Positions 1-64,000 of a DNA stretch of 64,000 bases are shown in pieces; position 1 is the stretch's first letter, and the number at the start of each line of letters is the position of its first letter. The position numbers were made by a program, and so were the translations under genes. The stretch lies in the NCBI GenBank assembly GCA_025330725.1, contig JAIWND010000006.1, forward strand, positions 1,116,001 to 1,180,000, read 5' to 3'. The DNA comes from Chlamydoabsidia padenii (Eukaryota; Mucoromycota; Mucoromycetes; Mucorales; Cunninghamellaceae). The notes under the pieces are model-generated. The model did not search any database, was not told the origin of the DNA, and was given only the letters and a program-made list of their open reading frames with translations.

Positions 1-535
1 CATTATATACAACAACCAAAGATATACCCAGCAGTATTCGTATTCCTATGTTTAAACAATTGATTAAATCCATCATTACTGGAACTGGATATCCGTTCTT
101 TAAGTTTACCTGATTCACCCTGAGATGAGGGACATTAGGCAGCCGATTATTTGATAAGGATTGATCGTTAGTGAAAGCGTTTTACTAAAAGAGAGAGAAA
201 GAATTAGTATTAAGTAATAGATTGTATTAATTGGGCTTACCAAAAGCATGCATTCGAAAAAAAAAAACCCCCCCCTTTATATTTGTTCAAGATGGTGAAA
301 GCGAAATGTGAGTAATTATATTGTTTCGACTTGTAGCTGTTGACAAAGGGGAGAGAGATCCATGGTTGATGTTGGATAAAAATAAAGTGAAAGAAGTGAA
401 GGGAAGAGGGGAGAAAGGGAAAAAAAAAAGAAATCAAGCACTCACCATATTCAAATCCCGCCTCAGCGATAATGGGTTGGCAAAATGTATGGTAAGTCCT
501 GACGCCATTTTTTCAAAAGCCATGATGTAAACGAG
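1..535. other. Left-edge spacer, possible 5' part of a minus-strand gene running off the window
   Basis: No protein could be recognised. On the minus strand a splice-donor-like GTAAGC is seen near 235-240 and a TTTTAG acceptor-like site near 184-189, followed by about 60 bases that are open in one frame. This would fit a gene that continues beyond position 1, but no family is recognisable and the exon chain is not closed. The exact GCGGGATTTGAA box at 450-461 would then lie in its promoter. From 535 to 717 I see nothing. Confidence 0.2.
450..461 (-). promoter_or_regulatory. GCGGGATTTGAA box (exact)
   Basis: Exact copy of the recurrent 12-mer, reading TTCAAATCCCGC on the plus strand. It lies upstream of a possible minus-strand gene at the left edge. 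The function is inferred only from recurrence in this window. Confidence 0.6.
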
Positions 536-717
536 CTTGAAACAGTATGTAATGACACCTGATTATCATATGAGTCTTTTTGTTAATGACTGACTTGGTT
601 TTTTCTTGAACAAATTATGACGAAAAAAGTCGGGATTTGTAAAACGTTTATGCATCGGGTACCCAATTTATATTTTATTGCTACGATAGAGTAAACATGA
701 GTACGAAGGGAAACAGT

Positions 718-1583
718 TTAAATGTCATCAGGCAAAAGAGGGGATTCTACATGGTAGTGAGAACAAAGAACTTTGACAGAGTCATAAATTTCCTCCAATT
801 CCTCTTTGGTAGCCCCATTGATTTTCGCTCCCAAAATATGTTGTCTCAAAAGAGGAGTCAATCGTAAGGAATAACAACCGGCCACCAAAATGAAACTCGT
901 TTCCTTGGCAGAAGTAAAAGTCAAATCTGATAGCAAGTAAGCGTACATAAAATTCTCTATCGACGAACCCAAATCGGGATAGATTTTATCATAGTGGTGT
1001 CTCATCTTGTCCGAACTGCTGCCATAAAGAAGGTCAAAGAACTTTCTTCCTCGTTCGCGCTGAGCAAGTATATCTTGCCAAGTGCCATCTTCACGGATAG
1101 GTTTTTTGGAAAGCATGTCTTTGACTACCTTAGGTATAGTGCTATCTATTGCATTTATGCCTATAATTACCTATTGATATCATGAGTGAGAGAGATTAGT
1201 TCTCATCAAGTGGCGGGATTTGAACCTTTTGCCTTACTTTGGGTGCACCGTAAGGGATCATTCCTTTAAACAAAGTATCTCGCTGCTTTGCTACCACATC
1301 AGCCTTGAGCATTAACTTTTTTTCTGGTGTTAAATCATCCATAGCTTCAATATCTTGATCAATATGTTTCCACAAGTGGGTAAAGTCTTCTGCATGATTC
1401 AAACCACTCATGACAAGCGGCTATTCAAAAAAAAAAAAGTGCATGAATTTACAGGGTCTGATCATTTCATAAATGGTAACTTACTGTGAGGTAGACCCAT
1501 TTATTCATCAAGTAATTCTTACTGGTCGCTTGATCAACCTTGTAGATAGAGCGGGTTTTCTTCAAAGCGTCAACTATAGACAT
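718..1583 (-). CDS. Carboxymuconolactone decarboxylase-like protein, copy 1
   Basis: Three exons on the minus strand: 1583-1485, 1420-1238 and 1170-718, joined in phase 0 to give 244 residues. The C-terminal exon carries the CMD/AhpD-like helical pattern: an SAKET helix, a single Cys in AGCYSL, then LLRQHILGAKINGATKEEL, which matches the family's H-x-x-G-A-x-x-x-G-A-T-x-E-E core. The redox CxxC pair of true AhpD is absent, so it is closer to the gamma-carboxymuconolactone decarboxylase type; substrate unknown. The intron 2 donor is GTAAGG. Its neighbour at 1935-2866 has introns at the same codons, so the pair is a tandem duplication. Intron 2 contains an exact GCGGGATTTGAA box. Confidence 0.75.
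1213..1224 (+). promoter_or_regulatory. GCGGGATTTGAA box (exact), intronic
   Basis: Exact copy inside intron 2 of the first CMD-like gene. It is one of few exact copies not in a 5' flank, so either the element also works from introns or copy 1 has an internal promoter. Confidence 0.55.
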
Positions 1584-1934
1584 GTTTTCACAGTGATGTT
1601 TGTAAAAAAGCAAAAAAAAAAAATAGAGAGCTCAATTTACCTCTTTTTATATTCCAAGAAATTTCAAGGTTATCCAAAATCGATCGATACCTACGATTAT
1701 GTGCATCCGCGCAATTTGAGCGCTTGGAGGAAATTAAAATCTTGGTGAAGTAATTCTGTAAAGCTATTACACCTTGACTGTACATATAAAAAAGTGAGCG
1801 TAGTAATGGGTAAAGTTTTAAAATCTAGCTGATTACTTGCATCCATGATTCATTTTATTATGATACGATTGGCGTTATAACAACGAGTACAAACTATACC
1901 TAAAAAGTAAACTAACCAATATAACACTATAACA

Positions 1935-2866
1935 CTACAAATTGCTCTTGATGGCTTTTGGTATAGAAGGGATAGGAGCGCCATAGTATCGGCAGAGAGA
2001 GATAACGGTCTGATATACCAATTGCAGATCTTGTGGAGAGGCGCCATTGTGGATCGCGCCATAAGAGTGCCCACGGAGTTGAGAAGGCAAGTCTTGAGCA
2101 TGGCATCCAGCGACGACGATCAGACTTGTTTCCTTTGCAGAGACCATAGTTGTATCAGATAACACCGAGCCGTAGAGATGATAGTGAGCAGTCTGAGCAA
2201 GATCAGGATAGGTAGTACCCATATTAGTCATCACCCGAGAAGTATGTTGGTCATAGATCTTGTCAAATAATGCTTGTCCCTTTTGTCGTTGTTCCTTCAC
2301 CTGTTCCCATGTCTCTTCTTGTCGGATCGGTTGTTTGGATAGTTGCTGACGAATGGTTTCAGGTGTTATGTCATATAACTGCCGAAGTCCATTGATCGTC
2401 TAAGAGAAAGAAAGGCATGATTAATTACCTAATGTGCTAAAAGAAGAAGAAAAAAAGGGGAAGGAGAGGAGTTAACTTACTTTGGGAAACCCGCCAGCAA
2501 TGAATCCTTTGAGAATGGCATCACGGAGTTTGGCTACCACTTTTACCTTGAGGTCGTTTTTTTCTTTTGGTGACAGATTATTCATGGCGTCCACGTCTTG
2601 ATCGATTAGTTTATATACTTGATGAATGTCTTCTGGATGGTTCAAGGTGCTAATGACAACCACCTATCAGAATTAAAAAAAAAAAAAAAAGAGAGAATGA
2701 GACAATTAATTAGTGTGCAAAAAAAAAAGTGTTCGTTTTTTTAGTATACAGTATTTGTAATACTTACCGTTATAATAAACCAGTTATTTGAGAGATAGTC
2801 ATCACCAGAGTCATTCGTTACTTTATAGATAGAACGGATGTCAAAAAGTGTGTCGGTCAACGACAT
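1935..2866 (-). CDS. Carboxymuconolactone decarboxylase-like protein, copy 2
   Basis: Three minus-strand exons: 2866-2768, 2663-2481 and 2399-1935, giving 248 residues. Exons 1 and 2 are exactly as long as those of the downstream paralogue (99 and 183 nt) and all junctions are phase 0. The CMD-like core is seen as SAKETSLIVVAGCHA followed by QLRGHSYGAIHNGASPQDL. The paralogues are clearly diverged, so this is not a recent assembly duplicate. A GC-rich variant of the recurrent box (2932-2944) lies 65 bp upstream of the start codon. Enzymatic role unknown; the family includes gamma-CMD and AhpD-like peroxidase partners. Confidence 0.75.
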
Positions 2867-2931
2867 TTTTGTGGGAGAAGGGGATGAAAAAAGATGACAG
2901 AGCGCCAACTAATCAAAATTGCGTTTAAACC

Positions 2932-2944
2932 CCGCCAGTACCTG
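2932..2944 (-). promoter_or_regulatory. GCGGGATTTGAA box variant
   Basis: On the minus strand the site reads GGCGGGGTTTAAA, 65 bp upstream of the start of CMD copy 2. It keeps the GCGGG core and has TTTAAA in place of TTTGAA. Confidence 0.4.
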
Positions 2945-2991
2945 ATTAGTTTTTTTGACAACACACATAAATATTTCATGATAAAAAAAAA

Positions 2992-3050
2992 AAAAGTTGC
3001 TCCGTAGAGCGTCCAACTCAGAAGTTTAGTGTCATCCTTGTGCAGGGGCC

Positions 3051-3082
<32 letters not shown>

Positions 3083-3107
3083 ATATGTGCCAGAGGACCC
3101 GAAGATC
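2992..3107 (-). ncRNA. U6: U6 spliceosomal snRNA
   Basis: The minus strand carries the hallmarks of U6. The 5' hairpin GATCTTCGGGTC has a UUCG loop. The invariant ACAGAGA box (3061-3067) pairs with 5' splice sites. It is followed by GATTAGCATGG with the AGC catalytic triad, then CCCCTGCACAAGGATGACAC, which forms the internal stem-loop. The gene ends in a run of T residues (poly-A on the plus strand, 2983-2995), as expected for an RNA polymerase III terminator. A TATA box about 31 bp upstream fits a type 3 pol III promoter. No intron interrupts the gene. An open reading frame across this region is a by-product, not a gene. Confidence 0.95.
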
Positions 3108-3137
3108 GTGGCAATTAGCAACTTCACTAATGCTGGC

Positions 3138-3145
3138 TATATATA
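3138..3145 (-). promoter_or_regulatory. TATA box of the U6 gene
   Basis: TATATATA on the minus strand, about 31 bp upstream of the inferred U6 5' end. This is the spacing expected for RNA polymerase III snRNA promoters. Confidence 0.75.
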
Positions 3146-3414
3146 CCCTACATTATTGAAAATAATTCAAGTTGTGGGATAAATTTCTCAAATAACATGG
3201 TTTCATTGGTCAGTGTATTGAATCCCCGATAACTGGTTTGTTGCTCTTTGTTTACTGTTATCATCATTAATAAGCTATATCCAACAAAAGAAAAGGATTC
3301 ATGCTGTCCTTGATGTAAGTATTAAAGCGCCGCGTTAAAACAACTTTTTGAAAAAAAAGAAGAAAAGAGACGAAGCGTTTTTTTCTTCTTTTACTTTTTC
3401 CAATCCTTTTTCAA

Positions 3415-4220
3415 ATGACATGCTTATCAAACTACTTTGATTTCTCCCAACCTTCGTTTTATCTAGCTTTGGCAAACATTTTATTCAATCCCATCTTTTG
3501 GAACATTGCGGCTCGTGCAGGTAAAAGGTGGGGAGGGAAAAAAAAATATCTATTGCACTCACTAACTCTTTTTGTAGAATACAAAAACCATACCTTGACA
3601 AAGTTAGCGGGCGGCGATGCTTTCAAAGGGTGTGCTATGCTAGCAGCATGTATCTTCTCACTTGGCATTCTTCGCGACTATCTTTATAAAACTTCTTTGA
3701 CAGTCCAACCGATTCATCCTCTTTTACAATCAGTGATTGTCAAAGTGGCAGCAAGTGTTTTGTTTTTGGCAGGAAACGTCTTGGTATTATCTTCTATGTG
3801 GGCTCTTGGTTTTACTGGAACGTACTTAGGTATATAAATATATATATATATATAAGAAGGCATGGATTAAACTGACTTTATATTTAGGTGATTACTTTGG
3901 TATTCTTATGGATGCTCGAGTGACGGGATTCCCATTTAATGTATGTGAAGATCCAATGTACACTGGTTCCACTCTATCCTTCTTGGCGACGGCATTATGG
4001 TAAGAATAGAGTGAATGGATGAGTACAAAACTGACAATCATTCTAGGTATGCTAGTCCTGCTGGTTTGCTACTGACATTAGTTGTCCATTTGGTTTATCG
4101 TGCTGCTTTACGATACGAAAGGTAAGCAAGAAAAGAAACATAGGCATATACTAACATTCTTGATCTAGTCCTTTTACTGCCATGATCTATGCCAATAGGA
4201 AGGACAAGAAACAGACTTAA
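3415..4220 (+). CDS. OPI3: Phosphatidyl-N-methylethanolamine N-methyltransferase (Opi3/PEMT family)
   Basis: Five exons: 3415-3520, 3578-3829, 3888-3999, 4047-4121 and 4169-4220, giving 198 residues, close to the usual length of about 200. The enzyme carries out the last SAM-dependent methylations from phosphatidyl-monomethylethanolamine to phosphatidylcholine in the ER membrane. Diagnostic stretches are the N-terminal [10 protein letters not shown], then [10 protein letters not shown] across the first junction, and [18 protein letters not shown] near residues 135-152, matching the conserved phospholipid methyltransferase motif. Several hydrophobic segments are present (for example [16 protein letters not shown]). 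The start is the first ATG after a pyrimidine-rich leader. All introns are short with GTAAG-like donors and TAG acceptors. Confidence 0.92.
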
Positions 4221-5454
4221 ATCTAGCTTTATGTTAACCCCCTTCCCCAATCCCCATGTATTTTCCCCATCTATTCACTAATAAAAATTTAAAAACTGTT
4301 TATCATATCGTCATCTTTGTCTTATAATGCATGGGTGCAATAGCAAATGTCACAAGTGATGTGTTGAATGACATCATGCTCATCGTATCATATAGTGTCA
4401 TCGGTAATCATTTTCTCTCTCTTCGAATAACTCACACCGATATATCGGGTATGGCATTTTAAACACTTTATGCAATCGGAGTTGAAATAATAGACAATCG
4501 CAAAAGAAACCATATCCACGTACAAGAAATTTTGAACAGAGGGTGCGATAAAACATCGATGTTACACGAATGACTAACATGTAAAATTTAGTGAAATCAT
4601 GACCCACATCACACGTCCTTCTCTCTCTCTTTTTTTTTCTTGTTTCTTTTTTGAAAAGAAGGGTATGGCGGGTTTGTCCAAATGAAGATGATCATAAACC
4701 ATTGTCTCCCTTTTTTTCAATAACAAGGTAGGAATATTGTAAACCGTTGTTTGCAACATGGCCGGGAAAACACAAATGTACATAATAAAAAACCAATTGG
4801 TGTATCTTAGTGACTTATCAATACTCTTTCATATCCCGAAATTCATGCAAACAACCTCAATACCTTTTTGTCATCCCAAATCGACTTTTGTCTATATAGA
4901 TGGATATAGTGATTATGGTTGGCTACAGGTCAATACCGCAATGGCGAAATTTATATAGATCCGATACTAGCGTACATATAAACAATATTGACACCGAGCG
5001 ATACATTGCAGTACAAGTCAATGCAGGCGGTAAAAATAGTCGTAATACTTATAGGCAGTAGAAACACATATAGTACATATATAAATTAATAAAAGGCACC
5101 CAGATAAAATAAAGGCATTTATATATACAACAATACAGTATAGATGAAATCAAGACATGCAGGTGGAGTGAAGACATGTAGATGTATCAAGGTTATTGTA
5201 CATATTTATTAAAAAACCGCCCCTTTCAACTCCATATATGGGAATGAGAAGTCCAGCAAGAAACCGTATAATGTAATTAGATAATTAGCTATACAGTACG
5301 TCAAAAGTTCTTAGTCCTATCAAGTTATAAGATAGTAAGGGGTAGTGAATAAGATAAGTGGTTTTATTTAATAAGACTATATAGATATTTATACTAGATG
5401 TTCTATGGGTGGATAAGGGATAATAACCAACACAATATGACAATATAATAAACA
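4221..5454. other. Spacer downstream of OPI3
   Basis: No supportable gene. Short open frames are AT-rich and lack family motifs or splice logic. AATAAA-like sites near 4280 may serve the OPI3 3' end. Otherwise I see nothing in it. Confidence 0.5.
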
Positions 5455-5880
5455 CTACTGTAATAATATAAAAGAAGCCAGTTCACCAATTGTCATTTTT
5501 TCTTGATTGATTAACTTGAGTTCGTCAACAGCCGCCATAACAGGATTTGAGTCTTCATTATATTGATGTAAGGGTTTGCTTATCAGTGCCCCCCCCCCGC
5601 CCTTCTTGATAATACGCTGTAGCCGAGTATGACAACTAAAAGCTTGATCTTCCAAAACAGCTTTTAGTGTCTTCCATAAATTCCACAGGAGTGTAGCCAA
5701 ATAATTCCATCAAAGGTTCGTATCTTGCCATCCATTGTCGTGCTTCCGTTGCATAAGTTGTAAATCTAGTCCGTCGTCGTCGTTCCAAGTTGGTGTTGAA
5801 GAAGATCATGTCATTCACATCGTTCCTTGCCACATTACATAAAACAAGTATGCAACAACCAACAAGAAGAAAAACCTACA
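5455..5880 (-). pseudogene. Exon-like minus-strand segment downstream of the 600-bp cassette
   Basis: An acceptor-like TTGTAG near 5880 is followed on the minus strand by an open stretch to about 5640. It encodes a short hydrophobic segment, then NTNLERRRRTRF and EARQWMARYEPLMELFGY, which looks coding. The frame closes at 5636, while a second open frame overlapping at 5700 continues to 5455, so a frameshift or an unrecognised intron would be needed. No family is recognised. It may be the last exon of the gene from which the upstream repeated exon and intron units came. The break and the degenerate upstream copies favour a decayed gene, but a functional spliced form is not excluded. Confidence 0.3.
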
Positions 5881-8230
5881 ACCTTAATAAATGTGATTAA
5901 TAACCTTGTCTTTTCATGTTTTTTCTTCTCCTTTACTGACTTCGCACCAGAAGCAAAGACAGACCACGAAACACCCGAGAAAACAACCAAGGAAGAAAAC
6001 CCAACCATAACGAATGAAGACAAGCCTACAATAAAAGCAAGAAGGGTGATTAGTAACATTGTCTTTTCTTGTTTTTTTTTTCTTTACTTACAATAACATT
6101 CCCATAAACATTGTACATCATGATCCATCTCCAAGAATCAAATGGAGCGCCGTAACTGGTGGCTAGTGCAACAGGCCCGAGAATAGGTAGATCCACATTA
6201 ATGCTTCAACATACCAGACATCCCGCTTTACCAGCACAACCCATTCGCTAGCAGATCCAGGTGTGGAACAAGACACGATGTCGCCTACGTCCTGCCACGG
6301 CAAAAAGGCTAGGCCTAATCACTATTCTACACAAAGGTAGCCGCCTCGCAAAATCTGCCAACTTATCCATTTGATTACTAACAGGAGACTTCACATATCA
6401 GGGACAGAGAGAGACCATACACCACAAGTGACAACAAACATGAAAGTCAAGTAACAATACATGGAGACAACCCTACAATAAGAGCAAGAAGGGTGATTAG
6501 TAACATTGTCTCTTGATGGTTTTTTTTTTCTTCTTTACTTACTCTGTACCAGAAACAAAGAGAGATCATGATATACCAGAGACAATAATCAAGGAACAAA
6601 GCCCAACCATAATGAAAGAAGACAAGCCTGCAATAAAAGTAAGAAGTGTGATTAGTAACATTGACTTTTCATGATTTTTTTCTTTACTTACAATAGAGTT
6701 CCCTTAAACATTACACATCATGATCCATCCCCAAGAATCAAATGGAGCGCCGTAACTGGTGGCTAGTGCAACATGCCCGAGAATAGGTAGATCCACATTA
6801 ATGCTTCAACATATCAGACATCCCGTTTTACCAGCACAACCCATTCGCTAGCAGATCCAGGTTTGGAACAGGACACGATGTCGCCTACGTCCTGCCACGG
6901 CAAAAAGGCTAGGCCTAATCACTATTCTACACAAAGGTAGCCGCCTCGCAAAATCTGCCAACTTATCCATTCGATTACTAACAGGAGACTTCACATATCA
7001 GAGACAAAGAGGGAGATCATACACCACAAGTGACAACAAACATGGAAGCCAAGTAACAATACAGGAAGACAAACCTACAATAAGAGCAAGAAAGGTGATT
7101 AGTAACATTGTCTTTTCATGTTTTTTGTTTCTTCTTTACTTACTTTGTATCAGAAGCAAAGAGAGATCATACACTACCAGAGACAACAATCAAGGAAGAA
7201 AGCCCAACCATAATACATGAAGAAAAACCTACAATAAGAACAATAAGTGTGATTAGTAACATTGTCTTTTCTTGTTGTTGTTTTTTCCATTACTTACAAT
7301 ACAGTTCCCATAAACATTGTACATCATGATCCATCCCCAAGAATCAAATGGAGCGCCGTAACTGGTGGCTAATGCAACAGTCCCGAGAATAGGTAGATCC
7401 ACATTAATGCTTTAACATACCAGACATCCCGCTTTACCAGCACAACCCATTCGCCAGCAGATCCAGGTGTGGAACAAGACACGATGTCGCCTACGTCCTG
7501 CCACGGCAAAAAGGCTAGGCCTAATCACTATTCTACACAAAGGTAGCCGCCTCGCAAAATCTGCCAACTTATCCATTTGATTACTAACAGGAGACTTCAC
7601 ATATCAGGGACAGAGAGAGACCATACACCACAAGTGACAACAAACATGAAAGTCAAGTAACAATACATGGAGACAACCCTACAATAAGAGCAAGAAGGGT
7701 GATTAGTAACATTGTCTCTTGATGGTTTTTTTTTTCTTCTTTACTTACTCTGTACCAGAAACAAAGAGAGATCATGATATACCAGAGACAATAATCAAGG
7801 AACAAAGCCCAACCATAATGAAAGAAGACAAGCCTGCAATAAAAGTAAGAAGTGTGATTAGTAACATTGACTTTTCATGATTTTTTTCTTTACTTACAAT
7901 AGAGTTCCCTTAAACATTACACATCATGATCCATCCCCATGAATCAAATGGAGCGCCGTAACTGGTGGCTAGTGCAACATGCCCGAGAATAGGTAGATCC
8001 ACATTAATGCTTCAACATACCAAACATCCCGCTTTACCAGCACAACCCATTCGCTAGCAGATCCAGGTTTGGAACAGGACACGATGTCGCCTACGTCCTG
8101 CCACAGCAAAAAGGCTAGGCCTAATCACTATTCTACACAAAGGTAGCCGCCTCGCAAAATCTGCCAACTTATCCATTTGATTACTAACAGGAGACTCCAC
8201 ATATCAGAGACAAAGAGGGAGCATAAACCT
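5836..8230. repeat. Tandem array of about 600-bp cassettes (1,206-bp higher-order unit)
   Basis: A landmark (TGATCCATC followed by CAAGAATCAAATGGAGCG) recurs at 6121, 6721, 7327 and 7927, giving periods of 600, 606 and 600 bp. Cassettes 1 and 3, and 2 and 4, resemble each other most. About 300 bp starting near 6400 recurs almost unchanged near 7606, so the recent event duplicated a 1,206-bp dimer. Each cassette carries, on the minus strand, intron-like blocks with GTAAGTAAAG donors and TTATTGTAG acceptors on both sides of an exon-sized block. The exon-sized blocks are open in one copy (a hydrophobic, Trp/Tyr/Cys-rich peptide) and closed in all frames in another. No known family was recognised. 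Confidence 0.85.
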
Positions 8231-9600
8231 AGTGTAAATAATTAGCAATTCAGTTAGAGTATGAAACAGTAACAACTTTGGCAGAATATCATTCAAGATG
8301 CATTGACTTACCTTTATGACCAGAATCACAGTAAGAGAGAGAAGCCATGAGATTACATTCACCAGAAAACAGGTTTTTCATATAGACAGCCATTGGGTAA
8401 TTCATGGATTACTTTTGTGTGTGAATTAATCCATCTCGTAATCATGGCCAGCAATAGGAATGAGTGCGGGGGACAACTTGTCTGTCAAGCACAGGTTCTT
8501 GGGGGGGGGGGTTTAAAGGGGAGGTTTTTGTATAGGGGAGTTTAAACAAAAAAATAAAATAAAAGAGAGGAAAGAGAAGAAAAGAAATGGAATTTTAGAA
8601 ATCGCGTTTTTATAGTTGGCAATGTGGCGGGATTCTAATGACTTGCCGGAAAAGCATTTCCTTCTTCTTTATTCCAAAGATAATCAACTTGGTCCTCTTC
8701 AATCGGAAACTCCCATTTGTTGTAACGATTGAATGATAAAGGTAAAAAAAAAATAAAAATAAAAATAAAAATAAAAGTGACGAAACAACTGACTCTGTGG
8801 TAGTAATGGGCTCTCTTGGAAATCATCCAACTGGATCAACACGGCAAAGGTAAAAGAAAGGCAGGAAGAGAAAGGGGTAGTATTGTATACTGCCTCTTTT
8901 TTCTTGGACAATTGCCTTATCCAAGACTATAATACTAATGCTTTTCAGTTCATGTCGATATAGAATCGATACCTACCAATTGACTATGGACGAATCTCTT
9001 TTTTGTCTAATACAACAAACTGGGAAAAAGGACGACGTTCTCTGAATGGAATGCAATAGGCTTTGGTTGAAAAGAAGAATGATGCTATCGCAAACTCGGT
9101 AGACATCGAGGATGGATTGGGTGGTCAAGTGCGACGATGGTACACCTCTTGATTGCAACTGGGGATATATATAAATGTCAAATCAATCATTGGTCCAGCA
9201 AGGTTAAAAGTTGATGTCTTGTGGATAACAATGGTGGTAGATTAGTTTGAGATTGGTTTTATTGTAGATATAGTGTTATGTTTAATCTTAATGTCAATAA
9301 AGTCTTGTTTTATGATATGTTTGCTGGTCAATATAAATACATTTATCAATGAAGGTGTTTTTATCATAAATGATACATGTATCATGATGGATAACACCTA
9401 TATACATGCTGAATCGTGTAAAATTTATGGGGGGGGGGATTTTTTTGCCCATGCAACCAAAATTAGCTGGACAGCTAAAGTACCCACGCTTCCCCCGGGT
9501 TATCCCCAATTGGTGTTGTTGCTGTGTTCTTGTTGGAGATGTTGATGTTGGCAGTGGACTAGAAACACGAAAAAAAAAAAAAAAGATGAAGATGAAGATG
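8231..9600. other. Spacer with weak minus-strand exon candidates
   Basis: An open segment at 8973-9158 (minus) ends in a GTAGGTATC donor, and an acceptor-like ATTATAG lies near 8935. A second segment near 8635-8740 encodes an acidic tail around FPIEEDQVDYLWN that looks coding. They cannot be joined in frame without a stop, so no gene is called. A GCGGGATTC variant of the recurrent box lies near 8628. A G-run sits near 8501-8510 and a T-rich AAAAAT repeat near 8750-8775. Confidence 0.25.
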
Positions 9601-9730
9601 AAGATGAAGATAAGGCAAACCTAGTTTGACAAAGTCAGACTATAGGAAGGAAACACTTTTATTGGGCGGTTTCACTTCGCAGGCCGCGAGATCAATCTTG
9701 TTGATCCATGGCTTAACGAAAGCAACCCAA

Positions 9731-10260
9731 TCAGGCTTCAACGCCTTTGTCGACTTTTCTTCCTTGGATGTCGTCAACCATCCATTTGTCCTGGAAAGTA
9801 AAAAACACTTGCCGGGATTTAAACTTTGCATGAAATTACCATTCCTGCTGCAATAGCGGTTCCTGAGAGAAAACACCTTCAAGGACATCGTCAAGATAAT
9901 GAAGCACAAAAGTACCTTCGCAAGAACTTTCATTACTTTTCAAGGACAAGGAGGTCAATCGAGGGGCTCTATCAAAAGGAGGAAAAATTTGGTAACCTGA
10001 TGAGTCTTACAATACATCTATTTTCCATTAGATTCAATCACTTACAGGCGGAATAGCGGTCAAATCAGTATCTTCTTCACTTGAGTTGGCTTCGTTCATC
10101 ATATCAATGCATTTTTTCGTTGTTGTTTCCAGCATGTCCAAGGGTCCCATAAGTCCAAAGGTAGTGTACCGTAAACAAGCATAATCATTTGAGCTATTAT
10201 ATCAGACTTACACTCAATAGGAGCGACCATTTCAGCACGTTGACGGACATTGAATGTTGT
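9731..10260 (-). CDS. Unresolved spliced gene candidate
   Basis: Coding-like pieces on the minus strand. A segment around 10040-10160 encodes MGPLDMLETTTKKCIDMMNE and an acidic stretch, and ends at a GTAAGTGATT donor near 10040. A terminal pair of pieces (near 9835-9860 and 9731-9795), joined over a GTAATTTC to TTTCCAG intron, gives GTAIAAGMDKWMVDDIQG and then a stop at 9731. The middle part does not close cleanly: each option between about 9870 and 10000 meets a stop or a phase clash. No family is recognised. It may be a real small gene with an exon I have misplaced, or a decaying one. The last intron contains a CCGGGATTTAAA variant of the recurrent box (9812-9823). Confidence 0.3.
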
Positions 10261-11166
10261 TCACGATGCATGATAGATGAAAGGTTGTTCATCACTTCAC
10301 TACAGCTTTCAGTATTCATATACTTTGTCACCGAGGACCGGGTGTCAGTCGAAAAGGGAAAGATAGAGAAAAGAGACTTACAATTAAAAAAGTTGCTATC
10401 ATGCAAATATTCATTTCTACTTGAAAGATTCGTGGATCTATCAAATTTCCTTGTTCCTTATTCAGATGTACTGACTGTTCCTCTTCGTACTTTCCTTTCT
10501 TACAAACGGCAGGTCATCGCAAGTCTGGACTGATCATCATAAGAATCTTGTAGCTTGGATTTTGCGGTACCGTATATTGGAAATATGCTATAGTGCTCAC
10601 ATCGTCACTTTAATCAGTAGCATCCGTTGACAATTGGAGCGATTAGAGCCCTTTCCAAATCTTAGTAGAGGCAGGCGGGACCTGAAAATGAAATCTGGTT
10701 CCTCTTCGCACTTTTTTTAATATACATTCTTTTTTTTTTTTTACAAAAGTCAGGTTAAAACGATCGCAAAGCTATATAATTCCATACAGAAGGCTTGGTA
10801 CAATGGCCATTATATAAACTTTGTTGGAAATAGGCTAAGGAATGCTCATGGTCACTTTAATCATTAGCATCGCTTGTCCATTAAGCTAGTAGAGCTCTCT
10901 TAAGATTCAAGGCGAGGGTAAGCGGGTTTTAAAATAAGTTTTGGTCTTGTGTGTCAATTTTTCATTCTGCAACTTTTTATTATTATTACAAAAGTCAGGG
11001 TAAAACGATCTTGAGGCTATACTGCTCCATACAGCGGACTTGGTACAATGACCATTATGTAAACTTTGTTGGAAATAGCCTAAGGAATGCACTTGGTCAC
11101 TTTTGTCATTAGCATCACTTGTTCATTAAGGCAGTAGAGCACTCCCAAGGTTCAAGGCGAGAGTAA

Positions 11167-11178
11167 GCGGGATTTGAA
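11167..11178 (+). promoter_or_regulatory. GCGGGATTTGAA box (exact) within tandem unit
   Basis: Exact 12-mer. Sister units carry diverged versions at the same place (GGCGGGACCTGAAA near 10674, GCGGGTTTTAAA at 10922-10933), which gives a natural series of variants. Confidence 0.5.
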
Positions 11179-11214
11179 CCAATTTTTGTCCTGTGTGTCA
11201 ATTTTTCATTCTGT

Positions 11215-11217
<3 letters not shown>

Positions 11218-11270
<53 letters not shown>
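11218..11270 (+). repeat. 53-nt poly-T tract
   Basis: Uninterrupted run of T between a TTCTGTAAC segment and ACAAAAGTC, in the third tandem unit. Length is prone to sequencing error. Confidence 0.9.
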
Positions 11271-11275
<5 letters not shown>

Positions 11276-11800
11276 AGTCAGGGTAAAACGATCTTGAGAC
11301 TATACTACTCCATACAAGGTACTTGGTGCATTGGCCATTATTTAAAGTTTGTTGAAAATAGGCCAAGGAATGCTCATGGTCACTTTTGGCGTGATCATCA
11401 CTTGCCCAGTGAGGCAGTAGAGCTTTCTTAAGATTCAAGGCAAAAGGGTAAGCGTGGTGTGAAATAAGTGTACTTTTGTCTGTCAATTTTCAAAACACAA
11501 ATCTTATTTTGTGAACGAACCTTTCTTCCACCAAGAAAAGGATAAATTGAACTCCCGACTGGCATTGAATTTACAGACTTACTCTGAGATTTGTGATACG
11601 AAGCACCTTTTAAAATCTGGTCATGTGACATCCCAAAAAGGAGTTTTATTTCCCTGTTGAAGTTGGTGGTAGCATGATATCAAAGATTGACAACCACAGG
11701 AACATGTAGTAGGTTACCTTTTGCCAATATATAGCAAACTAGGTAGTCCTTTACTCAGTTTTTGTTTTGTTTTTTGAAAAAGGTAATGGAGGTGAGAATA

Positions 11801-11812
11801 TTAAGATCCCGC
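11801..11812 (-). promoter_or_regulatory. GCGGGATTTGAA box variant upstream of the OTU gene
   Basis: Plus-strand TTAAGATCCCGC, two mismatches from the consensus, 65 bp upstream of the OTU start codon. Confidence 0.4.
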
Positions 11813-11877
11813 TCACGAATGTAAAAAGGGAGCTGGTACTACTTCTCTTTTCTTCCACTCTTTTTTCTTTTAACATC

Positions 11878-13439
11878 ATGGCCAAAGGAAAAAGAGGTAG
11901 GTGCATTGATTATCATAGTCATTATTGAAGTATTGTGTTTAGGATTGTTTTAACTTTTTATTGTTTTACTAATCACTAGATAATCCAACACGAAAGGAAC
12001 GACGGGCCCAAAAAGTAAAGGGTGATCAAAAAAACAAACCAGATAACCAATTACTGTAATTAACTTAGCCTGTTTTGATTGATGATATAGAAACAAGTAC
12101 TGTCAGGTGGTGACGACGACTTTGATCTCGATGCACAGCTTAAAAAACTTGGTCTCACAACAAAATGCATTACTGGTGACGGCAATTGTAAAGACTCAGA
12201 AAAAAAAAAAACGTCAATAGTCTTCGCTGTTAACAACTAAACACTTAACACTTGATCGATAGGTTTATTTAGGGCATTATCCGATCAGTACTACGGATAC
12301 GACAAACATCATCGATCGATTCGACGAGAAGTATGTGAATACCTTGGGCAACATAAAGACACTTATCAGTACTTTGTGGAAGACGACATTCCGTTTGATC
12401 AGTACTTGTCTTCAATGGAACAAGATGGGTGCTTTGGTGGCCATATGGTGATTGTTGGCTTTGCGAAACTTCGCCGAGTCGATGTGAAGATATACCAGCC
12501 TGGTATGATGTAAGTAAACAAAGCCAATGGATAATACTAGACTGACCTTTATCTTTTGTTATTTTTATCGCCGAAGTGTAGTTATGTCATCAACGGTGTA
12601 GACGATGAAGATAACCAAGGTGACGAGGAAGATACGGATCGTCAAGTGCTTCACATTGCGTAAGTCAAGAAACATAAATAAAAAAAGGAGAGGAATGAAG
12701 TGCTAATCAGAATGGATTAATAGGTATCATAGCTGGGAACATTATAGCTCTATTCGGAATATTGATGGTCCTTATAGTGGCATGCCGGAAATTAAGGTAA
12801 GTATACCCTGGATGAATACGGCATCGGTGAACTGACTGAACGTGCTTGTAGGATAAGGATACAATACCCGAAGAAACAGCAACAGCAACGATAGACGACG
12901 ACGACGACGGGGATGACGACTCACCAGACTCGAAGGAAAAAGTAATCTTGAATGCATGCCCAGGTACCAGCATACGAAAAATACGACGATTACTTCGAAA
13001 ACATAAGGGCGATCCCGACAAAGTGATCGATGCGCTTTATGAATCTGATAACACCGCCATTAACGAGAATACTAACGGAAACATCGAGGAAACACCAATC
13101 ATTACCACCACAGAAACTACCGGGGATATCGAAAATAGTGTCACTGTAGCTATGGATGATCAACCAGGGGAACAAGTTGGAAAACAGCCATCAGATGATG
13201 ATAGTACTGCCATTCTACCTCAGGTCAACACTGATCATGACAACAAAAAAGCATCACCGCCACCAACGAAACGATTGACAGGACGGGAAAAGAAGCTTCA
13301 AGCAAAGATGCGGCAAAAGGAACTACAGCGGGAAAAGAAACAACAATTAGCAAACAAACACGCAGCAAAATCAAGATCGAACGACACTCCCAGTGATGGT
13401 GACGAACCAAACCAAGCAATGAAACAACTACATATTTAG
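11878..13439 (+). CDS. OTU-family deubiquitinase (OTUD3-like)
   Basis: Seven exons: 11878-11896, 11980-12014, 12091-12187, 12263-12509, 12582-12659, 12724-12796 and 12852-13439, giving 378 residues. It is a cysteine protease that removes ubiquitin. The catalytic centre is the GDGNC motif, whose Cys codon is split over the third intron. Around it are LFRALSDQYYG, then HKDTYQYFVEDD, FGGHMVIVGFAKL, and the catalytic His in EHYSSIRN near the end of the domain. After an acidic linker, a helix pair near NACPGTSIRKIRRLLRKH and DPDKVIDALYES resembles a UBA-like ubiquitin-binding element. The tail is basic with a coiled REKKLQAKMRQKELQREKK stretch. Closest known type is human OTUD3; the exact substrate is unknown. 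Confidence 0.88.
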
Positions 13440-13830
13440 ACACTAGCATATTAGATATTATATTTAATAAAGACAACTTTTGACATACTATTGTTTTTTT
13501 ATTTGATGACTTGGTATTATATAATGATGGGCTGATCACTAACAGGAAAGTATTTATTTCAAACCCCCCCAGAATCATGCGATTTAATATCGGATTGGTC
13601 CCTATTTGAGTGGATGTGTATTGGATTGACAGTTGTCCAACTGGATAATGATTTAGTGAGAAGTCATGGGCATAGTAATAAAGAGGTTTTTATTAAGGTT
13701 ACAAAATATTTCAGATACATCAACAATAACAACAAAAAAGAGATAATATAACTAGTAATTAAGGAAGGTGAATGTATAAAGGTAATTAAAAAAAAAAAAA
13801 AAAAAAGAAGAGCATCAATAAAAGTCTAAT
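13440..13830. other. Convergent 3' spacer between OTU and Chs4-like genes
   Basis: Holds 3' UTRs of two convergent genes with AATAAA-like signals near 13465 and AT-rich stretches. No gene is seen. Confidence 0.6.
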
Positions 13831-15684
13831 CTACATGATTGAGCAATCAGAGTCCTTTTCATTGGATCGTCCATTTCGATCGCGGGTATGATTTCTTCGT
13901 TGTTGTAGACTCCCATGTTTCTTGAGTTCGGATAGTCGCTGCATCGCCCTACGGTTGTTTTGAGCAGCAGCACGCATGTACCATTTCCTTGCTTCGTCCA
14001 AGTTTTGTTTAGTACCAACACCAGTTTCCGTATAGTATCCCACAGCATATTCTGCCTTTGCATAGCCCCGATCCGCCGCCTTGCGAGCCCAAAGATAGGC
14101 CTCGACATCGTTTTGAGACAAGATAACACTGCCATCCATGGTGTTAGTTGCCCCTGTAAGATACCAACCCGAGAGAGCCAGTTCAGATTCCAGATCACCT
14201 TGTTCAGCCGCCTTGGAGTACCATGCAATGGAGCGCCTGGGATCGATGGGACAGTTCAAAAAACCATTTTCATACGCCAGACCAAGTTTGAATTGAGAAG
14301 GAGCATAGCCATACTGAGCCGCCTTGGTGAACAGATCACGAGCATAGTTTAGATCCGGAATCACCGAGGGAATGCCTTCCTTTTCAAATGCCACACCAAG
14401 ATCGTGAATTGGCTGAGGATGATCTTCAGTCGCTTGTGCCGCCGCGCGTTCCAACCAACTCATGCCTTCCCGAGGATTCTTCGCCTGACCAAGAGTACCA
14501 CGTAGCAAGATCAGACTGAGTTTATACATTGCCCGCCCGTCGCCCAGATGTGCTGCCTTGCGGAAGAATTGAATCGCATGCCCACTGTCCTTCTTGGTTC
14601 CTGCCCCCATTTCATAGCACACAGCCACACGATAGGTACATGCCGGATGGTTCTGCTTGGATCCTTGAAGATAAAGAGAGAAGGCTCGATCGGGATCGAC
14701 CGCCAAACCGAGTTTCCCACCACCATAGCAATCCGCCAAGTAGAATTGTGCTTCGGCATACCCTGTCTTGCCCAGTCCACCACCATGAGTCGCTAGTTTC
14801 TTGACAATCCGCTGAGCCTCCGTCACCAAAGTATCCTGAAGTTTGCGTGCCCGTTTTGGATCCTTTTCGTTCGCCACACCTACCACCGGGACCATCTCCA
14901 TCATGAATTTGGCAAGATCAAGCAATTTTTGAGGTTCATTTGACGTTTGAGCCTCGGTTCGAAGTTGTTGAAGATTTTCCATCGTCAGAGCAGGGAACGT
15001 GTTGGATGAAGAGCTGTGTTGACCTGCCTGACTTGCCGCCAAGACCGAGCTTTCAGGTAGATAATTGTTGTCTGTCGTTCCCATCGTCGAATAAGAAGTT
15101 GACATCATCATTTGTTGTGACCTTCCGTATAGTGTGGGTTGTGGTTGGTAATTAGGACGAGGTGAAGGTCGGTACTGAGGTCGAGGTGTGCCTGGTCCAT
15201 AATAATACTTGCCAGAGTCAATAGGAGGCCCAGGCATGGGTGGACGTTCAAACTGGCCCATCGGTGGTCGTCCGTAAGGGGTAGGTCGATAAGGACCAGG
15301 ATATCCGTTGTGCTGTGCTGGAACAGGTCCCATCATGGAAGGTGATTGAGATGATGATAATGAAGAAGAGACAGCTAGTGAGGCAGACCGTTGCATTTGT
15401 GAAGTTACAGGAGAAGACAATGTCATTGGTGGAACTGTTGAATGGTCGGGCACCGTATTGATATAGTCGGAAGAAGGCAAGATAACAGGTGTGTTGTTGG
15501 CAAGATTAGTGTCAGTTGTATTTAGAGCATCTGGTTTTTGAGCCGTTTCAAAAGGTTGTTGTTGGTGCTGTATTGATGCTGTATCATTTGTCACAGTGGT
15601 TGATGACAGTAAAGAAGCAGAGGAGTCATTCAAAGACACTGTTGATACTGGTGGTAGATGAGGAGTTTCTTCCTGTGATGCCAT
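13831..15684 (-). CDS. SEL1-repeat protein, chitin synthase activator Chs4/Skt5-like
   Basis: Single unin­terrupted exon of 617 codons on the minus strand; the start is the first ATG of MASQEETPH, because the frame upstream is a pyrimidine-rich leader. The N-terminal 240 residues are low-complexity, rich in Ser, Pro and Gln (for example PYGRPPMGQFERPPMPG). The C-terminal half holds about seven SEL1/TPR-like repeats, seen as AEAQFYLADCYGGG, ACTYRVAVCYEMGAGT, GRAMYKLSLILLRG, PSQFKLGLAYENGF, LESELALSGWYLTGA and AKAEYAVGYYTETGVGT. It ends in CSIM, a CaaX farnesylation box as in yeast Skt5/Chs4. The family recruits and activates chitin synthase at growth sites. The lack of introns is unusual next to the intron-rich neighbours. 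An exact GCGGGATTTGAA box lies 89 bp upstream. Confidence 0.87.
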   Translation of the reverse strand: MASQEETPHLPPVSTVSLNDSSASLLSSTTVTNDTASIQHQQQPFETAQKPDALNTTDTNLANNTPVILPSSDYINTVPDHSTVPPMTLSSPVTSQMQRSASLAVSSSLSSSQSPSMMGPVPAQHNGYPGPYRPTPYGRPPMGQFERPPMPGPPIDSGKYYYGPGTPRPQYRPSPRPNYQPQPTLYGRSQQMMMSTSYSTMGTTDNNYLPESSVLAASQAGQHSSSSNTFPALTMENLQQLRTEAQTSNEPQKLLDLAKFMMEMVPVVGVANEKDPKRARKLQDTLVTEAQRIVKKLATHGGGLGKTGYAEAQFYLADCYGGGKLGLAVDPDRAFSLYLQGSKQNHPACTYRVAVCYEMGAGTKKDSGHAIQFFRKAAHLGDGRAMYKLSLILLRGTLGQAKNPREGMSWLERAAAQATEDHPQPIHDLGVAFEKEGIPSVIPDLNYARDLFTKAAQYGYAPSQFKLGLAYENGFLNCPIDPRRSIAWYSKAAEQGDLESELALSGWYLTGATNTMDGSVILSQNDVEAYLWARKAADRGYAKAEYAVGYYTETGVGTKQNLDEARKWYMRAAAQNNRRAMQRLSELKKHGSLQQRRNHTRDRNGRSNEKDSDCSIM

Positions 15685-15773
15685 CAAGAGAATGGTTAAC
15701 AGAAAGAGAAAGTAAAAGGCAAAAGAAAAAAAAAAAAGAGGGGATTTTCCCCCTCCAACTCTTTGATACACAA

Positions 15774-15785
15774 TTCAAATCCCGC
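15774..15785 (-). promoter_or_regulatory. GCGGGATTTGAA box (exact) upstream of the Chs4-like gene
   Basis: Sense orientation relative to the gene, 89 bp from the start codon, just beyond a purine-rich tract. Confidence 0.65.
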
Positions 15786-15794
15786 CCCAAATAG

Positions 15795-17669
15795 GACTAA
15801 ATCATTACCCCTTTTTCTTCAGCGCTTTTACCAAACAGATCAATGCCATGAACTCTGATATACTCTTCTTTTATAGTGTTATCCCGACACACATGATATT
15901 ATATACAATCCTATTCATGTGACCAATGTACAAGAGTAGTAAATGTCGATCAATAACAAGGAAAAATAAGATGGAGGAAATATTCCCCAGGTACTTTTTC
16001 AAAATGTTTTCTTGGAATAATGGTGGCAGTTGATTTGGGTGTTAGACCTGGTTACTTTGTAAGATCAGATTCTCATCTCATCAAAATAATCATGCGAAAT
16101 CCTGGTAACAGTGATCACCGCCCATCATCAATTATCCAACAAATCCACCTTGTCAACACTAGTTTATGCAACTGTCAAAGCAAAATATGATTCCATATTT
16201 GGTTATATTTATAAGAATAAAAAACCAGCTGCTAGATCCCTTTGTTATGCACAATTTGACACTCACTCTCCCGAAATTGAAATCCCGCTTCATGCCGAAA
16301 GCATTATAGCATGTCAGTTGGTATCAGCATGAAACATACAATAAAGTTTAAATGGAATAACAAGGGGGTACTGTTTTGTTGACTAGATACTTTCTTTTTT
16401 TCTTTTGCAAGCTTCAGGTGCAGGATTTAAGGTTGAAAACTGTAAGCAGGTTATATCACAATTTAAACGCCGAAGAGGGATCAAAACCAACCAAAAAAGC
16501 TGATCCCCCTTTTTGATATATATTACAATAGGATGTATCAAAGCGTACATTGGTGACAAAAGCACGTATAGTGACAATGTGATTGTTATTCTAGAGATAA
16601 GAAAGCAAAAAAAAAAAAAATGAAGCATTACATAAGAATCTTTCTTTTTTTGAAGGTAAGAGCGCAAAGTTATACTCCTATTGGTTTACACGGTGACGCG
16701 ATGATGAATCAAGCTGATGGTAAGATAGAAAACAGTGAGATAAGTAACCCTGATATGATTTACCAGGGACCATGATTCAAATATCTAGACCCTTCTGAGT
16801 AGGATCGAATCGTTCTCAGGGTCCTTTTTCTTCAATCTTCGGAAATAGAGAGAGGGTCATTTTGATGGGGGGGGGGGGTTTGTTTCAAGTGTCTTTGTCA
16901 TCTATAATCATTCGCATTCCTTCTTTCACAGGAACACAAAAATCATTAGTGATCTTACGAATCGAGTTCGTATAATATAATACTCTCCAAAATGGATCAC
17001 CCCACACATTTCATGGTGGCACCAACCAATGTCGGGATGTGAAAATATTAACCATCCGATAAAAAGAATGAACCCCTGAAGCCCTTTTAAGTAACGAATT
17101 GGGAAAGTAGAAGGTGGATTATCTAAAGAAACTGTACTTCATGATAAATCAATGTAGTCTGGGTAATAAAACTTTAATCAAGGTTTTTTATTCGAGTATG
17201 TGAAGGTAAACGAATAAGAAACTCAGCACCATTTCACAATCTCAATAAAGAACTTCCTTTTTCAACTTAAGCTTTTTTAAACTTTCAACCCCCGACTGCT
17301 GTGGTGTTTTGCATGATCTACTTACTATCTACTTTTTTCTATCGTCACTATGAAACATGAATGATTTGACTATAGAGATGAGAATCTAAAAGGAGGAAAG
17401 AAAGGAATAGTGATAATAAGGAATCCGCAATCAGAAAACAGGAAACAAGGTCAAGATACGGATCCCAATAACGTAAGCATCCTATCAGAATAAGGGTTGC
17501 GTGGGAAGGACCAAAAAATGAAAAGGTTATTCAGGGAAATCAATGTCCAACCATACTTTTCACCTTGTTCAAATCTCGTGGTGGCAACACAGTGGTATCT
17601 TCCTCCATTTCCTTGCAAAGGGAAAACGAACCCTTGAATTGGTCAGTTGGTCGTACATACCACTCCAAA
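15795..17669. other. Long spacer
   Basis: No supportable gene in 1.9 kb. It holds a near-match box TTGAAATCCCGC at 16277-16288 and a weaker TTCAAATCTCGT at 17569-17580. An imperfect hairpin lies near 16786-16825 (GACCCT ... AGGGTC). A G-run is at 16867-16878. Confidence 0.5.
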
Positions 17670-17681
17670 TTCAAATCCCGC
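17670..17681 (-). promoter_or_regulatory. GCGGGATTTGAA box (exact) upstream of the UNC93-like gene
   Basis: Plus-strand TTCAAATCCCGC, 156 bp before the start codon. Antisense orientation relative to the gene. Confidence 0.6.
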
Positions 17682-17837
17682 TCAACTTGAATATAAATCA
17701 TCCTTTTTTTATTTTTTCGGCTTTTCTTTTCTTCACCTCACCTTAACCTTCTTTTCTTCTTCTTCTTCTTCTTCTCTTCTCTACTTTATACTTACACTTT
17801 TAATACTACTTTCAAACTTAATACTTAATACATTGCA

Positions 17838-19478
17838 ATGGGATTCACTTTACCATTCCGATACAATAGTCCTACTTTCCAAGTCTTCTTGGTCGGGCTT
17901 ATTTGTTTCTGCTGTCCAGGTAAGTAAATACTTCTCACCCTTCAGCCAGGACAAAAAACACCAACCTTTTTTCTTCTTCTTGTTCTCTTTATGATTAGGA
18001 ATGTACAACGCTTTGACTGGTATGGGTGGAGGTGGTAAATCCTCAACAGACGCCGTAAACAATGCCAACACCGCCCTCTCTGTAACATTCACCGTTTGCA
18101 GTCTTATCGGTGCTCCTGTCTACAACATCTTTGGTCATCGTGTAATTATTCCTGCTGCTCTCACTTATGTCCTTTTTGTTGGCTCCTTCTTGAGTGATTC
18201 ATCAGCCTTCACCATCATCGCAGGTGCAGTCTTAGGTAGGTTGGAAAAAAAAAAATGAATATACCGTGATTAGGAAAAAAAAAGCTTCTTCCACGCATGA
18301 CTAACATTTGAAACGTTTATTAGGTATTGGTGCAGGGTTTTTGTGGACCGCTCAGGCTGGTGTCATGATGTCTTACCCTAATGAATCAGAAAAGGGAAAA
18401 GCTTTCTCTATCTTTTGGATGATCTTCAACTTGTAAGTCAGAAAATGGGAAAGAAAGAAAAAATATGGGAAGCTCACATTTGGGTATTTTATTCTATAGG
18501 GGTGCAACTATCGGTGCTGCTATTCCTCTTGGTAACAACTGGACCAACACAACAACAAGTAATGTCAATATTGGTACCTATATTGGGTTTATGGTTTTGA
18601 TGGCCTTTGGTGCCTTCTTGGCTTTAGGATTAGCCCCACCCAGCAAAGTGATCCGTAGCGATGGTACTCATGTCTCTTTACACAAATATTCCAACTGGAA
18701 ACGTGAAGCAGTGGAAGTGTTCAAACTCTTCATTAACTGGCGCATGTTGATCTTGATTCCCTTGTTTGCTGGATCCAACTGGTTCTACACTTATCAATTC
18801 CAAGTCTACAATGGTGGAGGTTACTTTAACTTGCGTGCTCGATCTCTCAACAACATTTTGTACTGGCTCTTCCAAATCATCGGTGGTGGCTTTATTGGAT
18901 GGATGCTTGACTGGAAGGCATTGGGTGGTCGTCGTCGTCGTGCTCTTATTGGTAACACTTTTGTCCTCGTGATCTGTGTGGCTATTTGGGTCGGTGCTAT
19001 TTTTGTACAAAAGAACTTTACATACGAATCTGCCAAGGCTCTTGCTACTATTGACAAGGTGGATGTGTACTCTCCTGGATATGCTGGTATGGCGGTTGAA
19101 TACGCTTTCTTTGGGTTCTTCGACAGTGTATTTCAAGGAACCATCTACTGGTTGTTAGGCACAATGACCAACGACACTGAACGTGCTGCTCGCTATGGTG
19201 GATTCTACAAGACAATCCAAAACGCCTTTGCCGCTGTCGCTTCTCAATTGGATGTCAACAAGGTGCCTTTTATGACCCAACTTGTTATTATCTTTGCCGT
19301 CAACGTTGTGGGTATCTTGCTTGCCTATGTGGTCTGCTTCACTGTTCCTGACGTTACGGTGGAAGAAATCGACAACCTACAAGGCGTCCGAGGAGTTGAA
19401 ACTATGGTCGGTGGTCGTCTTGAAGATGATGCTGGCGCTCCTAACAAGGTGGAATTGGATAGCAAAGAAAATTTGTAA
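17838..19478 (+). CDS. UNC93-like major facilitator superfamily membrane protein
   Basis: Four exons: 17838-17919, 17999-18235, 18324-18432 and 18500-19478, giving 468 residues. There are about 11-12 hydrophobic segments, beginning with FQVFLVGLICFCCPG and including GIGAGFLWTAQAGVMMSYP, the signature of the fungal UNC93/DUF895 group (a WTAQG-like loop after TM4). The stretch YNALTGMGGGG after TM1 and NLGATIGAAIPLGNNW are also typical. A basic loop GGRRRRA follows the central helices. The tail is acidic and cytosolic. The substrate is unknown; the family is often annotated as a putative ion channel regulator or transporter. CTAAC branch sites are seen before the intron 2 and 3 acceptors. Confidence 0.87.
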
Positions 19479-20353
19479 ACATTAGGATTAGAAAATCTTT
19501 ACCCATGGTTTTTTTTACTAGTATAGTTTGATTCTCTCTTTTTTATTGAACACCCTTCCTTCCTATACTTTCTCTTTATCTTTATCTCGAGACAAATATC
19601 TGTGATTTTGTCTTATCTCTCCTATCTTTTATGTATTCTCTAATAGCAAATTAATAAAAACAACTCTATTATGTGTCTCTTGAATTATACAGTCTTATTT
19701 TTTTAGTCTCTTTCCTTAAACGAAAGGCTGCTTTATTGTGTTAATGTCCTGCGTTTTCAACACAATTCATGCAAAAAAAGTACATTTCAAATCCCGAAAT
19801 CAAAAAAAGCCCATTGATTGAGCTTGCCAAATCTTTGTGTAGAAAATTTTCGTAAAAGGTGGGTGAGATTTACTAAAAAAAAAAAAAAGTTGCCTTAATG
19901 CTTGAATCATAACTGCTGACATTTGTAACATGGGTAAAATAATGGATCGTACATTAAACTGGTTACTCGCCTATCACAGAAAATGTATATCAGGTTGATT
20001 GTTCACGCTGAACGATGAGTGTTTTTTTTTGTTCGACGGGAACACCGAGCGGGGGTTGAAAACACACAGTCAATGCAAAGGTTCCATGTGATCTTTCAGG
20101 TCATATACATTGACTCGAACCACCCATGTATTCTATTCTTGTGCTTTTGTTTATTCTAACAAAGCTTATTCAATTAATTCATTTTGGTTTGTGCATAATA
20201 AGATCATATGAGAAGTTATGTGTTGTTTTAATGAGCGGTCTTAATCCTTAATAGAAGAACAAGATATTTTGTTGGGGTGAAGGGACAATCAGGGATGAAC
20301 CTGTTTACTTTTATTTCATCACTGGCGATAAAAGCTAATATGGTACACCCAGA

Positions 20354-20365
20354 TTCAAATCCCGC
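20354..20365 (-). promoter_or_regulatory. GCGGGATTTGAA box (exact)
   Basis: Plus-strand TTCAAATCCCGC about 640 bp upstream of the ALDH start. No gene start lies closer. Confidence 0.5.
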
Positions 20366-20870
20366 CGCATGATTTTTTTTCTAAAGATTTCATCACCGGG
20401 ATTGAGAAAAAACATACCACATGAATGTAAACAGACATGTATGTATAATGTACATGATGAATAGATATTATTGGTTCGAAATTGGAACTGTAAGGGTGCT
20501 CCTGAATGGCATCTTGTTATGGGAGGAGCATACGCAATGAAATTTCTGTACTGCACACTTGCGCTCTTTTTTAAACTTTTGGGTTTTCCCATCACTTTAT
20601 GATCGGCTCACCTCTTTGGCTTTTGCAGACGAGCAAACAAGTGAAAGATAAGTACCGAGAACTCCTACATTTTTGACAGTGCCTTTCTTGATAACGATAG
20701 TTGGTTTTGCCCTTTGACGTCCTCCTTTTTTTTTTTTTTTTTTTTTTTTTCGAGATCCCACGTTCGTGAGAGGGATCATGTTTGGTTCTTGTACATCGCA
20801 AACACATCCTATACCATTAAAAGTAGAAAAAAGCAAGGCGTCTGATTGGTTGCATCAACAAAGCTTATTT

Positions 20871-20882
20871 TTCAAATCCCGC
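20871..20882 (-). promoter_or_regulatory. GCGGGATTTGAA box (exact) upstream of ALDH
   Basis: Plus-strand TTCAAATCCCGC, 126 bp before the ALDH start codon. Confidence 0.65.
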
Positions 20883-21008
20883 TAGTGTGAGAGCTTTTAT
20901 GCCAACTGGCGTTTTTTTGATTCTTAACAAATAAAAACGGACGCCGCCCTTTTTTCTTTTTCTCTCTTTCTTTCTTTGCTCTAATTCATATTACAATCTC
21001 TTACCAAT

Positions 21009-22882
21009 ATGACTGCTACTGATTTTACTGTTCAAACTACCACCACCAAAGGCTATAAGCTCAACCGTAAGTATACCTTTATCGATCTCCACACACGTAA
21101 CTAAATGTCACACATTCTCTCTTTCCTTTTTTTGTAATCTAGTACAAACTGGTCTCTTTATTAACAATGAATTTGTCGCTGGTTCCAAGACTATTGATAC
21201 CATCAACCCTGCCACTGGTGAAGTAATTGCTACCGTCCAAGCTGGTAAGTTCACATGACGTACAAAGTAATGTCAATAGGAATGTGAACTAACCTACTTG
21301 CTATTACTATTAATATTTGTAGCTGAAAAAAAGCATGTGGACATTGCTGTGGATGCTGCCGAAGCTGCCTACCAGAATGTGTGGAGCAAGACATCTTCTC
21401 AAGAACGTCAACGTTTGATGTTGAAGCTTTCTGACCTTATTGACCGCGATGCTGAAGAATTGGCTCAAATCGAAACTTTGGATAACGGTAAAGGTATTTC
21501 TCTCTCTCGTACTGTGGATGTGCCTGGTGCTTCTGCCTCTATTCGCTACTATGCTGGTTTAGCTGACAAGATCCATGGTAAAACTGTCGATATTCCTGGT
21601 ACCTTCTCCTACACTCGTCATGAAGCTATTGGCGTGGTTGGATGTATCATTCCGTAAGTAGTAGTAGTAATTATGTTAATGATACTAATAATAGTGCATG
21701 GTACTAACGTGTCTTTTCACTTTCAGATGGAACTTCCCTCTCATGATGCTTAGTTGGAAACTTGGTCCTGCTTTGGCAACTGGTAATGTGATGATTGTCA
21801 AGACATCTGAATTGACTCCTCTGTCTGCTCTCAAGGTGGCCAAGTTGGTACAAGAAGCTGGATTCCCTCCTGGTGTGATTCAAATCATTACTGGCTATGG
21901 TGCTGAAGCTGGTGATGCCTTGGCTCGTCATCCTCGTGTTGGCAAGATCGCCTTTACTGGTTCTACCTTGGTGGGTCGTTTGGTCATGAAGGCCGCTGCT
22001 GAAAGTAATCTCAAAAAGGTGACTCTCGAACTCGGTGGAAAATCACCCAACATTATCTTTGATGACGCTGATTTGGAAAAGGCTGTCAAGTGGTCTCACT
22101 TTGGTATCTTCTTCAACCATGGTCAATGCTGTTGTGCTGGGTCTCGTATCTATGTCCAAGAAGGCATCTATGACAAATTTGTGGAAAAATTCAAGACCTT
22201 CACTGAACAAACAAAGGTTGGTGATCCTTTTGACGAATCTACCTTCCAAGGTCCTCAGATCTCTCAAACTCAATACGATCGTATCATGGCTCTTGTTGAA
22301 CAAGGAAAGAAGGATGGTATCAAGGTCCTCCTCGGTGGTGAACGCCACGGTGACAAAGGGTACTTTATTCAACCAACCATCTTGATCAATGAAAACAACA
22401 CTCCCGAATTCCATTCTTCCTGCAAGGTCATCACTGATGAAATCTTTGGTCCTGTTGTCGTCATCTCCAAGTTTAAGGATGAAGAAGAAGTCATCAAGTT
22501 GGCTCACGATACCACCTATGGTTTGGCGGCTGCAGTGTTTACTGAAAATGTCACCCGTGCGATCGAAGTATCCAACCGCTTGGAAGCAGGCACTGTCTGT
22601 AAGTAAAACATATATTGGGGTTTTATGGGGGGGGGCACGCTTTTATTAACACTTTGTTATTTATACATAGGGGTAAACGCTTACAATGTCCTTAGCCCTC
22701 AAATGCCTTTCGGTGGTTACCGTCAAAGTGGTATTGGTAGAGAAAATGGTGAAGAAGCTTTGGATAATTACCTTCAAGTAAGTATACAAGACATTGGAAA
22801 AGTCGGATATGACTCGATTAACTAAACTTTGTTATCATTATAGGTCAAGTCTGTCCGTGTCAACCTCTCTTTGGACAAATAG
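21009..22882 (+). CDS. Aldehyde dehydrogenase (NAD(P)+-dependent, ALDH1/2 type)
   Basis: Six exons: 21009-21066, 21143-21244, 21323-21653, 21727-22598, 22671-22777 and 22844-22882, giving 502 residues, the usual ALDH length. It oxidises aldehydes to carboxylic acids. Seen are the cofactor and active-site motifs PWNFPLMM, AFTGSTLVGR, the general-base Glu in LELGGKSPN, and the nucleophile in HGQCCCAGSR. EIFGPVV and NAYNVLSPQMPFGGYRQSG follow in order. There is no evident mitochondrial presequence, so a cytosolic enzyme is likely. The highly biased, translationally good codon use and short introns suggest strong expression. An exact box lies 126 bp upstream. Confidence 0.95.
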
Positions 22883-24463
22883 GATACCATCTTACTTCAC
22901 AACCCTCTTTAGTATAGCCAACATTATTCCCCTTTGTGAAATAATAAAAAACTCGACATCATCCTTCTCTGTCTTTGTCTTTTTTTTTTTCGGGCGGGGG
23001 GACAAAATCGGGATTTAAAAATCGGGAAGGGACAAAAAAGGGTGGTGGTGGGCTGTGCTATTTTTTTTTGCTCCTCTTCCCTTTCCTTTTTTTTTCAATT
23101 TGGAAAAATAGATCAGGTAAGATCCCCTTTGATCGATTGGATATGTCTTCATCAAGATTGGAAAGGTATTGTATAGGTACTTTTAACATTTGTGTGAACT
23201 CACCTAGGACCTTTTGTCACAGCCTATTGCTGTCCTCATTTAGGTGCTTCTCACCAATACACCTGGCCAACTGATATTTGAACGTAGGTATCAATTAAAA
23301 AGGAAAACTCGTACTGGTCATTTTGATGCCTGATAAACTCATCTTTATTTATTTTAGGACCTTTTTGACATGAACCATCGAACGGAATGCGGGTACTGCA
23401 CTATCAAAATCGTCTTGGAGCGAATTCACCAACTTTCAAATCGTAAGTCTTGGGTGTGGGGTAAAATAGGGGGGGGGCAGTATGTAATGAACTAACAGAC
23501 CTGGTTTGGTGATGGAAGTTGATTTTTAAAAATAGACTATCAAGATCTCGGCAACAAATACTGTCGGTTATACTAGCCAGGGCCACATCATCTCTACTCA
23601 TGAATCCAAAATGGGTGATTAAATCCTCCACTTGCACATGAAAAGGTAAGTACCAACTATGCATACACCTCCTCTCTTTTCTTTTCTCTTCTTTTGACTT
23701 TACACTTTTATTTTATAGGAAACACGACGACCAGATAGGACTTGGATTCACTTCAATAACTTATTAGACACAATGGCATAACAAGAGGACGACAATCTAC
23801 CTTTGCCAACATGACGATACCATCCATTACAGCCACCAAAATCAATATATGGGCAAACATCCCCTTGTCCGCCACCTCCTTACTGCCAAGACATACAGCC
23901 ATTGCCCTGAAATCAACCAACACGATGCATCCAAGGAAGCTATTCACACCACCTCATCAGCATCGCCTTTACCTCTAATTACCCATTTGGCTTTTTGTAC
24001 GACAACTACAGCACCTGACGATAATTTGATCTTACACCTTCACATTAGGGCAGCAACTGATCAAGGAACCATCGGAATTGAAACCGGCTCATCTGTTGAT
24101 CGATCGTATACAGCAAAAAAAAAGGACCAAAAACTGGGAACAACAACAACAAAAGGCGTCATTTTTGAATCGTGATGCCATACTCCACCTTGGTTATACT
24201 TTGTTATAGCCATATACCATAGCATAGCATTACTTTATAACTCATACTATAACACCAATAAAACATCATATTACAGCTTGACTCTAGTCTTTTTTTTTTT
24301 TTTTGTGCGTGTGTGTGCGTGATTTTACATTTATGCAACTTGTTATTTTTATTGGTGAGGGTGACCAAAATAGGATCTAAAAAGAAAAAAATAGGATTTA
24401 CAAGAAGGGGATGGAAAGGAGGTCAAGGAGGAATGTTGTCATGTTTCCATATGCACCGGGGGA
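22883..24463. other. Spacer with unresolved plus-strand exon candidates
   Basis: Exon-like pieces occur but do not close into one gene. One is at about 23359-23441, after a TTATTTTAG acceptor and ending at a GTAAGTCTTG donor, encoding FDMNHRTECGYCTIKIV. Another is a stretch from an acceptor-like TTATTAG at 23767, encoding QWHNKRTTIYLCQHDD and then an open frame to 24175. Between them all frames meet stops near 23610. No family is recognised. A diverged box TCGGGATTTAAA is at 23008-23019. AATAAA signals at 22945 fit the ALDH 3' end. Confidence 0.3.
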
Positions 24464-25723
24464 TTAGGAATGAAGAGGATGCCAATGGTCTTGATAACTA
24501 GGTGGTTCGGTTGGTAACGAAGGAGAAGACAAAGGTGACAAGAAAGAACAAGTTAATCCAGGCTGTTTTGTCTTGCGGGCATAAAGTTGACCAATCCACG
24601 TTGTCGGGGATAGTTGCTGCTGCAAAGAAGGACTCGAGTTCTTTTTCTTTGCATGTTTCTCTTTGATAAGAGTATTGATCACAGTAGATGAAGGAGAAGG
24701 TGCGGTGGGTTGAATAGTACCAGACGGATAGACAGGTAAAGTATGATAATCATCCAATGGGGATAGTAAGACAGAGATCGGAGTGTCCATCCATAGTTCC
24801 TTTGTTTCCCCATTGGCCAAAGTCAGCGTCAATGCAACTTGTACCCAATGTCGTACACGGATGATTCGATTGGCGGTGGTAGGGTGGACTTGGAGTGAAT
24901 CAGGTACCAAAAACACAAAGCGAGTTTCACGCCAATCATCATTCCCTTGTTGTTGCTGATGCTGTTGAAAAAGAGTAATCTCATGATGGAGAATACGGGT
25001 GGATTGCTTTGATGGGGCACGAAACTTTTGTCGCTCGATTAACTTTACGGTAATCTCGTCTAGAGAAAGGACAGAATCGGGGTTTGAAAAATATACTGAT
25101 ATCGGCAGGCTGGATCCAGGGGTCAAGTGAGCTATTTCGACGGCAATGTCGAGTTGGTCATACGGTGTGACATGATGCGTTTGAGTTATGCATCGTGGAC
25201 TATCTTGAGATGGTAATCGTACTAGTATTACCGATTGTTTTACTCTCCATTTGGTAGTCTTAAAATGAGATTGGCGATGTATTTGACAGATCAGTTTATA
25301 TCGAACATGACCAAGCCCGCATTCAATGGATTCTGATAATGTATTGGATAAAAGAATCTCAAAAGGAAAAGTGTGCTTTCCTTTTTTTAATTGCATAGGT
25401 GTGTGACATACTGGAATGATGGAGTCTACCAAGACTTGTTTATCCCATTGCTTTGATGCTGTTGAATAAGAGGGTCAGTCAATAGTGATTCAGGTGATAT
25501 CGGGTTTTTGAATATAAGCGGCGTTTGAAAATGCATTACCTTCTGGCCAACATGTTTTGGAGCTCCCAATGAATTGAATGGTAGCAGACTTCATATGTAT
25601 GGATCTCTTCAATTGTAGATGAATCACGCCACGTAAGATTGTAATGGTTTGCTTATCTTTTACCCCACCCAAATAAACAACTGGCTCAATTAGTTCAATT
25701 GATAATGATTTGAGTAAAAACAT
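24464..25723 (-). CDS. Alpha-arrestin (arrestin-domain adaptor)
   Basis: Two exons on the minus strand, 25723-25540 and 25458-24464, with a CAACAG acceptor, giving 392 residues. The first exon begins FLLKSLSIELIEPVVYLGG and continues ITILRGVIHLQL, the start of an arrestin N-domain. Exon 2 continues with FPFEILLSNTLSES, YKLICQIHR, and the C-domain VTPYDQLDIAVEI and LPISVYFSN. Near the end PPSY forms a PPxY motif, which in this family recruits Rsp5/Nedd4 ubiquitin ligases to membrane transporters. The Ser/Pro-rich tail is a likely phosphorylation region. Target transporter unknown. No exact box lies in the 5' flank. Confidence 0.8.
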
Positions 25724-26192
25724 GGTCAAGTGAGAGTGAGCAAATTCAAGGAGACTAAAACAAAAGGAAAAGGAAAGAGAGAAAGAAAAAAAAAAAAGAT
25801 CGATCTACCACTGAATGACTGATTGTAACTTATTTTATGTGTAGAACCATTCATCAAAAAAGGCGCACTTTATAAATATATATATATATATATGTGCTTC
25901 TCCTTGCATGATCTTCGCCCCCCTTCTCCTTCTTCTCCTTTGCCTAATCTTCTTATATCATAATATATTAACTGAGTGACATAAAAAAGTCTGTTTGTCT
26001 GTCGCCTCCTTATTACTAACCAAGCAACTTGTCTTTCTCACAATTCATTGTCTAACAAAATGGGCATGACACACACACAAAATCGAACCATACACGTTGC
26101 AGCAAAATCCAAATTTTGTTTCCGTCTAAATTAGGAAGTTGGGGGAAAGATAAAAACTTTTTTTTTTCTGCTTTTCTTTCTCTTTCTCTTCC

Positions 26193-26260
<68 letters not shown>

Positions 26261-26352
26261 TGGGCGGACCACTTGTTTTTTACCTCTCTCTCTCTTCCTC
26301 TTAAACACACATTGATTCCTTCGACCAAATTACCTTTTACAAGTTGGTTCGA
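25724..26352. other. Divergent promoter region between arrestin and kinase genes
   Basis: Start codons of two divergent genes lie 629 bp apart. It holds a TATATATATA run near 25877-25893 and a 62-nt T tract next to the kinase gene. No gene is seen. Confidence 0.55.
26196..26257 (+). repeat. 62-nt poly-T tract in the kinase promoter
   Basis: Uninterrupted T run ending 95 bp upstream of the kinase start codon. Long poly(dA:dT) tracts exclude nucleosomes. Exact length is subject to sequencing error. Confidence 0.9.
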
Positions 26353-28308
26353 ATGACTCCACTTGTGCGTCAAAAATACGACTTGGTCACCCCTGAACGG
26401 TCTTTACCCTCTTCACCGTCTTTATCACCTGCACAGATTACTCATGAAGTAGCTAATTGTCATACCATTACTAAAGCGGTGGACCTCACTGAACTGGCAA
26501 AGCTCTTACAAAAGGCTTCTACTTCTTCCTCATCTCGCGGCTCACATGGACCTCGACCACGATCACAATTAGTCTTGACTTCTAAACCTCCATCACCAAG
26601 CTCATCAACATCTTCTTCACCAACGTTATCACCTTTACCACCACCTGTACATACAAAAGGTAAAGATAATTTGGACAACAATACCAGCAGCCAAGCCAAA
26701 TCAAGATCACCACCTCGACTTACTATATCAACAGCTAATACCAACCAACGACCACCTCTTCAACATCGACCAGCCACCTGCTCAACTCCAACTCAATTTA
26801 TATTCAAAAAGCCTGAATATGATCAACATTATCATGATACACACTTCCATCATCATCATCCACCACCACGGCGACCTCAACCAAAGAAACGAACATCAAC
26901 ACTTTCTACCAATGGATTATCTTTACTATCACCGTCATCATCATCACCACCAATCGAACGACGGGACTCGCCAGCACTCACATGGACTGATCTTCGACGC
27001 TTCTTTGTACCAGATGTAACAGCGGACTTTAACAAGGATGATATCACTTTTGGTAACCAATTTCGGAAAAACATAGGCACTCGTTATGGTACATGGGGTA
27101 AGTAGGGGAAAAAAAGGAAGAAGAAGAAAAAAAAAAAGGAGCAATGACTAATTACTACCACTTCTACTCTTCTTCTTCATATATATATATGGTTAGGACG
27201 TTATATTGGAAAGGGGGCAGGTGGATCAGTACGCTTGATTCGTCGGGCATCAGATCAAAAAACCTTCGCCGTCAAACAATTCCGAAAGCGACTTGCTCAA
27301 GAAACAGAAAAAGACTATGTGAAAAAGGTGACGGCAGAATTCTGTATTGGCTCGGCTCTACATCATCCCAATGTGATCGAAACCCTGGATATCATTCAAG
27401 AAGATGCACAGTTTTATGAAATCATGGAATACGCCCCGAACGATGTTTTTAATGTGGTGATGAGTGGCATGATGTCACGAGAAGAAATCGCATGTTGCTG
27501 GCGCCAGCTGTTACAAGGCTTGTCTTACATGCACGGACTGGGAATTGCTCACCGGGATTTGAAATTGGATAATCTGGTCTTGGACTCTTATGGTATACTC
27601 AAGATCATTGACTTTGGTTGTGCCACCGTCTTCCGGTCTCCTTTTGCTCTTACTGATGGCAGCGACAATAAAACGAACAAACTACCGGTGACTTTCTCTA
27701 AAGGCATCTTTGGCTCGGATCCTTATATTGCTCCTGAACAATATACTCAACCTTCTTATGATCCTTGTATGGCGGATATCTGGTCTTGTGCTATCATTTT
27801 TATCTGCATGACCATTCGACGATTCCCATGGCGACTACCTCGGCACTCTGATCCATCCTTCTTGGCTTTTAGTACTCAACCACAACAACCTTTCCGATTA
27901 CTGAAACTATTACCTCGGGAATCACGATCGGTGATTGCCTCCATGCTCGATATTCAACCTAAGCGACGTGCTACTCTGAAACAGATCATCGACGATACTT
28001 GGGTGAAATCAATTGACGTTTGTGGCATAAAGGAACCAGGCGCTAATCATGTTCACCATGTCCTTGTCATGCCTACGACGGCGATGACTCTATCGCCGGA
28101 AGACTCACCAGTAGATCATCTCCAGCGACAGAGCAAGTTGCCCTCTCATCAACGCCAACATTTAGTGATCGTCACACCTGAACCTCCTGGGGTTGTTGCG
28201 GAAAAAGAAAAACGAAAACGACATTCTACTCCTCCGGTTCGACTTGCACCCATTGCTCCACCGAAAAAGGTCTCTCCTTCGTCATCTAGCTCTGCCAAAC
28301 CCCAATAA
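26353..28308 (+). CDS. Serine/threonine protein kinase, fungal Hal4/Sat4-Npr1 group
   Basis: Two exons, 26353-27097 and 27197-28308, giving 618 residues. The start is the ATG of [10 protein letters not shown]; the only earlier in-frame option is a TTG. The N-terminal 245 residues are low-complexity, rich in Ser, Pro and Thr, with a His-rich patch. The kinase domain follows: glycine loop GKGAGGSV (codon split by the intron), VAIK-type lysine in FAVKQF, catalytic loop [11 protein letters not shown] in IDFGCATVF, and [21 protein letters not shown] is typical of the fungal HAL/NPR1 kinases that regulate plasma-membrane K+ and nutrient transporters. Hydrophobic-rich C-terminal extension of about 100 residues contains Pro/Ser stretches. 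Functional linkage to the divergent arrestin gene is possible but unproven. Confidence 0.88.
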
Positions 28309-29337
28309 TAAATACCTAGTCATACATTCCTCTTTAACTATAACTACTGTGGATTTACATTTGATATCAATCCTCACCTTGTCTCCTATTGTAAATCATT
28401 TTAAATAAAAAATACTTTTTTAATCATCATTGTCTCCTGATCGGCACTTGAAACTTGATTTTTTTTTATGCTTTGTGTATTATGATTCCAAATGATGATT
28501 GGTTTGTATTAAGCAATAGGCGAAAAAAAAAGACTCGTCGCCGGGGTTTAAAACAACAAACTGGTTGCATGAATCACACGTTTCTCAATGAGTATCGTTT
28601 CCAGTTCAATTGCGGTAAGGTTTGTCAAGAACGACGATTAATCATTCCATTTATACTCAAGGGGAATTTGCATGCATGGATACCATGAAAACTCTATCGA
28701 TCTGTGCGTCAGGTAAGAAGGGGGGGAAAGCTTGTTGTTATTTGTTGTTTACTCTATGTATACCCAGGTGGGAACCTCTATTCTTGTCTCTTTTACCGAT
28801 GGCGTTTTTCATGTATGCACATTAAATGGCTTATACTTTTTCTCCTTTTCTTTACCATAGACTTTTTCTGACAACATGAAAATGGCGCACCAAGGCATTT
28901 GTCGGTGTTTCAAATACACCCTTTGTTGCATCAAGACGAAAGAGGTGAATTACATACAACGGATTTGCTTGAAAGAATGGATGGTGTAAAGATAAATCAC
29001 ATTCGTGGGTATCATGTGCTCTTTTTCGTGTCGCCTTGGAATGAAAGCTATTACTATGTGGTACCTGTCTTTTATATGGATATGGTAGTACCCAGCTCTA
29101 TTCATATGACACTATATACAATAACTAATATCTATGAACATTTGTATCATTGATGTTTATTTATAATGATGAGGTACTTTCAACAAGGGGGCAAAACGGG
29201 GAATTGTCGGGATTTGAAACTTGCATTGTGTGTCATGTGAGCGCGCCTTGAAAGAGTTTACCCCGTCCACCCCCCCTTTTTTTTTTTTGTTTCTCTTTCT
29301 CTTTCTCTTCTTTTTTTTTTTTCATATACCCATTACT
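28309..29337. other. Spacer with doubtful short frames
   Basis: A frame near 28926-29153 encodes HQDERGELHTTDLLERMDG and looks slightly coding, but has no clear start or partner exon. A box variant CCGGGGTTTAAA is at 28541-28552, and a near-exact box (29207) sits before the MBOAT gene. Otherwise I see nothing. Confidence 0.3.
29207..29218 (+). promoter_or_regulatory. GCGGGATTTGAA box variant upstream of the MBOAT gene
   Basis: TCGGGATTTGAA (11 of 12), 119 bp before the start codon, sense orientation. Confidence 0.55.
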
Positions 29338-30990
29338 ATGCAACATCCGACAGCTATATTATCAGATATAATAGGTGTACCAGAATCGACCTTGCGATTG
29401 ATCATTACCATCTTGTTGGCTTACCCTGTGGCAGCAGGATTCCGGTCTCTCTATTCCAACAAACCAAATCAACAAAAAGACGACCAAACCAAAGAAGACT
29501 TTACAAGGACACTCACTGCTCGCAATCGGTATATTTTAATCTCTGGTTTATCGTTGGCGTCTTTTTTTGGTGGTTGGACTATTGCTCATGGTGTGGTGAC
29601 GTTGGCTGTCAGCTATGGTTTATGTTTAGCCTTTCAACGACAACGCACCATGGCGGTGACATTGGTATGGATCTTCAACGCGGCTTATCTCTTGACAGGA
29701 TACTATACAAAAGTGGCGGACGACTATGATATTTCTTGGACAATGCCTCAATGCATTATATGTTTGCGACTCATGGGATTCAGTATGGACTTTATGGATG
29801 GGGACTCTTCACGTACTGAAACAACCACAACAACAACCACTGTGACGGTGACAACAACGACTTTGGTGAAGGATAATGATAACAACAAGCCTTCTTCTTC
29901 AACCACTACGGTGAAAAAGGTAGGTCCAGCACCAAGACCTTTATCTTTTGGTGCCAACTCGGCTTTGACGACCCTTCCCCCCTTTACTCAAGTGGCAGCG
30001 TATTGCTTTTATCCCTCTTCCTTCCTCATTGGTCCTCAATTCTCCTTCTCTCTTTATCACGAATGGTTGCTTTTTTACAATACTCAAGATCCCGACTCTT
30101 CTTCTACCAAATCAAGGCAACAAATGCAGTATGTGCTCCAATGTTTTGGCTGGGCGGTGTTTTATCTAGCAATGCAACAACTCGTGGGATCACATTTCCC
30201 AACTTCGTATCTCTTGACTTCTGATTATGCTTCCTTGGGTCCTCTTTATCGTTTTGGAATCTTTTGGGTGTCTGGAAAATTCGTATTTATAAAGTATTTG
30301 GGTGTTTGGCTGCTAACAGAGGGTAAGTATGGCATTTAATGGACTAACAAGAGGGAGAGAAGAGAAAAAAAAGTGAAAAGGGGGAAGCTTGATTGCCTCT
30401 TATCTTTACTATCTTTAGGTGCGACAGCATTATTTGGAATTGGCTACGAAGGAATAAACTCGGAAGGACGACATTCTTTTGCCGGTCTTGCTAATGTCAA
30501 CCCGATAAAGTACGAAACCGCCACCTCACTCGAACATATCATCAGCAGCTTCAACATCAATACCAACTTTTGGTCCAAATACTATGTATTTAAACGATTA
30601 CGATGGATGGGGTCTAAAACGGGGTCGCAAACAGGTACTTTGGCGTTCCTCGCCATTTGGCATGGCTTCCATTATGGTTATTTTTCTACTTTTTTGCTGG
30701 AATTCTTGGACGTACTTGCCGAAGGAATTCTCAGAAAATGGGTGGCTCTGGTCCCTTTCCCTGATCGTGTTACTTGGATTAAAAACGCTTTGGCCTGGTT
30801 CGTATGCTCTTCGACGCTTTACTATGCAGGGGTGGGGTTTGATTTGCTGACCTTCTCTTCCTCTTGGGCCGCATATCGGCAAGTCTTCTTTTATGGCCAT
30901 GTTGGTTTGGTCATTCTCTTTGCCTCTTCCTTCCTGCTGCCTTTGTCTAAAAAAGTGGTGGTCACGGTGCATAAAAATAAAAAAGAATAG
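29338..30990 (+). CDS. ALE1: MBOAT-family lysophospholipid acyltransferase (Ale1/LPCAT-like)
   Basis: Two exons, 29338-30322 and 30419-30990, giving 518 residues. It transfers acyl groups from acyl-CoA to lysophospholipids in the ER (Lands cycle). It is multi-spanning, with conserved FLIGPQFSFSLY, and in exon 2 NINTNFWSKYYVFKRLRWMG followed by the catalytic His segment FLAIWHGFHYGY, the MBOAT H-G-x-x-x-G-Y signature. A Thr-rich insert with TETTTTTTTVTVTTTTL near residues 160-180 is unusual and probably a cytosolic loop. The gene symbol is by family resemblance to yeast Ale1, not by alignment. The intron donor is GTAAGT. Confidence 0.88.
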
Positions 30991-31625
30991 GTTAATTGGT
31001 GTTAGAATAGATCTGGTAGACTAGTTATTTATTTTAACAATGACATGTTTTAAAAACAGAACAATAAACAACAACATCTTATAACATTGATCTTTGTCTT
31101 TAATCAAAAAGGATTTTACTCAAAATACAAATGGCTTTCCTTTGAGGAGATCAGTTGATCCTAATTCGCCGTTTGGTATTCGGTACCTGATTTCTGCCTC
31201 GGTCATGCGGAAACATTTCAATCCCGGCAATACTGATGCCGTGAGAAGTATTTACATCTGTGATGGAAGTCCATTAAAACATGTTTACCAAGTACGTTTT
31301 AATATACTGTGTGATAGATGTTGAGGCTTCCCAGTCGATCTTATGTGGAGTTTAAAATACATATTCTCTTTTTCCCCTGTATCATTCGCATCCCATAAAA
31401 TACCACTATTTCCCTAATCCTTTTAAATATACAACATGGTTTTATTATGTTTTGGTTCTAACAATTGAATTTATAAATGGGGGGGGGGAGGATTGGGGGT
31501 TGTTTTAAGTAATAATATAACTAACTAGAATATAAAATATAAAAAAAATGGATAAGCTACTATATAAAGGAAGATAAAGACCAATAAAAAACCAGAGAGA
31601 CAAGTCAAGGGAGTATTACACCAGT
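30991..31625. other. Convergent 3' spacer
   Basis: Holds the 3' UTRs of the MBOAT and ATP1 genes, with AATAAA near 31062 and AT-rich sequence. A diverged box TTTCAATCCCGG lies near 31216. No gene is seen. Confidence 0.55.
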
Positions 31626-33582
31626 TTAAGCAATGAAGGACTTGGTGTGGGTGTCGCAAATGTCACGGAGCTTGCCTTCCAAATCCTTGGAGAGCACACC
31701 TTGAGAGCGGATTTCTTCGAGGACGTCCTTGTGTTCAGCAGAGATGTAAGAGATAAAGTCCTTTTCCCAGTCAACCACCTTTTGGACAGGGATCTTGTCG
31801 AGGAAACCGTTCACACCAGCAAAGACAATAGGGACTTGGACTTGGATGGACAAGGGAGAGTATTGAGGTTGCTTCAACAATTCGGTCAAACGGGCACCAC
31901 GGTTCAACAAGAATTGAGTGGAGGCATCCAAATCGGAACCGAATTGAGCAAAGGCAGCGACTTCACGGTATTGGGCCAAGAAGAGCTTGAGGGAACCAGC
32001 GACTTGCTTCATGGCCTTGGTTTGAGCAGCAGATCCGACACGAGACACAGAGAGACCGACGTTGATGGAAGGACGGATACCCTTGAAGAAGAGTTCGGCT
32101 TCCAAGAAGATTTGACCATCAGTGATAGAGATAACGTTGGTGGGAATATAAGCAGACACATCACTACAAGTAGATTAGGAAGAGAGAGAGAGAGAGAGGG
32201 TCAGTTCATTGTCATTTACCGATTTAGTTTGATGATAATAACTTACCCGCCTTGAGTTTCAATGATGGGCAAAGCAGTCATGGAACCATAACCAAAGTCC
32301 TTGTTCATCTTGGCAGCACGTTCCAACAAACGAGAGTGGAGGTAGAAGACATCACCAGGGTAAGCTTCACGACCAGGAGGACGACGAAGCAAGAGAGACA
32401 TTTGACGGTAAGCAACAGCTTGCTTGGACAAATCGTCATAGATGATCAAAGAGTGACGACCATTGTCACGGAACCATTCACCAAAAGCAGCACCAGAGAA
32501 AGGAGCAAGGTATTGGAGAGGAGCAGCTTCAGAGGCAGTAGCAGCAACGACAATGGTGTACTTCATGGCATCGTTTTCTTCCAAAGTACGGACCAATTGA
32601 GCGACAGTGGAACGCTTTTGACCGACGGCAACGTAGATACAGTACAATTTCTTGGCTTCATCCGATCCATTGTTCCAGTTCTTTTGGTTGAGAATAGTGT
32701 CGAGAGCCACAGCGGTCTTACCAGTTTGACGATCACCAATAATCAATTCACGTTGACCACGACCAATGGGCACCATGGAATCGACAGACTTGATACCAGT
32801 TTGCATAGGTTCGTTGACAGAGTGACGGGGCAAGATACCGGGGGCCTTGACTTGGACACGAGAGCGACCAGTGGTTTCCAAAGGTCCTTTACCATCAATG
32901 GGGTTACCGAGAGCATCGACCACACGACCCAAGATACCAGGACCGACAGGGACATCGACAATAGCACCAGTACGCTTGACAGTATCACCTTCCTTGATCA
33001 AACGATCGTTACCGAACACCACAATACCGACGTTATCAGCTTCCAAGTTAAGAGCCATACCCTATACACCCCCAGTTAGTTATTCATTGCCTCATTACAT
33101 ACAAGCACTCCCCTTTTTTTCTTTCTTGCTTACTTACCTTGAGACCGCTGGAGAATTCAACCATTTCTTCGGCTTGGACGTTCTTCAAACCATAGACACG
33201 AGCAATACCATCACCAATGGACAAGACACGACCAGTTTCTTGAAGGTTGGCTTCAGAAGAAGAACCCAAGATGCGTTCTTCAAGAATGGAAGACACTTCA
33301 GAGGTGGAAGGCTTGGCAGTGGCGTAAGTACGAGCAGCAGTGGCGACGGCACCGAGGTTGAGACGAGTCTATAATGAGAAGAGAAGATGAGTGCATGGTT
33401 CGATAAAACTGAATCGTTGATCGTTTCGTTGTCAATTAGGATCACTACAGTTTCTTTCTTCCCCACAGGGAAAAAGAAGATGAGCGTCTTTTTTTTTGTC
33501 TTTTCTTTTTGATGCTTACAGCAGCCAAGGCACTACGTTGAATGGCCAAAGGTCGAGCAAGGCGGGTGATGTTTCGAAGCAT
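31626..33582 (-). CDS. ATP1: ATP synthase F1 subunit alpha, mitochondrial
   Basis: Four minus-strand exons: 33582-33520, 33368-33138, 33061-32247 and 32163-31626, giving 548 residues, the normal length. It is a core non-catalytic nucleotide-binding subunit of the F1 motor. The N-terminus [20 protein letters not shown] is a typical basic amphipathic mitochondrial presequence. Motifs seen are GDRQTGKT (P-loop), [23 protein letters not shown] and [24 protein letters not shown] sequence, plus the C-terminal helical domain ending SFIA. Codon bias is strong, as expected for a highly expressed gene; long antisense frames over it are artefacts of that bias. The 5' flank shows no exact box. Confidence 0.97.
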
Positions 33583-35692
33583 GATAAATGTAGGTTCAAA
33601 AAAAAAAAGGAAAGAGAGAGAAAGAAGAAAAAAAAGGCAACAGGATAAAAAATAAAGATTTTCAATCTCCTTCAAGGGGGTCGCCGATGAAAAAACACAG
33701 GGTTGAACAGCCACAAGGCGTCATCACTTAACGAAGGCTGTCGGTTTATGAATACACCAGCAAAACCTCGGACCTTCAATACCTTGGGATGGTCAACCTG
33801 ATCACACTGGATAACTTTTGTGAATTATGATCCTATATATAGTATCCATAACCTAACATTCATGCCGATCCCCAACACATCAATCCTTTTATAACCCCTT
33901 GACATTAGTTTATTCATCATTTCATTTCATCCTATAACATTTAAAACACCGCCAAGTAAACTTTATTAAAGAGGGAATGATAGTATAAAGTAGGATTGCT
34001 AATAACACTACTAATAAAGTAATCCATATAAAGTAAAAAGGTAGCACGTACACCCAAGGTACAATGGAGGTGTGGGGGGGAAGTATATTCAAAGATGTTG
34101 TTGATCCAAATCGATGCTTATTGTATGATGTTGATCGAATCATAGGAGAGAGAAGGAGAGAGGGGAATAAGGGATTAGATATAATGTTTACAGATCGATC
34201 AATTAACTTCATTAGATAAGATTACACCCACCAAAAAAACACGAGAGCCTGATCAATTGGGGTCCTCCTATTAAGACTTGATCATGGGGAGGGGGGTTGG
34301 ATCATCAAAGACCGTGCTTCATAGATCTTTAACATGAGTATTTGTTCCATCTTTTTTTTTTTTTTTCTCCCATAAACTTCATACCTATAGGTTTCTACAG
34401 AGTTGCCATTCGTGATTCATGCATACCATCCTTATTTAATTGGGAGTGTCTATAATAAAAGAGTTGGATGTATACAATATGATTAGATCTATACTTTGTG
34501 TGTAGGAGGAAGGTTTTACCAGCCAGATCCAAATCTAATCATATGTAAAATAAAAGTCGTAAGTGGGGATGTTATATCATTCTTCGTAAAACAGGTAGTG
34601 TACTATTGTTGTTGTTGGTATAATAGTGATAGATGCTGATGAAGACATAAAAAAAATGATGATTGACGCCTTTATGAGTTAATCCTGCCTGTTCATATCG
34701 ATGTGTTCGAGTCAAACCATTGTGTTGCATCCTATACTATATGGGACCTTTCGTATACCAATGGCTTACCCTTACCATCAAAATAAAAAGAGATTCCAAA
34801 TGGTTCAAGTTAATTTCAAGTCCCGGCAACTCTTTTTGGTGATACTTACCATTTTGCATAATCATGATGGTTTCCAACCTAGCATAGATAGATAATGTCA
34901 CCATCCCCGTTCATCTTCAATGATGCCTACAAGAGATAGATTTGGGTTTTCTTGATCCAGGAGTAGTCGCCATCATAAATGATAGTATTGGCCAATGGAG
35001 AGTTCCTTCACTATTGTAAAGAGTATTCCTACCACCTTGTCGATGCCATGTGCATCAAGTTGGTCTATTTAACAGATGCTTATCTATGAGAGAATAATAA
35101 AAATAAAAATAAAAAGTTGGTCAATAATTAAACAAGACTCGATGTGTATTCCATTTTTTCCATACCAGATTCGTGTCACTTGTCAGTAAAGCAAGTCTAG
35201 GACCATAGTCTTTTGAGTGTATATAATAGTTTGTCTACAGCAAGAAATCAATAATGGAATATTGAAAAAAGGTTGTTAGTACATTATCGTTGGTCTTTTA
35301 TGAGCAGTTCGCCCCAATTACTATACCTATGCCACTGAGATCTGCGGTACTATCTTGGTCATCATGATCGGGTTTAACAAGAGTGAATAACGTTATTTAT
35401 GAGAGAGTATGAATGTCAGCAACACGGTTAATTGAGATGTACGTGAAAAAAAGCAAACGAAATAACAGAGCGATGAATCTTTTTTTTTTTTTTTCATTCA
35501 TGAGCGGCATTCGAAGCATTAATAGGAGCTAAGAATAAACTGTCAGCCAAGATTTTTTGAAACACGGGAATCGATTCCGATTGGTCTGTCGGCATTGAAA
35601 ATCATGGCGTTGAGTCACTCTTTTTTTTTTTTCTCACCGATTCCATTTTATTCCACTCTTCTTTTTATCTTATCAACGCAAAACAGAATATA
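33583..35692. other. Long spacer between ATP1 and the RVSF gene
   Basis: Mostly AT-rich with no clear gene except a small membrane frame at 33922-34212. A diverged box TTTCAAGTCCCGG lies near 34813, and GCGGCATTCGAA at 35501-35512, 180 bp upstream of the next gene. A T tract is at 35479-35494. Confidence 0.45.
33922..34212 (-). CDS. Hypothetical small single-pass membrane protein
   Basis: Uninterrupted frame of 96 codons starting with ATG. It has one strong hydrophobic segment, VLPFYFIWITLLVVLLAILL, followed by a basic end with a CFKCYR motif. Nothing else supports it: no splice sites, no homology that I recognise, and AT-rich spacer can produce such frames by chance. Confidence 0.2.
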   Translation of the reverse strand: MKLIDRSVNIISNPLFPSLLLSPMIRSTSYNKHRFGSTTSLNILPPHTSIVPWVYVLPFYFIWITLLVVLLAILLYTIIPSLIKFTWRCFKCYRMK

Positions 35693-36268
35693 ATGGCAAC
35701 AAGTATACAAAAGGTAATTAGATTGACATTTAACTCTCCTTACACACTTTTACTATTATCTATATGTAACCAACTACCTTTTATAGGCAAGACGTGTCAG
35801 CTTCGACCTTGAACACAATACCATTCATGTCTTACCAACAGAAAAGCAAGTAAAAGAACAAGCCGACAAACTTCGACGTGAAGCTTATCAAAACCGAACA
35901 TTGAATCAAGCTCTTTTGGATGATTGTATTGTGACAGAAATTGCTGCATCTTGTACCTGTAATAAACAACAAGCGGATGGTGGCATGTGTCTTAAAAGCT
36001 GCCTAAAGAAATTGGAACCACCTACTCAAGTGATGACGAAGCGAAGAACCTCATCAAGACGCCAACAGAATAAGAAACAACAACCATTAGCGCCTACTTC
36101 TTCAAGACGCCGTGCTCAATCAAGCAAAGACGAAGATACGCGGAGTAAGTAAAGCTTAATTGGATGGTTGTGTTACCATCTGATAATGTGATGTGGTGTG
36201 GTGATCACTATAGGTTTACTCATTTAGTTGTCATTTATTTTATTGTAGGATTGATCCATGTCTTTTGA
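35693..36268 (+). CDS. Small basic protein with RVSF (PP1-docking-like) motif
   Basis: Three exons: 35693-35713, 35787-36144 and 36249-36268, giving 132 residues. The first exon encodes only MATSIQK. Then ARRVSFDLEHNTIHVL follows, in which RVSF fits the RVxF docking motif of protein phosphatase 1 regulators. A helical acidic segment (EKQVKEQADKLRREAYQN) leads to a Cys-rich patch (SCTCNKQQADGGMCLKSC) and a basic Ser/Arg tail. The acceptor of the last short exon (TATTGTAG) is less certain; without it the frame simply reads through to 36152. No family is recognised; PP1 binding is an inference from one four-residue motif. Confidence 0.55.
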
Positions 36269-36699
36269 ATCTATGGCAGAACCTGTTATGATAATTTGAT
36301 AAAGTGGCTTCTCCCTTGCCTCAAGCTACTCTTCTTCTTCTGGACAATGACCAAGAAGAAACGAAAAAGGAAACGAAGATCGATTTGGTTGAATAGGATG
36401 GTGTGATCCCTTAATACACACACATACACACGTAGTATAGTACCCTTCGTATAGTATTGTTTTTTTTTTTTTTTTGTTTTACCTACCCCTACTATCTACC
36501 CCTCCCCTCTCTCTCTCTCTATCTCTCCTCAATCCAGATTGTAAAGAAATAAAAAGCTCTCCTTCCATCTCCTTTTTGTGGGGAGTTGGTAAAGGGAATC
36601 TCCCTGAAACTATTCAAGAACATGTTACTTTATATATAAATAATAGGCCATTTACTACATTTCTCTTCATCCTTCTTTTTCTTTTTCTTTGTGTCAATA

Positions 36700-38612
36700 A
36701 TGGAAAATATGATGGGACATGTAATATTGTATGAATGATGATATGTGTGATCACTAACTTGACCTTTTTTTTTTTTTTTTTTTTTTTTAATGCATAATCT
36801 CTAGTCTCCAGCCTTTATTAATCCTTGGGGTGCTCAGCAGGTAATTGATTACTCCGACAACAGAAGCGGGATTTCATTCATTCCCTTTCTTTCCTCTAGA
36901 CCTATCTCACTTCCACCACCTCGTCTTGCGACCTTGACATTGGTGAAAACTTGAAAAATGTATTGCCATATCGACGACACTCACTTGCACAGGAAAAACC
37001 AGTAATACGGAACAACAATGAACGACTGGGTTCCTATAGCAGCCTGTCATCCTCTTCCACTGACTTGTTTGGCTCTATTTGGAACCAGTCCACTAATGGG
37101 TCTATGAACGACAATCAACAACAACAGCAGCAGCAACAGTTATATATTGGTGGTGGCGGTGCTCCTTCCCCTTCTTTTTACTCTTCCCCTCATTTCCCCT
37201 CTTCTTCTACTTTACACTCTACCATCTCTCCTTCTCTAACACGTTCATATCAACCAACTCAGGATGTCACACCTCGTCCTTACCGTCGGTTTTCCTTGGC
37301 TCCTATTACTCATGAAACAAGTCTGGATCAAACTAATACTCTATCAAGGTAAAAATAATTATTCTTTTTCCCCTTCCACCCCTTTGGTCTCCTTTTATTA
37401 CTCTATATCTAGTATCGTACTTGATTTTCTTTTTTTTTTTTGGTAGTGTCCCTGAAGAATCCTTCCAAGCCTATCGCCGACATTCTTTGGCTGGTCCTTT
37501 AATATCCTCCTCTACAGCATCCTCATCAGCATCACTATTATCTACTCAACAACACCAAACCACACCTCCTTCTCTATTATCACCTGAAACTCAACTCCAA
37601 ATGTCAAGTTATCAATACCCGGCACCAACTACACATACCACTTACTCTGGAGGCAGCAATATCATGCAACAACATACATCAACAATGAACAACTTGACCA
37701 ATAGCAATCATCCTTCTTCTTTTTTACCATCTATGGAAGAAGAAGAATGTAATTTATTACCATTCAAGCTCTTGGATTCTGGGGAAGGACATGAACAACA
37801 ACAACAACAACAACAACAACAACTTGGACAGTTACCCTATGATCAACCTCTATCCTGGTGTTTGGTGGAATTCAAGGCTGGTCGGGCTGAAATCTATTAT
37901 AGTACAAGTCCCGTCCATCAAGACGATTGGGTGATTGTCGAGGCGGATCGTGGTCGAGATCTTGGCAAGGTGGTAGCTAAAGATTTACCTTTGGATCAAG
38001 TCCATCTCTTACTGGCTGCCACCAACAATGCAACAAACACCACGCCAACACTCACAGCCGGGGCTGATAACGCTTCTTTACTTGTCTTTGATCATCCTCC
38101 TTCTCCTTCTTCCTCCACCTCATCCTCTTCCTCTTCTTCTTCTCTGCCTTTGCCCAAACAAATTTGTCGTCTGGCTACTCCCTCTGAAATCACTTTATTG
38201 GTCACTAAACGTCATGATGAACAAAAGGCTTTACTTATTTGTCAAACTAAAAGTAAACAAAAGAACCTCTTGATGGACATTGTCGATGCGGAATATCAAT
38301 GGTAAGGATCAGGAAAAAAAAAAGGGGGGGAAGGGAAAAGAAAACATTACTGATGCTTGGACTGATTTTTTTCTTTGGTATGATAGGGATCGTCGCAAGT
38401 TGACCTTTTACTTTATTGCTGAAAGAAGGGTCGATTTTAGAGAACTTGTCCGAGATCTCTTTAAACTCTACAAGACACGGATTTGGATGTAAGTCAAATA
38501 GAAAATAAAGGATATTAATTTAAAGCCATTGGATACTAACTATCAGTCTTTGTTAAATAGGTGCTCAGTAAACTCTGTGCCCAAGAAAAGCATGGTGTCT
38601 ATCAAAAAGTAA
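36700..38612 (+). CDS. PSP1 C-terminal-domain protein
   Basis: Six exons: 36700-36720, 36805-36840, 36900-37348, 37447-38301, 38387-38488 and 38561-38612, giving 504 residues. The first two very short exons (MENMMGH and [12 protein letters not shown]) are my inference, based on in-phase canonical sites; the rest is firm. The N-terminal half is low-complexity with poly-Gln tracts and three basic YRR(H/F)SLA motifs that look like PKA sites. The conserved PSP1 domain runs from [15 protein letters not shown] through [16 protein letters not shown], then [39 protein letters not shown] and RIWMCSVN. Yeast Psp1 is a suppressor of polymerase mutations with an unclear role. Intron 2 holds a GCGGGATTTCAT box variant. 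Confidence 0.85.
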
Positions 38613-38647
38613 TTATGATATCCAATCACTAGGTTTAGATCTTTAGC

Positions 38648-38678
<31 letters not shown>

Positions 38679-39564
38679 TTATTACTCTCAATCTACCATA
38701 GACAACGATTCATCTTTATACCTTTGTCTTAATCTAATACGATTTAGTCTTTGTGAAAAAGTAGATTTACTCTTTATTACTTTATTTTTTATAAACTATT
38801 AACGCTTTTTACAAATAAACATCCTTTTACTTTTCGATTTTATAATTTTGTGTCAAATATGTCAAAAAAAAAGTAGCATGAATCTTTTTGATACCCCGCT
38901 TATCGGCGTTTAAATAACGTTTTGTTGGAATCTAATAAGGGTAACAGGGTAAGATGGGTAAAAGAATCTATAAACTATCCAACAGGCATATCCATCAGCT
39001 TTAGTTGCTTCTGTGTTGCGAAGGTCTACTTTTTTTTTTTTTTTTTTTTTACCAGAATATAAAATAAATAAAAAATGAAGCTGGTTGTTAGTATAAAAAC
39101 AACAACAAAGAAGACTTGCATTGCTCTTCATCACCATCATCCACCGTCCTTGATCTTTGTATCACATTGAATTTCTTGACTTTTGTTCCCCCTTTTTTTA
39201 TGGATACTTTTTTGAATACACATAGTTGAAGGAGGGGAAGAGACAAAGTAAGGAGTTCCCCTACTTTTTTTAATAGGGGAGCGAGGCGGGATTTCAATTT
39301 TTCGGTGTATCCTTTTGAGATGCATTGACACAAACTGATCATAAACACAATTTTATATAATGATGTTTATTCAAATTAAAAAGAAGAAGAGAATGAGGGA
39401 GAGATTAATCAAAAAAGTAAATATGATAGAGGGAAGGAAGTAGGTAAAGTAAAGTAAAGTAAAAAAAAAAGAGGGAAGGGTAAAAAAAAAAAAAAAAGAG
39501 TTGCGATAGTGCAAAAGAGAGAGGATTAACAACTAGACTAATTAAAAGATCTTGATCAATATGT
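38613..39564. other. Convergent 3' spacer
   Basis: Holds a CT dinucleotide run at 38651-38678, AT-rich 3' flanks of two convergent genes and a near-match box GCGGGATTTCAA at 39296-39307. No gene can be supported. Confidence 0.5.
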
Positions 39565-41571
39565 TTAAGCATCCGCAATTTGAGCCTGTGCTAGTCTTGT
39601 TTCCAGGCTTCGTAGGGCTTCTTCCTTGTTCAGCAATTCCGCGCGTTTTTCTTGAATTTCCCGTTGCACCTTTAATTCAATATCACGTAACTATAAAAGC
39701 ACGTTAGTATTCCATCCTGTCTATATCTTCCATAACCAATTTACCTTTTCTTCTTCTTTTCGTAATTGTTCTTCCTTCATGCGCACGTTTTGACTGGCCA
39801 TATCTTCAGCATTCACAGCAGCATCACTGGTAAGAGAATATAAAGATGAGTTGGTACTTTATATATTATTGAAAGAGGAACTTACTCTTGTTCGCCACCA
39901 TTGACTGTTCGGCTGAGTTTTTCAGTACGATAGTTTTCATACAAAAAGTCGTGAGTGATTTCCTTAAGATCTTGAAGGTGAGTACTAAGTAAGGCCGAGC
40001 GCAAACGAGCAAAGTCCGAATGTTGAGGATTATCCACTATGTAAAGCAATGGAGTAAGTTTTATTATTATTATTATTTCACCATCACCAATACCTCTTTT
40101 TTTTTTTATATATGTTACCTTCTACTGCACCCCAAGGATATTGTCGACCCCGAACAGTACGTCCACCAACAACAATTTCTTCGTCACTACCAATGATGGA
40201 GAAGGGCAACAAAGCACGGAGTTCACTGTTTTCTTCAATGGTGTCTTCATCATCTTCTTCAACATCATATGGGAAGTTGTAGATAGGAATACTGTAATGT
40301 TCGATATCTTCCATGATCTGAAAGAGAGAGAAAGAAGTGAGTATATATTCCATTGCTCTATATCTTCTTCTTTTTTTTTCCTACTTACTCTTCTTTTAAA
40401 GTCCTTGAGTTCTTGAGGAGTCAATGAATCAGCACGACCTACCACTGGAATCACATTCACACGAGGACTAAGACGACGCATTAATTCAATATCGATTTCA
40501 CGAAGACTGTCAAGATAGATTCAATGAAGTTATTCATTAATATAGATCAATGTAGTTAGTGTTAGTATTCAGTCTTTAGGGGTGGAGAATACTTACGCAT
40601 GACCAGTAGGAGAGATAAAGTAGAGCAAAGCATGCACACGATTATCACGGAATCGAGGGTTTCGCTTGATACGTGATTCTTCAGCTAAAATATCGTCATA
40701 TTGTCGTTCCAGATAGCCAACGATTTCTTGGAAGCAGAATTCATTATCAATGTTGTCACCAAAACCAGGAGTATCTACAATCGTCAAGGATATTCTACTC
40801 CAAACATGAATCAATAATGAATTCAAAAAGGAGAAGAAGGACGGAAGATAAAAAAAAAAAGAAAAAGTGTGTGTGAAAAAAATAGTATGAGTGTCGCCCC
40901 TTCAAATTTTTCAGGGGTAAAAATCATCCCCCCTCGATTTGTGCATGATTGGTCTATACACCACATACACTACTTATTGCCTTTTTTTTTTTTTTTTGTG
41001 AAAACCAGCTTACCTAACACCATCTTCGTCCAATTCTATAGCACAGTTGATAAAAGAGGAAAGGAGGGAGACAGTCAGAGAGAGAGAGAGAGAGAGAGAG
41101 AAGGAGATACGATTGGATGATGGGTATATAACGTGATCAATAGGCAGATTTCAAGGAGCAAACAAAGGGGAAGGGAGGTGAATGAGTTTCTTTGTCAAGG
41201 AGAAGGATGCTTTTTTTTTTTCTTTTGGCTGATTGCATGCCTACATACCTACTGAGACAGGTTTGATAGTGATACCTTCTTCGTTATGAGCTTCTTCAGG
41301 ATTATCACAGATCTTTTTCGCCAAAACGTTAGAATCACAAAGAGTGTTGACAAAGGTAGTTCGTCCAGTCCCCGATGCACCTATTTAAGAGTAAGGATTA
41401 GTCTAATGGAAAAGATGTTAATAGTGAATGGATCTTACCTACAACCATCAGAGTGAATTGGAATCCTTTTTTCACATTCTTTCTACGTCCGCCAAGTCTC
41501 TAATGAATATCAAGCATGAATTGTTAGTAATGGATAAATAAATGGATATAGTCACAAGTTACATGAGCCAT
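39565..41571 (-). CDS. Septin
   Basis: Ten minus-strand exons: 41571-41563, 41499-41439, 41380-41249, 41035-41014, 40794-40597, 40506-40389, 40317-40119, 40036-39886, 39826-39745 and 39690-39565, giving 365 residues. All phases were checked. It is a GTP-binding filament protein of division sites and growing tips. Seen are polybasic RLGGRRKNVKKGF, the P-loop GASGTGRTT, the switch VDTPGFGDN, the G4-like VVGRADSLTP, and the septin unique element around SDFARLRSALLSTHLQDLKE. A C-terminal coiled coil is rich in Glu, Lys and Arg. The P-loop suggests the Cdc11/AspA group, but this was not tested. The first exon of 9 nt (M-A-H) and the fourth of 22 nt are very short. Confidence 0.9.
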
Positions 41572-42933
41572 GATATATGATAAAGAGTTGATTTGATTGT
41601 AGGAAGGAAAGAAGTTGAAAGTGGGGTTTTTTGGAAGAGAAGTAAAAAGGAAAAAGGGGAAAGAAAAAAAAATCACAAAAGCTAAATAATCACCATCTAG
41701 AATAATAATAAAAAAAAGGGGGGGTGGTGATGATGGAAAGTCAACACAAAACAAAGGGAGATACAGTGGATATATAAATATATATAAAAAGGAGGTTTAT
41801 TATCATTTCAGTATATATATATATATAAACTACATCTATTCTACCTATAAAGACTACACTATAGTGTCGATCCATCGTATCGCGACGCTTGTTTCCCATC
41901 GCCAGTAACCATTGTCACTCCATCCTTGAATTGATTCCAATCGACCTGTCATGTTGTCTTTTTTTTTTTTTGTTATTATCACGGCATGTTGTATAATCCC
42001 ATATCCAGTTGTTGTTTAAAGATCGTCCTAGTCAAATTGTTGCCATTGTCCAGGTATTCCTACATTTCAAACACCACCACATTTTCATCTAACCATGCAT
42101 AACTATTTGCGTGTACCTGCTGTTTATAAATGTCCCCCTGGTCAGAGTAAACCTGCATACTTGATTTTTTTCATAGACCACCAAAGCTGTTGTTGAGAAT
42201 ACCTTGTTTTGATGGTGAGAAGATGGTTTAAATGTCGGTAGAGAGTGGTGTGATCCATAAAGTCAATTGAGTTGTCCATTACCTGTAGAAATCAACAAGA
42301 GTTAAAGACTGTCATTAACGCAGGCCAGATACCAACAACAATTGGCAAATCTCGTAGGGATTGATTACCTTTGCTGTTGAAAGTGGTTTTCTTGTTCATC
42401 TTGTCGGCCAGTAAAAGTTGATGTTGATTGTTGTTGAAATTATTGGCTTGTATCATCTATCGAGTAGTAGATACAGGTGCTGTTGTGAAGTGAAAAGAGA
42501 AGAGAAACAATAAAATATGATGGGGGGTTTTAAAGCCATCGGCGATTCAAATTCCTTGATGCAGCTTAGAATCGGGACTTGAATAGTTGCAAGATCAGTA
42601 TTGACACTGGGCTTGGTGAGAGATCAAACCAGCCCAGATGAAACCTTAAACTCTTGGAGGGTCATATAAATAATGACCCTGACAGTATATATTCGGAACA
42701 CGGTGACTATCATATCTGCATGATGACATCTTTGCATTCAAATTATCCCCAAAGTAGGTAGCATGACCCAGAATGGACATATAAAAAAAGTAAGATGGAC
42801 AAGTTACATGTATGTTTTATTTAATAAAAGAGATAATAAAAATATGTGATAGAATCAAAGAGAAGATGGAGGATAATACAAACTATACGGTAAGGCAGAT
42901 ATAAATAAAATATGTTGAAGCTAGAGACCACCA
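41572..42933. other. Spacer between bHLH 3' end and septin start
   Basis: No reading frame of note. It shows TATATA runs near 41810-41825 and scattered donor-like sites. A long septin 5' leader with introns, or a non-coding transcript, is possible. Diverged boxes TCGGGACTTGAA (42572-42583) and CGGCGATTCAAA (near 42540) are present. Confidence 0.4.
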
Positions 42934-44080
42934 TTAAGATTGAGTAGGATCATCACCGGCAATATGCAGATTACCAAATTGTTGTTGAAACTGGAGTGAT
43001 CCAACCCGATCATGTCGACCATTATTATTATCATTGCTGTTTTTTGCCGAGTTGTTGTTATTCATTGATATGTTACCACCTGTGTATTGATGTACTTCTT
43101 CCTTCAAACCAGGTGAATTGACCATAAACGTGCCGCCCATAGGAGGTGATTTAGTAGTATGATAGTTATATCCTTGTCCCTTTGCCAATTCAATCATTCG
43201 TTCCAATTCTTGTACCCTGTCCTTGTATCGTCCCACCTCGTCACGCAAGTCTTTTATATAATCCACCGAGAGTTTAAGAACAGTGCCCTTGTTGATTGCC
43301 TTGCCACCGTTTTGAATGTTGGAACTATTGGCATTAGAGCTACTGGGTGCATTTTCCAACAAGTGTTCCGGTAAAAGTGTTGACAGTTCTAATTCATCAT
43401 AGTGCATACATAAAAAGGAAGAGGATGTGAGATTGTCATCTTCTTTCAAAATAAAATCCACACAATTGTTATTCTATTTTGTTACCTTGAATTCGTTCAT
43501 TGATATTGTCTCTACGTCGACGTTCCACTGCATTATGTGATTCCCGTCGCCTTCGTCGTTTTTCAAAAATTTCTTGTAAACTAAAAACCACAAACAAAAA
43601 ACAAGGTAAGTCTATCTTCATTTTCCCCCCTTTTTTTCCAACCCGAATGACTTACTTTCGTTGTTGCATGTCGTCATCTTCATTACCAGTAAACCCATCA
43701 ATATGACTTGTTGAAGTAGAAGGAGACACAATCAAGTCGTTTCTGCCACCACCAGAGCCCGTTGTAAACATGGTAGGAGGAGATTGACCAAAAGATGAGC
43801 TAGAGTCCAGACTTGTACCAAACCAGTTTGAAGCAGTGGGATCCACGGTGTTAAAAGGAATACCTCTGGGTGGGCTCATGGCTATGGATGCGGCTGTGCC
43901 AAAACTATTTTGTCGTTGGTGAGGATAATGGTACGAAGACGGATGACCAAAGACGCCACTGTTACGATGTTGTTGAGAGGCTCGAACAGGCATGGCTCCT
44001 ACAGTGGTGTGCTGCGACGTCATCGCATGTTGGAAGGAATCCGAGTCCAGATTAAAATCTTGTTGTGTTGGTGAATACAT
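42934..44080 (-). CDS. bHLH transcription factor (USF/TFE-like)
   Basis: Three exons on the minus strand: 44080-43656, 43580-43486 and 43388-42934, giving 324 residues. The bHLH basic region is ESHNAVERRRRDNINERIQ; its H, E and R residues are those that read CANNTG E-boxes. Helix 1 and the loop continue ELSTLLPEHLLEN, and helix 2 is KGTVLKLSVDYIKDLRDE, followed by a leucine-type heptad RVQELERMIELAKGQ. Flanking parts are disordered, rich in Ser, Gln and Asn. The family includes USF and TFEB homologues and fungal regulators of carbon and lipid metabolism. The 5' flank holds a weak box TCGGCGTTTCAAA about 205 bp upstream. Confidence 0.88.
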
Positions 44081-45353
44081 GGTGGTTGTCTTTTATAGAG
44101 GTAGAGGAGATGTATATAGTAATAGTATAGTTTATAGGTTTCAAACAAAAATGAGTTTGATAAAGATATATAAAGTGGAGAAGGAAGGAAAAAAGAAAAA
44201 AAAAAAAAAAGGAAGAAGAAACAAAAAAGAAAAAAGTCTTATGACCTGAATAAATTCAAAAAAGGGAGGGCGCACAAATCGGTATCGGCGTTTCAAATTT
44301 CATCATCTATTTTAAGAGATACAGGCACAATCGCAGAGAGGTTTATGATGCAAAGCACATCACTGTTCAAACTCTTTCTTTTTTTGTAAAACTGTTTCAA
44401 CCTTTTAATAAACTAGAAACATCATGCAGGCAGTATGATTTTCAAATGAAGCCTGATCTTGAGTACTGTAGCTAGATCCTGTGTTAATAACTACTCTAGG
44501 TACCTTTCCTCAAGGTACATAAAGAACATGTACATTTGATATGTCGAGTGAATGGCAGTTTCACGTACATGAAAGACAATTAGAAATATGCCTTTGCTTG
44601 ATGGGTAACGACCGGAGATTCTTTTGCTTTTTTCATATTCAGACCCCGACATTATGCCGAAAGGAGCAAATTTAATTTTTCGTCGATTAGAGTAAAGCTT
44701 TAGCCCGAGTGGCTTCCTATAGGCGTCATTTAATTTATGCGAACTGTGATGGCCAATGTCCTGGATAAGATTGTTATAATTTGACAATGCATGGGTTTTG
44801 ATCATCTGATTTTTTCTTTTTCACGCCATATAAAAAAGCTTTTCAAATACTTTAACAAACAACAACAACTTGTCAGTCAATTCTTAGATGAGGGAAGGGT
44901 ACGAGGCTTCGGCCAACGGTAAGTGAAAAAGAAATGGAAACCACATACTTCCCACATAATATTAACTGATATTTCATCCTCCGCTTATGCGACGAAAAAT
45001 TCAATGTCACCATTTTCTTATTCTCTTCGAAAAAAGATCATGATGAGTGCTATTGTTGTCTATTGTACAAATAGCTGAAACACTTCTCTCCTGGAGTTCA
45101 AGCAATGTAATGCTTCCATAATCCCCTTACAATTCAGGTACTCTGGTATTATTATGTACACTAATCAACCTTTGTTTTAATACACTGAATGATTATACTG
45201 TATAAATCTATTCTTATCAATGAATTACCAATGTTTGCTTGGTACCCGCAAACGAAAGACTTTGGATCGGGATTTAAAAAATTTGTATAAGACTTTGTTT
45301 TTCCATCTGCGACCTTCATTTTCCTCCTTCTTCTTCCTTCTCCCGATCAAAAC
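44081..45353. other. Divergent spacer between bHLH and Dnmt2 genes
   Basis: A frame of 104 codons at 44491-44805 (minus) has basic, coding-like text around YRKPLGLKLYSNRRKIKF but no recognisable family; it may be a transposon remnant. Near 44906-44917 and 45092 nothing further is seen. The box TCGGGATTTAAA at 45267 sits before Dnmt2. Confidence 0.35.
45267..45278 (+). promoter_or_regulatory. GCGGGATTTGAA box variant upstream of Dnmt2
   Basis: TCGGGATTTAAA, two mismatches, 75 bp before the start codon. Confidence 0.45.
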
Positions 45354-45690
45354 ATGACAGGATCTGTTGTACGCTGCTTGGAATTCTTCTCTGGTATTGG
45401 TGGTTTGGTAAAACGTCTATATGTAATTAACACTACTGTATTGACTTGGTATTATTCTACTCTGTCAGCATTACGGGGTAAACATCGCAGGTATCAATGC
45501 CGAAGTAGTGGCGTCCTTTGATGTCAATGAACCTGCCAATCAAGTATATGCTCACAACTTTAAAAAGGAACCATGCACGGTAAGGTATAAGCAATTGAAA
45601 TAGGATATCATTAAAGGGACGTGATCTAATTGCTCTCTTTTGTTTGTTTATGTATAGAAAACGATCGAACGACTACAGGCGAAGGATATT

Positions 45691-45729
<39 letters not shown>

Positions 45730-46907
45730 ACAAGTATCCATAATGTATAGTAAACCGTTTTGTTTAATAGATACCAGGCAGACTGTTGGCTTCTCAGTCC
45801 ACCTTGTCAACCCTATACTCAAGGCGGAAAAATGAAAGACATGGATGATGCTAGAGCAAAACCTCTTTTACACTTGGTCAAGTTATTACCAACATTGGAC
45901 AAGAAACCCACCTACATCTTCCTTGAAAATGTCAAGAACTTTGAAGTAAGTATAGCAATCGAGAAAAAAGAAAAAAAAAACACATGGGGTAAACTGACAA
46001 GCTATTACAGATCTCACAATCTCGAAAAACACTAATTACTCAATTGACAATACTGGGCTACGAAATCAACGAATGTCTATTATCACCAACTCAATTCGGT
46101 ATTCCCAACCATCGACTAAGATACTATCTCACAGCTCGACGACAGGATCAAGTAGACCAAGACGCTCCATCTATCGAGGATCGACAAATACACACAACAT
46201 GGCCTTTTGATAAACAAGAAGAACAAACGTTTGATGTCCCAGAACTGACATGCTTTTTGGAACCAATTGATGGGAATGATTTTGATGTGCCAAATCGATA
46301 CCTTCTTCGATCACAATCGCAAAACTTTAAATTAGGTAATAACAGCCCTATTTGATCTACCCACACTCTCTCTCTCACACATCACCTTTATAGACATCGT
46401 TTTACCATCAAGTAAAAAAACATCATGTGTAACCAAGGTAAGGATTAAAATATAGCTACTATATATATCTAACCCTTGTATAGGCCTATGGATCAAAACA
46501 CTTTAAAACCAGTGGATCATTACTGCAAACGAACAAACTGGAGGTAAACTCTTTAAAAAAGGAAAATCAAAGGAGTAACTTTTCTTTTTTTTTTTTTTTA
46601 GACAACGAATTATGATTGGGAAGATCCAGCTTCATTGTTGGATCTTGGCCTTCGCTTTTTGACACCGACTGAAATTGGACGATTACATGCCTTCCCAATG
46701 CCTTTTTATTCATCACAACTATCATCTGATCCTAACACGAAGGATCTTCTCCCTGGTCAACCTAGGCGTTTCTTCTCTCCTATTGGCTCACCTCACTTGA
46801 CATTCCCCGACCATATCAACAGGCAACAACAATATCGACTTTTAGGTAACAGTTTGAACTGTTGGGTGGTGGCCGAACTCTTACGGTGTGTCTTGTTTAA
46901 ACAATAG
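45354..46907 (+). CDS. TRDMT1: tRNA (cytosine-5) methyltransferase Dnmt2
   Basis: Eight exons: 45354-45407, 45469-45579, 45658-45695, 45771-45945, 46011-46335, 46394-46437, 46484-46543 and 46602-46907, giving 370 residues. It is a SAM-dependent enzyme that methylates C38 of tRNA-Asp in this family. Motif I is ECLEFFSGIGGL-like (CLEFFSGIGGL), motif IV SPPCQPYTQGG with the catalytic Cys, motif VI FLENVKNFE, motif VIII FGIPNHRLRYYLTAR, and the Dnmt2-specific GLRFLTPTEIGRLHAFP region (the CFT-like segment is less clear). The C-terminus has QQQYRLLGNSLNCWVVAELL, motif X. Four introns are under 80 nt; one contains a long TA run (45700-45726). Confidence 0.92.
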
Positions 46908-47382
46908 TTATAGATTGATTCTTTGTAATAAATAGTCTTTATCATCATCATCATCATCATAAAAAAAGGAGTTATCGGGGATATGCTGTTTATTTTGGGT
47001 AATGGACAAGAAAGTGTGGCTCAAATGAAATGGTATACATAATACACTCGACTCCTTCATTTAAAAAGACGAAAAATGAATGGATCAGATGAGCCACAGT
47101 AACTTTAAAAAATAAAAATAACAAAATAAATGGGGTTTATATGGTGGTGTAATAAGGATGGAAAAGTGGGAAGAGTGCAGGAGGTAGGCATGGATCTGCC
47201 CGCTGCGCTTATCGGGGATTCAATTTTGTTGCTATTTTTTGTTTTCCCCTCTCCAATATTATCTCGACGTCTCTTTCTCTCTTTCATTTTTTTTATTTTT
47301 TATTTTTTATTTTTTATTTTTTTTAAAATCATATATCATTCTCTATCCCCCCCCCCTTTATACGTTTACTTTATAATACAAG
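46908..47382. other. Spacer upstream of the Rho gene
   Basis: A CAT trinucleotide run near 46943-46960, a T-rich leader (47270-47330) and a C-run at 47347-47356 just before the Rho start. A box variant is at 47212-47223. No gene is seen. Confidence 0.5.
47212..47223 (+). promoter_or_regulatory. GCGGGATTTGAA box variant upstream of the Rho gene
   Basis: TCGGGGATTCAA, diverged, 159 bp before the start codon. Confidence 0.35.
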
Positions 47383-48701
47383 ATGGCCGAAATCAGAAGG
47401 AAACTCGTTATTGTTGGTGATGGTGCTTGTGGAAGTAAGTATAACGGACCCCAGCTTAAAAAATAAATATATATATAAAAAAAAGGAAATACGTGTCCTA
47501 TTTAAACCTCACCATCTTGTATGAACTAACACTTTATCTTTTTTATTATTATAGAGTATGGAACAAAGATGGATAATTATAACAATAATCAACTAACTCT
47601 TCTCTCTCTTTTCTTTTCTTTTTACTACTTTACTTGTACATGGTGTGGTTGATTTACAATAGGGTAAGTCTAGAAGAAGAGAAGGAGGGAAAAGGAGAGG
47701 GGCGAAAAGAGGAAGGGGGGGAGGAATGTGTGCTAAACGATGAAAGTGATACTAACAATAAACTTGAACTCTCTCTCTCTCTCTCTCTCTCTCTTTTATC
47801 TTTATAACTATAGACTTGTTTGTTGATTGTCTTCTCCAAGGGTACCTTTCCTGAAGTAAGTAGGAACAAGATGGAAAGCTGATGATGTGGCGGGTAACCT
47901 TACTAACGATTTTCATTACCCTTTTTAGTTCTATGTACCTACTGTCTTCGAAAACTATGTTGCTGACGTTGAAGTGGATGGGAAACATGTGGAACTGGCT
48001 CTTTGGGATACAGCTGGTAAGTTATCGCCAATCAAATTTCATATGAAAATGGCTGACTCTATTTACTAAACCCTTCTCTCTTTCTTTCTTTCTTTCTTTG
48101 TAGGTCAAGAAGATTATGATCGACTCCGCCCATTGTCATACCCTGATTCCAATGTGATCTTGATTTGCTTTGCTGTTGATTCTCCTGATTCTTTGGACAA
48201 TGTTCAAGAAAAGGTAAGGTGGTTTAGAAGGAGGGCAAAGGAGGTCTTGATCATGTGCTTGGTTGATTATTAACTTTATGGTTTTATATATAGTGGATCT
48301 CTGAAGTACTTCACTTTTGTCAAGGTTTACCTATCTTATTGGTTGGATGCAAAAAGGATTTACGAAATGATCCCGGTACCATTGAAGAACTTCGACGAAA
48401 CTCACAAAGACCTGTTGCTTTTGAAGAAGTAAGTCCAATAGGAAACAAAAGGATAAATTACTAATATCATCTTTTTAATAGGGAACTGCTGTTGCTCAAA
48501 GAATCGAAGCCTACAAATACTTGGTAAAGTTATCTTTTATGAAAGGTTTGTCTGATGAATGTGAACTAACTTTATTATGTGTGGGTAAAATAGGAATGCT
48601 CGGCCAAGACTGGTGATGGTGTCCGCGAAGTCTTTGAACATGCTACTAGAGCTGCCCTGATGGTTAACAAGAAGAAGAAAAGCAAATGCTCTATTTTGTA
48701 G
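47383..48701 (+). CDS. RHO1: Rho1-type small GTPase
   Basis: Nine exons: 47383-47434, 47555, 47663, 47814-47855, 47929-48016, 48104-48213, 48294-48428, 48482-48523 and 48594-48701, giving 192 residues. Only with the two single-nucleotide exons does the P-loop read GDGACGKT: exon 1 ends with the first A of the lysine codon and exon 4 starts with ACT for Thr. Further motifs are PTVFENY (switch I), [18 protein letters not shown] (switch II), GCKKDLRND in place of NKxD, and ECSAKTG. The C-terminus is polybasic with KCSIL, a geranylgeranyl CaaX box. Rho1 drives cell-wall glucan synthesis and actin polarity through protein kinase C. Introns 2-4 each have good donor, branch (CTAAC) and acceptor sites. 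Confidence 0.93.
47555..47555 (+). other. Predicted 1-nt exon (A) of the Rho1 gene
   Basis: Sequence reads TTATTATAG-A-GTATGG: a canonical acceptor and donor around one base. It supplies the second A of the P-loop lysine codon. Upstream intron 47435-47554 has GTAAGT and a CTAAC branch site. Confidence 0.65.
47663..47663 (+). other. Predicted 1-nt exon (G) of the Rho1 gene
   Basis: Sequence reads TTACAATAG-G-GTAAGTC. It supplies the G of the lysine codon AAG. The preceding intron 47556-47662 contains AACTAAC; the following one 47664-47813 contains a perfect TACTAAC and a CT-rich tract. Confidence 0.65.
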
Positions 48702-49123
48702 ATTAGATAGTCTATTCTCCAAATCTCTTCTCCTTCTCTCTTCTTTATTTTACTTCTAGTTTACTCTCATTCCCCAATTACTCCTCCTCCCCAACTACTC
48801 TTCTTCTTCTTCTTTTTCTTCTTCTTCTTTTGTTAGGATTGTTACTTCTCTCTCTTCTCTTCTTCTTCTTCTTTTTCTTCTTCTCTTTATCAATTACCTT
48901 TAATAAAATAAAAAAAATGACTTATTCAAATGATATTGCACAAACCATATAATGTTTGTTTGACGTCAAACACAACCAAGCTCTTTGTATATGTCCTTTT
49001 TAAGCTTATTGGTTTCATGCAAGTCATGTCTCCCTTTTCTCGTGATCCTAGTATTTTGGACACTATAAGAACCCCCGTTTGTTTATTTATCTCTTTTCTC
49101 TTCTTTACTTTATTTTATCTTTG
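48702..49123. other. Spacer between Rho and caleosin genes
   Basis: Pyrimidine-rich 3' flank with CTT repeats (48800-48895), AATAAAATAAA near 48902 and a T/A-rich leader. No gene is seen. Confidence 0.55.
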
Positions 49124-51198
49124 ATGGCTAACAGTGATCGTAAGTATATCTACCTTTTTTTTTTTTTTTTTTTTTTTCACCTTCTTCATCTTATCTCCCC
49201 TTTTTCTATACTAGGATTTGTGGCTACCACCATGGCCAATGCCGTAAGTCATTGCCTCACTCTATCAATCTCACTTTTATTCATTTTATTCTTATTGCTT
49301 TTTTAGGCTGTGGAAAAACATACCAAGTTCTGGGATCGTAAGAATAAAGGATACATTACGCCTGTGGATGCTGTATTCGGTAAACGCCAAGGAGAAGGGT
49401 TGTCGGGGTTTAAAGTCTATCAAGCACTAATTGATTTTTTTGATTTTTTTTTTTTTGACATTTCCCTTCTCTTTCCTCTTCTTCTCTCTCTCAAAAGGAT
49501 TCATTCATCTTGGTTATGGTATTATTGTAAGTGTTACCTTGGGTACTTTTTTGGGTGTTTTGGTCTCCTACTCTACTCAAGATACTTGGATGCCTGATCC
49601 CATGTGTCGAACACGAATGGAGAAATTACAAAAGGTAAATCCCTCCCCTCCCCGTCCTCTCTTTATCTGACTTTTTACTATTTAATTAATGGTAATAGAT
49701 TTCTAAAGACGCACCTTATGATCTGAATGGACAATTGGATATGGAAAAGTTCGATAAGCTCTTTGATAAATATGCAAAGTCTGATATCAGTGGCAAAACA
49801 ATCACCCTCAAGGAACTAATGGAATGGAATGAAGCCACATACAAGGATCCTTTAACTTGGTAAGAAGTAAATAAATAAATAAATAAAAAACCTTCTTCTT
49901 TTTAAACTCACATTCTTTTTTTTTGTTGTTGTTGATTAGGTCAACTAATGCATTGGAATCCTTTGCTATTTATCTCTTGGTCGGAAACAAGGGTGTTGTT
50001 AAAAGAGAAGATGTCCAGGCGGCGTATGATGTAAGTGACCCCAATAAGCATATAAACAAAAGCCCAAACAAAACACTAGATTTAATCAAACGTGCATTGA
50101 GAAACAAATAAAAAGGTTACTAATTCATATTACTATTAGGGAACCCTATTCTATAAAGTACGTGACCGAAACAAACAACATCGAACCCTCACCAATGCAA
50201 CCGACTCTAAATCAAAACCGACATCTAAATCATCATCATCAACCAGTCTCAATATATCAGGTGTCATGGTACCCAAAACATATGTACGTCAATTGGAAAC
50301 TCAGCTCAACAATGCTGTCAGTATATTACCTCGATCTACCGTGGTGAATTTGGAAACTCGGCTCCGAAACTGGCTCTCTTTTGTGCAACAACAACAACAA
50401 CAACAACAACAACTGCAACTACGCCAGCCCATTCTCAAAGGCGTATCTACTCCTGCACCTTTTCGTCGCTCTCTCTTTGGTTATAATGAACAAGAAGAAG
50501 AAACAACAAGAGAAGAAGAAGTATCATCATCACCATCAGCTCCTTCACTTTTTACTGGTGGATTAACTGGTGTCTTGACCATCAATCTATTGGATCAACC
50601 TATGGCACTTACCGGGGTACAAGGATATGAACATGTAAGCGACAAAGGTGATAGTGACGAAGGCGAAACGCTTGATAAGGGACTTTATTATGGTGGACTC
50701 TCTGGCCTGAAACACTCTTTGGACAATGACGATGATGCCAATGCAAAGGAAAACAACAAGGATGAACTCGGCACTTATCATCTTGCTGGTGTCCGCCCTG
50801 AAGGAGAAGCTTATTACCAAGATTCTCCTCAAATCGATTATCTTCGCACGGGTCCATTGACAGGTGTGTCTCCTTCGCCCACAATGAATCTACTACACGA
50901 GGAGGAGGACGATGAAGACAACAATCAACTTACTGGTCTCCAATCTTCAACACCTTCTCTCACCGATCAAGGCTCATTGTCGTCTGATCAACCGGATATG
51001 GTACCAAAGGAACAACCAACCACTGCTACTCCTCCTTTTGCGGGTAGTCCGAACACTCAAGATGATGATGATGAAGATGATTTGCCCCATTCTCCTAGTG
51101 ATGGTAGTGTCCCTGATAGCAATGAAACTGATGATCCTGCAATCAAACCCCATGCTTCCTGGACCCCTTTAGCCGAGACTGTCTCTGGTGATAATTAA
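49124..51198 (+). CDS. Caleosin-domain protein with long acidic tail
   Basis: Seven exons: 49124-49139, 49215-49243, 49307-49379, 49498-49634, 49699-49859, 49940-50030 and 50140-51198, giving 521 residues. Residues 1-190 form a caleosin (lipid-droplet calcium-binding peroxygenase): heme-ligand-type His in EKHTKFWDRK, an EF-hand-like DRKNKGYITPVDAVFG, the hydrophobic GFIHLGYGIIVSVTLGTFLG membrane segment, and the second conserved His-less FDKYAKSD and ESFAIYLLVGNKGVVKRED region. After it the protein continues for about 300 residues: poly-Gln, then an acidic, Ser/Pro-rich region with six spaced x-L-(T/S/A)-G-(V/L) motifs. Usual fungal caleosins are about 200-300 residues, so the tail is unusual. 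Confidence 0.85.
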
Positions 51199-51533
51199 TC
51201 CAGTTTATTTTGATAGCCTTTTTTTTTTTTTTTTTTTTTTATCCCCACCCCGTCCTTTTAGTTTAGTTAATTTGTTGTTATGTATCCTAATCAATAAAAA
51301 AAACCCCGCAAAACAGTTGACCAAGGGCTACAATGTATGATGTTTTAAACTTTTTCTATTATATCACGTGGGTCTATAGGGTGTGATTGACAAACAAGAG
51401 TGTATTTTATTTTAAAAAAGATCAAATGTGGGGAAGATATAGTCAAAAAAAAAAAAAAAAAACATATTATACAAGTAGAGAGTGGACGACATGCAAGAAG
51501 AATAATCATCATTATAATCTAATAAAGGATCCT
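51199..51533. other. Convergent 3' spacer
   Basis: Poly-T (51217-51240) and poly-A (51447-51464) tracts and AATAAA-like signals at 51292 and 51517. No gene is seen. Confidence 0.55.
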
Positions 51534-51935
51534 TCAAGTGGTGGTGTCCATTGATCCAGTATTGTCGTTGGGCTTTGTCTTTTCAATCGCAGCTTCTATG
51601 AATATATACACACACAATAGTATTTAGTTCCAGTGGAGAGAGAGAGAATATATTCTTACCTTTTGGAATAGAGTTGGGTTCAGCAACTATATCACCTTCA
51701 GATGCAACAAAAGCGGCGGCCATGTAATCGTACCATTGTTCGCTGGATTTACCATGCAACAGGGCGACAATGATCACTGTCATATTATCACAGCCATAGC
51801 CACCCACATCTGTTTCACTAGCCAAGCAATGATCCATCATTGTTTCACAGATTTCCCGGAGATCCTGCTTCTTGCCCAGTCCTGCGCGTACAAAGTTCAC
51901 TGCTTCTTGATTTGTCATACAGTCCCAGATACCTA

Positions 51936-51974
<39 letters not shown>

Positions 51975-53164
51975 GAGATGGTTAGTTTTCCATCAAGTCT
52001 TTGATTGTTTTCTAAATTTACCATCACAGGCTATAATGATAAAGTCATCTTTTTCTGTAAGATGGTGTTCAGTAATATCAGGATAAGCTAAATTTGGTAG
52101 AGAGGGAAGGGGGGGAAAGATGAATTATCAGTTCACGCATCCTTTTATCGTTATGATGACTTACCTGTCACTGCTTGTTCTTCGGCCGGAAGATCGTTGT
52201 TTTGCTTGAAATCAAAGTCACCAAGAGCTCTTGATAAAGCCAAGTTACCTATACGCATATCGATTATAAAAAAAAAAGAAGCTTTCAGTACACCCGAGTT
52301 TTTCCCTATTGCTATCAACAACTTACCATTGACACGACCAAATTCGACATGACCACCGGCATTCTTGATTCGTTGTGTTTCTTTATCGTTAGTAGGTTTG
52401 TGATCTTCAGATAATGCAATAGCACGTCCATCCACACAAAGAACTGCCCTAGAATCACCTGCATTAGCCTATTAAAAAAAAAGAAGAGATCAGTCAATAT
52501 ATGAAACTCTGGAACTAGATTTTTTTTTTCTTTTTACCACAAAGAGGTCATTGTCCTTAGTGATCAAAGCAGACACAGCAGTACATCCCGAAGGAACATG
52601 TTCCATGGTAGGATCTATAGTTCAATAGATGAAAAAAAAAAAATTCTTAAGTACAACCAAAAGATCATATATTGTTACCCTTTTTTACCTGCACGCAAGT
52701 CATCATCAATACCAAGATACCCTTGTTTTAAAGCATCATCCACCTTGTTAGCACGATACGCATCAGAATCCAAGATCCTATGGTGAAGGTGTTCCCCACT
52801 ATATTTTGCTACTTCAGCGCCTATTCCATCACAATATACCAAATAAATAAAAAAAGATCGAGTCATGTTCCATTTTGTATCAATGTGTAGTATCAACTTA
52901 CCACCATGTCCATCAAAAACGGCAAAGAAGCTTGTCTTCGTGTCCTTGTATTCTGGAATAGTTGTATGAGCATCTTCCATACCTTTGTATCAAAAGAGAG
53001 AGAGGTACATGTTAGTAAAGAATATATATACTAGCAACAATCATTTATAATAAAGACTTACTTATCCTCCAACCTTGCATGGCAGATGCGGCGTACATTA
53101 CACGATGATCTTTGCCATCAGTTGTGTGCTTGTCAGTGACAGGTTCAGAGAGAGTTTGACCCAT
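51534..53164 (-). CDS. PP2C-type protein phosphatase (Ptc2/Ptc3-like)
   Basis: Nine minus-strand exons: 53164-53062, 52982-52902, 52820-52689, 52614-52538, 52468-52327, 52248-52165, 52087-52022, 51932-51660 and 51595-51534, giving 339 residues. It is a Mn2+/Mg2+-dependent Ser/Thr phosphatase. Metal-binding motifs are [18 protein letters not shown] (codons split by an intron), [37 protein letters not shown] and the closing [18 protein letters not shown] at the start is a likely N-myristoylation signal. The family dephosphorylates Hog1-like MAP kinases and checkpoint kinases in yeasts. An exact GCGGGATTTGAA box lies 148 bp upstream. The intron at 51933-52021 contains a TA run. Confidence 0.93.
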
Positions 53165-53312
53165 GTTATTTGTTTAATAGTGTGGTTTATATAGAATAAA
53201 AATTAGGTAGAGGAAGACACGAGAGTGGTTAGATGATTAAAAAGAAGAAGAAAGAAAAAAAGAGAGGGAAACAAAAATGTTTCCAGAAAGACTTGTTCAT
53301 ATGCCGGGAGAA

Positions 53313-53324
53313 GCGGGATTTGAA
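53313..53324 (+). promoter_or_regulatory. GCGGGATTTGAA box (exact) upstream of the PP2C gene
   Basis: Antisense to the gene, 148 bp from the PP2C start codon. Confidence 0.6.
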
Positions 53325-53577
53325 CTTTTTGAATGGGGCTGGACATTTTTACTTTTTTTCCATAATCAGCTCTGATAAGCCTTGTTTTCAGCAGGTACAG
53401 TACCATCTGAACTTCAAGTATGTCACATGCTACTTGGTAGTGGATGTGTCATATAAAAAGTAAGTTACAAGATGCTCATTGTTGGAAGCGGCATTGTTTT
53501 TCGATCCGATCGAGATTGAATATCCGGTGTGAGGGGTTTATTCTAGCGCCTCCCTCAATTTCAATATTCGACATATT

Positions 53578-53589
53578 TTAAAATCCCGC
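53578..53589 (-). promoter_or_regulatory. GCGGGATTTGAA box variant upstream of the TrhO-like gene
   Basis: Plus-strand TTAAAATCCCGC, one mismatch, 75 bp before the start codon. Confidence 0.5.
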
Positions 53590-53664
53590 CATCTGGATGT
53601 CCATAAAAAAAAAAGTCGTACGTTGTTTTTGCTTTTCCTTCTTTCTTTGCAAATAATCGACACC

Positions 53665-55130
53665 ATGTTAAAACGACTCTGCTTGGCACGAGCAGTAATT
53701 CATCCGGCCCTCTCAACGACCATTTATCGATGCTCCAGCACTTTGATCATGAGACCTGGTGTGGTACCTATGATTCGAAACGTTACTCCAGGGCGTACAA
53801 CCAAACCAGTCTTGAACACTCTACGATTATATACCAGCACCAAACCAGAACACACTCGATTCCAAACATTGGCGTTTTATAAATTCCATCACCTTCCTGC
53901 CTCATCACTTGACCAACTACGATCGACCCTCCTGGCGGATCTTGGCGGGTTGGGTATTGTTGGCCGCATTTACATCTCCACCGAAGGCATCAATGCTCAA
54001 GTATCTTGTCCTGAATCAGTGATCGAACGACTCCGGGACTATTGTGTCCGCTCCATTGCTCCTCTGTTAGGTGGTGATCTCATGGACTTGAATTTCGGCA
54101 CCCAAGGCGATTCGGCAGCTTTCCGGGCTCTTCACGTCAGAATTCGGAAACAATTGGTGGCAGATGGTCTGGATCCGGCTTCCTATGATTTGAAAAACCA
54201 ACCTTCTCATCTCTCTCCTGAAGAGTGGCACACCAAATTGACTCAGTACAAGGCAAAACATGGTAAAGAACCTGTTCTCATTGATATGCGAAATCATTAT
54301 GAAAGGTACAAAAAGAAGAAGAAGAAGGTGGGTAGAAGATTTGAAACTAATCCCTTCTTATTGGATATATGTGATATAGTAACATTGGCTATTTTGACGG
54401 CGCTATTCGACCGGATGCGGATACCTTCAAGGATAGTCTTGATGCTATGAACACGATCTGTAAAGACTTGCCTCGGGATCAAGAAGTCTTTATGTATTGC
54501 ACAGGTGGTATTCGGTGTTCCAAGGCAGGTGCTATTCTACAATCACAATCCGGATTCGACACTGTCCATCTCGTTGAAGGTGGCATCACAGCCTATGGAC
54601 GGTGGATTCAACAACAAAAACAACTCGAATCCTTATTCCGGGGCCGCAACTTCACCTTTGATGCACGCATGGGGGAAACCATCACGGACGAAATCACCGG
54701 GACGCGATGCCATATTTGTGGGGATCCTTGTAACCGGTACCAAAATTGTGCCCATGCTCAATGTAACTTGTTGATGCTGTGCTGCTCCAAATGTGCCTCT
54801 CAATTCCTCAACACCTGTGCTCGACTCCATTGCTACGATACCGTCCATGGATTCATTCAACAAAGCAGTGCTAAACAACAACCAGCAAAAGCCCAGCGTG
54901 ATTACTATGATTCAGCGGGTCCACTTGTTGTCGATGGGGTCCGTGCGTATGTCAAGGAAGGTTATGCTATTGAGGAAAACAAGAAACTCGGTCGGGTGGT
55001 GGTGGGTACGAGTGGCAAGGCGTGTGAACACGAATATCATCGTCGGACTCGGGCGATCGATGTGCTTGGTGAACCTGGTCAAGTACTCAAGGAATGGGCC
55101 AAGGCAGGTCGACAACTGCCACATCATTAG
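53665..55130 (+). CDS. Rhodanese-domain tRNA uridine hydroxylase-like protein (TrhO/YceA family)
   Basis: Two exons, 53665-54305 and 54380-55130, giving 463 residues. Bacterial TrhO makes 5-hydroxyuridine at tRNA wobble position 34; eukaryotic role unknown. The N-terminal 70 residues are basic, low in acidic residues (MLKRLCLARAV), a likely mitochondrial presequence. Next come GRIYISTEGINAQVSCP, the family's acylphosphatase-like domain, EPVLIDMRNHYE, and the rhodanese site MYCTGGIRCSKAGA, which keeps both Cys of the bacterial CTGGIRC motif. LVEGGITAYG follows, then a Cys-rich zinc-like region with CHICGDPCNRYQNCAHAQC and CCSKC. The donor GTACAA is weak but leads to the right frame (S-N-I-G-Y-F-D-G-A-I). 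Confidence 0.88.
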
Positions 55131-55564
55131 ATATAGATAGACTTCATTTAGAGCATTATCCATTTTAGAAATAAAACTCCCTTTGTATATTATTTTTGCT
55201 TTTAATAAACTTTTTATTGTATGTTATATAAATGTCTGTCAATATGGGGGGTGCATTGACATTGTCGATTTAAAAAACGGTGTTTGAAAACTTCAGGTAC
55301 CGTTGTCATGCACCTGTCTTTTTCAAATCCCGCGTATCACTTTGGTAATAGAGAACCCTGGTTCCCCATATCTATACAAAGCAACATATTATTAATAAAC
55401 CCATTTTTAGTATTCTACTACATATAATCATTGTTGTTGATCAATCAAAGTACTTGTTTTATTATTAGAGATAAAAAGAAAAGTCCCAAGTCTATTTTAT
55501 TAATACAAAACATGTGTGACAAAAAAAAAAAAAAAAAAAAAAGGATAAACATTAAACTAAAGGA
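55131..55564. other. Convergent 3' spacer with an exact box
   Basis: AATAAA-type signals near 55204 and 55393. An exact GCGGGATTTGAA box (55322) lies here although both neighbours end here, so it is not a promoter of either. No gene is seen. Confidence 0.5.
55322..55333 (-). promoter_or_regulatory. GCGGGATTTGAA box (exact), between convergent genes
   Basis: Plus-strand TTCAAATCCCGC. It is the clearest exception to promoter location. Confidence 0.45.
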
Positions 55565-55925
55565 CTAAAATAAGTTGAGCTGATTGTGTTGTTTTTGTTG
55601 TTGTTGTTTGATTTGAGAAGCAGAAGGAGGAGGAGGAATCAAAGGGACCATGCCGCCGGATGGGGTATTTTCGGTAGGTCGATTTCGTGAGCGTTTCTAT
55701 CATGACAATATCATGACAAAAAAAAAAAAAAAAAAAAGTTGAATATATAGATTTGTGTAGAATATATGTTTGATCCGAATCTTACCCCGACATTGCCGAT
55801 ACTGATATTGATTGTCTGTCCTTCCTTCAAACTGTAATCCTTCTTGGGTGTGTTGTCCACTTCTTTTGCACGTTGTTCCGATTGTTTTTCAGCATTGATT
55901 TGTCTACATAATTTATTTATTTTTT

Positions 55926-55966
<41 letters not shown>

Positions 55967-56705
55967 TCAGTTAAACCCATCTACAGTTTGTTGTTTAAAC
56001 TTACTTTGTAAAATCTTGCAAGGCGACATTGAAATCAAATGCGTCACTGCGTTCCTGGAATCCCATACCAATAAATGCATGTCGTCCTGTATAAAAAGAA
56101 TGTTAATAATACAAAAAAAGGGTGGAGTAGTAGACTACTGGTTGTTTACCTTCATTTTCGATTTTCAATACAAAGTATCGACTAGAGTCGAGCACAGCTT
56201 CCACTGAGTTTGAATTTGGATCATAAGGACTGACAGCAAAGACTTCACCTAGTTAATCAAGTAATACATTAGAAGGTCTTTGTAAAAGTTGATTTCCCTT
56301 CTATTTTTATTTTCATTACCAGTTTCATTGTCTTCAAGACGGATAAAACATGTTTGTCCTTTGCTCATCACCCGAAGTCGTCCTTTCCATAGATATGATG
56401 AGCCCAAGTCGCCCCATTCTGAAGCCCTAAGTAAATACTAAACGTTACCATACTAATTCGATACCTTTCCTTCTTCTTTTTTTATTAGTCTATTACCTAT
56501 AACCTCTGGCAGCAGTACGTGGAGGAATCTTGTAGACTTGTTCCAGATGAGGTGAGGGGTGATAAGGATCAGATGATAAAAATCACCAAAAAGAAGAAGT
56601 AAGAAGGATGGATTATTCATTAGTTTTGTTTCTCTTTTTCTTGTTATTTAACCTACCAAAGCATTCCCGAATGACAAGTAACACACTTTCAAAGTCTGTA
56701 TCCAT
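55565..56705 (-). CDS. NECAP (adaptin-ear-binding coat-associated protein)
   Basis: Seven minus-strand exons: 56705-56657, 56536-56497, 56426-56320, 56248-56150, 56086-56005, 55903-55786 and 55696-55565, giving 208 residues. It acts in clathrin-mediated endocytosis with AP-2. Diagnostic text is [76 protein letters not shown], and [20 protein letters not shown], the PHear domain. [17 protein letters not shown] follows, then a Pro-rich and Gln-rich tail without a clear WxxF motif. The length of about 210 residues fits fungal NECAPs. A 38-nt poly-A tract (55927-55964) sits in the fifth intron, near its donor-acceptor midpoint. Confidence 0.92.
55927..55964 (+). repeat. 38-nt poly-A tract in a NECAP intron
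   Basis: Reads as a T-run in the sense direction just before the acceptor, so it may serve as an extreme polypyrimidine tract. Confidence 0.85.
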
Positions 56706-56718
56706 TGTATGATACAGA

Positions 56719-56749
<31 letters not shown>

Positions 56750-56806
56750 TAAAGTAAAAAGACAAGTGTTTTCTTTTATTGTTGCAGATTGTAGTTAAAA
56801 CCCAAT

Positions 56807-56818
56807 TTCAAATCCCGC
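56807..56818 (-). promoter_or_regulatory. GCGGGATTTGAA box (exact) upstream of NECAP
   Basis: Sense orientation, 101 bp upstream of the NECAP start codon, in the 140-bp gap to the AMMECR1 gene's 3' end. Confidence 0.65.
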
Positions 56819-56845
56819 CCACCCCGCCCACGCAGCAATGATCCA

Positions 56846-57566
<721 letters not shown>

Positions 57567-57622
57567 TTGGGAAGATAAAGGGGAGAGCGAATGGCAAGGA
57601 AAGCCATAAAAATACGAGCTAG

Positions 57623-57634
57623 GCCGGTGTTTAA
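57623..57634 (+). promoter_or_regulatory. GCGGGATTTGAA box variant upstream of AMMECR1
   Basis: GCCGGTGTTTAA, a diverged version, 56 bp from the start codon. Confidence 0.3.
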
Positions 57635-57841
57635 ATCTGTGGCTGAGAATAAAAAAGTGAGCACTCGGAAAAGACTACATGTGCATTATCACTAGCTTGT
57701 GCCTTATTCTACACGCATTTCTATCATGCAGATAAACACAAAGCAACAAAAAAAGCTTTACAGGCTATCAAGTGAAACATATAAACGAATTTTTTTATAC
57801 ATTAGTTTAATAACAATCTGACCTGCATGACAGTTACCATT

Positions 57842-57853
57842 TTCAAATCCCGC
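57842..57853 (-). promoter_or_regulatory. GCGGGATTTGAA box (exact)
   Basis: Plus-strand TTCAAATCCCGC, 275 bp upstream of the AMMECR1 start. Confidence 0.5.
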
Positions 57854-59457
57854 TTCCTATCATATTTATGTCAACGTATAATCGACTACCCAAGTCTTTT
57901 TCCGTTTATCACAGAGTCCTATGTATAAAATGTTACAAATGTTTTTTTATTACATACAGTTAACAGGAAAAACAAGAATTATTTCTATACTAATGTATGT
58001 CTATATTATGATGAGATGGAGGGAGACTAAACTACTTGTGTGAAGAGAGGAAGAGAGATAAATAAAGCCAGAGACCATCATTACTTTGTTATCGTCCAAT
58101 GTTGTTCTTGGAAAGAGTTACCTGTTTGAATCATATTATTGATCATCACCCAATCCAACATATGAGAGGGGGGGGAAGTAGCATTACTGATCCAGCCACA
58201 GCCATCCAAGCTACTATTCAATTGCCATTCGCCAATCATCATAATTTTATTGGTGATATATTGATTTGGATGAGAAGATCATCCATTTACAGATCCTTCG
58301 AGGCCGAGATTTTGTGTTGATATGGTTGATGGTTGATGTATGTCCAATATGTCCGTACACCCGGCCAGTAAAGTCTATTTGCCAAAGGTATGTAGTAGCT
58401 GTACGCCAGGAATATAATAGCCGATGAAGAGTTGATGGTTGCTGATCGCTGATGTATGTAACAGTTTGCCCGTGAGCTGTTGCTTTGTTGTTCATTGTTA
58501 CACACAAGTATCACCATATACGTTCATTCAGATAAATAGATGATCAGTCGTCCGAGTTGTTGCTTACGTTTGCTGGTATTTGGGTCACTTATTCACCTAG
58601 ACAGAGAGAAAAGAGATGTACCAATATCAGAACCTTGATGAAGTTGTTGACCCATTTTACAGCACCTCCTTTTTGTTCCCCTGTTGTTTGATTGCTTTAC
58701 CTTTTTCCCTAGTTTGTCCATCACCAGCACATAGCCTATACACAAGAAATTAATATGTATCAATTTTACCTGCGAAGAAAGAGAGAAAGAAAGTATCAGT
58801 ATCAAGGTCTTGGTGAGGATGTTAATCCAAAAGCAGAATGACCCAGTCAACATTACCACCCAGTTCTTTTCTTTTGTTTGTTTTACCTTCCCCTTCCCCA
58901 ATTTGTATCAGCCATAAGAGAGAAGTTTCACCGTCGCCTTTTGTTTATCTTCACCTATTCGTTACAATCAGTGTGAATTTCATATTGTGAAGAAGACCAA
59001 TTTAGACCATGGTTGAAATGTTCATCGTCATCAGTATTCGCACGGTGAATTGCTGGCGCCCATTAGGTTTACCATGCAGCGTCAATGATACAGTATAGTC
59101 AAGCCGCCATGTTAAAGGTGAGTATATAAGAGGAACAAATCAAGTTGGAAAAAGAGGAGGGGGAAACAAAAAAAAAAAGAAGGAAGAGAAAAAGAAAGAA
59201 AAGAGAAGGTTTTGATTTTTAGCCGCTTGATTTTATTTTTTAAATCCCGCCCAATGGCCTTGATCTTGTTTCGCAAATCGCTCGTTTGCTCTAAACTTTC
59301 AGGCAACCATCCTAATAGTATTTGAAGCACACCTTTCAAGTTGAGTCATATCATCTGGATAACTCAACCTGGACACCTTCTTTTTGTTCCTGAGCCTGAT
59401 TTGATCTCTATTGGCTGGAAAGAACGAGAAGGATTATGCCCCCATATGCGGGATTTG

Positions 59458-59469
59458 AAAAGATCATCA
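59458..59469 (+). promoter_or_regulatory. GCGGGATTTGAA box (exact)
   Basis: Exact copy 117 bp beyond the eL24 stop codon. No annotated gene starts next to it. Confidence 0.45.
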
Positions 59470-59585
59470 GAGGGGAAAATGTATCTTGCATCCTGTCATA
59501 TGACAATAGTACAAGCTATGGTAAAAAAAAAAAAAAAAAGCTTTATTGCATGAAACCGGGGTTTAAAATATCAAGGGCATAAACC

Positions 59586-60212
59586 TTAGGCTTTTTTGGC
59601 AGCTTGAGCGGCCTTCTTGGATTCCTTGGACTTGGCAATAGCAGCTTGACGAGCAGCAGCACGGGCATCAGGCTTTTGGTTACGCTTGGCACGGATAGCA
59701 TCCCAAGAGGCACCAGCAATAGCACGTTCATGCTTGACAGTACGACGAGAGCGCTTCTTGGCTACTTCTTCGGTAACACCCTTCTTGTTCAAACGACGGT
59801 AGATGGTGGTCCATCGGATCTTGCGGGGATTCAAACGTTGAAGGAAGTAAGATTCGGCCTTGCCGTTGATAAAGCGGAAAGTCTATAACAAAAAGAGAAG
59901 AAAAAAAAAGGTGAGCCGAACGTTCGTATTTCCTGTCGGTTTCGTTCTGTTATCGTCGCTTTATTGTTGTATACGTACTCTAGTGAAGATATGATGGGAA
60001 AAAAAATAAGTCGGTCATGTTTCATATTTTGGTCATGATCAAGTTCATTTACCTGCTATCGATACGGACATAGGTCTTACCCCGAGCAGGGTAGATTTTG
60101 AATCCAGAAAAGGCACAAATCTCAAGCCTATTTGAGAACAAAAGTTATCAGTAAACAATAATTTGGATGGATGGGTGGATGGATGGATGGATGATGGTAT
60201 TTCATACTTCAT
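59586..60212 (-). CDS. RPL24: Ribosomal protein eL24
   Basis: Four minus-strand exons: 60212-60208 (5 nt, ATGAA), 60127-60053, 59979 (1 nt) and 59882-59586, giving 125 residues. It is a component of the 60S subunit. The N-terminus reads [20 protein letters not shown], the eL24 zinc-ribbon-like fold, then [36 protein letters not shown], and [20 protein letters not shown]. An arginine at the second junction needs one extra base (AG+A), supplied by an A at 59979 flanked by CACTAG and GTACGT. The C-terminus is about 30 residues shorter than in yeast (155), ending [21 protein letters not shown] microsatellite sits in intron 1. Confidence 0.93.
59979..59979 (-). other. Predicted 1-nt exon (A) of the eL24 gene
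   Basis: On the minus strand the sequence is TTCACTAG-A-GTACGTAT. Without it the two flanking coding exons are out of frame; with it the junction codon is AGA (Arg), the residue expected in DS(K/R)TF of eL24. Confidence 0.65.
60165..60196 (+). repeat. GGAT tetranucleotide microsatellite in eL24 intron 1
   Basis: About seven imperfect GGAT units within the intron after the 5-nt first exon. Confidence 0.8.
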
Positions 60213-60283
60213 GTTTGATTTTTGTAGGGGATGCTAAAGCTGGTTTGAAAACCATTACTGTTCAAAAAAGGGGCTATCAGAAG

Positions 60284-60295
60284 CGGCATTTAAAA
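60284..60295 (+). promoter_or_regulatory. GCGGGATTTGAA box variant upstream of eL24
   Basis: GCGGCATTTAAA, 71 bp from the eL24 start. Confidence 0.4.
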
Positions 60296-61401
60296 ATGTG
60301 TGGGGTCGGAATTCAAAAAAAGGAACAATCCATTTCGCATGAATCTTCTTCCCGACTGAAACAGTGCCCCCAACCTTTAAAGTAATGACATTTATACATC
60401 GTCTATCAAAGTAAGTCATTACTCAAACTCATCAAAGGTATCAAGCATTACCCTTTAGTTTACCTAACACCTATGTAAGGATTCGGGTCAGGGGAGGTTC
60501 AAATCCCGATGTTAATTGGAGATGGTCAATCAGAAACATCAATCGGAACACCTCTGTACTGATATAACAGAGGTATAAGAGGGTATGCTCATCTTCAAAT
60601 GATAAACAATCGGAAAAATTGAGCTCACATATCATTTCAAACACACGATTAAATCCCGCAAGTCGTCGCCTTTGCATGATTTAAAACCTGAAATAGGGGG
60701 AGCGGTGTTTTTTTCTTTTCTTTTCTTTTCTTTCCACTTTGCTTTACATTATCCCTTCCCATCAACTTGTATTCTCGACAATCACAGAAAAATTGCCTTT
60801 TACTTTTTATTTGGTGGTGTTGATGTCTTTTACCTCTTGATTATCTTGTTGTCTCTTATCTTGGTAAGTCAAACTGGTAATGTCTTTATACTCATACTCC
60901 TTTTTTGTTTACTTTTTTTTTAGTGACGATGGAAGCACTATCTTTATTGCTTGACTCTTTCAATGGAAGCAGCGCACGATATGAAGAAAGTGGTCGTGTT
61001 GTGTCCATCTTTACTCTTGGCTGATCTCTCTTTTTTTTTGTGGTGGCGATGGTAATGGTGTTCACACTCGGCGGGACATTACAAATATGTTACGAATGGA
61101 ATGAACTTAAAAATGACATTGCTTTGGTAAAAGACAAATGAACACGGAATCTACAGCTTCAGGTCCAAGGCAAACACAGTCGATAATCAAAGGTAACGAA
61201 GAGCAATGGACAACACCTTGATATCAACCGTGGTTTTTTTTTAGTTATATAGCTATAGTAGGAATATCACTTTTATATCTTTGTAAACATATGACTACTT
61301 TTAATTTATACATATATATAATAATAAAAAATCTTTTTTAACACTATTGGATTGGCGTGGGGGAGGCGGTATCGTTTGCATTATGCGTATGAACCTGCCA
61401 G

Positions 61402-61413
61402 ACGGGATTTGAA
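61402..61413 (+). promoter_or_regulatory. GCGGGATTTGAA box variant upstream of TM9SF
   Basis: ACGGGATTTGAA (11 of 12), 164 bp before the start codon. Confidence 0.55.
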
Positions 61414-61577
61414 ATCGGGAAAATGAAAATCATTTCCAATGCCTTCTTCCGCCCTGGACTAAAAAGGATATGGTAACGCCTGGAGCGTCACGATATTATC
61501 GGAATTTGAATTCTGGTCTCATTACATTTAGGTCGATTTTATTATTCCTCTTCTTCTTCCTTCATCCTAACACAACC

Positions 61578-63869
61578 ATGAAAAGTAGCTCTCTGCTTTT
61601 ACTATGCGCATCTTCTTTGGTGCAAGTGGTATTTGGATTTTATTTACCAGGTGTCGCTCCAGAAGAATACTCCAATGGTGATGATGTACCTCTTTTTGTT
61701 AACGCCCTCACTCCAATGTCCAACTCTCAAATCAAGTCGGTTATATCCTACGATTACTACTTTGAACGCCTCCACTTTTGTCAACCAGAAAAAGGTCTTC
61801 AAAAACAAACGGAAAGCCTAGGCAGCATCTTGTTTGGTGATCGTATCTTTACTTCTCCCTTCAAGGTAAAAAAAAAAAGAATTAAACGGATGGGCTTATA
61901 CCTTAACCATCTATTTTTATCTTCTTCAATAGTTAAATATGGGTCGAGCCACGAAATGTAACACGCTGTGTGTGACTGACAAGATTCCTTCTGAAGATGC
62001 TGAATTCATCAACCAACTTATTACTGACGACTATGGCATTAATGGTATTGTGGATGGTCTTCCTATTGGCTATGAAGTGAAGGATGAACACACTGGTGAA
62101 ACATTCAGTCGTATTGGGTTCGACCTGGGCTTCTTGGCTGATAATCAAAAACCTGCTCTCAACAATCACTTGATCATCGACATTCGTTACCATGAACGAC
62201 CTGGTGGCAAAAACCGTGTGGTGGGCGTCTTGGTCTATCCTACTAGCAAGGACCATAAACTCACCAAGGATGGAAAGGCAGCGGTTTGTGATGATGCTAA
62301 CGATGTCACTTATCAACTCAAGGCGGATGGTAATGACAAGGTGGCATATACCTACGACGTTATTTGGACTGTAAGTAAACTAGCTAATGGATAAAATAGT
62401 ATGACACGGAAAGAAAGAAAAAGTAACATTGACTCTCTCTCTCTTTTTATTACTTCACTAGCCTTCTAATATCTCTTGGGCTACTCGATGGGATAGTTAT
62501 CTTCATATTTTGGATCCTTCCATTCATTGGTTCTCTCTTGTTAACTCTATTGTCATTGTCCTCTTCTTGACTGGCATGGTGGCCATGATCCTTTTACGGG
62601 CTTTGCATAAAGATATTTCTCGTTACAATGCTGTTGAAGCTCAGGTAAAAACAAAAAAAAAAAAATAGATCTATGGGATGATAAGGTGGAAAGGGGAGGA
62701 AGGCCTTATACTAACTTTTATAACTTTATATGAATAGGAAGATGTACAAGAAGACTATGGATGGAAGTTAGTGCATGGTGATGTCTTCCGACCTCCTACT
62801 CGCCCCATGTTGTTATCAGTACTTGTCGGTAGTGGATCTCAATTGATTGCCATGACCGGATTAACTTTGGGTAATGATAATGAACAATGTTACTATATGA
62901 AGGATTCATATGAACTAACTAACATTACACCATTTTATATAGTGTTTGCCATTCTTGGATTTTTGTCTCCTTCTAATCGTGGATCCCTTGGTACAATGAT
63001 GGTGATCTTCTTTATGGTGTTCAGCTGTATCTCTGGTTTTACATCTGCTCGTATTTACAAGATGAATGGTGGCGAAGCATGGAAGACGAACATCTTGTTA
63101 TCTGCGACTCTCTTCCCTGGGTAAGTTGAAAGTATATATATATATATATATAAATGGATAGAATAGGGATTCTGACATATCAGTGTATCTTTTTGTTTTG
63201 AACAGTGTTATTATGGGTGGATTGACTGGATTGAATTTCTTTTTGATCGGATCTGATTCTTCTGGTGCTGTGCCATTTGGAACCATGTTGGCGGTATTGG
63301 GCCTTTGGGTATTAATCGCTTTACCACTCAGTGTTGGTGGCTCTTACATTGGATTCCGTAAACCACGCATTGAACATCCTGTCCGAACCAACCAAATCCC
63401 TCGACAAATCCCAGATCAACCTGTCTACCTCAAAAGTGCCCCTTCGATCCTCATGGGTGGTATTCTTCCTTTCTGTGCCATCTTTATTGAACTTTACTTT
63501 GTCATGAACAGCATCTGGTTCCATCGTATCTATTATGGCATTGGCTTTTTATTCTTGGTCTTTATTGTCAACCTATTGACATGTGCTCAAGTCACGGTGC
63601 TGATGTGCTACTTCCACTTATGTAACGAAGATTACCACTGGTCTTGGCGTGCATTTTTGACATCCGGTGCCTGTGGTCTATATGTCTATTTCTACTCAAT
63701 CTTGTATTATCTCACCAAACTGGAAATCAACACACTCACAAGTACTATTCTTTACCTGGGCTATTCTGCTATCATCAGTTTGTTACTAGGTCTTCTCACT
63801 GGGGCCACTGGTTACATGGCCTGTCTTTACTTTTTAAGAAAGATCTTTAGCAGCATCAAGGTAGATTAG
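61578..63869 (+). CDS. TM9SF/EMP70 nonaspanin (transmembrane 9 superfamily)
   Basis: Six exons: 61578-61865, 61933-62370, 62462-62644, 62738-62870, 62943-63120 and 63206-63869, giving 627 residues, the usual length. It is an endosome/Golgi membrane protein sorting cargo and metal homeostasis. The start has a cleavable-looking signal peptide (MKSSSLLLLCASSLVQVVFG), then the lumenal FYLPGVAPEEYSNGDDVPLF and YDYYFERLHFC, which is the diagnostic block. After a long lumenal domain, nine hydrophobic segments follow, with EEDYGWKLVHGDVFRPP-like sequence (EDYGWKLVHGDVFRPP) and the C-terminal ILYYLTKLEI and SIKVD ending. The intron at 62871-62942 is 72 nt, open and in frame. Confidence 0.93.
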
Positions 63870-64000
63870 TTTGTTGTTGCTATGTTATTTTTAGTTGATA
63901 GATGACTCTTTTGTATCCCCCCTTTTTTTATTTTATTTATTCTCAATAAAGTAACACTATTTTATACTACTTCTATGTATGCGGGTCTTCGGCGAAAGAT
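63870..64000. other. 3' flank of the TM9SF gene
   Basis: AATAAA at 63945 fits a polyadenylation signal. No other feature is seen before the window ends. Confidence 0.6.

Follow-up and report, generated by a model that had tools for sequence, protein, structure and literature searches.

In yeasts, the general regulatory factors that occupy promoter regions turn over between lineages (PMC2897762, available portion). In the composite cell-cycle elements of DREAM, the CDE and CHR halves are held apart by a spacer of four bases (PMC5716687, available portion), and an E2F/LIN-54 hybrid motif occurs in worms (PMC3093354, available portion). The 12-mer described here lies upstream of a number of genes in the window (the whole 64-kb stretch of DNA that was analysed), and its first half and its second half invite comparison with the latter two. 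A preliminary description of this DNA reported 12 exact copies, counting either strand, and all 12 were recovered (shuffled sequences had a mean of 0.01, and 0 of 100 reached 12), at the positions it had listed except for the last, which begins at 59448 and not at 59458. The further copies with mismatches that it mentioned are likewise present, 45 sites being found at up to 2 mismatches versus a mean of 5.85 expected. The exact copies (by exact match), the variants (by mismatch search) and the boxes assigned as other forms of the family are as follows.

450..461, minus strand: exact 12-mer, gap past the 3′ end of CMD copy 2
1213..1224, plus strand: exact 12-mer in a 76-bp intron, read by eye, of CMD copy 2 (gene on the minus strand)
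11167..11178, plus strand: exact 12-mer in a ~245-bp tandem repeat, OTU start 700 bp downstream
15774..15785, minus strand: exact 12-mer, 90 bp upstream of the Chs4-like (Sel1 repeat) gene
17670..17681, minus strand: exact 12-mer, UNC93 start 158 bp downstream
20354..20365, minus strand: exact 12-mer, 645 bp upstream of ALDH
20871..20882, minus strand: exact 12-mer, 128 bp upstream of ALDH
29207..29218, plus strand: variant TCGGGATTTGAA, 120 bp upstream of MBOAT
44286..44296, plus strand: CG-form box CGGCGTTTCAA, 206 bp upstream of a bHLH-like gene
45267..45278, plus strand: variant TCGGGATTTAAA, 76 bp upstream of Dnmt2
53313..53324, plus strand: exact 12-mer, divergent PP2C/TrhO promoter region, 150 bp upstream of PP2C
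53578..53589, minus strand: variant GCGGGATTTTAA, 77 bp upstream of TrhO
55322..55333, minus strand: exact 12-mer, TrhO/NECAP convergent gap, one of the two boxes spanning 55278-55333
56807..56818, minus strand: exact 12-mer, 102 bp upstream of NECAP
57625..57635, plus strand: TG-form box CGGTGTTTAAA, 59 bp upstream of AMMECR1
57842..57853, minus strand: exact 12-mer, 276 bp upstream of AMMECR1
59448..59459, plus strand: exact 12-mer past the eL24 3′ end
60498..60509, minus strand: variant TCGGGATTTGAA, 286 bp upstream of eL24
61402..61413, plus strand: variant ACGGGATTTGAA, 165 bp upstream of TM9SF
61500..61510, plus strand: AA-form box CGGAATTTGAA, 68 bp upstream of TM9SF

Five of the 12 exact copies (15774, 17670, 20871, 53313, and 56807) precede a start codon by no more than 165 bp and three (450, 55322, and 59448) lie past 3′ ends. 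The preliminary description had placed exact or variant copies before about 14 genes, at a distance of 55-165 bp; ten of these 14 do have a family member 59-165 bp before the start codon, the eL24 box lies at 286 bp, and the 400 bp upstream of OTU, Rho1, and CMD copy 2 contain none. A box occurs within 250 bp upstream of 11 of the 18 starts that could be placed in the window, and the box nearest to the start codon of these 11 window genes lies at 59-206 bp.

Across the 34.2-Mb genome, whose owner appears to belong to the Absidia-Cunninghamella group of the Mucorales, the exact 12-mer occurs 1,880 times (945 and 935 by strand) and the control, its reversed pattern, 0 times, a count far above chance. 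Copies are 3.4 times as dense in the window as in the genome on average (12 copies where the genome rate predicts 3.5, P 3e-4), which is probably why the 12-mer caught attention there. It is one of the forms taken by a rigid element, CGG-NN-TTTNAA, whose middle dinucleotide is mostly GA, followed by CG, GG, GT, AA, or TG. Those forms of the family that were counted genome-wide sum to 11,242 copies, versus 186 for reversed controls; the pattern CGGGWTTTNAA has 7,620 copies, and words of the box are the top non-simple 9-mers of noncoding DNA in a 264-kb sample. The two halves are separated by two bases in 148 cases, versus 2-13 at every other gap from 0 to 12, and apart from boxes GCGGGA and TTTGAA occur at the expected rate (TTTGAA 319 times versus 351 expected). 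We read the 12-mer as the most frequent form of a single asymmetric, putative protein-binding site, [G/T]CGG-NN-TTTNAA[A/T], that is a rigid unit.

The letters of the box resemble GCGGGA plus TTTGAA, and the preliminary description had considered an E2F-like core joined to a CHR-like element; an E2F/DP and LIN54-type composite (CDE/CHR, DREAM) would serve cell-cycle genes. The box shares with the CDE/CHR and E2F elements bound by DREAM (PMC5716687 and PMC3093354, available portions) letters that look like an E2F-like core beside TTTGAA/TTTAAA, the worm hybrid motif offers a precedent, and E2F/DP-type domains are encoded in this genome (6 matches above the cut-off). The box, however, has no four-base spacer, a CDE-type core being found 0 times at that spacing and 16 times at two bases, and its halves are not enriched alone. 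An E2F site, TTSSCGC, tolerates G or C at both S positions, whereas the box has no such degeneracy: the E2F-type change of CGGG to CGCG, CGCGATTTNAA, has 60 copies genome-wide against the 7,620 of CGGGWTTTNAA, and dinucleotides other than GA are common at NN. The CHR (TTTGAA, TTCGAA, TTTAAA) has a purine at its fourth position and can act alone; the box fits neither property, 13 of 73 sites carrying C or T at that position (TTTCAA and TTTTAA forms). Pfam annotation of 20 boxed C1 genes also gave no cell-cycle theme. We therefore rejected the composite on its variant spectrum, fixed spacing, and halves, and regard it as very unlikely. Searches for a LIN54-type protein carry no weight either way, the Pfam TCR model being silent in every control genome and the human sequence finding no match. 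The canonical E2F sequence GCGGGAAA occurs 8 times versus 3.3 expected, which leans the other way, and ordinary E2F sites may coexist with the box.

The position of the box relative to genes was examined in the 264-kb sample with a coding-segment scorer (threshold 8, with 13 repeat copies removed). Its density per 10 kb was 0.54 in coding and 0.47 in intron-like DNA, 5.7 in same-strand gaps, 6.9 in divergent gaps, and 2.8 in convergent gaps; coding and intron-like DNA thus have about one-tenth of the density. Within 200 bp of coding, 29 boxes lay on 5′ sides and 4 on 3′ sides (P 1e-5), bearing out the 5′-flank enrichment, with a peak 50-100 bp before coding; beyond 200 bp, the same scorer found the two sides alike in box occurrence. 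Within 250 bp, matrix matches were present in 47 of 166 flanks on the 5′ side and in 16 of 164 on the 3′ side; column-shuffled matrices gave 0.55 and 0.35, respectively. Fourteen held-out copies neighboured 19 5′ sides versus 7 3′ sides, 13 of the 14 having a 5′ neighbour side and 0 lying in coding. The contrast between divergent and convergent gaps was present at two of three coding thresholds and gone at the strictest (5.1 vs. 4.7 per 10 kb), and was absent (5.8 vs. 5.3 per 10 kb) with the calls of a purpose-written HMM gene finder that splits genes and misses genes. Boxes did not cluster, gaps of <100 bp being no commoner than random, and poly(dA:dT) association was weak or none (67% of 116 boxes versus 62% of random noncoding places).

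The 5′ bias and its peak 50-100 bp before coding are what might be expected of a general core-promoter element, as the preliminary description had suggested; such an element would be bound by the basal machinery at a set distance from the transcription start. However, 17 boxes are oriented with their gene and 23 against it, and because of this near-equal orientation a directional core-promoter element is doubtful. The distance to the start codon is also spread over 59-206 bp in the window, and some copies lie in convergent gaps or past 3′ ends. We consider it improbable that the box belongs to the basal machinery.

That the box is a relic or carrier of dispersed repeats, and not a functional site, deserves consideration, as 13 of 86 CGGGWTTTNAA copies in the 264 kb belong to two families of tandem repeats of ~240-250 bp and two more copies are partly similar to one of these families. 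To this extent the earlier statement that the flanks are unrelated needs amendment, although it holds for most copies: BLAST of 400-bp flanks found that most others share only matches of ≤62 bp between separate sites, and the flanks of the held-out copies share matches of only 18-29 bp. The 5′ bias was, moreover, measured without the 13 repeat copies. A repeat origin is accordingly a most remote prospect.

Many genes have no box close by. A strong box was present within 500 bp in 72 of 166 scored 5′ flanks, leaving at least half without one, and 21 of 85 predicted C1 genes have a box within 400 bp. Together with the 11 of 18 window starts, this partial distribution is consistent with an ordinary activator or repressor site through which one transcription factor, with no general chromatin role, would govern a very large regulon such as a growth, stress, or nutrient programme. 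About 11,000 copies would be very many for one regulon, however, and the boxes in convergent gaps do not suit it. Nor is there a common theme in the functions of the boxed genes: 12 of the 20 C1 genes had a Pfam family over the cut-off, of mixed kinds, and in a control set of 10, drawn from the 64 C1 genes with no box, 7 had a family and the kinds were equally mixed. We view an ordinary regulon as unlikely, albeit as an alternative to be taken seriously.

TFIIIC also warrants comparison. B boxes that are not part of a Pol III gene, known as extra TFIIIC sites, can be located close to Pol II genes, and the B-box consensus has an invariant C56 and a purine, A or G, at 57. The reverse complement of the box, TTCAAATCCCGC, resembles the tRNA T arm, but C56 and R57 behave otherwise: in box orientation, 28 of 73 sites have A, C, or T where C56 would be, and the G57 form TTCGAATCCC occurs twice versus 47 times for TTCAAATCCC. 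The preceding GG is not conserved, and the adjacent CCCG, dispensable in a B box, is fixed here. The variation at C56, the rarity of the G57 form, and the unconserved GG led us to reject the B box, which has very little probability indeed. A 6mA methylation context was also rejected, as the Mucorales motifs are VATB and AAA6mACA and not the box (PMC11258239, available portion).

A box that nearly always lies between genes and is densest just before their starts is probably the docking site of a protein that helps many ordinary genes switch on. Our favored explanation, to which we give even chances on the strength of the sequence, is that the box is a putative site at which this Mucorales lineage uses an abundant, sequence-specific protein acting like a yeast general regulatory factor. 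As far as occurrence goes, the near-equal use of both orientations fits such a factor. We infer protein binding, the involvement of a single protein, and chromatin opening; the NN classes could reflect several proteins. A protein of the Reb1 or Abf1 type would bind CGG-NN-TTTNAA in the promoter region in either orientation and, once bound, would keep nucleosomes off so that the transcription machinery could enter, and at some gene ends it may halt read-through or form a boundary. More tentatively, and with the chances somewhat against it, the element might be where the dominant general regulatory factor of the Mucorales, or of this family, binds, a lineage-specific Reb1/Abf1 counterpart. Such a factor would establish nucleosome-free regions at a large fraction of genes and, where genes converge, would also act as a boundary or as a roadblock to read-through; the middle dinucleotide would adjust affinity or select among related factors.

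The preliminary description's proposal of a new promoter box agrees with what we found, an abundant promoter-associated element, mostly outside repeats, in a Mucoromycota genome. We came across no description of a genome-wide promoter box for the Mucorales among the literature matches listed, and the available portions of PMC12695648 and PMC10985990 name no such motif. As the box is rigid, 11 bp long, and present in about eleven thousand copies, it can be counted in any assembly, and its rise or replacement across early-diverging fungi could be scored from existing genomes; its putative binding protein could be caught with one oligonucleotide. This would tell whether the rapid turnover of yeast general regulatory factors reaches deep fungal branches. 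The yeast sites (those of Abf1, Reb1, and Cbf1, and the Candida CACGAC element) are, like the box, abundant, promoter-associated, sequence-specific, and spread over mixed gene classes, and their dominant factor varies by lineage (PMC2897762, available portion). The box differs from them in its letters, in its longer rigid bipartite core, and in its choice of middle dinucleotides.

The 12-mer GCGGGATTTGAA, the commonest form of the CGG-NN-TTTNAA family (hereafter the box), occurs 12 times in the window as the preliminary description had claimed, against 0.01 expected, although the copy placed there at 59458 is a misprint for 59448. With up to two mismatches there are 45 copies (5.85 expected). 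A genome-wide count, proposed earlier as a check, was far above chance, with 1,880 exact copies evenly divided between the strands of the whole 34.2-Mb assembly (95 contigs) and none of the reversed form; the density in the window is 3.4 times the genome mean. Genome-wide totals for the wider patterns (reversed controls in parentheses) were 7,620 (94) for CGGGWTTTNAA, 1,321 (16) for CGGCGTTTNAA and 2,301 (76) for CGGKGTTTNAA, summing to 11,242 (186). PMC4133162 gives 12,379 genes for the 33.6-Mb genome of Lichtheimia corymbifera, another member of the Mucorales, and on that basis the number of boxes is of the same order as the number of genes. The element was analyzed in a 264-kb working set consisting of the window and C1:1-200000 of the assembly, where CGGGWTTTNAA has 86 copies, ~100-fold above the 3 per Mb predicted by a third-order Markov model, and 9-mers within the box are the top over-represented non-simple-repeat words of noncoding DNA. 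A further over-represented noncoding word in the 264 kb, ATTCATGCA (18 vs. 1.6 expected; e.g., window 4841, 19765, and 34415), is possibly a second regulatory element, and GTGATTAGTAAC with overlapping words occurs at least seven times in the window.

CGG and TTT stand at a rigid distance, with two bases between them in 148 cases and every other gap from 0 to 12 found only 2-13 times. The middle dinucleotide, by which forms are named, is GA in 72, CG in 17, GG in 16, GT in 14, AA in 9, TG in 9, TA in 4, and TT in 3, the remaining eight having 0 or 1 copy each. Among the 73 copies of CGGGWTTTNAA outside two repeat families, the preceding base is G 40, T 25, A 4, C 4; the N position is G 45, A 15, C 10, T 3; and the following base is A 51, T 16, C 5, G 1. 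Across the working set T precedes CGG in 13 of 17 CG forms (TCGGCGTTTNAA) and G does so in 43 of 72 GA forms, a difference that could reflect a second, related putative binding protein. Boxes are not clustered, and outside them neither TTTGAA (319 vs. 351 expected) nor GCGGGA (38 vs. 36) is enriched; the box is therefore a single site, not two. In passages of PMC5716687 the E2F site is TTSSCGC and the CHR is TTTGAA, TTCGAA, or TTTAAA, with a CDE four bases before it. The genome does encode E2F/DP-type domains (six matches), and the canonical E2F word GCGGGAAA occurs 8 times vs. 3.3 expected, a few of which may be real. The earlier proposal of an E2F core fused to a CHR is nevertheless contradicted by the rarity of the E2F-style swap CGCGATTTNAA (60 genome-wide vs. 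7,620; reversed control 17), the rigid two-base gap, the free N, and halves at their expected rate. As a TFIIIC B box the element fails at C56 and R57.

Repeat origin accounts for 13 of the 86 copies, and two more are partly alike, so that the earlier statement of unrelated flanks holds for most copies and not for these. A dispersed tandem family has ~240-bp units that are ~83-88% alike and mostly carry one box (or decayed box) each, and a second box-bearing family follows the same pattern:

Window 10729-11441: ~240-bp tandem family
C1 27016-27470, 46034-46567, 62773-63691, 156679-157191: ~240-bp tandem family
C1 9647, 9897, 83841, 178128: second family

Genes were predicted with a small HMM trained here, and a coding-segment scorer was added because the HMM splits and misses genes. 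The HMM leaves 80 of the 86 boxes outside any predicted gene (5.95 per 10 kb) and places five in exons of genes of at least 100 aa (0.45 per 10 kb), one in a smaller predicted gene, and none in the 13.2 kb of introns of genes of at least 100 aa. By coding segments (threshold 8, 13 repeat copies removed), there were 7 boxes in 128.6 kb of coding DNA, 1 in 21.4 kb of intron-like DNA, 27 in 38.9 kb of divergent gaps, 32 in 55.9 kb of same-strand gaps, and 5 in 18.0 kb of convergent gaps. The 5′-flank enrichment expected of the box was found within 200 bp of coding, where 5′ sides had 29 boxes and 3′ sides had 4 (P 1e-5; 18 vs. 2 at threshold 12, 10 vs. 2 at threshold 20, and 14 vs. 5 by HMM with repeat copies kept); beyond 200 bp box number did not differ between sides. 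Density peaks 50-200 bp upstream of coding. Divergent gaps exceeded convergent ones at thresholds 8 (6.9 vs. 2.8 per 10 kb) and 12 (7.1 vs. 3.0), a contrast that was gone at threshold 20 (5.1 vs. 4.7) and by HMM (5.8 vs. 5.3). A matrix built from copies that had no more than one mismatch found a strong site within 250 bp in 47 of 166 5′ flanks, many of the 166 being borders of segments the size of an exon and not established gene starts, vs. 16 of 164 3′ flanks (72 vs. 32 within 500 bp); column-shuffled matrices gave 0.55 and 0.35 at 250 bp. Orientation, 17 boxes along the gene and 23 opposite, disfavors a directional core-promoter element.

The held-out set comprised 14 (L017-L030) of the 30 exact-word loci, outside the training stretch, on the same contig and with two overlapping. 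Thirteen adjoin at least one 5′ side, six are in divergent gaps, and none is in coding; neighboring sides were 19 5′ vs. 7 3′, and within 250 bp six loci had a 5′ and two a 3′ side. The element is almost certainly real and promoter-biased.

Eleven of 18 gene starts placed in the window are preceded by a box at a distance of no more than 250 bp. Gene names are those of the preliminary description or were read from translations; the nearest boxes are:

AMMECR1, 59 bp upstream
TM9SF, 68 bp upstream
Dnmt2, 76 bp upstream
TrhO, 77 bp upstream
Chs4, 90 bp upstream
NECAP, 102 bp upstream
MBOAT, 120 bp upstream
ALDH, 128 bp upstream
PP2C, 150 bp upstream
UNC93, 158 bp upstream
bHLH, 206 bp upstream
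eL24, 286 bp upstream
ATP synthase alpha, 359 bp upstream

No box lies within 400 bp upstream of OTU, Rho1, septin, kinase, or CMD copy 2. The interval of 55-165 bp previously assigned to about 14 genes was thus recovered for ten (59-158 bp), and not for eL24, OTU, Rho1, or CMD copy 2. A Pfam scan of ten window frames backed Sel1 repeats (Chs4-like), kinase, arrestin, PSP1, MBOAT, and EMP70 (TM9SF) and matched no family in the remaining four. In C1, 21 of 85 predicted genes (at least 120 aa) have a box within 400 bp; 20 were scanned, and a Pfam family was matched at E 0.001 by 15 and above its curated threshold by 12 (short-chain dehydrogenase, RMI1, PHP, Tom22, TrkH, syntaxin-18, DUF3712, DUF5427, PSMD8/eIF3K type, Ctr, epimerase, and mitochondrial carrier). 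A cell-cycle theme was absent among the scanned boxed genes, and ten of the 64 unboxed C1 genes, taken as a control, looked equally mixed in function.

Other features of this DNA were recorded. The U6 gene spans 122 bases for 105 model positions and so may contain an insertion or small intron.

Window 2991-3112, minus strand: U6 snRNA gene (78.2 bits)
Window 2924-2934: GG-form box
Window 6134-7402, minus strand: three near-identical predicted peptides (VDLPILG.VALATSYGAPFDS), ~600 bp apart, likely a tandem duplication

ARAGORN found no tRNA genes in 264 kb (the window and stretches L031-L050) with its bacterial setting, which may miss intron-bearing genes. Absidia, Hesseltinella, Gongronella, Halteromyces, Cunninghamella, and Chlamydoabsidia are Mucorales of the Cunninghamellaceae kind. 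The best named relatives of a 617-aa window protein, among the top 120 of 8,000 candidates scored, were from Chlamydoabsidia padenii (69% identity over 87%), Absidia repens (81% over 69%), Hesseltinella (73% over 73%), Gongronella (69% over 80%), Halteromyces (83% over 59%), and Cunninghamella (78% over 62%). This single protein points to a host of that same kind within the Mucorales.

Among the matches listed, open-licence PMC literature contained no description of the box, by its letters or under promoter motifs in the Mucorales or in early-diverging fungi, in keeping with the earlier suggestion that it is undescribed. The kind of element is already known, and this member appears new. The box has the look of a general regulatory factor site because it is long, rigid, asymmetric, unclustered, found in either orientation, and densest 50-200 bp before coding, and because its genes are unrelated, coding and intron-like DNA are avoided, and some convergent gene ends are boxed. 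Poly(dA:dT) tracts are hardly commoner beside boxes and lend this reading no support. We give an even chance to the box being the site of such a factor, an abundant protein of the yeast Reb1/Abf1 type, which would bind in either orientation ahead of unrelated genes and keep nucleosomes away there. In yeasts, according to passages of PMC2897762, general regulatory factor sites help establish nucleosome-free regions, and lineages differ in which factor dominates; the box resembles those sites in being promoter-side and in lying beside genes of mixed function.
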